Both the position numbers and the translations under genes were made by a program. 64,000 bases of DNA from Pomacea canaliculata (Eukaryota; Mollusca; Gastropoda; Architaenioglossa; Ampullariidae), in NCBI RefSeq assembly GCF_003073045.1, contig NC_037593.1, positions 11,518,735 to 11,582,734 on the forward strand, given 5' to 3'. Numbering within the stretch: the stretch's first letter is position 1; every line of letters begins with the position of its first letter. The notes beneath the pieces are model-generated. The model did not search any database, was not told where the DNA came from, and saw nothing but the letters and a program-made list of their open reading frames with translations. Positions 1 through 64,000 of this stretch are shown one piece after another.

Positions 1-2322
1 CAAATCCGTCTTGACATAAAATGCCAGAAATCGGCAAAGCGAACACCGTGCCCAGCTGTGAACCTGTCCAACCGAGACAAGAACCACACAAAGATGTCAG
101 CAAGACAGTAAAAACTTATTTTAGCAGTGTTTATTTTGTTGTGCAATGAATATGTTTACGCTTCCTTATTCATTTTAGCAACATTCTGTGGAAGCTTCTG
201 ACACCTTCACGCTAATTAATCTACATTTATTTATCAATTTGTTTTAATTGAGACCATCTTTTGTGAAACAGACCTATGAGGGAAAGTAGAAACATATTCT
301 AAAACATAGGCTGGTTTACCTCCGTAGCTGAAAGCAACTGATTTGCTGCGTTCATAGACCGGCGACCACACTCCCCACATGGAGTGCATGGCAGGAAAGG
401 TCACAGCCTGCGACATAACATCATAACCTGCTGAGGTCAAGCCTTCTAGAAAAACTCGTCGATTTGAAAATACAAATCACGTTATCGGGCCGAAGTTACT
501 ATTAACATGTTAGCTCCTGTTTGTGTCTGTAATCATAATGCGACCTTTGGGCAATGTACATTAACTCGAAGTTGCTATAACATAGAGAGAGCTGGCCACA
601 GAATATGTCACTGACCTCCCCGATGCCCTCCAGCACGCGCACGGCCACCACGACACCAACACCAGCGCGAGCAGCCAATGGGGTCACCAAGGTTAACACG
701 GAGGTGCACAGGAGGCCGTACCCAAACAGTCGTTTACCTCCGATTCTCCCGGCCAGCCAGCCACCCGGAATCTGCGTCACGACATACCCGTAGAAGAAGG
801 CCCCGAGTATCAGCCCTTGCGTCTTCTCGTCCCAGTCGAACTCTCCTGTCTGTACACGAGACCGGCCGCACTGAGCTTAACACTGTCTTAGAGATTATGT
901 AACTGAGGAATACGTTTGAGTCTTTAAATTATGACTCACATTGCACAAACTATAATTAAACGAATTCATATTATAAGTGATGATTTATCTTGTTGATGTA
1001 TTTACCTTGTGTATAAAATAAGGAATTACTTAGAGAGAAACGGACACAATAATAACAAATACTTTTCTTTTCCTTTTAACTCACAATGGTTACAACATCT
1101 AAACTATTATCGTTAATTTATAGTTTGTCTCTCTGTGTTTCTATGTGTCTGTATATTTCTGTAACATTTATTTGTTTCCATCTGGACACTTACTGAGGTA
1201 GTTGAGGTCGAGTTGGTGTTGTTTGCTTTCGTCGGTTCTGGACACTCCTCAGTAACACTAGCATTCTCCTTTGTGGTAGAATTGACCATGGAAACTATGG
1301 CAACGCTCAGGTTGGCCCGCAGACAGTACACGTTGAAGAAGCCGAGGAAGGACATGAAGGTGAGTATATATCGGGCTGGTATGTAGTACCGACCTTCTGT
1401 TGACACAAACAGAAAGCTCAGCTCTGTGTCTTACCCATTGTACACAACATCCACCTGCATCAAAATAACGGCTGATCCATCTTAGCGTCTATTTTACTTT
1501 GTATCTTTTTAATCTAACATTTTATTTCATTCATTCACACCATCAGGGGCATGTAGAAGTTTTAGATGTACACAATCAACGGTTAACGCATACATAGCTT
1601 TAATAAACTTAAACAGATAAAAGATATGTAAAAGTAAATACAATTCAACACAAAATTGTGTTATATGATAACGCGTAACAACCATATTAATGTCTAAAAT
1701 AGCATTAACTTTTGTACCACATTATCATGTGCTAATGGCATTACTTAGCAAAGCCATCACAAATAATATTTATAAATTGTACAAATGTTTTCAGTAAATG
1801 CTTTTCAGTAAAGCAGAAAAGATTATTAGGAAAGAAAGAGAAAATGAATGAGACCAAGTCTTGATGATTGTAAAACAAATATCAAAAGTGCATGTCCTGA
1901 AAGTAATACCATTCTCTCACAAAGTGAAACAACTTTTTGAGCAAAGCTTAGGCCTGTTAGTATTACAACAAGGTATAACCCCCAAATCTCCCACTACCGT
2001 TCTATCGTGCATTTTTTAATTTACAGACTTACTAAAGAGCAGCAGACATTTTGAAGACTCATATAACTCTGTACACACGTAGAGAATACTCGTAGGTACT
2101 TATCCACAATATAATTAATAAATTTCCAGGTTTATTTTTAACTTTATATTTCTTACTATGGCACTGGACTCAATATTTTCACAGGAAACATAATGAGGTG
2201 AATATTGTAAGAGCTTTAGGGGAGATAACTCTTACTGTACCTTCGCGACCGTTTGGTTTCTCGTCCACGTGAAGTCTGACATCCTTTGTATTGCCTTTGC
2301 TCTTTGTTTTACCGTCCTCCAT
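1..2322 (-). CDS. SLC17-family anion transporter, 5' half (partial, runs off left edge)
   Basis: Five exons with canonical splice sites and matching phases: 2322-2241 (start ATG), 1396-1194, 849-616, 407-320 and 63 to beyond position 1. The N-terminus is hydrophilic and lysine-rich. The first membrane segment follows with the family motif [19 protein letters not shown] (about residues 41-59), then a luminal loop rich in NxS/T sites. After that come [50 protein letters not shown] and, in the last visible exon, [13 protein letters not shown]. These are hallmarks of the sialin / vesicular glutamate / Na-phosphate SLC17 group of major-facilitator transporters, which move organic anions using H+ or membrane potential. 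The substrate cannot be told from this half. The exon 3 acceptor is taken as CAG at 851-850 because it keeps phase 0 with exon 2. Roughly 225 residues are visible of about 480-550 usual. A non-coding 5' exon may end at a CAG|GTACGG donor at 3037. Confidence 0.93.
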
Positions 2323-5294
2323 CACGTGCATCTAGATGAAGATTTTCTGAAAAGACAAAACACCAGACACTTGTTGAACGTGTGTTAGAATTTGTTCCCT
2401 TGGATCACTCTTTTTAACTATATATGTAGATACACGTTTTTCTTATTGTTTTAATCTTAGAGCACAAAGAAAGAAAAAAGTACTTTTTATATTTTCTGCT
2501 GTTGTTTTTTATTTCATGTTTTAGACATATCAGTACCATGACATCACAGCCAGGCCAGCATTTACTGCCCCGATCAAAGGACAGACTTCACAAACTAAAG
2601 ACGATAATCAACTCGTAAGTATTTATTTTCATTAAGAAGATCGATCTTCTTACCAATCGAATCCAAACGGCGGCTCTTGTGATCCACAAGATGAAGGTGG
2701 GTCTACCTTGCTGAACGCAAGCTGTAAGAAAAGTATCGCAATACACTTTTGCTAACAACATTGTTGTCATTAATTAATCAATAATCAGGTAGGTGGGAGA
2801 GAAAAGTAACTCATTTCTGTAACTTAAAAGTCATTTTATATCTGAGGACAGAAGCATTAAGAAATCAGGGACTGTGTGCTGTGTGTTGGTAAAACAACTC
2901 GTTGCTCAATAAACAGTATATAGGTTTCTGTCCCCATCCCCCCAAAATAAACATCTGTCTCCTTTGGAAGGAGAGGATTCAATAGATTTGAACACACCTG
3001 TTACACAAAAGGAAAAGTGAAGAGATCTGACCGTACCTGAGAGACAACATAGATGATAGTCAGACACTGTTCCGGTGTTATTCCAAAAGCGAGATCACGA
3101 AGAAGTGTGCAATGAACTCTACAAAATCTTTCTCACGACTTAATCTGAGTATCTCTCCTTCTCTCCAGCTACTACTGAGGCAGCAAGCGTGTGGAAGGAG
3201 AATACCTACAAAACACCTCGCCGGGGGAATGTGTTGACATAAGTGGTCGTCAGTCGAAAACCAGGACTAAGATAATAACAGTCCGTGAGCTCACCTTGAG
3301 GCCCTGACAGTGTTTATCTGTCACTTAACTTCTTTTACACATCTACCTTTCTCACTAGTCAACTCTTTCTTTCCCTAGTTTGTCCCCATTACTCTATTTT
3401 GTACCATATCAGTGCACAGGTTTAATAAGACAACTTGGTTTCTGATGGATACTGAAATTGCTGCTTTAGAAATGTTTAATCTCCTTGTTACCAACAGAGA
3501 AGCAATCAAACCAATCGGCGTATATTTGTCGGACTAAAAGTATGTACTGGAGATTCATGCAGGTAAATAAACCAGTTAGAAAGTTTTTATGTCTTACACT
3601 ATGTCATCATCAGCCATCATTATTGATGAAAGAGTAACAAGCACAATCGTCACGTGATAGTCTGACCTTTATCAGACAGACTTGGTGTCGCATGGCGCTC
3701 TGCCGCTTATCAGACATTGGCATCCTTGAAAAATATCCTGAAATTATTGTTTTTCAGAGAATTGTCCAGCTGATGGCACTTTGCAAACGTTTTTTTTTCC
3801 TTGTATTTCACTCATAAAAGCTCACAACAAGCTCAATGTCGTTTTTTTCCAGCTCAGCTTTATGCAACTACTCGTGTCCTTGACCACCTGTGATGTCGGT
3901 ACACTGGTGTTTACACTGACGATAACTGCGTGTTAACGGGATCAGCAATCAGAACGTGTCACAACTTATCGAGTATTAACAGTGGGAAAAACGATGGTCA
4001 ACACCATCACAACATACAGATGTATCAAGTGTATCATGCTATGATGCCACTAAGAAACTAAACAAATGTAAACAGTAAAAGCTCAATTGTAAATTGAAAA
4101 GAAATCGTACCTTTTGTTTTGCCTTTTGTTTAAGAACACATTTTATTTCCAACTTGTGTAGGATCGGCTGAGTAAACCTTGATAAAAGAACTGATGTCGA
4201 TTTGCAGGAGGAAGAAAGCCTTAGCGATGAAAGCAGCGATACTGAAAACAAGACGATGACACATACCTGGGAGAGCGACGATGTGGACAATGATGCAAGA
4301 AAATGTGGAGATAACTAAGATACTTGAGGTCTCCTGGCTGCACATTTTCTGTTGGACTCGTGTGCAAAGACACCTGATTATCATGATGGGCTGTTTATCC
4401 ATAAGACAGGTGCTCTCTCTTCCCACGAGATCAATAATTAAATAAAAAAAAAAAACAGAAAGCAAGGCTCATTATCAGTTTGATAATATAAATCTCATAT
4501 ATTACGATTGTTGTCTTGACTAGACAAAGAGACTCTCCTCTGAAGTGACTAAAGGAAATTTACAGAACTATGTCACCCAGTTCCGAAAATAAAGGTGCAT
4601 TAAAAATGTGGAGCTCTATATTCTCAACCTACCCGAGATATGCACTAGGGTCACATTTCTATTTCAGTTTCAAGTAGATACACGTATAATCGTTTGTATT
4701 AACTTCATCTGTTCTTGATGACTTCCACTTAAAATAAGATAACAAATTAAGACCGCACTTCATATAATCAATTTCCTTTAACTGTGACTTTGTGTCTGAT
4801 GGCTTCGTCAGTGTAGTTACCGACATTGTCACCGTCGCTACAGATAACGCCTGTTGGAGGTTAAAAATGTCGGCCATGTAGCGATAACACTGGGCCTAGT
4901 TGAGCATCTTAGTGGGAAATATCACCGAAAGGTTTCGCAGATCAGTGGCCTTTGAAGTAGTCAATGTTTTTTGACACTGAGACAACACTTAACATACGAT
5001 AACAGCACGTGCTATGAGTAGCGCGAGAAATCAGCTGCACATACTTTCACGAGAATGTCAGCAATAGAAAGGTCAAAGGTTACTTATTATCTGCCTGTGC
5101 ATTGCATGTTCAAATTAGAAAACAAAATCATGTAAAGGCAAATACATTATGATATAAAAAGAAAATAATCATGTTTAAAAGATTTCATCAGATTACTAAA
5201 TATTGAAGCCAGATCAATTACACACTCTCTATCTCTCTCACACAATTACACTAGTATGTTATAACACGTGTTTAAAAAAAAAGGCAAAAGATTT
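2323..5294. other. Upstream flank of the SLC17 gene, no coding exon recognised
   Basis: This AT-rich stretch lies upstream of the transporter start codon. A good minus-strand donor at 3037-3035 makes a non-coding first exon around 3037-3200 plausible. Short open frames near 4.0-4.9 kb match nothing I recognise and have no convincing splice context. I see no RNA gene or repeat here. Confidence 0.4.
5274..5289 (-). terminator. RNA polymerase III terminator T-tracts for the 5S gene
   Basis: Read on the minus strand, a TTTT tract at 5289-5286 lies 6 nt past the 5S 3' end. It is followed by a run of nine T at 5282-5274. Runs of four or more T terminate Pol III. The pairing of a proximal short and a distal long tract fits an active or recently active gene. 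Confidence 0.8.
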
Positions 5295-5412
5295 GCCTAC
5301 AGCACCCGGTGTTCCCAGGCGGTCACCCATCCAAGTACTAACCGGGCCCGACGTTGCTTAACTTCGGTGATCGGACGAGAACCGGTGTGTTCAACGTGGT
5401 ATGGCCGTAGGC
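5295..5412 (-). rRNA. 5S ribosomal RNA gene, full length (118 bp)
   Basis: On the minus strand the sequence begins GCCTACGGCCATACCACG and ends GGGTGCTGTAGGC, so the termini pair to form helix I. The internal Pol III control region is present: a box A-like AAGTTAAGCAACGTCGGGCC and a box C with TTGGATGGGTGACC. The body (CCGATCACCGAAGTTAAGC, GGTTAGTACTTGGATGGG) is the conserved metazoan 5S core, and the version with CACCGAAGTTAAGCAACGT is the one I associate with molluscs. T-tracts lie just downstream. Only one copy is visible. It could be an isolated functional gene or one dispersed member of a family whose main array is elsewhere. Confidence 0.96.
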
Positions 5413-5520
5413 GACGAAAGCAGCATTACAAAGCTTTATAAAACAGCCGCACACTCACTGACAGAGACTATAGCAGCGAAGGATCAGAATTTACAAGTAT
5501 ACAGGAGACAACCCCCAGAG

Positions 5521-7583
5521 CTCGCTCGCTCGCTCACTCACTCACTCACTCACTCACTCACTCACTCACTCACTCACTCACTCACTCACTCACTCACTCA
5601 CTCACTCACTCACTCACTCACTCACTCACTCACTCACTCACTCACTCACTCACTCACTCACTCACTCACTCACTCACTCACTCACTCACTCACTCACTCA
5701 CTCACTCACTCACTCACTCACTCACTCACTCACTCACTCACTCACTCACTCACTCACTCACTCACTCACTCACTCACTCACTCACTCACTCACTCACTCA
5801 CTCACTCACTCACTCACTCACTCACTCACTCACTCACTCACTCACTCACTCACTCACTCACTCACTCACTCACTCACTCACTCACTCACTCACTCACTCA
5901 CTCACTCACTCACTCACTCACTCACTCACTCACTCACTCACTCACTCACTCACTCACTCACTCACTCACTCACTCACTCACTCACTCACTCACTCACTCA
6001 CTCACTCACTCACTCACTCACTCACTCACTCACTCACTCACTCACTCACTCACTCACTCACTCACTCACTCACTCACTCACTCACTCACTCACTCACTCA
6101 CTCACTCACTCACTCACTCACTCACTCACTCACTCACTCACTCACTCACTCACTCACTCACTCACTCACTCACTCACTCACTCACTCACTCACTCACTCA
6201 CTCACTCACTCACTCACTCACTCACTCACTCACTCACTCACTCACTCACTCACTCACTCACTCACTCACTCACTCACTCACTCACTCACTCACTCACTCA
6301 CTCACTCACTCACTCACTCACTCACTCACTCACTCACTCACTCACTCACTCACTCACTCACTCACTCACTCACTCACTCATCACTCACTCACTCACTCAC
6401 TCACTCACTCACTCACTCACTCACTCACTCACTCACTCACTCACTCACTCACTCACTCACTCACTCACTCACTCACTCACTCACTCACTCACTCACTCAC
6501 TCACTCACTCACTCACTCACTCACTCACTCACTCACTCACTCACTCACTCACTCACTCACTCACTCACTCACTCACTCACTCACTCACTCACTCACTCAC
6601 TCACTCACTCACTCACTCACTCACTCACTCACTCACCACTCACTCACTCACTCACTCACTCACTCACTCACTCACTCACTCACTCACTCACTCACTCACT
6701 CACTCACTCACTCACTCACTCACTCACACTCACTCACTCACTCACTCACTCACTCACTCACTCACTCACTCACTCACTCACTCACTCACTCACTCACTCA
6801 CTCACTCACTCACTCACTCACTCACTCACTCACTCACTCACTCACTCACTCACTCACTCACTCACTCACTCACTCACTCACTCACTCACTCACTCACTCA
6901 CTCACTCACTCACTCACTCACTCACTCACTCACTCACTCACTCACTCACTCACTCACTCACTCACTCACTCACTCACTCACTCACTCACTCACTCACTCA
7001 CTCACTCACTCACTCACTCACTCACTCACTCACTCACTCACTCACTCACTCACTCACTCACTCACTCACTCACTCACTCACTCACTCACTCACTCACTCA
7101 CTCACTCACTCACTCACATCACTCACTCACTCACTCACTCACTCACTCACTCACTCACTCACTCACTCACTCACTCACTCACTCACTCACTCACTCACTC
7201 ACTCACTCACTCACTCACTCACTCACTCACTCACTCACTCACTCACTCACTCACTCACTCACTCACTCACTCACTCACTCACTCACTCACTCACTCACTC
7301 ACTCACTCACTCACTCACTCACTCACTCACTCACTCACTCACTCACTCACTCACTCACTCACTCACTCACTCACTCACTCACTCACTCACTCACTCACTC
7401 ACTCACTCACTCACTCACTCACTCACTCACTCACTCACTCACTCACTCACTCACTCACTCACTCACTCACTCACTCACTCACTCACTCACTCACTCACTC
7501 ACTCACTCACTCACTCACTCACTCACTCACTCACTCACTCACTCACTCACTCACTCACTCACTCACTCACTCACTCACTCACT
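5521..7583. repeat. ACTC tetranucleotide satellite, about 515 copies
   Basis: After three CTCG units the sequence becomes (CTCA)n for about 2.06 kb. Only four visible breaks of register occur, near 6380, 6637, 6727 and 7117. Because 4 and 3 are coprime and no CTCA frame contains a stop, the plus strand reads as one long Ser-Leu-Thr-His polypeptide. The minus strand (TGAG)n has TGA in every frame. It is simple-sequence DNA, not a gene. It starts 109 bp beyond the 5' end of the 5S gene. Confidence 0.97.
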
Positions 7584-9634
7584 TTTTTGATTTGTCACTG
7601 TCAGATTTGAACACACCACCTTTCAGTCTTCAGACCTCGTTGGTAGCCACCAGGCTATACAGCCGTTAGCAAACAACGTGTCTAAAGTTCGTGAAGAAGT
7701 CAAGTTCGCCGTTTACACCAATGAACAAATCCGCTGAACCGAGACGCACACGCCCCAGAACCGGTGACGTCATCGACAACGAGGCTGCTGTTAACGAAGA
7801 TGACTAGTGCACGACGGACCACGAACACCCTGCCAGGAACACACACGTCATACTCAATGGATTGAACAAGATCGGAGTGACAGACGGCAACAACCTACCC
7901 GATCCTCTCCCCTCCAGACATCATTGTACGCGTTGTCAGAGTTGCCTGCCCAGTCAATGGAGGACATCGAAAACGGACTACAGTACCTACAAAGAACACC
8001 AACAAGAAATAAGTGACAAGATGGCCCGGCCCTCCACAGTTCATGACAATTGCTATCCCGTAATGTCGAGGGACTTTGTGTGGACGGCAAGACACAAGCA
8101 AGACAAGGGAGAGAATAAGTTCCACTGACACAGTGACTACGCGACACTAGGCCGCGACACGAGGTGTCCGTGCTAACGGTCACCAGGACACTGCACGGGA
8201 CTCACCCGTGAAAATATTTCACATCTTCAACTGCGACATCGAAGGTTTGCTCGTGAAAACACACTATCCTGGCTTTGTACAAAGCATTAACGTGTTTGTT
8301 ATTGTGTCTTACAGACATTGCTTGACGTCAGCAGTACACTGCAATGTTTCTCTGACTTCCAACGATACTTCAGTCCTTCTTCGACACTTACATCGCAAGG
8401 AAGAGCTGCCGGCCGATATCCTTGTTTTAGTAAAAAATGTATTTCATAAGTTTTTGCATAGACTGCAGTGTACGGTTGACAATTTGATTTTATTGCAATT
8501 TGACACCGAGTTTAACGAGAAAAGTTCTGGACTTAAACCCACAGATGAAACGCAGGGTTCGGAGACAGACCAGGAGGAGATCGATCCTCGGCCCAGAACC
8601 GGATCCGCTGGGGTGGTATGGTTGCGGCACTAGGAGGACAAAGAAGACTAAAAAGATAAGTGGGTTTGTGTGTGTGTGTGCTGCTTCCACCATTTTGTAA
8701 GTCTATGATCATGTTGAAAGCACAGTTACATCTGGACTTACAGGCCTACCACAGAGACGTTAATATTCGAATACCACTTCTACCTACCACAGCGTTCTCA
8801 TGGCAACCTACTATTTCTACCTACGCATCTGCTTTTGTAACATCATTTCTCATCTCCATGTCTTCCCCAGAAGCACATTTCCCCGAGTTCCTCGACCATC
8901 TCACCGGAACATGGAGATGAAGCTGAGTTTGTAAGGTGGCCAGTGACAAATCACTGTCATGTGACCCCCAGCTTTCATGCTCGTTGACCAACGATGACCT
9001 CGCCACCAGCTCTGTCCATTTTTCACGGTTCCTCAAAGCCCCATGGGGAGTTAATCACACCAGCGCTGTCCACACTTTCCATGTATCCTCCTCCCTGTAT
9101 CTTTCCTCTTCTTCGGTATTCTCTTCTCCACTTTCCTTATTGTTTGGGCATCGTGGTGTTGATTCCCTCTCCGATTTAAAACAAATGATATCACAGATGG
9201 TTGGCCTCTTCGAAAGTGAGACGTTTGCGATTTCTTTGTGGCTGTCGAACCTTTGCAGTCAGATGTTCCGAAATGTTCGTAAAGGAGACATATACCCACG
9301 GAGCTGGCGCAATCACAAAGACATTTCTCAGCGAGAAAATCGCTCTTGGTGGAGATCAGTGGCGGGCAAACAGTTGAAATGCGCTCTGGGAGAGACAGGT
9401 TGCATCAATTCGGCATTAATGTCCTCCGCCGTCTTAACTACAAAGACAGGCTGGAAGATGTGTATGTGTGTGATGGAGGAAATGTGTATTTTTGATCACC
9501 TTTCAGAGACCGCTGGACACAGGATCTGTTTTGTCATGTGAAGTATGCCTTTGCTGTGAATGTGATTTGTGAACGAGTGAGCAGGTAGATAAGCCGCGCG
9601 TCGTGCCAAGCACTAAATCTCAGGTCACAAGAGT
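7584..9634. other. Intergenic stretch, no gene recognised
   Basis: Several overlapping open frames exist on both strands, the longest about 200 codons at 8936-9541 plus. None shows a recognisable domain, a compact splice structure or codon bias. A perfect CRE (TGACGTCA) occurs at 7765-7772. The minus strand near 9000-9300 has a short protein-like stretch (WTELVARSS) that vaguely recalls LINE-derived text, but I cannot support an element. Confidence 0.35.
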
Positions 9635-9740
9635 GGCAAGTGACAGAGGCTCAAGGGGAGGCAAGTGACAGAGGCTCAAGGGGAGGCAAGTGACAGAGGC
9701 TCAAGGGGAGGCAAGTGACAGAGGCTCAAGGGGAGGCAAG
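9635..9740. repeat. 25-bp tandem repeat, four copies plus a partial fifth
   Basis: The unit begins GGCAAGTGACAGAGGCTCAA and repeats every 25 bp at 9635, 9660, 9685 and 9710, with the start of a fifth at 9735. The full copies are essentially identical, so expansion is recent. Confidence 0.95.
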
Positions 9741-9770
9741 CGTGACGACAGCGCACCACATACCGCGCAT

Positions 9771-10012
9771 CACGTGCCGCTCGAGCTGCAGCACGCTTCC
9801 TGACCTTGACTCTATTACTTTTGACGCTGCAAGAGTACATTACGTCATTCTGTGTTGTGACGTCATTCCTTCTGTCGAACGAACCTTGTGCTGACGTCGC
9901 GTGACCCACAGCCCTGTCCGTTGTACAAAAGTCATTCAAACTGTCACGTGGCAGTTGTTTCCTTTATATTTAACCTTGGTTTTCGGTGTTTGTTTACATG
10001 AAGTATCACGTG
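9771..10012. promoter_or_regulatory. Cluster of CRE-like and CACGTG E-box sites
   Basis: Within about 240 bp there are three CACGTG E-boxes (9771-9776, 9945-9950, 10007-10012), a perfect CRE TGACGTCA at 9858-9865, and CRE half or near sites at 9841-9847 and 9892-9899. A TATA-like TTTATATTTA lies at 9963-9972. The density is high for random DNA. No gene start is identified on either side, so promoter or enhancer status is a guess. Confidence 0.35.
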
Positions 10013-11500
10013 GTCATTTCGCAGACAAACAACTCTATCTTGCTCTCCCAGAATCAACAGTTTCTAGTGATGTGAAATAAAAACAGTAAATAACAACAGC
10101 TTTTGAAGTAATGCTAGGCTCTTGGTTTAAAAAAAATCAGTCCATTATCATGAAAATGTGAGAGTGGTGATTCTTACTTTGTCTAGTGTCTAAGCTTTTT
10201 ATTTTGTTGTTGTTCAATAATAATAATTAATATAAATTTTATTATTATTTTTTATACTTATTATTATTGATGATGATATTGTACCAATAAAATAGAGATG
10301 CAAGACATGGAGTCCACAGCAAACTTATTCTCGCGCGTGTGTGTAGTGTTTTATTTTGTTTATTTGTGTGTAAGTGCTTTCCTATTCACCCCTTCTTCTC
10401 TCTCATTTTTATCATTACGCTGTCTTCCAAATGTACATTTTGCACGCGCGCACACACACACCGATTAGATTATCTCTCTCTTTTTCTCTCTATTAAATTA
10501 TCCTCAGATTCGCATTGCCCACAATGGTGTCTGGTGAGCACGTTTTCGTAATGAAGCTGGTAAAAGAATTTTATTTATTGCAAATCGAAAGACTCCTCTC
10601 CTGGAAAAACAAAACAAAACAAAAAAAAACAACAACAAAAAACAAACAAACAACAAACAAGCAAGCACACACACACACAATCACACGCACATATACACAC
10701 ATTCTTTCTCTCCTCACAAACAACGCGATCACCCACGATGCTACCGCGGCTGCAGGGCGGCGGGTCGAAGAGGACCGCTGGATGATGAAGATAATGTATG
10801 GTCGACGTGGGACTGGCTGTCCCAGCAGACTAGGCCAGGACAGTTACAAACTTTTCAGAGATGCGGAGACAAAGAGGGGTCTGAGTTTACCGAGACCTCC
10901 AACTGACTGGCCTCGCTTGCCCCCGGAGAGACAGGCCACTGTGTGTGTGTGTGGGTGTGTGCGTGCGTGGATGAGAGAGAGAGAGAGGGTGTGTGTGTTC
11001 TAGAGAGTGAGCGTTCTCTCTCTCTCTTTCAAGTCACACTGGAGGGGTGCACGCATGTGTGTGTAAGAAAGAGCAAGATCACATTAAAAGAAATCCGTGA
11101 TGACGCCCAATAAATAAATAACTAAATCATTATTCACCTTTCGATTTGTAACCGCATAAAATTCTAGAATGTGGAAAGGGATGGACTGCGGGTCAGGATT
11201 CATATGAAGACTGTTTTTCTACTCTCACCATCATGACAAGTGATCACTTGTTAGGATTTTCGAAACAAGTGAGATCACATCAGAGTATGAAAAATATCAG
11301 TCTCATCAAAATAACCGACCTGAGGTCACTTGTAGGCGGCCATCTGGATGCACATCAAACACATGAACAGATGGCTGGCTTTATGCTTACAAACACTACC
11401 TGATGGAACATTACATGTGGAAACACAGTGGCTAGTCAAGCAGCTAGTCTATCATGACTTTGGCTTGAGTTTGTACTGAGCAACGCAAGCACTCGTAACC
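10013..11500. other. Intergenic simple-sequence-rich DNA
   Basis: This stretch contains AT-rich DNA, CAAA-rich runs near 10610-10665, CA/CACG runs near 10445-10460 and 10665-10700, and GT and GA dinucleotide tracts at 10935-11025. No coding exon or RNA gene is recognisable. Confidence 0.4.
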
Positions 11501-11612
11501 AAGCTAGCTATGTGCTAGCATAATGCTAGGCATGGCCAGGATGAACAGACAAACAAACAAGCTAGCTATGTGCTAGCATAATGCTAGGCATGGCCAGGGT
11601 TAACAGATAAAC
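11501..11612. repeat. 58-bp direct tandem duplication
   Basis: AAGCTAGCTATGTGCTAGCA starts at 11501 and again at 11559, and the similarity continues through GGCATGGCCAGG. The unit contains CTAGC palindromes. It is a two-copy tandem duplication with a few differences at the 3' side. Confidence 0.92.
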
Positions 11613-12119
11613 ATGAATAAATGAGCGAAGTAGTTTACTGGCATGGACTCCTGTAGCCTACTGGCCGAAGTGGCTCATCATGTCTAGAGTACGTCCCGTG
11701 GAAAGCGGAATCAAAGCTTTCCCTCCGCCACATTTACATCTGTAAGCTTTAAATAGCTCCTTATAAATCAGGTAGCCACTTTTATTTTTACTGAAAAGAA
11801 TGAGTAGGATGGAGAGTGGGGGTGGGGTGGGTAAGCAGAATCCTATCCACAGGCCACAAACCAGTGACCATATGCAGTAACTTCCAGAACACGAAGTCTA
11901 CCCTTATTCTAAGGGGTGACTAATACATTTACTTTTGCATTATCCTAACATAAAAAATTCCATTTAAAATGAAAGAAAAACTGGATAAAAAATAAAAAGA
12001 CGTTAAATGAACAATGTCAGTGACACTAACTCAGATGAAGTGATGATCCAGACATTTTAGAGTTGGCTAATATCGATGCAGTCTTGGCTTGCATCACATT
12101 AGAATGCTAAATTTTGATT

Positions 12120-12620
12120 GCCCGAGGGTAGTCACGTGACCGTGGTGACGGGCCTGGCGACCTACCCGGTCGTAAAATATGCGGCGTTCAATCGGAGCGC
12201 CAGTTGAGAAGGTGAAGAAATGGGTGATTTACCAGTCGACACACCACGTGACCTATCAGACACGCGCGCGCAGCAATCAGCGGAAGGGGGTAGGGGTTCG
12301 GTTACCAATTAGGTCGGGGAGTGCCGGCGATTAGCTGCCGAGCCTTGCACCTTGGCCCAGTGGGCCGCGGGCGGACCGCAAGTCAAACAAGTGTGCCGCG
12401 CGAGGACCGCGCCAGTGCACGTGCGACGCGTGGCGACACGGTGCGCCTAATGAGGCGGTCAGCCTCGTGCCGCGAGGGGGCGCCCGTGCACCAGACCTGA
12501 CGTCGGGCTGTTGTGCGGCGTCAAAAGTTGCAGCAGCTCGTCGAACGCCGCCGACCTCGGGTCCGAGTCCCCGATGTACCACTCCCGTGCACCCACCCAG
12601 CCTCAAACATCCTCAATAGC
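12120..12620. promoter_or_regulatory. CpG- and GC-rich block, candidate promoter or island
   Basis: In an otherwise AT-rich window this half kilobase is rich in GC and CpG. It carries E-boxes at 12133-12138 (inside the palindrome GTCACGTGAC), near 12246 and near 12418. The minus strand has a T-rich acceptor-like sequence ending TTTTGCCAG near 12625 and stop-free stretches, but every frame I followed closes quickly. Candidate island promoter for a gene I cannot identify. Confidence 0.3.
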
Positions 12621-13537
12621 CTCCCCTGGCAAAAGAGAAGTGGTGCGCGGGAAAATGACACGCCGGAAGTGGCATGAAAGTGATGGCGCCTTCACACACC
12701 AGTTGGCAATCACTGACTAGGTTACCGCAGCTTATTCTTCCATTGTCGGAGGAAACCAGCGAGCAGTTTGCCCTCGCCCCCCGCTTCTGTCAGACTGTAG
12801 AGCAGGACCCACATCTGTGTGCGCGCGTGCGAGAGAGAAAGAGAAAAAGAGAAAAGGATAATCTTTAAGGAGTGAATAAAACTTACATTTGAGAAACACC
12901 TCCAAGAAAAGACAAACGTATAGTTCAGAATAAACGCAAAAATAAAAACGGTATCTTGAGAGAATGTCGATGCCAGATATCAGATATCAGATATAAATTA
13001 TAGCAAATTGTATTGAAACAGATTTTTCAATGGTGTGAAGAGACACGCTGGGTCATTAGTGTCAAAGTGTCAAATGATACAGTAAATTATTTAACACCTA
13101 CATACAGCAAGGTACACGACAGTAAACCCAGACATTATTGTGACTGTCTGTGGTAAAGTTTGTTTTAAATATACATTATTTTTTCATAAAATAAGTAAAC
13201 TATAAGCTAAACTACATCGCCTCGTCATGTTGTCATTTTAAAATTTGGACTGACATGTAGATGTTAAATTGTTACATATTTTTAAAAAGTTGATTTTGTC
13301 AGAGCTTTCTAGCATCAATGCTGTTAAATTACAATATATAAGTTGATGTGTTTGGCAAAAATATGTCGGACTTCTCTATTATATTTTATGTGAGATATGT
13401 TTGCCACATTCCACAGCTGGTCCATGCACAAAAAAACAAATTCCAAATTTCCGAACCCACAGTCCGAACACTTCCACTGTCACAACACATCTTATGTTCC
13501 TTCCGACCATTCAATTCCCCCTCCCCCCTAAAAAAAA
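12621..13537. other. AT-rich intergenic DNA
   Basis: I see nothing beyond short low-complexity tracts and a CAGATAT triplet run near 12976-12992. No gene call is supportable. Confidence 0.4.
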
Positions 13538-13632
13538 TCTCCAGTTGAAAATGACACCAAGTCTCCACTTGAATATAACACAAAGTTTCCACTTCTAGGT
13601 AACACAAATATGTCCACTTGAAAGTAACACTG
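13538..13632. repeat. 24-bp degenerate tandem repeat, four copies
   Basis: Four consecutive 23-24 bp units share TCCACTTGAAxATAACACAAA-type sequence, starting at 13538, 13562, 13586 and 13610. Copies differ at several positions, so the array is older than the 25-bp array at 9635. Confidence 0.85.
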
Positions 13633-13867
13633 ACAGCGATGCTCTTCCTGAAGTTATTTCTAATTCAGCTCTGGTTGGTGAGCCCGAGGCGGATACGATG
13701 AATAAGCGAAGATCAAACAACAATAGTGAGAAAAAAAAAACCTACAAAAACCTGGAGAAAAAAAGTCTTTAGCTAAATGGCAAGTTCAAAACTTAACTAA
13801 CATTCTTCAAACATTAAACACACGCTCACCGAACAATCAACAAAGATACACACTCACCTCAACAGAT

Positions 13868-14010
13868 ACAAATCTGGTCAGGATGTGCCCAGTCCAGTCA
13901 AGGCTAACTTCCAATTCTGTTCAAGACTTGTTAAATAACACAAATCTGGTCAGGATGTGCACAGTCCAGTCAGGACTACAACACCAAGTCGGTTCAAGAC
14001 TTGTTAGAAA
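13868..14010. repeat. 72-bp direct duplication
   Basis: ACAAATCTGGTCAGGATGTG occurs at 13868 and again at 13940. Both copies continue through AGTCCAGTCA and end in TTCAAGACTTGTTA, giving two diverged tandem copies of about 72 bp. No coding function is visible. Confidence 0.85.
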
Positions 14011-15299
14011 CAAAACGTCCGGACACACTGATGACACCGAGGAGACTGTTACTTCTCCCCGCCCCCGTCAAGGAAAAACTCACACAACAACATCCCAAAC
14101 ACTCAAACACTCTTTCCTTTGTTCTTCGAACAAAACAACCTATCAACACCAGTTGATTAAAAAAAAAAAAACAACAAAAAAACAAAGCCCGGCCGGCCAT
14201 CCCTGTGTGGCGCGCACTCAGACAGTAATTGCTGTCTTTCAACCTCCCCCTTTCAGTTACTTTTCCCTGTCTCCTTCCTAGCTCAAAAAAAAAAAAACAT
14301 TAAAAAATATAGCGCAGCAGGTTTGTGACATACCTCAATCTCATTTATTATTACTTTCTTTGTTTAAACGTCTGGTCAAACAGATTTCTCAAATCATGAA
14401 GTGGAGTCATATCTGGCGTCCTGTCGGTAGAGGTTGTTGCTACTAATCCACTGAAAGACTTTGCAACTTACATATCTTGTATTATTTTAATTTTAACATA
14501 ATGATTATTTAAAATTGGAACTTTTGTAGTTAAAAATAATTTTTTGTGCATCAACACTCTTGGCCAAACAGACAACAACAAAAAAAAAAAAAAGGAAAAA
14601 AAAAGAAAACAATGTCTAAACTTTTGACATAAAGGCACGAGAGTGATTAGTGTTCATGGAGTGGTGAAATACTAAATTAAGGATGAATGAAAACGGTCCA
14701 GCTGATATTCAGTCTGCATCAAACCTTTAAATGTCATGTCAACATCATCTTGTGTGATAATGTCTGTGGACTGCCACTTGTTTGGCAGTAACAAGTTGGT
14801 TATTTAACTAATAAGCTTTGTCCGTCAATGGAGAAGCAGCCAGAGACATTGGTGTGGAAGGAATGTGCCATGTCGCATTATGTAAAAAATACTGTCATGT
14901 TTGAAGTGAGTGTAATGGCGAAGCCTGCAAGGAAAAATAACTTTGGTACACGGGAAATGGCCAAAAGCAGCTTTACATGTACGATCATCGAAACACAAAT
15001 CATTTCCGGTCAGTAGGTCGCGCACGATTCTCGATTGGGTATGGGATTCCTTTTCTACAATTGCTCCAGAAAGTTTTGATGGTGAGCTGTCACTGTAAGC
15101 TTCATGCGTGTAAACGCAGGTCTGATAGACTAACACTGAGACTAGTTTGTGACCGTTGGCGTGATGCTCTAACAATGGTTGTCATTATAGAACCGTGTTT
15201 CTGTCTGCAAAAGTTAAACCACTCCACCATAGATTGACAGCTGAACTTAAAAACTATAAAAACATCGTACAAACTCTTAACTACTTTTTAAAGAAAAAC
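14011..15299. other. Intergenic DNA downstream of the VWDE-like/lectin gene
   Basis: A-rich runs lie near 14158-14180, 14285-14297 and 14577-14600. Overlapping open frames of up to about 116 codons at 14.8-15.2 kb on both strands have no recognised domain. I see no RNA gene. Confidence 0.4.
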
Positions 15300-15305
15300 T
15301 TTATT
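15300..15305 (-). terminator. Candidate polyadenylation signal of the VWDE-like/lectin gene
   Basis: On the minus strand AATAAA reads at 15305-15300, about 460 nt after the stop codon at 15766-15764. It is in the right place for the 3' UTR of the upstream gene. Other AATAAA-like sites in this AT-rich DNA are possible. Confidence 0.45.
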
Positions 15306-15763
15306 CACTAATCGAAGATTTCATGCAACAGCGAGGATACAGACCGCATATATACTGATGGTGTTGTGTAACATGAGTGGTCACACTATATGGACACGCA
15401 ATAATCTTAGAGTGAGACACTATCATACTAAGCCAAGCAATGACATCAACTAATAACTAGACGAGACGCTGATGGAGGAGTTATGTAAAGTCCCAACTAC
15501 TCAGGGAAGGTAACTATACTAGCTATGGCGGTCTAGATGAGTATTTCTTGTTATTGAGCGTGGGTATAAATGGTAATAAAATTTCTACAATCGTCTAATG
15601 AAGAAAGAAAGAAAGAAACAAACAAACAAAGAAACAAACTAAGAAACAAACAAACAAACAAAGAAATAAGGAAGCAAAACAAAACAAAAAAAAAGCAAAA
15701 ACAAAAAACACAACGAAAAACCTTAGTGACGCGCTCTTGTAGACACAAGGTGTCCGTCGTTCG

Positions 15764-17262
15764 CTACTTACTGCCGTCTGCCTGACAAACAAACGACAGC
15801 TTAAACACACACTGGAAGTCGTTAAGAACGAAATTATTTGGGTAAGCGATCTCAACACAGTCTTCGACTCTCCCAGCGTCGTCCGGCTGGCCACGTGACC
15901 AGAGTGGGGAACCTCTCATCAAGGGGGTGCCGTCGCTCCACAGGAAGTGACCCTCGGTTACAATGTCGTTTGCTCCAATCCACAGACCTTGGCCTAACTG
16001 TGGACTTATCCGTTGACCTGCACAAACACCAAGATTTTCTTCTGACCCTAAATATTTGTTTAAACTCGTTTTACCATTCAACTTGAAAAACAGAATTAAA
16101 AGTGAGTTGTGAGAAAAGTAACCCTCAATAATGTATAGTAGATGGACACAGATAGCCGCGTCTTTAGTGATGATGAAACCATTTTTCAGCGGCAGAGGTA
16201 GTGATGTGTGGACATAAAACACGACTGTCTCTCACAAGGTTATTTAAATGCAGTTCAATGATGTATAAGAATGGTAAATAAGAAAGTAATTGAAAGTGTA
16301 GAAATGTATTTCAGTGCTCAGTTGTGCCAATTCTTGGTGCTTTACATCAGAGACACTTGTAAAGCCATGTGTAACCTACCGTTAGCTTCCATCAGCATCA
16401 GCAATGGCGGGCCGTCCTGCTCACGTGACTTGAAGTTAAGGAGATGAGCTCCGTCGGCTTCACATTGTCCTCTGGCAGTGTTGTAGTCCTGACCGATGGT
16501 GTACAGCTTCAGACACCTATCTTTGTACACCTGATAGCCTTTGTCCACAGGACAGCCGCCTGCACATAAACAGGATGTTAGATGATCCATGAATACCCAG
16601 TGGTGTTACAGAGGCGATACTTTGCTTGGTTCAAAGCCGGCTACCTCAGCCTGCTCTTCAACTGATTACTGAGAGAATTACAATGAAGCTTCGGTTTATG
16701 TTGAGTTCGATTATTACCGACTTTTTGTCGTGAAAAATTTGTCTCCGATTTCGTCGGTGTGCCCACGTGACCTTGCTGTAAATTTTGCGAAAACAAAGTG
16801 CGACCCACGCGAAAACAACACCAGGCGAGATGTGCATCTCAAGTTTCTGTTATCTGATGTTGTTTCCTTTTATTAATTAAGAACATTTTGTGATCCCAAA
16901 CTCAACGCGATGCCCAATTAATTACAGGATATTACTACATCGCTGTTTCAGAAAGTCCAGTATTTTATGGCCAGTAGATTGGAACTCTATAGAATTGTGA
17001 ACATGCTCCCTGCACCCATTTAAAAACTTACAAAGTCGTCGAAATGTTTTTCTTACATGTAGATGCGGGAGACCACTGCTTGGTGTTAGCAGAAGCACAG
17101 CAGACCTGCGAGTTATCTTTCGGATTGGGTTCTCTATCTTTGAAACACTGGTTGTTGATCAGACATGTGTTTGGCTGAAGACACAAACCACCCATTGCTT
17201 AGAACCGACTACAGTCGAGAAACTTTATTGATAATAAAATGTGTTGCAGCTGTTTTATTTAA

Positions 17263-17299
<37 letters not shown>

Positions 17300-20200
17300 A
17301 ACTATGAACGCGGTGGATACGAAGATAATTTTGAGTCATTTTGTTGATAAAAATATCATAAATCAACAAGAGAGGCGCAGTAGTTATGAATAAAATCTTG
17401 GTTTACTGGTCAACAATTGTTAGAAAGTCTGTGTACGCTGAGGAAGGTGTATACTCAGAGGCTTAGAACATGTGAAAGTGAAGGGCAAAGGAGGATGGAC
17501 ACATCCAAAATGTTGAATGTTCATATTTCAGAATTAAAAAAAACTGGAGGAAAAACTACCAGTTTCTGGCATCCCTCCTGTGTGCAGGTCTGACAGGACG
17601 AGTCGTACACAGTCATGTTCACTGAGTTGCTATAGCGATGGCCATCAATGGTAGCCGTGATGTAAAATCTTTTAACAGCCTTGCCTGAAAACAGAAGCAT
17701 CATCACTAACTACCTTCATCTCACCACAGACATCTTCCATTATAACCATCGATGTCAACTCATGTCAGATCATCCAGTCTACACAGAGACATCCTCACTC
17801 CCTCACTGTCAACATCCTTGTATGGGGACTAACTATTATTTGAAAGTCCAGACATTTTATTTCTTCATTCCCAGTATTGCCTATTGAATGATGAAGGTCC
17901 ACAGGCAGCTGCAAGTCTTTCAGACAGTCCTACATGTTAGAAGAGATTGAATGACAGGAAGCACACAATCAGAAGTGAATTAAAAGCTGGTTACGGATTA
18001 CTTACCGCCAGCATCAGGCAAAAAGCAGCCGAGCTTGTTAAGAGTCAGGAAAACAGCTTCTTCCATAGAAGCTCTTTCGGAAACTGATCCATCATCCTAG
18101 AAATATAATAAGACCATATTTGCTTTGTTATTAAACTACAGTAATCCTCAGTATATCCTATCTATACATATTTGAATTAATCTGAATTTTTAAAGAAAGT
18201 TTTTCCTTAATAAAACTTTTTTCTCGATTTAACATTTATTTTTTGGTGGTCCCTTTATATTTATGTATCTTACATTTCTCTTCATATATATCTTTAACAT
18301 TATATTTTTAAATGTCAAGTAAATTATAACATTTTTGCTGAAAGGTCCAATTTGCTTGAAACATTTGCAAATCCTTACCAGAATTTCTTGAACTTTGCAT
18401 GCCATTGTCGCCGTATTTTGAATATTTTCAGCGTTGATGAAGATCTGTTTACATGGCCGTTCATTAATGTCACACAAGCTGGACCTTGTACAAAACAAAA
18501 TGAACGAACACCTGTTGTAGCAATCATGCTACTGTTTCATTTGCAAAGGTTTTCTTGTATAACCCAACAAGAAGCTCAGTACATGATGGGTGTTGTGATT
18601 CAGTACTTTTTAGTATGTTTTCTATTGATCAGATCTGTTTGTATTGTTTGAATAGTTACTCCTGTAGTTTGTTTGCTAAAACATCTTGAATTTTCGTGAC
18701 AGGAATTTGGTCTTTAAGATACATTAGTCATGTATCGAACTTATTTTTCTTTACAATCATTTTTGAAAAAACACGATCTGTAAGGTATGAAAAATTCATC
18801 AACAACAATTACAATAACTACAACTACAGCACTATAACAACTACAACTAATACAACTACAACAACTACGGCTACTACTACTACGACCAGTTCTGTTCCTC
18901 ACCTTCGGATGCCAAGCAGTTTAGGCGGTTCGTCTTTCATCTGACAGTTATCGCCGATAAAGCCTTTGTTGCAGACACAGCGCCCTCTCTCGCATCGTCC
19001 GTTGATGTAGCACACAGGGTAGCAGACGTCGTCAGAGATCTCCGGCTTCAGGACACTCTCCCCGCTGGGTGTGCTGACGTAGTTATCCGGATTCTTCGCC
19101 AGCTCCACCTTGCACATTGTCAGGAAAGTGTCCACGATGCTCTCCGTTCCTATGTAACTACCAGCTACCTGGAGGACCGAACGAGGGTAAAATACAGAAC
19201 AAACATTATTTAATGACGACTGTTGATGAAGCAGGTCATCTGAGTTATTGAATGTCTGTACAATACAGATTGAAACTTGAAAGACAGTCGTACAATAGAC
19301 GGCTGAAAGCTGAACCCCCTTTTGCTCACTTTAAGTGTTGAAAACTCACCAAAATATCAATCTTGCAGTTTTCGATCAGCCCTTGAATCTCTTGGGTTCT
19401 GTCCTGACAGCGAGACCAGAGCTGCGACTGTCTCAAGGCGGTGGAGCAGTGGTTCTCTGCTTGACTCTCGCTGATGCCAGACGACGTCGGCCATGACAGT
19501 TTTGGCATTCGAAAATCTGGAACATCAGAGTTAATCACCTTGATCACCCTCATCCTTCATTCTCCCACTTATTTCTCTCCACCCATCTTTCTTCATTCAC
19601 CAATCGCTATCATAATTACCTATATCATCATCACAGACAAACACAATCATTGTCGTCGTGATTTAATTACAGAAAATAAAACACACGTTTACCTGCATGA
19701 TCGTTCGGGTCGTAAGCTTTTTTTATTTCATCGGAGTCAACGAATGGTTTACCATTTACAGATCTTTTTCTTGCATGGGTGTTCCATCCAGCGTTCCAAA
19801 AATCAGTTTTGCGTGTGGTATCTTGGCAGTTAGGGCACTTCACATGTAAATATTGAAAGTTCATGTCACTGACAGAACAGCTATTGCAACATCGATTTTC
19901 TTTAAAGAAAAGGAAGATAAATATGATGAAGATGACGAGGAGATTTATGACAAGCATGCATCAACGGGATAAGGGAGCTCATCCAGCGAGATGCGAGACC
20001 TCATCCTTAGAGAACAGTTAATGTAGAGTGCCTCCAAGGATGTTGCAGTTTTTCTGAGAAATATCTTCCAAAAACAGTGTCAGAAGTGATAGAATGTGCA
20101 GAAAAGCACCAACTGGCCCATCCGAATGACTATGTTCGCTTCCTGTCGGCGAGCCATGATATTTTCCAACGAAATAATACTTATTTGAGTAGTAAAAATA

Positions 20201-20576
20201 ATAGAAACATAATTCTCATAAGTTTAATATTACCGGAACGAGCGTCATTTTCATAGCAAAGTTCGGTTGTAGAAAATTTCGATGAAAATCACTAACGATA
20301 TTGACTAACCGTTAGTTTGTGTCCTAGTATGTCCCCCTGGTAAGTACAGTTCACAGTTCCCTGGCCTTTGTCATTACATTTGCAGTATTCAGACACATAC
20401 GACTCTCCTGTTTCTGGAGGCACAATCCTGAACAAGCTCGCTCTGTCATCGCTCCTGAAATTACAATGATACTTCGAGGTTAAACTATAAATTTACGAAA
20501 CTGCGAGCTTCAACGTGAAAACATTATTTACAAATATATCTGTAAATGAACATTATCTGAAAGAAGGAAAAAAACG

Positions 20577-20647
<71 letters not shown>

Positions 20648-23600
20648 GTCCTTACTTCCAGGACTCGGTGAAAGACTCCGGCACGTGGTCTGCAGGCATG
20701 GTGTCCACAAAGCCAGACCGGTGGGTCAGGTCGTTGTTGGGGTTGTTGTCAAATGTCCCACACAAGCCTCTTCCTTTGAGAATGTCGGTGCCAGGAACCG
20801 AGATGTAGAGGTCGAGATAACCACCAACATATGCCGATGCGGTAATTTTTATCTCCGAACTCGACGGAAAATACAGCTGAGACAGAAAACAATATCAGCT
20901 GTATCCAACATTTCAGCATGATTAGGTGTTTATAGCACATGGCAATAGGCAAATGGTGTTTGGAACTAAAATGAGCACTTTACAGGACCTGGTGGCACAA
21001 TGACAATAAGTTTTTTTTTAATACAACGATATACTCTTAGCTGTATCGCGATTGCCAAAACTTAAGTGTTATACCTCACACTCGATAACCAAAAGGAAGA
21101 AGAAGAGAGAAGAATTTAAAGGAAACAGAATTACTGTTATCATCGATCCATCAGAAGATTGAAGAATGGTCGTGCCTTCTCTCAGAGGCCTGGGCACGAT
21201 GATTTCCGGTGACCCAATAACTGGACCGAAGAAGCTTGGATCGCAGGCGTTGACCCTGATGAGGTCGTCCTTCTCACGAACCGCAACTCCACAGATGCAG
21301 GTTGCCGCCCGGTCACGCCGCTCCTTGTAGCAAGGCCACGTCCGAATCTGAACCTAAGAGAGAAAAACAGGTAAACAAACATACAAACTGATCATTTGGT
21401 TTCTCTAGGTATGTAATTTATAAATAGAATTTCAGTGTCATTGATAGTGAAGAGGCTCTTGTTGTAATATCGCTGTGGTTTTACCTGACTTGTTATTACT
21501 TATTCCTTATTATCGTATTTCTCAACTTTGATTTCAGATAATCGCAAAAAACAAAAAAAGCGATAAACAAAATATTAAAACATGTATTTAGTTTCACCTT
21601 ACCTCAAAATCCCTTTCGACATTCTCATATGCAGTGTAGTCACCCACTCTATACAGGTGAAATACTCTGGAACAAACAGAACTTTTTTTAGAGTTGTCTA
21701 AGTTTTTTATTTTTATACTTAACTAATTAATATATTAGAAAAGCAGATTAACACCAAAATATACAGGACGAATGCTACTTTATTTACAAATGAATTGCCT
21801 CGAACCTTTTGTCCTCCAGTCCTGTGATGTGGGGATCTGTTACCAAGCTGCAGAGCTTCGAATCCCTTTGCTCAATGTCAATCTGTGTGATGTATTTAAA
21901 TAAATAAAAAGCAAACCGAGGAGCAAATAAAGATATCAATGTGTAAATGAAGTAAGATGAGAAAGATTAGTTGAAGTCTCTGAATTGAGACAGTAGAGTC
22001 TGTTGTTCTAACCCTTCAAAACCGCAATTTATTTTACAAACAGCTGATCTGAAAATGAAATAACTATTGAGAAAATACGCAAATACCATTTCTTTATTGC
22101 CGAGGCTATGATAGTCATTTATCATGTTTGTCTTTGTTTCATAACATCCTGTGTTAACCTTGCTGTACTATATTTTCATGTGTGTAAAAGTTCGAGCTAG
22201 AAAGACACAAGAGAGTTTATTTCCTAATTTACACTTTTTAAGATGCCCTTTGATGTAGTGCAGTCTATTTACCTGTACCGAGGGGATCTTAAAACCTCGG
22301 AATATTTGATGATAGGGCGAAATGTCTGCCACGAAGAGGTCCGCGAAGGAGAGAAGCAAGTCCTTGGTGCCAGACTGAATCTCGGTCTTGCTGGCCACGA
22401 CTGACACAGTCTTTGACACTTGCTGACTTGTGCTGTTCCAGTCCGACTTACACAGTGGGTACCGACAATCCTTCGACACCACCGCCCAGGCTGTGCAAAA
22501 AAATGAGCAAGTATAAGAAAAAAAAAACCTTTACTCAAAATATTTAACAGAGAGATTTAGAGACCGTGGATGACAAAGACACAGCCGACTGACTTCTGAT
22601 GATGGCAGTGTTATCTGAGTGATCGACAGCAAATTCAGATGCAGCTCTCAACTGACCATTATTCCCTTGAGTTCCGGTGACCGCCAGGTAGAACCAAAGA
22701 CAACACTTGTCATCTGCCACAGGTGAGCTACACAAGACAGGAAGTGTTGACCTTATGACCACGTCGTGTCTGTCTTCATCCGTGCGTATGGAGATGTGGG
22801 TGGGCTCAATCTGAGAAAGAAGAAATTTGGTTAAAAAGAAAAACATACAATAGTCAGTATATTTTTAAAGCACAATAGCAAAACCTTTTGTGGTTTGTCG
22901 TGTGTCCTCACCTTGATGGTTTTCCCCACCTGCCTAGGAGGAATGGAACCTGTCCCCGAAAGGAACGTGAAATGTCTAGACACGGTAAACCATTTAAGTT
23001 CGCAGCACTTACAGGTGTAAAAGCTTTCTCATGTTTAAACATTCGGGGTCGTATTCACTGAGGAAGTGTAGTCAAAAGTGGAAAAAGTAAGGACAAACTT
23101 CTTCCTCCTTAGTTACGACGGACTGAGACAGTTATGTTACTTTACTCCGAGGAATAGTTTCCACTGATTTATGACTAAGGACTGAGGGGTAAGGAAACAA
23201 TAGCCTTATAACTACGGGAACAGGACGCTTGCCCTACACTTCCCATTGAGGGCAGCCTACCCTTGTTTTATTAATTCATCCCTTGTTGATGGTGATAATT
23301 TTACCATGATTAACATTGCAATTACTCTTTGTTTGATGTGGATGTATTTAGGGAGAGGTTTGGCAGTTGGCATGTTATTTACAGTGAAAACCTGTTGTCA
23401 AGACTTACTTGTATTCCAGCCCAGTAAGTCTTATCGCTCTTCAGCCAGGGTCCTTTCTTGATTAAATTTTTCTTGTAAAATGCACGCACTTTACAACCAA
23501 CCTGTATGGATTCGAAAAAGAATTAGCAAGACTTCAAAAAGACCAATAAATCTCTCCTTCTATATTATTATCATTATCATTGTTGTTGTTGTTGTTGTTG

Positions 23601-26169
23601 TTGGGTGGGGGGATACAGTGTAGGTGGTATTATGGGGAGACTGCCAGGTAAAGCGAGGATGTGGGTGACGGAGTGCAACTTTTCAAAGATAAACATGGTG
23701 CTGGCATGTCGACAATTTGCGAAAAGCAGCCACAAAACAACAAAGCATCGTTACTACGGCAACACACCACAGAAATATAACAGTATGGGATCATGTCACG
23801 GTCTACGATCACCGTTTTGTCCTCAGTTCACATGTGGTTGGAAGCTCACATTCTTGTTGAGGAGACCCGCCAGCTGAGCCCCGTCCAGCCTCGCAGACCG
23901 CTTTTTGCCACTGACGACTTCCGGTGGCACACTGGGGACCTCCACGCCGTCAAACAGCCAGACGAACTCAAAGGCTTGATCCGGGTCGCTGCCTTTGAAG
24001 GTCAGGTCACAGGTGAAGTAGAAGGATTTCCCGCTAATCACAGGTCCTCCAAATATTGGAAGGTCAGTCAGCTGTGGGTAGGGATCTGCCGATGGAGGAG
24101 AGAGCAGAACCATTGATGGACTCTCTCGGTGAGGAAACACGTTTGTGAAAATTTCAGACAATACAAGGGGACGGGGTACGCCGCAATTACATTCAGTGAA
24201 ACTTAAAATGCCTTTGCCTGTCACACACCAAAGGAGTTGTTTCTTGGCTATGACTGTCCTAAGGACCATCACATTCTTGTAGTCCATCTTAACCTGCGTC
24301 TTACCGAAATTAGTTTCATTACACATTACACAGACGTCAATATGTTGCGGAGACATCTTGGCATACAAGATAACCTGTCCACTCACCTTTACAGCCAGGT
24401 GGAAAACCTGTAGGAGACCACTTTCCAGCGGGACACGGTTGGTCTTTTCCTACAAAATTCAACAAGCGGAGATCTTAAGAACTTGTCTTACAGATGCATC
24501 TTAATTATAGTATCACTTTATGTATTATTTCTTCTCTATCACTTTCCTTCTCTCTCTTTGTCTCTTTTACTATACATATAGAGAGAGATTATAAAGTAGA
24601 CTATGGTTCTGTTTGTTACATAACTCCACTATACACATTGTTCGAATCTCCTTACATCTGTCAGGTGTATTCTTGCCGTTGATGGTTCGGCGATGGACTT
24701 GGTTAGTGTACACTGCCCTATACCGTGTAAGATGTTACCAGTGGTTCCATGATGAATAAATGGTATGCAGGCAAGCCACCCTTTATTCCAAACCTAATCT
24801 TCTCATTTCTTATAACGAGGTGTCAACCTGCTATTTTAGGGAGGAGACATCAAGTGTATGTTTCCTTATTTTCTTCACTGATGTCTAGCATAAGGTGGCA
24901 TGACTTTATTGAAGAGATACATACCTTCTCACAATGAAATAATAAATAGAACACAGCCTGTGCATGCAAAAATCATTAAAATTAGAGTTGAGGTCCAACT
25001 GAAACATATATGAAAGGTCGGATAAAAAACATTTATTTTCGAATTACCTGCACAATACGCCATCGGGCAGGCTGGTGTTGGATGTAGATAATAAACAAAA
25101 AAACGGCCACAGTTCTTGACCCCGATGTTGATAGACTGTCCACAGCAGGGAGTCTTGGGGGCGCCACCAGTCATGATGTTCGCGCATGCTTGCCTCGTTT
25201 GGATTCCGTCACGTTCGGAGGGGTGAGCGCCATTCAGCCATATTGGAACCGTCGTCCCGCACTGCACGCGCAGACATTGCAGGACAGCATGAATAGAGTC
25301 TGTTACTATTAATTAATTACTAGTTTCTTCTTCTTGCAATCTAGCACATTCTAACAAATAATTGTGCAAGATCGTTAATGACATTGCAATAATTGAATAA
25401 TAGTTTTCTCTTCGTCTCTGATGGATTGATACGGATACGGATGTATTGATAGATAATGAAAATCTTTATTTCTGTACCTTAGAAACTTCGACGCATTTTT
25501 CGGGCATTTTACTCTCAGCATCTACCACAAACCGGTACCAGCCGGAGTCAAGGTTCATGTCGCACAGAGGAGGTTCTGGGAAGGCAGTCTCAAAGGCGAT
25601 ACTGCGGTGAACCTCCGTCAGGTTCTTGTAGTTTCCACTGAGACAAGGGTTAGGCATCGTCTGGGCAGCAACATCTGGGCAGGTAGAGATAGGAAATCAT
25701 CATCGTCGATGAAGTTTAGCAAACAAAGTCACCCTTCAACAGGTTTTTTTTTTAAGAGAAATATTATTACTGTCGTGTTTGAGACACCCCAAAAAATGGA
25801 AGATGTCGATATATATTAATTCTATCACTTTTATTCGATTTTAGTTCAATGTTTCGGCGCATTGTCTTAAAGAAATCCACTAATGTCGGAATTTTGTTTT
25901 TAATTTTATAACGTTCTTTAACATCACTATCTTTCAAAATGGATTCTCTCTCGTGTTCCAAAGTTCTAGCAATTATTTCAATTTCTTTTTTATGACCGAC
26001 AATGTATCACGCCAATTGCTCGTCCTCAAAACAATCGGTACAAATATTGTCTAACAAACTACACAAAATGTGCGAGAATAATTATTTAAATAATTAACTC
26101 ACAGTGAAGAGCTGCTAAAGTCAGCAAAAACGAAGGAAGGAAGCAATTCGCTGTGCGTGCACACCCCAT
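15764..26169 (-). CDS. Secreted mosaic protein: D8C, Ig-like, vWD, EGF and C-terminal C-type lectin domain
   Basis: Exons, 5' to 3' on the minus strand: 26169-26103, 25674-25478, 25261-25048, 24449-24387, 24085-23850, 23501-23409, 22929-22912 (18-nt microexon), 22810-22594, 22490-22273, 21882-21806, 21666-21603, 21353-21135, 20876-20656, 20454-20310, 19837-19693, 19516-19350, 19168-18903, 18478-18379, 18096-18006, 17684-17560, 17174-17057, 16559-16380, 16017-15764. All junctions are GT-AG and all phases agree, giving about 1,164 aa. Domains: signal peptide 1-22; D8C (LDSGWYRF, MPEKCVEVSK, CGTTVPIWLNGAHP) about 30-160; Ig-like (FTCDL, FVWLFDG, VGCKVRA) about 185-290; vWD from CSLVTDPHI to GLCGTFDNNP, about 443-635; EGF-like CYINGRCERGRCVC near 850; VWDE-type modules with YDSSCQTC and CLINNQC; long-form CTLD 1021-1164 with QPD and LND. 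The first 17 or so exons resemble VWDE and D8C proteins; the terminal CTLD is unusual. Exon 15 could instead start at 19899, but that breaks phase. Likely an extracellular adhesion or recognition protein. Confidence 0.88.
17263..17299. repeat. TTG microsatellite in an intron
   Basis: About 12 GTT units lie in the intron between the VWDE-type module exons at 17560 and 17174 of the mosaic lectin gene. Confidence 0.95.
18800..18886. repeat. Interrupted ACA/ACT trinucleotide repeat in an intron
   Basis: A degenerate run of ACA, ACT and CTA triplets lies just downstream of the EGF-exon donor at 18903 on the coding (minus) strand, very close to the splice site. Confidence 0.85.
20577..20646. repeat. 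AAC microsatellite beside a vWD exon
   Basis: About 23 AAC units, with one interruption (ATC), end 10 bp from the last base of the vWD exon at 20656. On the coding strand this is a GTT repeat at the 5' end of the intron. Confidence 0.95.
23581..23603. repeat. TTG microsatellite in an intron
   Basis: About eight TTG units lie in the intron that separates the two exons of the Ig-like domain. Confidence 0.9.
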
Positions 26170-26182
26170 GGTAGGATAGAGA

Positions 26183-26207
26183 ACCAATCTACGTGCCCGT
26201 ATTTATA
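26183..26207 (-). promoter_or_regulatory. TATA-type core promoter of the VWDE-like/lectin gene
   Basis: On the minus strand TATAAAT reads at 26207-26201, about 31 nt upstream of the start codon at 26169. A CCAAT pentamer lies on the opposite strand near 26184-26188. The 5' UTR must be very short if this TATA is used. The same block is duplicated at 41468-41508 and 52945-52985. Confidence 0.6.
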
Positions 26208-26630
26208 CTGAACAGCCACCGGGATGTAGCAACCAACTGTTGCCGCGCAAGAATACACCCGGACACAGGACGCGGATTTAGACTGTGGTAAGTCCGGCGC
26301 CGGCGCAAGGCTGTGATGCGCCCCTTGGGGGAGAGGTGGGGAGAAAAATACTGTGCCCACCTCCACCCCTCACCCCAACCACCCACACAAACACATCTCC
26401 TCCCAAAAGAGAAACTTTTATCAGCAACAATATTGAATCAGAAGGAGATTTCAAACTCTCGTCTGAAAGGTTTTATTGAGTGGCGACACTTCGACTACAC
26501 ACTGATGCAGACAAGAAATCTGCCGCACCTCTCCGCTCTGTGTCCGGTCTGATAGAGTTTGTTAAAAACTAGAGAGGTATATAACCTACCGGTCTTAATA
26601 CCCATTATCTCTTTATAACCAATTAAAATA

Positions 26631-26647
26631 GGGTTAGGGTTAGGTTA
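26631..26647. repeat. Short telomere-like TTAGGG insertion in unit 1
   Basis: GGGTTAGGGTTAGGTTA occurs where units 2 and 3 have unrelated AT-rich sequence (near 42028 and 53505). It is about two and a half TTAGGG units. Confidence 0.6.
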
Positions 26648-27180
26648 TTATCAATAAAATATAACAACAAGCTATTCGTTCAAACTGTATACAAACAGAC
26701 CCAATCTTAGATAATAAAAATAAATAACAATAAACAAACATTCCAATTTGACAAATAAATTAACAGAAATACACCTGTGCAAAAGTTGTGTGTGTGTGTG
26801 TGTGTGTTTTAGAAAGAGAAAGAGGTAAAAAAACGTAAACTGAAAGTATTGGAATAAAACAAGGTAAAATGTTGAAATATGTATGTAAATATAAAAAAAT
26901 AATTATTTAGTTGTGTGGGGTAAGTCACCTTTCCAACATTAACAACACCAAAAGCAATAATAATAATAATGTCAAAAATCTAAATTGTATCCAAATAATC
27001 AGCAACACACCGAAATTAATTAACAGCAACAAAAATTAAAGGGGATGTTTATAATCTGTAATTAATCACAATATTGTTAATAAATTGAAATTCTAAAAAA
27101 ACTGCCTCAAAAGACAACTTTCAAATGCAGGCTAATAACCATCATAGACAGAAAAATTCCCGGGTGAGCAATGAGTAGGT

Positions 27181-27660
27181 TCAGAGGTCAAGTACCACGT
27201 GATGTTTGTCGTGATCTGGCACGAGCCGCCAGCTGCAGGTGCTGGTAACGATATGATGAAAAAGAGAATCAATATTATTGTTTACTCAATGCCGTTGTAA
27301 ATAATACAGGATGTAGGCAGGCAGCTGTCGCTAAATCTTGTCTGGTTTGGCAGTGATAGCAATCCTAAATAACTGTTATCAGGCTGGATTCCATAGGTGT
27401 ACCTTTCAAAAATAAATAAATATGTCAACAGTCATGTAGTGTAAAGAAAACATGAATTTTCACAGTTTGTATCAAACGTTAAGTTGAACAAATGTTCCAA
27501 CACACAAATACAATGCACGCGCATGTTTAGGTAAGCACACGTGCAGTCGTAGCTGCTCACCTGTCCAGGTACTTGTGGGGTGGCGGCTGTACACCCAGGA
27601 TGACAGGGATGTTGTCTAGTGGGATGGTTCGCACCTTCCCTTCTCTACAACTTGTACTGG
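27181..27660 (-). CDS. Three 3'-terminal exons of an unrecognised gene (partial)
   Basis: Minus-strand exons 27660-27561, 27402-27286 and 27241-27181 have GT-AG sites and fully compatible phases (1 to 2, 2 to 2, then stop). They read through about 92 residues including VRTIPLDNIPVILGVQ, PPPHKYLDRYTYGIQP, SCIIYNGI and CSWRLVPDHDKHHVVLDL, ending at TGA 27183-27181. I do not recognise the family. The CSWRL...VVLDL end is only loosely CUB-like. Upstream exons should lie above 27660 but I could not find them with confidence. It lies head-to-tail upstream of the VWDE-like/lectin promoter on the same strand. The last two exons are partly copied in units 2 and 3. Confidence 0.55.
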
Positions 27661-29696
27661 CTGTGAATGTCGAGATATCCATGACAACTTTACTCATCAT
27701 ATGGCAATATTCTTGCTTTGTATTTTCACAGGAATACAAAAGCCATAACCAGGAGACATGACAGCTTGAACTAGCAATTAGTTTGTTGAAAATTAAATTG
27801 AGTAAACAACACACGAGTGCCTAGCTCTTCTTACAGCCAACAAGTCATGTTACAACTTGTAAGATGAATGTGTCTAAGTATTAACTTTTACTGAATTCCT
27901 TTTTTAAGTAAATATCAAAGCGGCGTTTTATGAAGCCCTTTAGTTTTTTAATTTCGAGAGCAGTTAGGTGTCAGTCTGTTGATGTTTGATGCTGGTGTGC
28001 ATGACATAAACAGTTAGACGGCTGCGTAGTAACTTTCCTGCCCTCAGAGAATAAATAAACCTTACCAGAGAGGTTAATTTTTATCTTGATGGGAGCTGGT
28101 TGAACATTTGACTTCATCTGTCATAATTACTCCACAAATAGTTACACCATATCCCCATGCCCCTCTTGTTTACTTAGGATTTATGGTGAACAAAGGAAAC
28201 TTAGTCTGCAATTAGTTCAGTTGACATTTGATTGTTCTGATAGCAATTAGCTTCTGTGGACTGCAATGTTATGAGATCACAGAAGTAAACAGTTATATAC
28301 GGTGCTAAAATATTTTCTAAGAGAGGTGGACTGGAACTGTATGTGGGGACCAGGATGATGAACTTTTCGTTAATAATTACTACTGCATTAATTTTGATTA
28401 TATGTAATTAATCGGAACAAACTTATCGCAATGCCTTATCTCCCGTATTCTCATTTTCTCCGCCTCTTTAACAGCCTGCTTTAACTGAAACTTAGTTGGT
28501 TGAGGAGATTTTGTTTACAATTATTTTTATAATTTATAATTTGAGAGTCATGCACGGGATGAGTAAACAAACACTACAAAGACTGAGTATATGTTAGGAG
28601 TTTCGATCGTTCTTTCCTGGTGTATACGGAGACCAGAATAAAATCAAATATCTTACATAAGGAGGGAGGAAGGTAGGAAGTTGAATGGCTGTGAGCTGGT
28701 TACTGCCCCTCGACAAAGCCATTTCTTATAAATGTAGCTATTAATTATCAGCGAAAGATTCAAATTGAAATTCGTTAACTAACTCAAACGGCAATGCCAC
28801 ATATGATTAATTCTCTTCTCCTGGAGTTGAGAGGTCATCATGGAGGTTCCGGAAGCTGGCGCTGTTCCCGGTCCCCAGAGGTTGGGTAGGTCAAGGGTGA
28901 GAGTTGATTCCGCGCTTTGTTTTTGTGTCTAGTTGCTGGAATGTTTACCAGGGATGTTTGTTCCATGTTTTAGGTTACACTAGGTATTCACAGACCGTGG
29001 GAAGTGCATGTGATGGACCCTACCGCATAAAACAATTGAGTTTCTGACTTAATGGATCGTTATTAATTAATGTTATTAGATGCATAACGTGTGACTTATG
29101 CTTTTCATTGGTTCAATAAGAACTCAATATACTATTCCATACACTCCGTATACCACAATCTTTGAAACTAAAAATAACTGCTGTTATTGTTGATGCACGC
29201 GCTGTTACAGGATTATTTACCTGTTGACACCTGTGTGCAAGGTCGACGGGTGACCACGTTGTGAAGAGTGATTGTTTAGAGACCTGTAAACATCCCTTTT
29301 TTTAATGGGAGGAGCAGATATTTGTTTTGCTGTGCACAGCAATGAAAACAAACACGAGGTTTCTGACGACTATTCACTTCTTCGGTGTCAGGTGTGACCG
29401 TCAGGTGTCCTGGTTGTACAGGTGTGGTATGAAGTGAGCGACCTTTGCCGTCAGTATGTGAGCGCGTGCCGCTTAATTATAGTTCAAAGCACGCGCCCGC
29501 GTGGTTTGTTTTTGAGACAAGAGTGATGAGGAGCAGCAGGGGAAAGTGAAAATCAATATTTTACCTGGAATAGGGAAAATAATTTGTTAAGTCCTATACC
29601 AGGTGATAGAACTGATGACTATGGAAAGACTCTATATGCCACAGTAAAGTCTATTGTTAAAACTATTTTTTTTAAATTACTATGTAGACAGTAGAC
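27661..29696. other. Unit 1-specific stretch, upstream exons of the unknown gene may lie here
   Basis: This DNA is absent from units 2 and 3. It is AT-rich with a less AT-rich patch near 28840-28900 that could hold an exon, but I found no splice-bounded frame that continues the terminal exons at 27181-27660. Confidence 0.3.
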
Positions 29697-29986
29697 CAGG
29701 GGTGGGCAATTAATTTTCCCAAGGGGCCGCATGAGAAATTGGGATGGTTTTAGAGGGCCGGACTAATATAGTTAACTCAGTTTTACCCAATACTTTATCT
29801 ATAGTATATAACTTAAGATTGTAAAGTGACAAAACATTCTATACAAGGCGAGTTCTTTATAGGGGTGGTCAGGGGTCAAAACATTCTACGTCGGGTGGTT
29901 CTTTGATTGGGGGGCCAGCGGGCGGGCCGGTCAGAGACAGGAGGCGGGCCGGATCCGGCCCGCGGGCCGGCGTTTGCCCAGGTCTG
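29697..29986. mobile_element. hAT-type MITE with 8-bp target-site duplication
   Basis: The 290-bp element starts CAGGGGTGGGCAA and ends TTTGCCCAGGTCTG, imperfect inverted termini. It is flanked by direct 8-bp repeats CAGTAGAC at 29689-29696 and 29987-29994. The interior is GC-rich (GGGCCGCATGAG, CGGGCCGGATCCGG), unlike the host DNA. No transposase is encoded. Eight-bp duplications and CAG-type termini are diagnostic of hAT. Confidence 0.92.
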
Positions 29987-31304
29987 CAGTAGACGGTTGC
30001 AAGCCTTGTACTCAATCTTGGCAAATGTGACGTCAATCGAAAAAGCAAGATAGTCACATAAGTAAAGAAAACAGAAAAAGCTTCTAGATAAATGAGCGAC
30101 GAGAAGGTTGCACAGCCTCAGTCAGTGGACATTTCACTGGGTGTCAGGGTTAATTAGTCTCATTAAGCTGGTCAGAATGTAACACCTGTATGAACAATTC
30201 CCTAGACTCAAGGGCATGAGATAAACACATGGACTAACAACAACATACGGGGCGGAGTACATCTTACAAGGGTGTGTGAACGCGTCGGATAGGTACAGGC
30301 AATGTCTGGTTTATTTTGAACTACAGTCAGCTGCTTACAGTCTTTGATGTCTGTGGGTTAATGAAGGAAACAGAAATATTGATGTAATAAGCGGTGTTGC
30401 TTCATTCAGATACAAAATGGCATGAAGATAAAATGGAAAATGCCGAAAGCGTAAAAAAAGAAGAAAGGCGATAGTATAAATGAAGTCTGCCTAGCGAAAC
30501 TCACACAAAAAGAACAGATTTTCGGAGATCGAAAAAAATTAGTGTAAATGTTAAATATCATAATGTTGCAAGAATAGTAGAAATGCTTGAACAATGTAAT
30601 CTACAATAAAGCTGTTTCTTTTGAAAAGAATCAAAAACAAAGTAGTCCATTTGCTAAGCATGTCATAGCTGATCAGAATTATTTCTAGTCCAAGTGTTTT
30701 CACTACTATACAAGTAATATTGCAAATAAAGTCCGCTGACTATCTAGCTTATGATTAAGCCGCAACGCAGCTTATAAAACAAAGAAAGATTAAAAGAAGA
30801 ATTTACAACGAAAGAGATGAATAATAAGTCACATGTGACAGTCACTGCATACCTGTTAGCGGCCAAAAAAAGTTAAAACATACAACTTCAATATTAATGT
30901 GCAATTTGACAGTCTTCTCAAGCGGAAGAAAATCTCGACCAAAACACTCGTGGGGATACAAGTGACGACGGTCCAAAGGAAAACATCAATTTACCGACTG
31001 CAAAATTATGATCCAGGGAACAACAGTGAGAGAATAATAGTGAAACTAGCCATGACATTACTTGACAACAAAGCTGTCTGCCAAACGCTGGGGGGCCGCT
31101 GATAAAAGGTTTTTCTCAAGCTGGAACTACTCAGGGCATGTAACAGATTATAATAGTTATTGCTCTCTATCTGAGCAGTGGTTGTGATGGAGCGTGGGAT
31201 AATGGCGGTAAAGCTTCAGTAATCATCTAATGCAGCAAACAATACAAATCATGCAAATCCTTAATGAAGCGTTGTTGTTGTTGATACAAGCTGTCGGTCG
31301 TTCA
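29987..31304. other. Non-coding flank in unit 1
   Basis: From about 30610 this stretch is homologous to the DNA next to the reversed CTLD-B exons of units 2 and 3. The part nearest 31304 also weakly matches the 3' flank of the VWDE-like/lectin gene near 15480-15600. No open gene is recognised. Confidence 0.45.
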
Positions 31305-31558
31305 CTACATACTGATGTCTGCCTGACAAACAAACGACAGCTTTAATGGACAGGAACAGTCGTTAAGAGCGAAATTGTTTGGAAAGGCGATCTCAACACA
31401 GTCTTCGACTTCCCCAGCGTCGTCCAGCTGGCCACGTGACCCGAGGGGGGAATCTGTCATCAAGGGGGTGCCGTCGCTCCACAGGAAGTGACCCTCGCTT
31501 ACAATGTCGTCTGCTCCAATTCACAGACCTTGGCCTAATTTTGGATCTGTCTCTTTAC
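31305..31558 (-). pseudogene. Reversed CTLD-B exon of unit 1, with premature stop
   Basis: This matches the last exon of the VWDE-like/lectin gene (16017-15764): same phase-1 acceptor, similar body (LGQG, GADDIV, WSDGTPL) and end FVCQADISM. The Trp codon in GLWIG is TGA at 31523-31521, so it cannot be read through. The carbohydrate-site triplet is QLD rather than QPD. The intron behind it is homologous to the VWDE-gene intron up to about 31900, then breaks off at a telomere-like repeat, so no partner CTLD-A exon sits beside it. Confidence 0.9.
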
Positions 31559-31901
31559 CTGCACAAACATGAAGATTTTCTTCTCATCCGAAACATTCGT
31601 TGAATCTCATTTTACCAATTAATTTAAAAAACAGAATCGAAAGTGAGTGCTGAGTAAAGTAGCCCTCAATAATTTATAGTAGATGGACGGACAGATTCCC
31701 GCGTGTTTAGTAATGACAAAATGATTGTTTTGCAGTGGCAGAGGTAGTGATGTGTGGACATGGAACACGACTGTCTTTCATGAAGCTAATTAAATGCAGT
31801 TAAATGACATACAAGAAAAGTAAATAAGAAAATGAATTACAGTGTGGAGATGTATTTCAGCACTCATTTGTGCGAAATCTTATGCTTTAATTCAGAGACA
31901 A

Positions 31902-31921
31902 CTAACCCTAACCCTAACCCT
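31902..31921. repeat. Telomere-like CCCTAA repeat at a rearrangement junction
   Basis: CTAACCCTAACCCTAACCCT lies exactly where homology to the VWDE-gene CTLD intron stops, a few bases short of where the CTLD-A exon would be expected. Units 2 and 3 lack this segment. Confidence 0.75.
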
Positions 31922-32989
31922 GACATCTTTATTTGTAAAAAAACAGACTTTAAACCTAAATTCAAAACCCAGACAAGGAAAAGCGGGTGTGCTCCACATG
32001 CGCTGGACCCGGACATCACCAGTTTCAGCTAACAGGGGAAGTAACACGTCTCGCACTCTAAATCTGAATAAGGTAGTTATTAACACACAACAACAACAAC
32101 AACAAGAACAAAGGCAATACTTTCGCTCGCCCTCACGCGCACCTACAGACTAGAATAGTGTGGAACCCAAACCAATAAACGTCCACTCACCCAAACGGCT
32201 TGTGACAGGTCGATGGACTTATTGTTTGAAGTTATTTCAACGGAATGGGTGGTCCGTCCAACTACACCGCACATTACTAAAGTTATGATGTCAAGATTTT
32301 TTAAAATCTATTGCGTGGAGGACATCTTGAATCTTTCCTTGACAATGTCTTGCTACATTTAAACAAAAGTCTTTTGCTTCTTTATTATGAAATCAACCAA
32401 TTAAATAAGAAGACAGTTAAGAAGCATTGTACTAGAAACGTTTTCCAGTAATGCTGTCTACCTCCTAAACCTCAAAACGTTTTGTGTGACGTGTTGCTTT
32501 ACTAGTTGTTTATCTTTCCTGTTGAAACATGTCGTGTTAGATACAACTATGTATTTCGGCAAAAGTGTTTCCTATTGTTGGGAGCAATGAAGACAGATTG
32601 ATCTCAGGAGGTGGGGTAAAAAATGTGTTTTCCTAATAAAATGGTGCAGCTCCGAGACAAAAACTACCATCTTGCTTCGTCGAGTGACATCACATGTTGC
32701 AGATGGGCGGTAACCGACTCACAGCCATTTATCTTCCCATGTTTGTCCTCACTGTTAGAGATAAATCATTTATTTTTGCCTCACTCACATTTTTGAATTA
32801 AGCTGATTGTCTCCATACAAAACAATTAATTGGTGCGCGGGCTTTGAACTGTATTTGAGTTACAGAAAACACAATAGAATATTGATGACAGGGCGAGTTC
32901 ATGTCAGACCACGCCTCTCGTGACGTGGATAACTTTTGTTACCGGCCGGCCTTCTCTCACAAAATAATTATTTTTAATGCCACGTGGGA

Positions 32990-33040
32990 GTGTGGACGAG
33001 AGTATATATTGCTGATGCCGCCCTGTGTTCAGACAGTCCG
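32990..33040 (+). promoter_or_regulatory. TATA core promoter of the unit 1 lectin gene
   Basis: TATATAT at 33003-33009 is followed about 27 nt later by TCAGACAGTCC, an initiator-like start region. The first splice donor lies at 33098. The block is conserved in unit 2 (TATA 45122-45128) and unit 3 (TATA 56604-56610). Confidence 0.7.
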
Positions 33041-33094
33041 AGGTCTCTCCTCTACGAACCACGTGAACACAGCGAGAAGTACAGACGTGTCGAT

Positions 33095-36000
33095 ATGGTA
33101 AGAGTTTATGTAGATACTTACATACTTATGTACTTATGTAGATACTTACACTACTTACTGAAATTTTGTATAAGTCTGGGGAAGCTGCAATTTTTTAAGA
33201 ATATTAAAAAAACTTAACCATTACAATCAAATGATGGTATGCTGCAGATTTAACGTTTTATGATTATTATTCACAAGTTATTTTTCTTTGCGACTCTGGT
33301 TTGATATTCCACAGGTTCATGCTGGGATCTTAAATTTTATTCTCCATCACTGCACGGAAAATGTGATTAGTTTTCTCTGTTGGATCTTGTTTATTAGTCT
33401 ACTCAATCAAATGCCATCGTGAGTGTATTGACTATTTGTTCTCAGGCCGCCTCACGATCACCTCGTCTCACAATCGTGATGCTACTGGCTCTCACCTGTG
33501 TGGCGACTGTCACCTTGGGCAAGTTCTGTTTCTTGTCTCTTGTTTCTATGGTTAAAAAACTTCATTTGTGATCAGACAATTAGAAATAAACATCACTGAT
33601 GTTGTTGCCTTGACAACAACTAGCATTTACATGACAGAATAGATAACATTTATTATTGTAATGTATGTTATAAATACATATTATGTAAAATATATGTCCT
33701 GAGCAGGTAACGGATCAAAGAGAATTAGAAATTCAGGCTTGATGATCACAGCAATAAGAAATTTATTTATAACAAAACATGTATAAATATAAGATAAATA
33801 TTTTGTAACCTTATCTCTAATTACACAGCACTGTATCACTTAGCATATTTTAAAACAATCTTTATTATAGTTTGTAATGTTTCCGATCACTCATTTTTAG
33901 TGTATCCTCATAAGAATGTTACTCAAATATGGAAGACACAAACAGCGCTGACTACACATCACTAACTAAGTCTTTGTGTAGACAAGTTGTGTAGTCATTA
34001 GTCAACATTGTAGACCGAATTTAGGGTGATGAGAGATTTGGATTATTGTAAAAATGACAACTATTGCCAAAAGGAAGTGCAGGGAGATTAACAAAATGTA
34101 AATATACATAACATAGACGAAATAGAAAAACTAATGAGCAATAAAAATTAATCTAACATCTATGTAATTGCTGCGAATGTAACCGTTAATAAAAAATCTG
34201 CAACAGAAAGCATGGTAATTACAAACAGGTAAACAATCACAAAGGCAAGTTTTAGAGTTGCGTTGTTTCCAGAAAATAATAGGAAGAGCTCCATGTCTTT
34301 GATGTTGTCAACACCTACAATGTAGAGTTGTTTAGCAGGTAACAGTAAGTTGTTTTGTTTGTTTAGGTGCGCCTAGTGAGAACGGAAACAGCTCTGTTGC
34401 TCGTCCGAGTAAAGCTGCTAAGGCTCCCTCCGGTAAACCTACATTAACAGTAACTACAGTAGAAATAACACATGTTTAAAGAGGTTTATGTCTCTTTATT
34501 ATGTACAATTACTGACGGTTACTGCACTTTCCTGCTTTCCTGTCATCAGAAACTCTCTCGCTCGCCTCACTGCCCATCGCATGATGATACTCTTTATATT
34601 AAGTTTTATTTGTTTAGTCAACAATAGTTTTGTTTATTTCTGGCTACTTTTCCCGGTGAGTAGGATACATTAGGATTCTTTTTGTACGTGTTAGAATAGA
34701 GCACGAGGCTTGTAAAGTCACGTGACTAAATAGTTTGGGTTCAGCTCGTTTATCGAAGTGTAGACAATAACCCTGATGATACAAACTTTGTTGTTAGATA
34801 ACATTGTACGGGAAAGTGATTCACTGTCATTACTGCACGTGCAGAACAACACTTGAAATTCTAATTTGAAATTGTCGGCCGTTAAAACGTCCGACTGCAG
34901 CTATTAGTAGTACCATTGGAAGTCAAATTATCCGTTGTAGGAAAGTCTCCAGTGTCCGTGCTGATGCAGTGGGCACGGAGACATGCAGACAAAGACTGAC
35001 AGTGACAGTGACTACACCAGTACACACTACTTACACTTACAATGCCGAGGGTCGCTAATGTAAAGGTCAGTTCCTGACACAACATGTTGCGATGTAAACT
35101 TGTTTGTGCAGGTGGCTGTCCTGTGGATAAAGGTTACGAGCTTTATGACAATCGTTGTCTGAAGCTGTACACTGAGAGTCAAGACTACCAGACTGCCAGA
35201 GCGCGCTGTGAAGCTGATGGAGCTCATCTCTTTCACTTCAAGTCACGTGATCAGGATAGCCCGGCCTTGGTTCATCTGTTGACCACGAGGGGTAAGTTGA
35301 TACAAATGTTACTGTCATCTACAGCACGAATGAGGTGTAGTACGAAAAATTGGTAAATCCAAACTTAAAAAAGGACATACTGACGTTAAGAAGAAGAAGA
35401 ATATTCTCATTTAAGACTCCCGCACTTGTACAACATGCACTCACTCATACACAAAGTACAGCCAATAGATGGCAGTGTGATACCCAGGACAAGTGATACA
35501 AACCTCAGGGTAAGTCCAAGTGAAATGTTTGTAGGCTAAAAGGCCCACGACTAGCAGCCAGTGAGGATGTGAAATCTTAGAACTTTTATGAGAAGTTACT
35601 AACACTGACTTTATACTCAAATTTTTTTTTAAAAGCTCATTTGCAAAATGACATACTGGAAAAAAGAAAATTAAATTTAAAAAATCAGTTTGCATATTTC
35701 AAGTACTCCATTTCAAATACTAATTTACTAAATACAACTAAAACACATTTATTTTAAAGTTACTATTATATACTGTTGTGCTAATTTTTTAATAGAAAAA
35801 TTAAAAGGTATTTTATGTGAGGTAGGCAGCTTCAAATATTACAAAAATTATCAATTTTTCATGAGTAACGAACTCAAAACAAATTCAATTTCTAAGCTAC
35901 TAGAGAGATGAGATTTTGTTCAAATTTGAAACACTGTCAGAAATCACGGATATCTTTTAATCTATATAGTGTTAATTACTTTTACTTGTAGTAGAGGGGG

Positions 36001-37526
36001 GTAGTGGTTAAAAATGAAGAGTAAGCATCTAATATTTCATCTGGACATTTCCTGGTCAACCCAAACTTTTAATTGATGATGGTGAGAGAAATAACACACA
36101 CAAGCGCAATGCCGAGTAAATAATAAATGAATACCCTCAAATTTGTGTGGGTTATACAGTCAGCCCACCCCCCACCCCCCTTTTGATTAAGGGAAGAGCT
36201 TTAAACATTGTTATACATACTCACAAGAGTAGTTTTAGTATGTTAACAAATAATAGTCAGATATTGTTATTCTGTCCGAGGGACTCGCTGCAGATTTCAC
36301 GTCCCCTCGTTAATTCACTTGATTATTGTCTGGCTCTGAGTTTTAAGCAGATTAAAATATTTTTAATCATTAAAACGGTGCAATAGTTTCAGAAATTTTG
36401 TTATCTATAATATTAATAATTACTAATGGCTTATTTTAACAATTCAACCTTCCAGCTATAATATATCACTAACGATAAAATGCTATCGATGTATATATAA
36501 CAGTAAATCATCGACTCAGTTTTTGTTCTGTTTTTCTCATAGTTTCTTAACACTGTCATTAAACACTACAAATAATCATTTTAAAAAAAATAATGTTGTT
36601 TGCCGTTACGTAATATAAATACCGTAATATCCAATTTTTGTTTTTGAATGTGTGCATCAGCAAATGAAACTGATTCTAAAGAGGAGAAACATGAACAAAC
36701 TTGTCTCTTTATTGCCTGTCAGTTAAATTAAGTTACTATTTTAGGCTACCCTCTGGTATTTTCCAGCCTTTTCCTTTGATTTCTGGTAGATATGTTCGTA
36801 CAGAAACATGATTGTAGTTTTTAAAAAAGCATGCTATTGTAGTTCTAGTTTCTTAGTAAAACATAACTAAGGGACATTAATACTCTTTCTAGTCCAGATG
36901 TAAGCAAGTTATGATATATAAATATAACTTTTATTGTTGGAATGAGATGGGAAATGGGAGGAAACTGCACACCACACACACACACACACACAAACACACA
37001 AAATAGAGTGGTCTACTACAAAATAGTTGGATAACTAAATGAATTCTATTTAAATGATTATGTGACCAGCTAAAACTGTGTACAATGTAGGGTTTCGATC
37101 ACCTCACACAAAATTTCCTTTTTTTCCACCTGAAGCTTTACCGACAACGTATCTTATTTCTTCGTGGTAAAGCTTTCACTTTGTCTCTTGTCTTTTATTT
37201 ATTCATATGATTGTAATGTAGACCATTAGATGAAATATTCATTAAAAGAAGGAAATCATTCTTTGTGCTCAGGTGAAGTGCTCCAGGGAATATCACACGG
37301 TTTATGGGTTGGAGCAACTGACATTGAAGTGGAGGGACAGTTTGTGTGGAGTGACGGCACCTCTGTGCCGACAAATACCGGACTCTGGGGCGACACTCAA
37401 CCGGACAACTATTTGAACAACGAGGACTGTGCTGATGTCGGCATCTCAAACGGTATCATGCTCAACGACCTTCCCTGCTCTTCGAAGCTGAAGTACGTCT
37501 GTCAGGTAGACATCAACAAGCAGTGA
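33095..37526 (+). CDS. Secreted C-type lectin, unit 1 (intact, 191 aa model)
   Basis: Exons: 33095-33097 (the ATG alone), 33446-33518, 34367-34432, 35112-35291, 37273-37526. The start is split so that ATG is the last codon before the first donor. Exon 2 gives a signal peptide (AASRSPRLTIVMLLALTCVA). Exon 3 is a short Ser/Ala/Lys linker (ENGNSSVARPSKAAK) with one N-glycosylation site. Exons 4 and 5 form a long-form CTLD: GGCPVDKGYELY, NRCLKLY, RCEADGAHL, then GLWVGATDIEVEG, WSDGT, QPDN, NNEDC, LND, YVCQ. Six cysteines fit three disulfides. QPD predicts galactose-type Ca-dependent binding, with LND in place of the usual WND. The exon 2 donor is GC (G|GCAAGT). All later introns are phase 1. An extra 150-nt exon at 34901-35050 may be included. 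Probably a soluble haemolymph or mucus lectin. Confidence 0.86.
34901..35050 (+). other. Candidate extra exon of the unit 1 lectin gene
   Basis: A frame opens after a GACTGCAG acceptor in phase 1 and stays open for 150 nt (motifs TIGSQIIRCRK, TPVHTTYTYNAEG) to GAGG|GTCGC, a weak phase-1 donor. Without splicing it stops at TAA 35056-35058. The unit 2 (47113-47262) and unit 3 (59652-59801) counterparts are also open and exactly 150 nt despite two 6-nt indels. It could be an added ectodomain segment or an alternative terminal exon. No domain recognised. Confidence 0.4.
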
Positions 37527-37634
37527 ATGACAAATAATGAGCTGTCAACACTGTACGTTAGTAACGGTCAGTCCGCTGGTCTCAGTCTCCTTCTACTTTA
37601 ACCATGCCATACTGGTCATGTTAAAATTTGACGA

Positions 37635-37640
37635 AATAAA
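37635..37640 (+). terminator. Polyadenylation signal of the unit 1 lectin gene
   Basis: AATAAA lies 109 nt after the stop codon and is conserved in unit 2 (49572-49577) and unit 3 (61353-61358). Confidence 0.8.
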
Positions 37641-37965
37641 GAAATATTGAAATCTTTCCTTCCATCATTGTGTTGTTATCGCTTGTAATGTAACAGCTGT
37701 CGAGAAAGTGAATGTAAGACTGTTGTTAGTAATATCGTGTATGTCACAGAGATATCAGTCACAGTGGCAGAGGTAGATGTTTTTATCTTGTATATAATTA
37801 TCTCACAGGAGATAACAGACCAGAACAATTTGTAACTATCTGATAAATTAACCCCCTTATCATATTTTAAACTTGACAGCATTTACAGGTTATTTTAGCA
37901 TGTGAATTCGTGAACTCAGTGTTTAAAGACAAAGACACGACATCTGCGATCGTGTTTCTGTAGAC

Positions 37966-38379
37966 CAGGGATGCACAACCTACGGCCCGCGGGCCATATC
38001 CGGCCCGCGAAACTTCTGCCCACAGTGCAGGAAATCGGCATGTTAGTATTAAAAGAAGACCTTAAAAAAACGAAAAAAACGAAGAAGAAGTATTTATCCC
38101 CACGTAGGGGCGTCTCTCAATCTTTTTTTCGATGGACGAACATTTCGATTCAGTGCTCCGACTTGGTGTCTCTACGATGAGGCCGGACATTCAGAAGTTG
38201 GTTTCGGGAAAACAACTTCAAATATCCCACTAATTAATACATAATTAATGGTAAGTACAACTTGTTTCTAATAAAAAATGGTATCTGCTCTATTTTTTTT
38301 TTCCTTTTTGTATTTTTGCGGCGAAACGGCTGTCCGAAATGGATATGGCCCGCAGGCCGAAAAAGGTTGGGCATCACTG
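37966..38379. mobile_element. hAT-derived element inserted in unit 1 only
   Basis: The 414-bp insert starts CAGGGATGCACAACC and ends GGTTGGGCATCACTG. It is flanked by 8-bp direct repeats CTGTAGAC (37958-37965 and 38380-38387). Units 2 and 3 have a single CTGTAGAC at the same place (near 49854 and 61634), so they preserve the empty site. The interior keeps a decayed transposase-like piece (RLGVSTMRPDIQKL). It is non-autonomous. Confidence 0.95.
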
Positions 38380-38687
38380 CTGTAGACAATGTGTCTACAT
38401 TAGGCAGAACTGTATTAGAGAAATGCAGTGTCTAGGCGAGTCTTAACAATGAATGTGACTAAAGCGGAAGCTTTGTACAAACCTGCCTCGTTTTAGTAGT
38501 TAACTGGAAAATATATTTAGCCTTCAGTCCAGTTATACAACTTCGTGGTATGATTGCTTAAGGCGTAAGTGAACATCTACATGTGACCACTAATTAATTA
38601 AAGCAAACAGATACCTCAAGGTGATACTTCACGCTCGTCTGATAGCACACGTCATCAACTGGAAGTCAGCAGCCATGTGTAACCTTC

Positions 38688-38867
38688 CCATCGTGTCCAG
38701 TAGCAACAGTAACGGCGGGTCGTACAGCTCACGTGACTTCAAGCTAAAGATATGAGCTCCATCAGTTTCACATCGCAATCTGGCAGTCTGGTAGTCCTGC
38801 TTGATGGTGTACAGCTTCAGACACCGATTGTTGTAAAGAACATAACCTTTCTCCACAGGACAGCCAC
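38688..38867 (-). pseudogene. Reversed CTLD-A exon of unit 1, donor site lost
   Basis: It has the same length (180 nt) and phase-1 acceptor as the CTLD-A exon of the VWDE-like/lectin gene. It encodes GGCPVEKGYVLYNNRC, KLYTIKQDYQTARLRC and GAHIFSLKSREL with no stop. The donor that should read GG|GTAGG is GG|GAAGG, so normal splicing is lost. Its CTLD-B partner at 31558 lies beyond the entire plus-strand lectin gene. Confidence 0.85.
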
Positions 38868-41446
38868 CTGTACATGAGATGTTACACAACATGATAGTCA
38901 CCTACATTGTGTTTATGGCGAAGCCAAACTATTTCGCTGACTAAAGACAAAGAGCAGCATGTGATACAATTAGTACTTACTATAACAACATGATTATGAA
39001 GCAAAAAATAGCACACAGTAAAAGCTTCTGGCAGGACGCTCAGAAACAGAAACAGAAATAGCGTGGAGTATTCCTCTCTCTCTCTCTCTCTCCTTTTAAT
39101 CTGTCATATCTCTCTTTCTTTCTTTTTTTCAAAATGTGTGCGAATGAAAGTGGGATTTTTTTCGCTCCATCGATTGTTATCTATTAAAATAAGACTCAAA
39201 AAAATGAAAGAGATACAGGTAAAAAAAATGTAACGGAAGCTACGAATCCACAATGGAAGCTAAACATTTTGATAAAATATTTCTGCAGTAATAAAAGTTT
39301 TAAAATGACAACAAATTCTGTCGGTTACAACTGTATGCGACAGAGAATTCACTGATCGGAAAGTAAATCAACCGTTGGAAATTAACACACAAATAAAAAA
39401 GTTTACATAATATAATCAAACATAAAGTACCAAAAACAAAATCATATTTTAGTAAAATATACAATTTTGATATTACTGTTTTCTTCTTATTTTCAATTGT
39501 TTGAGTACAAACCCATGTTGAGTGTAGTAACCGGTAACCGACGGGCGCTTGAACACATAGTCTTTGACTACTTTCAAACACAACGAAGTACAACCTCATC
39601 GATTGACTTTTTTTCAGCAGTTAAAGGGAAGTAATCTATAGTGGAACAACAACTCCTAAAGGTTCCAGTACTTGCGTCCCTTATGTATTCATTCATATGC
39701 GCACAGAGCCATGTGTTCTAAGATGCTTCGCCTAGATAAGACATATTTGTCCTACTCGGCCCAGGCGCCACCGGGTAGGGCTTGTTGATTTGTGGGCTTC
39801 TCGTCTTCTAAACGTTTCTATTCATGATTTAGAAAACTAGTTGTTTCCTTCCGTTAGTCGATCTGTCTTCTCTTTCTCATTCATTACCTCAAACCACGAG
39901 TGTCACGCTGTTGATCAATTTTTATCCCAGCAAACACGCAAGATTTAACCAAGCTTGGCCGAATTTGCCAGTATGGTGGGTACAGCTTTCTGTTCTTTGA
40001 GTGGTTCCTTTTGTTTTGCTTTTACTTTTTAATTTACCACACAAGAAAAAACCTTGCAACACTGCAGCTAATCAAAGCAAAAGTAGACAAGACTATTATC
40101 CCCTAAGAAACTTGTTTGGAGCCAGAAATTGCATATAACATTTGTTATCCATGCAGACACGTTTTCTTTTGATTACGAGACAAAAAGAGAGAACAGAGCA
40201 AAAAAGGGAAGAAGAGGAAGGAGGACAGAGAGAAAGGAAAAGAGATAAATAATTTTAAAAAGGATCAAATGATTACAAATACAAAAGCTTCATCTCCAAT
40301 ACTTTATTTTGTTGCTGATGAACGTTTATTTTTAAAACATCTAGAAGATTGACTTACTTTCATTATTACAGAAACATTTTTAATTTAAATGCCACAGACG
40401 TGGAAAATAATTCCCTTGGTCCCTTGAGGCATTTGTAAACGTGGTGGCTACAGGTCTGTCATTGCGATACACTAGACACGGCAGGGAACTTCTGCATTGC
40501 CTTCATTCAATACAAGGTTATCTCCCTTACACCGTGTAACCACTCTCAAAAGACAAGCGAAAGAGACAGAGAAGAATGTGACAGGATATTTTGCATAAGC
40601 ATAGAATTCATGATTTCTAGACACACTAAACCTCGGTTTTGGTGGATAATCTAAAAACTAAAAAAAAATTACTAAAGTAAAGAATAAATGAATATTTCAC
40701 ATGGCATTTTTTATTCTGCAAACTCTTCTTTGTGTATGGAAGACGGCAAGGAAAGGAGAAAGAGGTATACATATTATTTTTTCAACAAAAGCCGAAATCG
40801 ACTATAACCAAAGTGAATGAAAACTGATGTTTCATTGTACTTTACTTTCTCTTAGAAATTAAAATAAATAAATAAAATGAAGCGGTGCTCGGGGTCATGT
40901 TTACCAGACTTATTTTTCAACTGAAAGACTGTCACCTTGGGCTTGTGCCATATTTACTTGATCTATATTGGGTATATTGTGACATACCCGTATGAGAAAT
41001 TGTATGGCAAGAAACACACAAACACTCTTTCCAGCACACTAAGTAGAACATGTCAGATTTACATGTGCTGTGCTGATTATTAGAACGGTGTTCGAAGCCA
41101 AGGATCTTGATTTAAGTTCTTACACACTGAATTTCAATAAATTAAAGCATCTTTTTGTGAAAACATAATATCGTTTATTTCATCTGTATCTGCCAAAATA
41201 GCGAATGAAGATTTTCTGTGGACTTTTCAGCTTCCCGCAAGTTAACTGAGATTTGAGGTGAAAATAAAGTCTCTGCCAAGTAGATAAAAGTTTGAAAGTA
41301 CATGTATGTGTGTGCGTGTGTGTGTACTTGTGTTGTTTCATATGTCACCACTTAAGACTATTTCAATGAGTCACTCAGTTAAATTTTCTAATGCTTATAG
41401 CCACAACAGTATTACTGTATTTTATATTGTGATACATTAATTAACA
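38868..41446. other. Unit spacer, no gene recognised
   Basis: The spacer is conserved in unit 2 (50341-52923) and, with a deletion, unit 3 (62119-64000). Just upstream (minus strand) of the CTLD-A exon a hydrophobic leader-like frame occurs. The rest is AT-rich with A- and G-rich tracts. Small open frames do not keep their frame between units, because the indels are not multiples of three. Confidence 0.6.
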
Positions 41447-41508
41447 TTAATAATTGCGTGCACACCCCATGTTAGGATAGAGAACCAATCTGCGTGCCAG
41501 GATTTATA
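41447..41508 (-). pseudogene. Promoter and truncated exon 1 copy of the VWDE-like/lectin gene, unit 2
   Basis: TATAAAT (41508-41502), the CCAAT-containing spacer and ATG GGG TGT GCA CGC (41470-41456) match the parent gene at 26169. Homology then ends and the frame closes after seven codons at TAA 41449-41447. The signal peptide is therefore lost. The core promoter looks intact and points toward the reversed CTLD-A exon of unit 1. Confidence 0.85.
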
Positions 41509-42581
41509 CTGGACCAGCCACCGGGATGTAGCAATCAACTGTTGCCGCGCAAGAATACACCCGGACACAGGACGCGGATGTAGACTGTGGTAAGCCCAGC
41601 CGGCGGAAGGCTGTGATGCGCCCCTGGGGGGGGGGAGGTGGGGAGAAAAATACTGTGCCCACCTCCACCCCTAACACCAACCACCCACACAAACACATAT
41701 CCCAAAAGAGAACCTTTCATCAGCAGCAACATTGAATCAGGAGGAGATTTCAAACTCTCGTCTGAAAGGTTTTAATGAGTGGCGACACTTCGACTACACA
41801 CTGATGCAGACAAGAAATCTGCCGCACCTCTCCCTTCCCCAGGTTCGTGTCCCAAGAGTTCCGCCTGACAGGTGGGTTTTACGAGGAAGACAGAGACAGT
41901 ACAGAGTAAATGCTGGTGTCCAGGTGCTTCCCAAACAGATTCCAATGTCCGGTCTGACAGAGTTTGTTAAGAACTAGAGAAGTATATAACATACAGGTCT
42001 CAATACACATTATCTCCTTTTAACCAATTTTAAATATTCTATCAATAAAATATTACAAGCTATCGGTTCAAACTGTATACAAACAGACTCAATCTTAGAT
42101 AATAAAAATAAATAAAAACAAACAAACATTCCAATTCGACAAATAAATTAAGCGTAATACACCTGTGCAAAAGTTGTGTGTGTGTGTTTTAGAAAGAGAA
42201 AGAAGTGGAAAAAAACCGCAAAAGTATTAGAATAAAACAAGGTAAAATGTTGAAATATGTATGCAAATATAAAAATTACAATTATTTAGTTGTGTGGGGT
42301 AAGTTACCTTTCCAACATTAACAACACGAACAACAATAATAATAATGTCAAAAATCTAAATTATATCCAAATAATCACCGACACACCGAAATTAATTCAC
42401 ATTAACAAAAATTAAAGGGGATTTTTATAATCTGTAATTAATCACAATACTGTTAATAAATTGAAATGCTAAAAAAACTGCCTCAAAAGACAACTTTCAA
42501 ATGCAGGCTAATAACCATCGTAGATAGAAAAATTCCAGGATGAGCAATGAGTAGGTTCAGAGGTCAAGTACCACGTGATGT

Positions 42582-42766
42582 TTGTCGTGATCTGGCACGA
42601 GCCGCCAGCTACAGGTGCTGGTAACGATATGGTGAAAGGGAGATTCATATTAACTTTTACTCAATGCCGTTGTAAATAATACAGGATGTAGGCAAGCAGC
42701 TGTCGCTAACTCTTGTCTTGTTTGGCAGTGATAGTAACCCTAAATAATTATCAGGGTGGATTCTTT
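42582..42766 (-). pseudogene. Partial copy of the unknown gene's last two exons, unit 2
   Basis: Homologous to 27181-27402. The body and the last-exon acceptor (TTACCAG) are kept, but the 5' part of the penultimate exon is cut at the junction where units 2 and 3 lack 3.2 kb of unit 1. The exon is not attached to upstream coding sequence. Confidence 0.75.
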
Positions 42767-43429
42767 TGAAAAGATTCAAAAACAAAGTAGATGTAGGCAG
42801 CCACTAACTGTTGCATTGTTCATCAAAACAAGTCACAACTGACCATACTAGAACTCGAAAACTTTTTGGGGGGTAGGTTGGGGTGGAGAGAAACTCTTAA
42901 CTTAAATGTTGAAGTACGTATTGCTTTTTAATATTTCCCATGTAGGGCAGGATGCTATTTAACAGCACAGAGTTATCAAAAACTCTGAAGTACATAGGTT
43001 AACAGATAAAGAACAAGAACTGGGTGTAATATGACAGTCTTCTCAAGAGGAAAAGAATCTCGACCAAAACACAGGTGAGGATACAAGTGACGACGGTGCC
43101 AACGAAAACATCAATGTACCGACTGCAAAATTATGAAACAGGGAACATCAGTGAGAGGATAATACTGAAACTAGCCATGACATTACTTGACAACAAAGCT
43201 GTCTGCTAAACACTGGGGGTCCGCTGATGAAAGGTTTTTCTCAAGCCGGAACTACTCAGGGCATGTAACAGATTATAATAGTTATTGCTCTCTGACTAAG
43301 CATTGTTTGTGATGGAGCGTGGGATAATGGCGGTAAATCTTCTGTAATCATCTAATGCAGCAAACAATACAAGTCATGCAAATCCTTAGAGATGTGTTGT
43401 TGTTGTTGACAAAAGCTATCGGTAGTTCA

Positions 43430-43680
43430 CTACATGCTGATGTCTGCCTGACAAACAAACGACAGCTTTAACGGACAGTAACAGTCATTAAAAACGAAAT
43501 TGTTTGAGAAGATCTCAACATAGTCTTCGACTTCCCCAGCGTCGTCCGGGTGGCCACGTGACCAGAGTGGAGAACCTATCACCAAGGGGGTGCCGTCGCT
43601 CCACAGGAAGTGACCCTGGCTTACAATGTCGTCTGCTCCAATCCACAGACCTTTACCTAATTTAGGATTTATCCGTTGAC
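43430..43680 (-). pseudogene. Reversed CTLD-B exon of unit 2, open but with a lost cysteine
   Basis: The frame is open from the phase-1 acceptor to TAG 43432-43430 (motifs GQRINPKLGKG, WSDGTPL, FVCQADISM). The conserved EDC cysteine is Tyr (TAT at 43522-43520), removing one disulfide. QPD is changed to HPD, and one codon is deleted after VEI. It could still be spliced, but the fold and ligand site look compromised. Confidence 0.8.
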
Positions 43681-44059
43681 CTGCACAAACATGAAGATTT
43701 TCTTCTCATCCGAAACATTCATTTAATCTCATTGTAACATTTTATTTAAAAAATTAGAATCAAAAGTGAATGCTGAGTAAACTAGCCCTTAATAATTTAT
43801 AGTAGATGGAGGCATAGATAGCCGAGTGCTTAGTGATGACAAAACGATTGTTTTGCAGCGGTAGAGGTAGTGATGTGTGGACATGGAACACAACTGTCTT
43901 TCGCGAAGTTACTTTCACTCGCCCTCACGCGCACCTACAGACTAGAATAGTGTGGAACCCAAAACAATAGACGTCCACTCATCCAAACGGCTTGTGACAG
44001 GTCGATGGACTTATTGTTTGAAGTTATTTCAACAGAATGGGCGGTTTGTCCAACTACGG

Positions 44060-44205
44060 GATTTTAAGTGAAAGAGATGAGTCCTGTCAGCTTCACATAG
44101 TTGTTTAAAAGTATGGTAGTCATGTTGAACCAAATAAAAAAATAAAGATGACACTACCGTAAATACTGTAACCTTTCTGTACAGGGTACGTGTGATGTTA
44201 CACAG
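44060..44205 (-). pseudogene. Decayed second CTLD-A exon beside CTLD-B, unit 2
   Basis: This aligns in patches with the reversed CTLD-A exon at 50161-50340 (shared GATGAG, GTCAGCTTCACAT, GTAACCTTTCTGTACAGG and TGATGTTACACA stretches) but has lost about 30 bp of core and its frame. It lies 380 nt upstream of CTLD-B on the minus strand, the normal spacing in the parent gene. It is absent from unit 1. Confidence 0.65.
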
Positions 44206-46060
44206 TGCAAGGCTAGGTACCTTTCCTTGATGATGATGAATGCTAAGATCACAATCATACTACTCACATCGGCAGGACAATTTATAACAGTTGATGCAGA
44301 GTTTCCATAAAATTTATGGTCTTTACAGTCTCCTTTCCATGCTCGGATACTTTTCTGCTTCATCCATCACTGGGGGAACTTTGACTTGACGATCATTTGA
44401 AGTAAACATATCGGAGCAAAGTTCTGACTGGAGGACATGTCTTGGGTAATAACTGTGTAGGTGTTCTGCTTATCACAGAGCAAAATCTTGTTTTCATATT
44501 CCAAACAAACAGCTTCACTTAGACATTTTTGTCATAGTTATCTGAAAATGACTTACACGCATAATTTAAGATTTTAATAATCATTAAAAATTAAGGAGTC
44601 AGCCCTGTATCCTAATCACTTTTCTTTCTTAACAATAACGTTTGTATCTTTTCCCCCTACCTTGCTTAGGTCATCAATAGGTGAAACAGTTTTCCATTTG
44701 TTTTGTTAAATACTGAAGTTATCAATGAAAACTCCAACGCACATAACGACATTTGAATCAACAGGTTGTGACACTAAATTATGTCCACATTAGCTGCTAT
44801 GGTTACGGACTGACAACACGTGGGTGTGGTCATCAAAAGAAAATCTCATTTGTTAAATCTTTGAGTTTTATGAGGCAAAAATGTTTTTCCGGAACATCAC
44901 ACTCCCATTTTTGTCTTAACTTGATTGTCTCCATACAAAAAAATAATTGGTGCGCGAGCTGTGAACTGTATTCGAGTTCCAGACAACACAATAGAATTTT
45001 GATGACAGGGCGAGTTCATGTCAGACAACGCCTCTCGTGACGTGGATAACTTTTGTTAATGACCCACCTTCTCTCACAAAATAATTATTTTTAATGCCAT
45101 GTCCGGGAGTGTGGACGAGAGTATATATTGCTGATGCCGCCCTGTGTTCAGACAGTCCGAGGTCTCTCCTCTACGAACCACGTGAACACAGCGAGAAGTA
45201 CAGACGTCTTCAGATGGTAAGAGTTTATGTAGATAACACACTACTTATTGAAAGTTTGTATCAGTCTGGGGCGCTGCTGTTGTTTTAAGAATATTAAAAG
45301 AACTTAACACTACAATCAAGTGATGGTATGTCGCAGATTTAATGTTTTATGATTATTATTCACAAGTTCTTTTTGATTGTGACTCAGGTTTGATATTGAA
45401 CAGGTTCATACTGGGATCTTAAATTTTATTCTCCGTCAGTGCACGGAAAATGTGATTAGTTTTCTCTGTTGGATCTTGTTTATTAGTCTACTCAATCAAA
45501 TGCCATCGTGAGTGTATTCACTATTTGTTCTCAGGCCGTCTCACACTCACCTCGTCTCACAATCGTGATGCTACTGGCTCTCACCTGTGTGGCGACTGTC
45601 ACCTTGGGCAAGTTCATTTTCTTATCACTTGTTTTTCTAGTTTAAAAACTTCATTTGTGATCAGTCTATCAGTAATAAGCATCACTGGTGCTGTTGCCTT
45701 GACAACAACTAGCATTAACATGACAGAATAGATAAAATTTATGATTGTAATGTATGTTATAAATACATATTATGTAAAATATATGTCACGATCAGGTAAA
45801 GGATCAAAGAGAATTAGAAATTCAGGTTTGCTGATCACAGTAATAGCAAGTTTATTGATAACAAAACATGTATAAATATTAGATAAATATTATGAAACTC
45901 ATCTCTAATTTCACAGTACTGTATCACTTAGCATATCTTAAAACAATCTTTATTATAGTTTGTAATGTTTACGATCACTCATTTTTAGTGTATCCTCATA
46001 AGAATATGACTCAACTATGGAAGACACAAACAGGGCTAAGTAAACATCACTAACTGAGTT

Positions 46061-46832
46061 GCTGGCACAGCATAAAACACAAACAATGTGACCTGTATGA
46101 CGACGATGAACTCTACGCTCGATGTCGCTTTCGGCGAGTCAATATCATGTACCTTCGCGATTTAATACAGGAGGGCATTGACTACCCTGGCTTTTAAATT
46201 TGACCTTTATTTTTAATTTGGGCCCATTCCCGTTTTTGCTCTCCACGAGCACTGATGGCAACTACTATGTCTTTCCACAGCTGATTTTTTTTCTTCGCGG
46301 TCCACGTATTTCAAAAGCCTTCTTTGTGCTCTTCCACCAAGCTGATCAGAAGCCGAATCTGACAATCCCTCCAGTTGGCCTTAGGTCTTTCTTTTTGGTA
46401 ATTGTTTCCAATTTTTTCAGGCAAATGCCTCAATCTCAAAAGCTAGTATCGTGGTTGAAAAGACTGAACAGGAGCAAACATAAAAGCGTAACGCGCGAAC
46501 AAAGCGATTGTTGATTGGCTGTCTGTATATAACGCGAGACAATCCACGCAAATTCCGAAAAGGACAAGTCTTCACCCATTTCTTAACTAAGCAAGCACCT
46601 GAGTCCGCTCATGCACACCAACGTCGATTCTCGCCATCCACGAACTCAGCTGAGTCAAATTTGCGGTTAAGTCAGCCAACTACAGTAAGAAATTTAAGTT
46701 CGCTTATGCACATCAGCCCAGAAGCCAGGACTGATCGTTGTGCTGCTTTTTCAACTCTTAGAATTACTTTTGGACTACAGCAGCCGTCTGAATTTAAGCT
46801 GCTTTATTACTGTGATATACCAGGAGAGGGAT
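46061..46832. mobile_element. Harbinger transposon fragment in the unit 2 lectin gene
   Basis: The plus strand encodes DLYDDDELYARCRFRRVNIM followed by YLRDLIQ, typical of the N-terminal region of PIF/Harbinger nucleases. The minus strand further on encodes a Myb/SANT-like protein piece (LISLVEEHKEGF-type text, clearer in unit 3). That opposed gene pair is the standard Harbinger layout. The coding parts are broken and no terminal inverted repeats were identified. The fragment replaces the intron and linker exon region of the lectin gene. Confidence 0.7.
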
Positions 46833-47599
46833 GGTGATACTATTTATATTAAGTTTTATTTGTTTAGTCGACAATAGTTTTGTTTATTTCTGGCTACTTT
46901 TCCCGGTTAGAATAGAGCGCGATGCTTGTAAAGTCACGTGACTAAATAGTTTGGGTTCAGCTCGTTTATCGAAGTGTAGACAGTAACCCTGATATGACAT
47001 TCTTGTTAGATATCTTTGTAAGGGAAAACGATTCACTGTCATGACTGCACGTGCAGAACAACACTACAAGTTCTAATTTCAAATCGTTGTCCGTTAAAAC
47101 GTCCGACTGCAGCTATTAGTAGTACCATTGGAAGTCAAATTATCCGTTGTAGGAAAGTCTCTTCTGCCAGAGTCCGTGCAGACACAGTGGGCACGGAGAC
47201 ATGCAGACAAAAACTGACAGTGACTACACCAGTACACACTACTTACACTTACAATGCCGAGGGTCGCTAATGTAAAGGTCAGTTCCTGACAACATGTTGC
47301 GATGTAAACTTGTTTGTGCAGGTGTCTGTCCTGTGGAGAGAGGTTACGTGCTTTGTGACAATCGTTGTCTGAAGCTGTACACCATCAAGCAAGACTACCA
47401 GACTGCCAAAACGCGCTGTGAAGCTGATGGAGCTCATCTCTTTTTCTTCAAGTCACGTGATCAGGACGTCCCGGCCTTGCAGTATCTGTTGGACACGAGG
47501 GGTAAGTTGATACAAACGTTACTGTCATCTACAGCACAGATAGAGAGTAGTACAAAAAAATTGGTCAATCCAAAATTTAAAAAGGGTCATACTGACGTT

Positions 47600-47619
47600 A
47601 AGAAGAAGAAGAAGAAAAA

Positions 47620-47657
<38 letters not shown>

Positions 47658-47695
47658 GGAGGAGGAGGAGGAGGAGGAGGAGGAGGAGGAGGATG
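47600..47695. repeat. AAG / GAT / GAG compound microsatellite, unit 2
   Basis: In the intron after CTLD-A an AAG run, about 12 GAT and about 12 GAG units follow one another. Unit 3 has a shorter version (60138-60211). Unit 1 keeps only the AAG start, near 35389. Confidence 0.95.
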
Positions 47696-50160
47696 GCAAT
47701 AATAATAGCAATTATAATAGCAATAATAATAGCAAGAACGAAACTTTGTACAACGCCTTTCTAAAATTTTCTCAGAGCACTTTACCTACACCATATATAG
47801 ACTAGATGATCAACAAATATGTATCAATATTCTCATTTAAGACTCCCGCACTTGTACAACATGCACTCACTCATACACAAAGTACAGCGAATAGATGGCA
47901 GTGAGATACCAGGACAAGTGTTACAAACCGCAGGGTAAGTCCAAGTGAAATGTTTGTAGGCTAAAAGGCCCACGACTGGCAGCCAGTGAAGAAATGAAAT
48001 CTTACAACTTTGTATGAGAAGTTACTAACACTGACTTTATACTGAAATTTTCGAAAAGCTCATTTGCAAAATGACATACTGGAAAGTATATAATTAAATT
48101 AAAAAAAACACTTTTCCTTTTGATCATTTTTCATATTCCAAATACTCCATTTCAAATACTAATTTACTAAATACTACTAAACATGTTTAAGTTGCTATTA
48201 TATACTGTTGTGCAAATATTTTTATATAGAAAATTAAAAGGTATTTTATGTGAGGTAGGTAGTAGGAGTAACCACCTGTAAAAAGGTAATTTCCAATCTA
48301 CTACACAGATCAGATTTTGTTGAAATTTGAAAGACTGATAGAAATCAGTATATCTGTTAATCTATATTGTGTTATTTACTTTTACTTGTAGCGGAGGGTT
48401 GGCTAGTGGTTAAAAATGAAGAGTAAGCATCTAATATTTGATCTGGACACTTCCTGGTCAACACAAACTTTTAATTGATGGTGGTGAGAGAAATAACACA
48501 CACAAGCGCAATGCCCAGTAAATAATAAATAAATACCCTCAAATTTGTGTGTGGGTAATACAGGCAGCCCACCCACCCCACCTTTGATTAAGGGAAGAGT
48601 TTTAAACATTTGTAACACATAATCATAAGAGTAGTTTTAGTATGTTAACAAATAATAGTCAGATGTGGTTATTATGTCCGAGGGCCTCGCTGCAGATTTA
48701 ACGTCCCCTCGTTAATTCACTTGATTATTGTCTGGCTCTGAGTTTTAAGCAGATTAGAATAGTTTTAAATCATTATAACGGTGCAATAGTTCTAGAAATT
48801 GTATCTATAATATTAATAATTACCAATGGCTTATTTTAACAATTCAACTTCCAGCTAAAATATATCACTAACGATAAAATGCTATCGACGTATAACAGTA
48901 AATCATCGACTTTGTTTTTGTTCTGTTTTTCTGACACTTTAATTAAACACTACAAATAATCATTTTTAAAAGTTGCATGCCGGAACGCAATATAAATACC
49001 GTAATATCCTACTTTTGTTTTTCATCAGCAAATGTAACCTTGTCTAAAGTGGAGACAAACTTGTCTCTTTTTATTGCCTGTCAGTTAAATTATATTACGG
49101 AGCACTTTGCAAACCGAGCCCTAGTTAAAATCAACAGTAGACATCATTAGATGTAATGTAGACCTTTAGATAAAATATTCATTAAAAAAAAGAACTCATT
49201 CTTTGTGCTCAGGTGAAGTTCTCCAGGGTATAGCCCAAGGTTTATGGGTTGGAGCAACTGACATTGAAGTGGAGGGACAGTTTGTGTGTGGAGTGACAAC
49301 TCCTGTGTGCCGACAAATACCGGACTCTGGGCCCACACTCAACCGGACAACTATTTGAACAACGAGGACTGTGTTGTAGTCGGCATCTCGAGCGGTATCA
49401 TGCTCAACGACCTTCCCTGCTCGTCGAGAAATGGATATGTCTGTCAGGTTGACATATAGAAGCAGTGAATGACAAATAATGAGCTGTCAACACTACGTTA
49501 GTAACGGTCAGTCCGCTGGTCTCAGTCTCCTACTTTTACCATGGCACACTGGTCATGTTACAATTTGACGAAATAAAGCAATATTGAAATCACTCCTTCC
49601 ATCATTGTGTTCTTATCCCTTGTAATGTAAGGGTTGTCGAGAAAGTGAATGTGATACACAGTGGCAGAGGTAGATGTTTTATCTTGTATATAATTATTTC
49701 ACACGAGAAAACAGTCCGAACAATTTGTAACTATCTGATGAATTAACCCCCTTATCATATTTTACACTTGACAGCATTTACAGGTTATTTTAGCATGTGA
49801 AGTCGTGAACTCAGTATTTAAAGACAAAGACACGACATCTGCGATCGTGTTTCTGTAGACAATTGGTCTACATTAGGCAGAACTGTATTAGAGAAATGCA
49901 GTGTCTAGGCGAGTCTTAACAATGAATGTGACTAAAGCGGAAGCTTTCTACAAACCAGCCTCGTTTTAGTAGTTAACTGTTAAAAATCTTTAGCCTTCAG
50001 TCCAGTTATACAACTTCGTGGTATGATTGCTTAAGGCGTAAGTGAACATCTACATGTGACCACTAATTAATTAAAGCAAACAGGTACCTCAAGGTGATAC
50101 TTCACGCTTGTCTGATAGCACACGTCATCAACTGGAAGTCAGCAGCCATGGGTAACATAC

Positions 50161-50340
50161 CCATCGTGTCCAGTACCAACAGCAACGGCGGGTCGTACAG
50201 CTCACGTGACTTCAAGCTAAAGATATGAGCTCCATCAGTTTCACATCGCCCTCTGGCAGTCTGGTAGTCCTGCTTGATGGTGTACAGCTTCAGACACCGA
50301 TTGTTGTAAAGTACATAACCTTTCTCCACAGGACAGCCGC
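50161..50340 (-). pseudogene. Reversed CTLD-A exon of unit 2, splice sites intact
   Basis: An open 180-nt exon with acceptor TGTACAG and donor GG|GTATGT. It encodes GGCPVEKGYVLYNNRC, ARGRCETDGAHIFSLKSREL. It is the best preserved of the reversed CTLD-A copies, and its phase fits the CTLD-B exon at 43680. The plus-strand lectin gene lies between them. No intact signal-peptide exon is identified upstream, so it is called a probable relic. A transcript could test this. Confidence 0.65.
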
Positions 50341-52923
50341 CTGTACATGAGATGTTACACAACATGATAGTCACCTACATTGTGTTTATGGCGAAGCCAA
50401 ACTATTTCGCTGACTAAAGACAAAGAGCAGCATGTGATACAATTAGTACTTACTATAACAACATGATTATGAAGCAAAAAATAGCACACAGTAAAAGCTT
50501 CTGGCAGGACGCTCAGAAACAGAAACAGAAAGAGCGTGGAGTATTCCACTCTCTCTCTCTCCTTTTAATCTGTCATATCTCTCTTTCTTTCTTTTTTTCA
50601 AAATATGTGCGAATGAAAGTGGGATTTTTTTCGCTCCATCGATTGTTATCTATTAAAATAAGACTCAAAAAAATGAAAGAGATACAGGTAAAAAAAATGT
50701 AACTGAAGCTACGAATCCACAATGGAAGCTAAACATTTTGATGAAATATTTCTGCAGTAATAAAAGTTTTAAAATGACAACAAATTCTATCGGTTACAAC
50801 TGTATGCGACAGAGAATTCACTGATCGGAAAGTAAATCAACCGTTGGAAATTAACACACAAATAAAAAACTTTACATGATATAATCAAACATAAAGTACC
50901 AAAAAAATCATATTTTAGTAAAATATACATTCGAATTTTGATATTACTTACTGTTTTCTTCTTATTTTCAATTGTTTGAGTACAAACCCATGTTGAGTGT
51001 AGTAACCGGTAACCGACGGGAGCTTGAACACATGATCTTTGACTTCTTTCAAACACAACGAAGTACAACCTCATCGATTGACTTTTTTTCAGCAGTTAAA
51101 GGGAAGTAATCTATAGTGGAACAACAACTACTAAAGGTTCCAGGACTTGCGTCCCTTATGTATTCATTCATATGCGCACAGAGCCATGTGTTCTAAGATG
51201 CTTCGCCTAGATAAGACATATTTGTCCTACTCGGCCCAGGCGCCACCGGGTAGAGCTTGTTGTTTTGTGGGCTTCTCGCCTTTTAAACGTTTCTATTCAT
51301 GATTTAGAAAACTAGTTGTTTCCTTCCGTTAGTCGATCTGTCTTCTCTTTCTCATTCATTACCTCAAACCACGAGTGTCACGCTGTTGATCAATTTTTAT
51401 CCCAGCAAACACGCAAGATTTGCCCAAGCTTGGCCGAATTTGCCAGTATGGTGGGTACAGCTTTCTGTTCTTTGAGTGGTTCCTTTTGTTTTGCTTTTAC
51501 TTTTTAATTTACCACACAAGAAAAAACCTTGCAACACTGCAGCTAATCAAAGCAAAAGTAGACAAGACTATTATCCCCTAAGAAACTTGTTTGGAGCCAG
51601 AAATTGCATATAATATTTGTTATCCATGCAGACACGTTTTCTTTTGATTACGAGGCAAAAAGAGAGAACAGAGCAAAAAAGGGAAGAAGAGTAAGGAAGA
51701 CAGAGAGAAAGGAAAAGAGAAAAAGAATTTTAAAAAGGATCAAATGATTACAAATACAAAAGCTTCATCTCCAACACTTTATTTTGTTGCTGATGAACGT
51801 TTATTTTTAAAACATCTAGAAGATTTACTTACTTTCATTATTACAGAAACATTTTTAATTTAAATGCCACAGACGTGGAAAATAATTCCCTTGGTCCCTT
51901 GAGGCATTTGTAAACGTGGTGGCTACAGGTCTGTCATTGCGATACACTCAGACACGGGAGGGAACTTCTGCATTACCTTCATTCATTAGAAGGTTATCTC
52001 CCTTACACCGTGTAACCACAAAAGACAAGCGAAAGAGACAGAGAAGAATGTGACAGGATATTTTGCATAAGCATAGAATTCATGATTTCTAGACACACAA
52101 AAAGCTCGGTTTTGGTGGATAATCTAAAATCTAAAAAAAAAAATTACTAAAGTAAAGAATAAATGAATATTTCGCATCGCATTTTTTATTCTGCAGACCC
52201 TTCTTTGTGTATGGAAGACGGCAAGGAAAGGAGAAAGAGGTATACATATTATTTTTTCGACAAAAGCGAAAATCGACTATAACCAAAGTGAATGAAAACT
52301 GATGTTTCATTGTACTTTACTTTCTCTTAGAAATTAAAATTAATAAATAAAATGAAGCGGTGCTCGGGGTCATGTTTACCAGACTTATTTTTCAACTGAA
52401 AGACTGTCACCTTGGGCTTGTGCCATATTTACTTGATCTATATTGGGTATATTGTGACATACCCGTATGAGAAATTGTATGGAAGGAAACACACAAACAC
52501 TCTTTCCAGCATACTAAGTAGAACATGTCAGATTTACATGAGCTGTGCTGATTATTAGAACGGTGTTCGAAGCCAAGGATCTTGATTTCAGTTCTTACAC
52601 ACTGAATTTCAATAAATTAAAGCATCTGTTTGTGAAAACATAATATCGTTTATTTCATCTGTATCTGCCAAAATAGCGAATGAAGATTTTCTGTGGACTT
52701 TTCAGCTTCCCGCAAATTAACTGAGATTTGAGGTGAAAATAAAGTCTCTGCCAAGTAGATAGAATTTTGAAAGTACGTGAATGCGTGTGCGTGTGTGTGT
52801 ACTTGTGTTGTTTCATATGTCACAACTTAAAACTATTTCAATGAATCGCTGAGTTTTAAATTTTCTAATGCTTATAGCCACAACAGTATTACTGTATTTT
52901 ATATTGTGATACATTAATTAACA
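50341..52923. other. Unit 2 spacer
   Basis: Nearly the same sequence as 38868-41446. A hydrophobic leader-like frame without ATG (STLFLFLFLSVLPEAFTVC, 50549-50355 minus) lies upstream of the reversed CTLD-A exon. Otherwise nothing recognised. Confidence 0.55.
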
Positions 52924-52985
52924 TTAATAATTGCGTGCACACCCCATGTTAGGATAGAGAACCAATCTGCGTGCCAGGATTTATA
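52924..52985 (-). pseudogene. Promoter and truncated exon 1 copy, unit 3
   Basis: TATAAAT at 52985-52979 and ATG at 52947-52945, with the frame closed by TAA at 52926-52924. This is the same breakpoint as unit 2. It points toward the reversed CTLD-A exon of unit 2. Confidence 0.85.
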
Positions 52986-54049
52986 CTGGACCAGCCACAG
53001 GGATGTAGCAACCAACTGTTGCCGCGCAAGAATACACCCGGACACAGGACGCGGATGTAGACTGTGGTAAGTCCAGCACCGGCGGAAGGCTGTGATGCGC
53101 CCCTGGGTGGGAGGTGGGGAGAAAAATACTGTGCCCACCTACCCCTCACCCCAACCACCCACACAAACACATCTCCCAAAAGAGAACCTTTCATCAGCAG
53201 CAACATTGAATCAGGAGGAGATTTCAAACTCTCGTCTGAAAGGTTTTATTGAGTGGCGACACTTGGACTACACACTGATGCAGACAAGAAATCTGCCGCA
53301 CCTCTCCCTTCCCCAGGTTCGTGTCCCAAGAGTTCCGCCTGACAGGTGGGTTGTACGAGGAAGACAGAGACAGTACAGAGTAAATGCTGGTGTCCAGGTG
53401 CTTCCCAAACACATTCCAATGTCCGGTCTGACAGAGTTTGTTAAAAACTAGAGAAGTATATAACCTACAGGTCTCAATACACATTATCTCCCTATAACCA
53501 ATTTTAAATATTCTATCAATAAAATATTACAAGCTATCGGTTCAAACTGTATACAAACAGACTCAATCTTAGATAATAAAAATAAATAAAAACAAACAAA
53601 CATTCCAATTCGACAAATAAATTAAGCGTAATACACCTGTGCAAAAGTTGTGTGTGTGTGTGTTTTAGAAAGAGAAAGAAGTGAAAAAAACACCGCAAAA
53701 TGAAAGTATTAGAATAAAATAAGGTAAAATATTGAAATATGTATGCAAATATAAATATTGCAATTATTTAGTTGTGTGGGCTAAGTTACCTTTCCAACAT
53801 TAACAACACCAACAACAATAATAATAATGTCAAAAATCTAAATTGTATCCAAATAATCACCAACACACCGAAATTAATTCACATTAAAAAAAATTAAGGA
53901 GGATGTTTATAATCTGTAATTAATCACAATATTGTTAATAAATTGAAATGCTAAAAAAACTGCCTCAAAAGACAACTTTCAAATGCAGGCTAATAACCAT
54001 CGTAGATAGAAAAATTCCAGTATGAGCAATGAGTAGGTTCAGAGGTCAA

Positions 54050-54243
54050 GTACCACGTGATGTTTGTCGTGATCTGGCACGAGCCGCCAGCTACAGGTGC
54101 TGGTAACGATATGGTGAAAGGGAGAGTCAATATTATTGTTTACTCAATGCCGTTGTAAATAATACAGGATGTAGGCAAGCAGCTGTCTCTAACTCCTGTC
54201 TTGTTTGGCAGTGATAGTAACCCTAAATAATTATCAGGGTGGA
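54050..54243 (-). pseudogene. Partial copy of the unknown gene's last two exons, unit 3
   Basis: Homologous to 27181-27402 and to the unit 2 copy. It is truncated at the same point in the penultimate exon. Confidence 0.7.
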
Positions 54244-54915
54244 TTCTTTTGAAAAGATTCAAAAACAAAGTAGCTGTAGGCAGCCACTAACTGTTGCATT
54301 GTTCATCAAAACAAGTCACAACTGACCATACTAGAACTTGAAAACTTTTTGGGGGGTAGGTTGGGGTGGAGAGAAACTCTTAACTTAAATGTTGAAGTAC
54401 GTATTGCTATTTAATATTTCCCATGTAGGGCTGGATGCTATTTAACAGCACAGAGTTATCAAAAACTCTGAAGTACATAGGTTAACAGATAAAGAACAAG
54501 AACTGGGTGTAATTTGACAATCTTCTCAAGAGGAAAAAAATCTCGACCAAAACACAGGTGAGGATACAAGTGACGACGGTGCCAACGAAAACATCAATGT
54601 ACCGACTGCAAAATTATGAAACAGGGAACAGCAGTGAGAGAATAATACTGAAACTAGCCATGACATTACTTGACAACAAAGCTGTCTGCTAAACACTGGG
54701 GGTCCGCTGATGAAAGGTTTTTCTCAAGCCGGAACTACTCAGGGCATGTAACAGATTATAATAGTTATTGCTCTCTGACTGAGCATTGGTTGTGATGGAG
54801 CGTAGGATAATGGCGGTAAATCTTCTGTAATCATCTAATGCAGCAAACAATACAAGTCATGCAAATCCTTAAAGATGTGTTGTTGTTGTTGTTGACAAAA
54901 GCTATCGGTAGTTCA

Positions 54916-55166
54916 CTACATGCTGATGTCTGCCTGACAAACAAACGACAGCTTTAACGGACAGTAACAGTCGTTAAGAACGAAATTGTTTGAGAAGATC
55001 TCAACATAGTCTTCGACTTCCCCCGCGTCGTCCGGGTGGCCACGTGGCCAGAGTGGAGAACCTATCACCAAGGGGGTGCCGTCGCTCCACAGGAAGTGAC
55101 CCTCGCTTACAATGTCGTCTGCTCCAATCCACAGACCTTTACCTAATTTAGGATTTATCCGTTGAC
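54916..55166 (-). pseudogene. Reversed CTLD-B exon of unit 3, open but with a lost cysteine
   Basis: Same state as unit 2: phase-1 acceptor, open to TAG 54918-54916, Cys to Tyr in EDC, HPD instead of QPD. The shared lesions predate the split of units 2 and 3. Confidence 0.8.
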
Positions 55167-55542
55167 CTGCACAAACATGAAGATTTTCATCTTATCCGAA
55201 ACATTCATTTAATCTCATTGTAACATTTTATTAAAAAAATTAGAATCAAAAGTGAATGCTGAGTAAAGTAGCCCTTAATAATTTATAGTAGAAGGACGGA
55301 TAGATAGCCGCGTGCTTAGTGATGACAAAACGATTGTTTTGCAGCGACAGAGGTAGTGATGTGTGGACATGGAACACAACTGACTTTTGCGAAGTTACTT
55401 TCACTCGCCCTCACGCGCACACCTACAGACTAGAATAGTGTGGAACCCAAAACAATAGACGTCCACTTATCCAAATGGCTTGTGACAGGTCGATGGACTT
55501 GTTTGAAGTTATTTCAACAGAATGGGCGGTTTGTCCAACTAC

Positions 55543-55690
55543 GGGATTTTAAGTGAAAGAGATGAGTCCTGTCAGCTTCACATAGGTGTTTAAAAGTATG
55601 TTAGTCTTGCTGAACCAAATACAAAATAAAGGCGACAAAACCGTAAATACCGAAACCTTTCTGTACAGGGTACGTGTGATGTTACACAGT
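55543..55690 (-). pseudogene. Decayed second CTLD-A exon, unit 3
   Basis: Counterpart of the unit 2 remnant at 44060-44205, with the same missing core. It sits 377 nt from CTLD-B. Confidence 0.6.
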
Positions 55691-56695
55691 GCGAGGCTAG
55701 GTACCTTTCCTTGATGATGATGAATGCTAAGATCACAATCATACTACTCACATCGGCAGGACAAATTATAACAGTTGATGCAGAGTTTCCCTGAAATTTA
55801 TTGTCTTTACAGTCTCCTTTCCATGCTCTGATACTTTTCTGCTTCATCCATCACTCGGGGCACTTTGACTTGACGATCATTTGAAGTAAACATATCAGAG
55901 CAAAGTTCTGACTGGAGGACATTTCTTGGGTAATAACTGTGTAGGTGTTCTGCTTATCACAGAGCAAAATCTTTTTTTCATATTCCGAACAAAAAGCTTC
56001 ACTTGGACATTTTTGTCACAGTTATCTGGAAATGACTTACATGCTTAATTTAAGATTGTAATAATCATTAAAAATTAAGGAGTCAGCCCTGTATCCTAAT
56101 CACTTGTCTTTCTTAACAATAATGATATCTTTTCCCCTACTTTGCTTAGGTCATAAATAGGTGAAACAGTTTTTCCCTTTGTTTTGTTAAATACTGAAGT
56201 TATCAATGAAAAAATCCAACTCACATAACGACATTTGAATCAACAGGTTGTGACACTAAATTATGTCCACATTAGCTGCTATGGTTACGGACTGAGAACA
56301 CGTGGGTGTGGTCATCAAAAGAAAATCTCATTTGTTAAATCTTTGTGTTTTATGAGGCAAAAATGTTTTTCCGGAACATCACACTCCCATTTTTGCCTTA
56401 ACTTGATTGTCTCCATACAAAAAAATAATTGGTGCGCGAGCTGTGGACTGTATTCGAGTTCCAGACAACACAATAGAATTTTGATGACAGGGCGAGTTCA
56501 TGTCAGACAACGCCTCTCGTGACGTGGATAACTTTTGTTAATGACCCGCCTTCTCTCACAAAATAATTATTTTTAATGCCATGTCCGGGAGTATGGACGA
56601 GAGTATATATTGCTGATGCCGCCCTGTGTTCAGACATTCCGAGGTCTCTCCTCTACGAACCACGTGATCAAAGCGAGAAGTACACACGAGTTCAG

Positions 56696-59600
56696 ATGGT
56701 AAGAGTTTATGTAGATAACACACTACTTATTGAAAGTTTGTATCAGTCTTAGGCGCTGCTGTTGTTTTAAGAATATTAAAAGAACTTAACACTACAATCA
56801 AGTGATGGTATGTCGCAGATTTAATGTTTTATGTTTATTATTCACAAGTTCTTTTTGATTGCCACTCAGGTTAGATATTTAACCGGTTCATACTGAAATC
56901 TTAAATTTTATTCTCCGTCAGTGCACGGAAAATGTGATTAGTTTTCTCTGTTGGATCTTGTTTATTAGTCTACTCAATCAAATGCCATCGTGAGTGTATT
57001 CACTATTTGTTCTCAGGCCGCCTCACACTCACCTCGTCTCTCAATCGTGATGCTACTGGCTCTCACCTGTGTGGCGACTGTCACCTTGGGCAAGTCCATT
57101 AGAAATTCAGGTTTGCTGATCACAGTAATAGCAAGTTTATTGATAACAAAACATGTATAAATATTAGATAAATATTATGTAACTCATCTCTAATTTCACA
57201 GCACTGTATCACTTAGCATATTTTAAAACAATCTTTATTATAGTAATATGTAAAATGTAAAGCAAGATGAACATAACATAGATGAAAATAAAAAATAAAT
57301 AATGAGCAATAAGAATTAATCTAACATCTACGCAACTGCTGCGAATGTAACCGGTAATAAAACATCTGCAACAGAAAGCACGGTAATTACAAACAGGTAA
57401 ACTATCACGAAGGCAAGTTTAATAGCAGCGTTGTTTCCAAAAGGTGAAAGGAAGAGCTTCATGTCTTTGATGTTGTCAACACCTACAATGTAGAGTTGTT
57501 TAGCAGGTAACAGTAAGTTGTTTTGTTTGTTTATCTGCGGCTATTGAGAAACGAAACAGCTCTGTTGCTCGTCCGAGTAAAGGTAAAGGCGGAGGCCCCC
57601 TCCGGTAAACCTACATTAACTACGGTAGAAATAACACATGTTTAAAGAGGTTTATGTATCTTCATAATGTACAATTACTGACGGTTACTGCACTCGACTG
57701 TGGAGCAGAAACTCGTTTACTGGTCTCTTCTGCTTTCCTGTCATCAGAAACTCTCTCGCTCGCCTCACTGCCCGTTACTCCAAAGTTTATCAGAGAAGAT
57801 CAAGGAAGCGGAGTCGTCTTTGTCCTCCCATACATTGCTGTAGAGTGGTCAAGCACTAAACTTTCAGCCGTAAACTAGGCTCTGGAACTAGTACCTGTAT
57901 ATATGTCTTATATAGAAATTGTTCAAATGTACGTGAAAGTGTTAAAGGTTTAAGAGGGACCTTTAAGTCGTACTGTCACTCTCGTAGGTCCTGGGCTGAC
58001 GTGTACAAGCGAACTTAAACATGAACTTAAGCTTAAGTTGGCTGACTTAACCTTTAGTACAGTAACTAGGTGTGCACAAGACAACTCAAGTCCGCTAAGT
58101 ACAAAATTTCTTACTCAACTTTAAGACTGCTCTCCCCCTGGTATAAACCCTTACTTAGCCGAGTCGGGCGACTTAAGTTAGCACATTTCTGATTTCTTCG
58201 TGTGAAGAGTGACAGAAGATGGCAGCGAGACGACTGTGCTTTAGAATGATGATAAGAAGACATTTGAGGAGGGAACGTGTGTTTCGTGACAGACACAATC
58301 CTTTTTGACCTGTATGATCCGTGATATAGCCCTAGTTGCTGGCACGGCATAAAACACAAACAATTTGACCTGTATGACGACGATGAACTCTACGCTCGAT
58401 GTCGCTCATCTCTAATTTCACAGTACTGTATCACTTAGCATATCTTAAAACAATCTTTATTATAGTTTGTAATTTTTAAGATCACTCATTTTAGTGTATC
58501 CTCATAAGAATATGACTCAAATATGGAAGACACAAACAGGGCTAAGTAAACATCACTAACTGAGTTGCTAGCACGGCATAAAACTCAAACAATTTGACCT
58601 GTATGACGACGACGAACTCTAAGCTCGATGTCGCTTTCGGCGAGTTAATATCATGTACCTTCGCGATTTACTACAGGAGGACATCGACCACCCTGGCTTT
58701 TAAATTTGACCTTTTTTTTAATTTGGGCCCACTCTCGTTTTTGCTCTCCACGAGCACTGATGACAACTGCTATGTCTTTCCACAGCTGATTTTTTTTCTT
58801 TGCGGTCCACAAATTTCAAAAGCCTTCTTTGTGCTCTTCCACCAAGCTGATCAGAAGCCGAATCTCACAATCCCTCCAGTTGGCCGTAGGTCTTTCTTTT
58901 TGGTAATTGTTTCCAATTTGTTCAGGCAAATACCTCAATCTCAAAAGATAGTATCGTGGTTGAAAAGACTGAACAGGAGCAAACATAAAAGCGTAATGCG
59001 CGAACAAAGCGATTGTTGATTGGCTGTCTGTATATAACGCGAGACAATCCACGCAAATTCTGAAAAGGACAAGTCTTGACCCATTTCTTAACTAAGCAAG
59101 CACCTGAGTCCGTTCATGCACACCAACGTCGATTCTCGCCATCCACGAACTCAGCTGAGTCAAATTTGCGGTTAAGTCAGCCAACTTCAGTAAGAAATTT
59201 AAGTTCGCTTATGCACATCAGCCCAGAAGCCAGGACTGATCGTTGTGCTGCTTTTTCAACTCTTACAATTACTTTTCGACTACAGCAGCCGTCTGAATTT
59301 AAGCTGCTTTATTACTGTGATATACCAGGAAAGGGATGGTGATACTATTTATATTAAGTTTTATTTGTTTAGTCGACAATAGTTTTGTTTATTTCTGGCT
59401 ACTTTTCCCGGTGACTAGGATACATTAGGGTTCTTTTTGTACGTGTTAGAATAGAGCGAGAGGTTTGTAAAGTCACGTGACTAAATAGTTTGGGTTCAGC
59501 TCGTTTATCGAAGTGTAGACAGTAACCCTGATATGACATTCTTGTTAGATATCTTTGTAAGGGAAAACGATTCACTGTCATTACTGCATGTGCAGAACAA

Positions 59601-61240
59601 CACTACAAGTTCTAATTTCAAATCGTCGGCCGTTAAAACGTCCGACTGCAGCTATCAGTAGTACCATTGGAAGTCAAATTATCCGTTGTAGGAAAGTCTC
59701 TTCTGCCAGTGTCCGTGCAGACACAGTGGGCACGGAGACATCCAGACAAAGACTGACAGTGACTACACCAGTACACACTACTTACACTTACAATGCCGAG
59801 GGTCGCTAATGTAAAGGTCAGTTCCTGACAACATGTTGCGATGTAAACTTGTTTGTGCAGGTGGCTGTCCTGTGGAGAGAGGTTACGTGCTTTGTGACAA
59901 TCGTTGTCTGAAGCTGTACACCATCAAGCAAGACTACCAAACTGCCAGAACGCGCTGTGAAGCTGATGGAGCTCATCTCTTTTTCTTCAAGTCACGTGAT
60001 CAGGATGTCCCGGCCTTGCAGTATCTGTTGGACACGAGGGGTAAGTTGATACAAACGTTACTGTCATCTACAGCACGAATGAGGAGTAGTACAAAAAATT
60101 GGTCAGTCCAAAATTTAAAAAAGGTCATACTGACGTTAAGAAGAAGAAGAAGAAAAAAAAGATGATGATGATGATGATGATGATGAGGAGGAGGAGGAGG
60201 AGGAGGAGGATGGCAATAATAATAGCAATAATAATAGCAATAACGAAACATTATACAACGCCTTTCTAAAATTTTCTCAGAGCACTTTACCTACACCATA
60301 TACAGACTAGATGATCAACAAATATGTATCAATATTCTCATTTAAAAGACCCCACCGACCCCACCTTTGATTAAGGGAAGAGCTTTAAACATTTGTAACA
60401 CAAAATCATAAGAGTAGTTGTAGTATGTTAACAAATAATAGTCAGATGTGGTTATTATGTCCGAGTGCTTCGCTGCAGATTTCACTTCCCCTCGTTAATT
60501 CACTTCATTATTGTCTGGCTCCGAGTTTTAAGCAGATTAGAATAGTTTTAAATCATTAAAACGGTGCAATAGTTCTAGAAATTTTATCTATAATATTAAT
60601 AATTACCAATGGCTTATTTTAACAATTCAACTTCGTGCTAAAGTATATCACTAACGATAAAATGCTATCGACGTATAACAGTAAATCATCGACTCAGTTT
60701 TTGTTCTGTTTTTCTGACACTTTAATTAAACACTACAAATAATCATTTTTAAAAGCTGCATGCCGGAACGCAATATAAATACCGTAATATCCTACTTTTG
60801 TTTTTCATCAGCAAATGTAACCTTGTCTAAAGTGGAGACAAACTTGTCTCTTTTTATTGCCTGTCAGTTAAATTATATTACGGAGCACTTTGCAAACCCA
60901 GCCCTAGTTAAAATCAACAGTAGACATCACTAGATTGTAATGTAGACCTTTAGATAAAATATTCATTAAAAAAAAAAATCATTCTTTGTGCTCAGGTGAA
61001 GTGCTCCAGGGTATAGCCCAAGGTTTATGGGTTGGAGCAACTGACATTGAAGTGGAGGGACAGTTTGTGTGGAGTGACAACTCCTGTGTGCCGACAAATA
61101 CCGGACTCTGGGCCCACACTCAACCGGACAACTATTTGAACAACGAGGACTGTGTTGTAGTCGGCATCTCGAGCGGTATCATGCTCAACGACCTTCCCTG
61201 CTCGTCGAGAAATGGATATGTCTGTCAGGTTGACATATAG
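56696..61240 (+). CDS. Secreted C-type lectin, unit 3 (166 aa model, linker exon skipped)
   Basis: Exons: 56696-56698 (ATG), 57017-57089 (signal peptide, ends VATVTLG, GC donor), 59861-60040 (CTLD-A), 60996-61240 (CTLD-B, stop TAG). All phase 1 and open. The linker exon (near 57540-57594) has lost its acceptor (TTTAG to TTTAT) and its length no longer fits, but skipping it keeps the frame. The CTLD has GGCPVERGYVLCDNRC, GLWVGATDIEVEG, WSDNSCVP, QPDN, EDC, LND and GYVCQVDI. Compared with unit 1 there are two extra cysteines, one in each half. QPD predicts galactose-type binding. A 43-codon open stretch after TCATCAG at 57748-57878, ending in TAG, is a possible alternative terminal exon. Harbinger fragments sit in the long intron. 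Confidence 0.78.
58195..58407 (+). mobile_element. Harbinger transposase N-terminal fragment, unit 3 (first copy)
   Basis: From ATG at 58219 it reads MAARRLCFRMMIRRHLRRER then VFRDRHNPF and a stop. DLYDDDELYARCR follows in another register and is cut at 58407 by lectin-intron sequence. The basic N-terminus with RDRxNPF and a following DDELYxRxRF is typical of Harbinger nucleases. Truncated, non-functional. Confidence 0.7.
58408..58574. repeat. Duplicated lectin-intron segment between two Harbinger fragments
   Basis: About 167 bp homologous to the unit 2 intron (45900-46060). Its first part is also at 57185-57243. It restarts the intron-to-Harbinger junction a second time, showing a local duplication or template switch in unit 3. 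Confidence 0.75.
58575..59338. mobile_element. Harbinger fragment, unit 3 (second copy)
   Basis: Homologous to the unit 2 fragment. Plus strand: a DLYDDDEL-type nuclease start with a stop in place of Tyr. Minus strand 59052-58816: a frame ending NWRDCEIRLLISLVEEHKEG, the start of a Myb/SANT-like domain that continues in another frame. Opposed nuclease and Myb-like genes define the family. Both are broken. Confidence 0.7.
60138..60211. repeat. AAG / GAT / GAG compound microsatellite, unit 3
   Basis: Shorter allele of the unit 2 array, in the intron following CTLD-A. Confidence 0.95.
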
Positions 61241-61941
61241 AAGCAGTGAATGACAAATAATGAGCTGTCAACACTACGTTAGTAACGGTCAGTCCGCTGG
61301 TCTCAGTCTCCTACTTTTACCATGCCACACTGGTCATGTTACAATTTGACGAAATAAAGCAATATTGAAATCACTCCTTCCATCATTGTGTTCTTATCCC
61401 TTGTAATGTAAGGGTTGTCGAGAAAGTGAATGTGATACACAGTGGCAAAGGTAGATGTTTATCTTGTATATAATTATTTCACACGAGATAACAGACCAGA
61501 ACAATTTGTAACTATCTGATAAATTAACCCCCTTATCATATTTTACACTTGACAGCATTTACAGGTTATTTTAGCATGTGAATTCGTGACCTCAGTATTT
61601 AAAGACAAAGACAAGACATCTGCGATCGTGTTTCTGTAGACAATTGGTCTACATTACGCAGAACTGTATTAGAGAAATGCAGTGTCTAGGCGAGTCTTAA
61701 CAATGAATGTGACTAAGGTGGAAGCCTTGTACAAACCTGCCTCGTTTTAGTAGTTAACTGTTAAAAATCTTTTGCCTTCAGTCCAGTTATACAACTTCGT
61801 GGTATGATTGCTTAAGGCGTAAGTGAACATCTACATGTGACCACTAATTAATTAAAGCAAGCAGGTACCTCAAGGTGATACTTCACGCTCGTCTGATAAC
61901 ACACGTCATCAACTGGAAGTCAGCAGCCGTGTGTAACCTAC

Positions 61942-62118
61942 CCATCGTGTCCAGCAGCAACAGCAATGGCGGGCCGTACAGCTCACGTGACAAGTTAAAG
62001 AGATGAGCTCAATCGGTTTCACATCGCCTTCTGGCAGTCTGGTAGTCCTGCTTGATGGTGTACAGCTACAGACACCGATTGTTGTAAAGAACATAACCTT
62101 TCTCCACAAGACAGCCGC
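61942..62118 (-). pseudogene. Reversed CTLD-A exon of unit 3, multiply broken
   Basis: The acceptor CAG is CAA, Lys in CLKLY is TAG (62068-62066), the conserved Pro in GGCPVEK is Leu, and one codon is deleted. The donor GG|GTAGG survives. Clearly non-functional. Confidence 0.88.
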
Positions 62119-64000
62119 TTGTACATGAGATGTTACACATTATATATTGCGTATATGACAAAGCCAACTATTTCACTGACTAAAGACAAAGAGCAGCATG
62201 TAATACAATTAGTACTTACTATAACAACACGATTATGAAGCAAAAAATAACACACAGGAAAAGCTTCTGGAAGGACGCTTAGAAACAGGAGTGGGAAGGA
62301 TTTCTCTCTCTCTCCTTTCAATCTGTCCTATCTCTTTTTTTTTTTCAAACTATGTAAGAATGAAAGTGTTTTTCTTTTTTTCTTTTTTTTTTTCTTTTTT
62401 TTTTTTGTTTCATCGATTATAATCTATTAAAATAAGACTAAAAAATGAAAGAGATACAGGTAAACAAAATGTAACAGAAACTACGAATCCACAATAGAAG
62501 CCAAACATTTTAATGAAATATTTCTGCATTAATACAATTTAAAAAATGACAACATATTCTGTTGGATACAATGTTAAACAAAATAAAAATTAGGTTTCAC
62601 TGTTAAAGTGACAATTAAAAAGAATGTCATTGAAAGTGAGGCTTTGAAGTCCGTGAGTTTAGACCGTGAGTTTTCTATTCTTTGAGTGGTTCCTTTTGTT
62701 TTGCTTTTAATTTTTAATTTACCACACAAAAAAACCTTGCAACACTGCAGCTAATCAAAGCAAAAGTAGACAAGACCATTATCCCCTAAGAAACTTGTTT
62801 GGAGCCAGAAATTGAATATAATATTTGTTATCCATGCAGACACGTTTTCTTTTGATTACGAGGCAAGAAGAGAGAACAGAGCAAAAAAGGAAAGAAGAGG
62901 ATGGAGGACAGAGAGAAAGGAAAAGAGATAAAGAATTTTAAAAAGGATCAAATGATTAAAAATACAAAAGCTTCATCTCCAATACTTTATTTTGTTGCTG
63001 ATGAACGTTTATTTTTAAAACATCTAGAAGATTGACTTACTTTCATTATTACAGAAACATTTTTAATTTAAATGCCACAGACGTGGAAAATAATTCCCTT
63101 GGTCCCTTGAGGCATTTGTAAACGTGGTGGCTACAGGTCTGTCATTGCGATACACTCAGACACGGGAGGGAACTTCTGCATTACCTTCATTCATTACAAG
63201 GTTATCTCCCTTACACCGTGTAACCACTCTCAAAAGACAAGCGAAAGAGACAGAGAAGAATGTGACAGGATATTTTGCATAAGCATAGAATTTATGATTT
63301 CTAGACACACTAAACCTCGGTTTTGGTGGATAATCTAAAAACTAAAAAAAAAATTGCTAAAGTAAAGAATAAATAAATATTTCACATGGCATTTTTTATT
63401 CTGCAAACTCTTCTTTGTGTATGGAAGACGGCAAGGAAAGGAGAAAGAGGTATACATATTATTTTTTCGACAATCGACTATAACCAAAGTGAATGAAAAC
63501 TGATGTTTCGTTGTACTTTACTTTCTCTTAGAAATTAAAATTAATAAATAAAATGAAGCGGTGCTCGGGGTCATGTTTACCAGACTTATTTTTCAACTGA
63601 AAGACATTTTTGTTGATCTATATTGGGTATATTGTGAAATACCCGTATAAGAAATTGTATGGCAAGAAACACACAAACACTTTTTCCAGCATACTAAGTA
63701 GAACATGTCAGATTTACATGTGCTGTGCTGATTATTAGAACGGTGTTCGAAGCCAAGGATCTTGATTTCAGTTCTTACACACTGAATTTCAATAAATTAA
63801 AGCATCTTTTTGTGAAAACATAATATCGTTTATTTCATCTGTATCTGCCAAAATAGCGAATGAAGATTTTCTGTGGACTTTTCAGCTTTCCGCAAATTAA
63901 CTGAGATTTGAGGTGAAAATAAAGTCTCTGCCAAGTAGATAGAATTTTGAAAGTACGTGTATGCGTGTGCGTGTGTGTGTACTTGTGTTGTTTCATATTG
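62119..64000. other. Unit 3 spacer, incomplete at the window end
   Basis: Homologous to 38868-41330 but with a deletion or replacement around 62570-62685 that removes the stretch matching about 39310-39980. It contains a T-rich run at 62330-62408. No gene recognised. Confidence 0.6.

Follow-up and report, generated by a model that had tools for sequence, protein, structure and literature searches.

What does it mean when lectin exons recur on both strands of one cluster: has a working pair of interlocked genes been amplified, or is a single gene family gaining and losing copies? The question is raised by the window analysed here, a 64,000-nucleotide stretch of Pomacea canaliculata contig NC_037593.1, in which we confirm a tandem of three or more copies of a gene for a small secreted lectin, with leftovers of lectin exons on the opposite strand on both sides. 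We propose that a small secreted C-type lectin gene has here probably formed a birth-and-death cluster, through stepwise unequal tandem duplication. Its layout looks like ordinary gene-family turnover, unlike a working pair of interlocked genes.

Self-alignment of the window (self-blastn with dust filtering and an E limit of 1e-20, giving 39 pairs of at least 150 bp, inverted pairs counted), with inspection of the edges, delimits units at 26154-41454 (U1, 15.3 kb), 41455-52931 (U2, 11.5 kb) and 52932-64000 (U3, which runs past the window end). Blocks at 26154-26534 and 26541-27391 pair head-to-tail with 41455-42763 and 52932-54246, and some 3.5 kb of U1 (27391-30899) and its MITE-like insert of 0.4 kb are missing from U2 and U3. 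The end of U1 with the start of U2 (38380-45618) matches the end of U2 with the start of U3 (49853-57100) at 96.3% over 7272 bp, and 45898-47840 matches 58405-60345 at 93.3%. To the left of 38 kb U1 is 83-93% identical to U2 and U3; its right end is about 96% identical to U2 (within the 7272-bp block) and 85-95% to U3. The left edge at 26154 is sharp, and TRF found no array within 26-64 kb at a score of at least 200 and no repeat array at the unit edges at a score of at least 40. The tandem array described by the sequence-only reading is thus real, with the correction that its repeat units are of unequal length.

All three units share one order along the plus axis: a minus-strand exon B, then a plus-strand gene made of a signal-peptide exon and CTLD exons A and B, then a minus-strand exon A. 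These lie at 31.3, 33.4-37.5 and 38.7 kb in U1, at 43.5, 45.5-49.5 and 50.2 kb in U2, and at 55.0, 57.0-61.2 and 62.0 kb in U3. A plus-strand lectin gene between minus-strand CTLD-A and CTLD-B exons, as had been claimed, is therefore what every unit contains. What needs amending is that exons A and B encode a single CTLD between them, A its N-terminal and B its C-terminal half, that a signal-peptide exon belongs to the plus gene as well, and that an extra, badly decayed minus-strand A stands beside minus B in U2 and U3. Pfam gave no match for 39303-39620 and 58582-59019.

The plus gene of U1 would start in an exon at 33446-33518 (ATG at 33479) that encodes the putative signal peptide MLLALTCVATVTLG and ends in a predicted phase-1 GC splice donor, GGGCAAGT. 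CTLD exon A (35112-35291, phase 1/1) and exon B with the stop codon (37273-37526) follow, and the whole ORF is 474 nt (157 aa). The corresponding exons lie at 45535-45607 (ATG 45568), 47322-47501 and 49213-49468 in U2, where a 2-bp TG insertion in exon B, either a real mutation or an assembly error, shifts the frame, and at 57017-57089 (ATG 57050), 59861-60040 and 60996-61240, stop included, in U3 (154 aa). The ORF is thus complete in two of the three units. Lectin_C (PF00059, curated cut-off 22.6 bits) is found in the U1 product at 52.5 bits (E 9.1e-14) and in the U3 product at 50.9 bits (E 2.9e-13). Both translations keep QPDN, NEDC, LND and the final cysteines, LND replacing WND; QPD and ND are calcium-site motifs of CTLDs, and QPD would predict a lectin of galactose-type binding. 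From the ATG through the donor, 46 bases are identical in all three units; the GC donor itself is non-canonical and counts against our main reading. Another candidate signal exon, MMILFILSFICLVNNSFVYF (about 34.6 kb), was rejected because its GTGAGT donor is in phase 0 and exon A requires phase 1, which 33446-33518 supplies. The working product would be a secreted plus-strand lectin; that it is expressed and secreted, binds sugar or serves in immunity is a prediction.

If the plus gene is usable, what are the minus-strand exons? In U1, exon B (31308-31558) has a TGG-to-TGA stop and exon A (38688-38867) has lost its splice donor (GT to GA). In U3, exon A (61942-62118) has two stops, a lost codon and an acceptor changed from CAG to CAA, and exon B (54919-55166) is open with the same cysteine-to-tyrosine change as in U2. 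In U2, exon B (43433-43680) is open, with the conserved cysteine of EDC replaced by tyrosine and one codon lost; exon A (50161-50340) is open with acceptor and donor present, so that the A-B frame of U2 is open with both splice sites of A intact, a point against our main reading. In none of four tests do the minus exons change more slowly than the flanks around them (P 0.38-0.86): between U2 and U3, 12/177 against 36/555 for A and 5/248 against 21/633 for B; between U1 and U2, 6/180 against 17/707 for A and 27/248 against 62/630 for B. A direct contrast of plus with minus exons (5/437 against 18/417, P 0.005) was set aside as confounded because the exons sit in stretches of different U2-U3 divergence, and local controls were used instead. 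Intact, in-phase host exons on both sides of the plus gene are found in no unit, the pairs of U1 and U3 being lesioned and that of U2 open with its cysteine lost. By these signs the minus exons are to all appearances dead or dying, and the claim that two working lectin lineages were amplified together finds no support.

Where would these exons have come from? The neighbouring minus-strand gene (15764-25675, with exons sought up to 25.7 kb) has D8C_UMOD, VWD and EGF-like exons (Pfam: D8C_UMOD 1.5e-11, VWD 1.7e-5; EGF-type matches of 1.1e-5 and 4.7e-5, both below curated cut-offs), and for several of its exon-like ORFs nothing credible turned up in Pfam. We take this gene to be like VWDE (von Willebrand factor D and EGF domain protein), with which it shares these exons in order; it differs in ending in a C-type lectin domain from two further exons, A (16380-16559) and B (15764-16017), whose phase fits that of the exon at 17057-17175. 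All of these exons presumably belong to one transcript. Ten of its exons other than A and B, used as queries against the window (E 0.05), gave outside the gene only three weak plus-strand EGF-exon matches, near 40.1, 51.6 and 62.8 kb (E 0.022-0.030). In the literature we found no paper on point for VWDE with a C-type lectin, molluscs included (human disease was among the matches listed), nor for tandem duplication of C-type lectins with opposite-strand pseudogenes.

The last exon of this VWDE-like gene is clearly the source of minus B, as had been suggested: minus B agrees with that exon at 91 sites, as opposed to 12 for the plus gene, and the U1 block around it (31237-31900) is 82% identical to 15699-16355, intron and 3' flank included. 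The suggestion holds less well for minus A, whose exon leans to the plus gene (24 sites, against 17 for the VWDE-like exon; identity of the U1 and U2 copies 0.825 to the plus A of U2 and U3, against 0.776-0.798 to the VWDE-like exon) and whose short flanks lean to the VWDE-like gene (12 sites against 3). Since only these short flanks favour the VWDE-like gene, descent of minus A and B from a single split copy is weakened. A telomere-like repeat at the breakpoint (31902-31921) is noted but was set aside as a possible sign of break repair, because another such repeat occurs at 26631 and the region is absent from U2 and U3. Also against our main reading, the decayed second A (44030-44204 in U2, 64% identical to the minus A of that unit; 55515-55669 in U3, with a stop codon) may be the true partner of minus B.

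Two readings of the minus exons compete with ours. That splicing joins minus A to minus B over the plus gene in each unit, making two working nested head-on lectin genes that evolve together, is very unlikely: order and strand fit in three of three units, A and B have matching intron phases and the U2 pair is open, but the lesions of U1 and U3, the cysteine lost in U2 and U3 and the flank-like rate of change all argue against it, and a simple scan for an upstream minus-strand start exon (GT donor required) gave one chance-like place in the array, near 53.2 kb, and none for the minus A of U2. We give similarly little credence to the U2 pair alone still being transcribed and spliced across the plus lectin gene, in which case the partial copy would either be another lectin or control the nested secreted lectin by antisense, and a head-on pair would be what the array amplifies. 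Quite possible, if short of probable, is that minus A and B never formed one split gene, minus A being an old or inverted relic and the decayed A the original partner of B. The affinity of exon A for the plus gene, so unlike that of B, speaks for this, as do an A homology that is exon-sized and the spacing of about 350 bp by which the decayed A precedes minus B upstream, much like that in the VWDE-like gene. Against it stand the short minus A flanks, the breakpoints 7 bp apart within the VWDE-like A-B intron (homology to the U1 B block ends at 16355 and that to minus A starts at 16363), and the age of the decayed A, which at 64-71% identity to other A exons (branch 0.52) is older than the B block (80-83%).

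The plus gene has its own history of change. Between U2 and U3 it has 2 non-synonymous changes in 338 sites, against 138/2936 in non-coding DNA (P 4.8e-5), 97/2869 in a second non-coding control (P 0.0023) and 25/960 in the near flanks (P 0.025), which shows a predicted protein conserved between these units. Counted over all sites, plus A and B together (5/434) are not significantly slower than the near flanks (25/960, P 0.11), a result against our main reading, and singly they give P 0.80 for A and 0.10 for B. Between U1 and U2 or U3, omega for the plus exons is 0.82-0.85, not different from 1, and no constraint is seen; for exon A alone it is 2.2 to 2.5, resting on only 2.67 synonymous changes. 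With poorly aligned stretches removed, plus A and B exceed non-coding DNA (U1-U2, 54/434 against 198/2702, P 0.0006; U1-U3, 51/434 against 148/2045, P 0.0025), the excess affecting both site classes (synonymous 12.5-13.5 of 94); this strict filter takes out diverged non-coding stretches and so favours such an excess, and under a looser filter P is 0.18 (U1-U2) and 0.69 (U1-U3). Depending on the filter, then, plus exons of U1 would seem to change as fast as non-coding DNA or faster. The fast lectin diversification suggested earlier would fit the strict-filter result for U1 against the other units, and would not fit the looser filter, an omega not different from 1 or the U2-U3 conservation.

Relationships among the units are mosaic. 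In 18 of 18 alignment windows before 38.48 kb it is U1 that most often stands apart, after which U3 leads in three of four, a topology switch near 38.4 kb that 7 of 5000 shuffles reached. Together with the head-to-tail homologous units and sharp edges, this supports stepwise unequal duplication as the probable builder of the array, and the earlier proposal of unequal exchange gains by it. A search with little power brought up no clear tract of gene conversion, whether between strands or between units: there is no U1-U3 tract (P 0.22, small power), and a U1-U2 tract at the right end we read as duplication history. Plus A of U2 and U3 sides with plus A of U1 at 24 sites, as against 3 for minus A; this count was dropped as an argument for deriving minus A from the VWDE-like exon, as it tests only whether the plus copies hold together.

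These patterns bear on three further explanations. Should all lectin copies in the array be pseudogenes of a dying cluster, the plus ones too, the U2 frameshift, the U1-U3 omega of 0.85 and the near-flank comparison of A and B would be expected; two complete ORFs with splice signals, an identical signal-peptide exon and the few U2-U3 non-synonymous changes against three controls make this unlikely. We rate it as no more probable that plus A and B of U1, or of the ancestor of U2 and U3, were replaced through exchange with lectin copies outside the window, so that the array diversifies by exon-sized exchange. The strict-filter excess, raised at synonymous sites too, would fit, as would the lack of added difference in the signal-peptide exon and in about 98 bp before A, but the excess depends on a filter that favours it and no donor copy lies within the window. 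Least probable of all is that the units are assembly artefacts or unmerged haplotypes: very divergent haplotypes could reach the 96% identity of the 7.27-kb block, but U1 left of 38 kb differs by 7-17%, insertions and lesions are unit-specific, and the topology switches inside a unit.

Under the birth-and-death explanation, the stand-alone lectin (signal peptide and one two-exon CTLD) and the C-terminal CTLD of the VWDE-like gene would have diverged from one domain in the distant past. Later a copy of the end of the VWDE-like gene, comprising exon B, the intron and 3' flank at the least and perhaps exon A, would have been placed on the minus strand beside the stand-alone lectin; if A came along, a segment with the plus gene would have separated it from B, a history of minus A that we infer. 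The composite segment would then have been duplicated at least twice, the minus exons decaying and the plus gene staying usable in U1 and U3.

How does this compare with known systems? The oyster TLRs and other mollusc innate-immune families are described, for the TLRs mainly, as expanding in local tandem (PMC4346834), and bivalve C-type lectin repertoires as lineage-specific, without clear orthologues (PMC10140915). The array shares with these the growth of recognition genes by local tandem duplication; it differs in that every unit also bears opposite-strand lectin-exon relics. With the sea urchin Sp185/333 cluster (PMC5103432) it shares segmental duplications with immune-type genes and high turnover, whereas that cluster is reported to have short tandem repeats at the duplication edges and no pseudogenes; here TRF finds no array at the unit edges and relics are frequent. 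Like nested genes in introns (PMC8467205), the plus gene lies between two exons belonging to the other strand; no 5' exons are known for the would-be host, which is lesioned, so there is at most nesting in a relic.

For the growth of lectin clusters, these findings suggest that one ancestor domain gave rise both to a stand-alone secreted lectin and to the lectin end of a large VWDE-like gene, and that pieces of both may have been swept into one repeat unit, one being kept and the other decaying. The nested minus pair, if expressed, would be an amplified head-on gene pair, against which the sequence speaks. Relics of several ages (an old decayed A, a younger minus B and the youngest duplication) may allow the birth and death of lectin genes to be traced at one locus.

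The tandem array anticipated by the sequence-only reading is confirmed by a self-comparison of the window (39 pairs, each of at least 150 bp), in which head-to-tail units run from 26154 to the window end: U1 at 26154-41454, U2 at 41455-52931 and U3 from 52932 to the window end, with a sharp left edge common to all three. The end of U2 and start of U3 (49853-57100) are 96.3% identical over 7272 bp to the end of U1 and start of U2 (38380-45618), and 58405-60345 is 93.3% identical to 45898-47840. Left of 38 kb, U1 shows 83-93% identity to U2 and U3, and about 3.5 kb of it (27391-30899) has no counterpart in either. A 415-bp insert at 37966-38380, found in U1 and not in U2 or U3, has inverted ends (CAGGGATGCACAACC.../CAGTGATGCCCAACC...) and an 8-bp direct repeat (CTGTAGAC), and looks like a hAT-type MITE. 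Over the 6820 well-aligned columns of a whole-unit alignment, differences number 438 for U1-U2, 477 for U1-U3 and 223 for U2-U3. When these were scanned for the odd one out, U1 was commonest in 18 of 18 windows (25 variable sites each) up to 38.48 kb; past that point the odd one was U3 in three of four windows and U2 in one, and in the last window (10 sites) U1 led. Of 5000 shuffles, 7 reached the degree to which U3-odd sites cluster against U2-odd ones (P 0.0014), and the reverse clustering, U2-odd over U3-odd, was nothing unusual by shuffling (P 0.22). Because this pattern fits a duplication of about 11.5 kb with an edge near 38.4 kb, we infer that the latest duplication was of this kind and that the array grew by stepwise unequal exchange.

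Searching by tblastn with CTLD-A and CTLD-B, the N- and C-terminal half-exons of one C-type lectin domain (CTLD), recovered, apart from the pair in the VWDE-like gene, a plus-strand A and B and a minus-strand A and B in all three units, with a second, decayed minus A in two of the three. In each unit the plus-strand lectin gene lies between the minus-strand exons, as the sequence-only reading had it. The joined plus products match Lectin_C (E 9.1e-14 in U1, 2.9e-13 in U3), so that the two halves form a single CTLD, and the nearest PDB chains of the U1 product (best 1.5e-17) belong to the mannose-receptor family. Plus genes and VWDE-like neighbour alike have their A-B joint in phase 1. Before plus A, a small exon codes MLLALTCVATVTLG and closes with a phase-1 GC donor. 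The stretch from its ATG through the donor (46 bases) is identical across the three plus genes; the exon is probably spliced to plus A and would encode a signal peptide. The putative GC-AG intron that follows (GGGCAAGT donor) lies at 33519, 45608 and 57090 in the three genes. The resulting plus ORF has 157 aa in U1 and 154 aa in U3, and in U2 two extra bases cause a frameshift. Directly before plus A, 98 aligned bp (35009-35106 and the U2 and U3 equivalents) show zero differences among the units, the surrounding DNA otherwise being 7-12% different between U1 and the others. GAT/GAG/ATA microsatellites occupy the A-B intron of the U2 (47620-47735) and U3 (60161-60243) plus genes, with none among the TRF rows of U1.

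The identification of the minus-strand neighbour, from 25.7 to 15.7 kb, as the end of a VWDE-like gene is borne out by matches to D8C_UMOD (1.5e-11) and VWD (1.7e-5), an EGF-type exon (1.1e-5 and 4.7e-5, both under curated cut-offs) and an A-B pair matching Lectin_C (2.9e-11); from the phase-1 end of an exon at 17057-17175 the frame continues through A and B to an open C-terminal CTLD. The name VWDE we take from this domain order and from the resemblance to that protein. Over 15764-17175 the gene thus appears to end in a C-type lectin domain, and among the open-access literature matches listed nothing on point combines VWDE with a C-type lectin. Further left lie a 2-kb run of about 516 CTCA copies (5521-7583), an adjoining 5S rRNA gene match (5294-5412, minus strand; 118.6 bits, Rfam) and, at the window's left end, an ORF resembling an exon of a major facilitator transporter (502-876, minus strand; MFS_1 1.1e-12).

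The minus exons were thought to derive from this gene, and for B the claim stands: 31237-31900, the minus-B block of U1, shares 82% identity with 15699-16355 of the VWDE-like gene, including intron and 3' flank, and the minus majority agrees with VWDE at 91 exon B sites and with the plus genes at 12, so that minus B is VWDE-derived. For A the evidence is split. Minus A is 78-80% identical to the VWDE-like gene (16363-16580) and 79.8% identical over 223 bp to the U2 plus A; its majority goes with the plus genes at 24 exon sites and with VWDE at 17, but its short flanks go with VWDE at 12 and with the plus genes at 3. In unrooted A and B trees the plus copies form a clade (support 100), and minus A is not placed. 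The VWDE-like breakpoints, 16355 and 16363, both fall inside the A-B intron, 7 bp apart, which favours the copying of minus A-B as one pair that the plus-gene segment afterwards separated. The exon A count, the decayed second A adjoining minus B and an intron match that is short, at about 10-15 bp, argue instead for A and B being independent pieces. A telomere-like GGGTTA run (31902-31921) adjoins the minus-B block breakpoint, and another lies at 26631-26642, both within U1; the telomere-like 12-mer has 3 exact matches (two overlapping) against 0.01 expected.

It had also been proposed that both lectin lineages were amplified and diversified together; that both do so as working lineages is not supported, since the minus pairs carry lesions and change no more slowly than their flanks (slower in 0 of 4 comparisons, P 0.38-0.86). 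In U1 the donor GT has become GA and B contains a TGA; in U2 the pair is open with good splice sites, a codon is missing and the EDC cysteine is replaced by Tyr; in U3, two stops interrupt A, whose acceptor is also changed, and B has the same Tyr. A simple scan of the array for a minus-strand start exon upstream (hydrophobic start, phase-1 GT donor) gave one chance-like place, at about 53.2 kb, a weak negative, since the GC-donor exon of the plus gene itself escaped the same scan.

Between U2 and U3, plus A and B changed at 5/437 sites against 138/2936 non-coding (P 1.7e-4), at 5/434 against 97/2869 in a second control (P 0.0105) and at 5/434 against 25/960 in near flanks (P 0.11); non-synonymous changes number 2/338 (P 4.8e-5, 0.0023 and 0.025 in three controls). 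This low change relative to controls speaks, not overwhelmingly, for upkeep of the plus protein after the last duplication. For U1-U3 plus exons omega is 0.85 (P 0.59), and how U1 plus-exon change compares with non-coding DNA depends on the filter: 51/437 against 292/2329 (P 0.69) under one and 51/434 against 148/2045 (P 0.0025) under the other, with P 0.18 and P 0.0006 in turn for U1-U2. Since synonymous and non-synonymous classes are both raised in the U1 comparisons, the counts do not separate three possible causes: diversifying selection, a relaxation of constraint, or an exchange of exon-sized pieces with copies not seen here.

The general kinds involved are already covered in print: immune-type families of molluscs growing in tandem (PMC4346834; PMC10140915), segmental duplication in Sp185/333 (PMC5103432) and nested genes (PMC8467205). 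This particular layout was not found among the open-access literature matches listed. The array is most likely a birth-and-death lectin cluster. An old split would have separated a stand-alone secreted lectin from the lectin end of the VWDE-like gene; part of that end would afterwards have been copied beside the stand-alone lectin, and the combined segment repeatedly duplicated by unequal events, the plus gene being kept up while the minus exons decay. By analogy with its family, the plus lectin would be forecast to bind sugar via QPD and may have an immune role.
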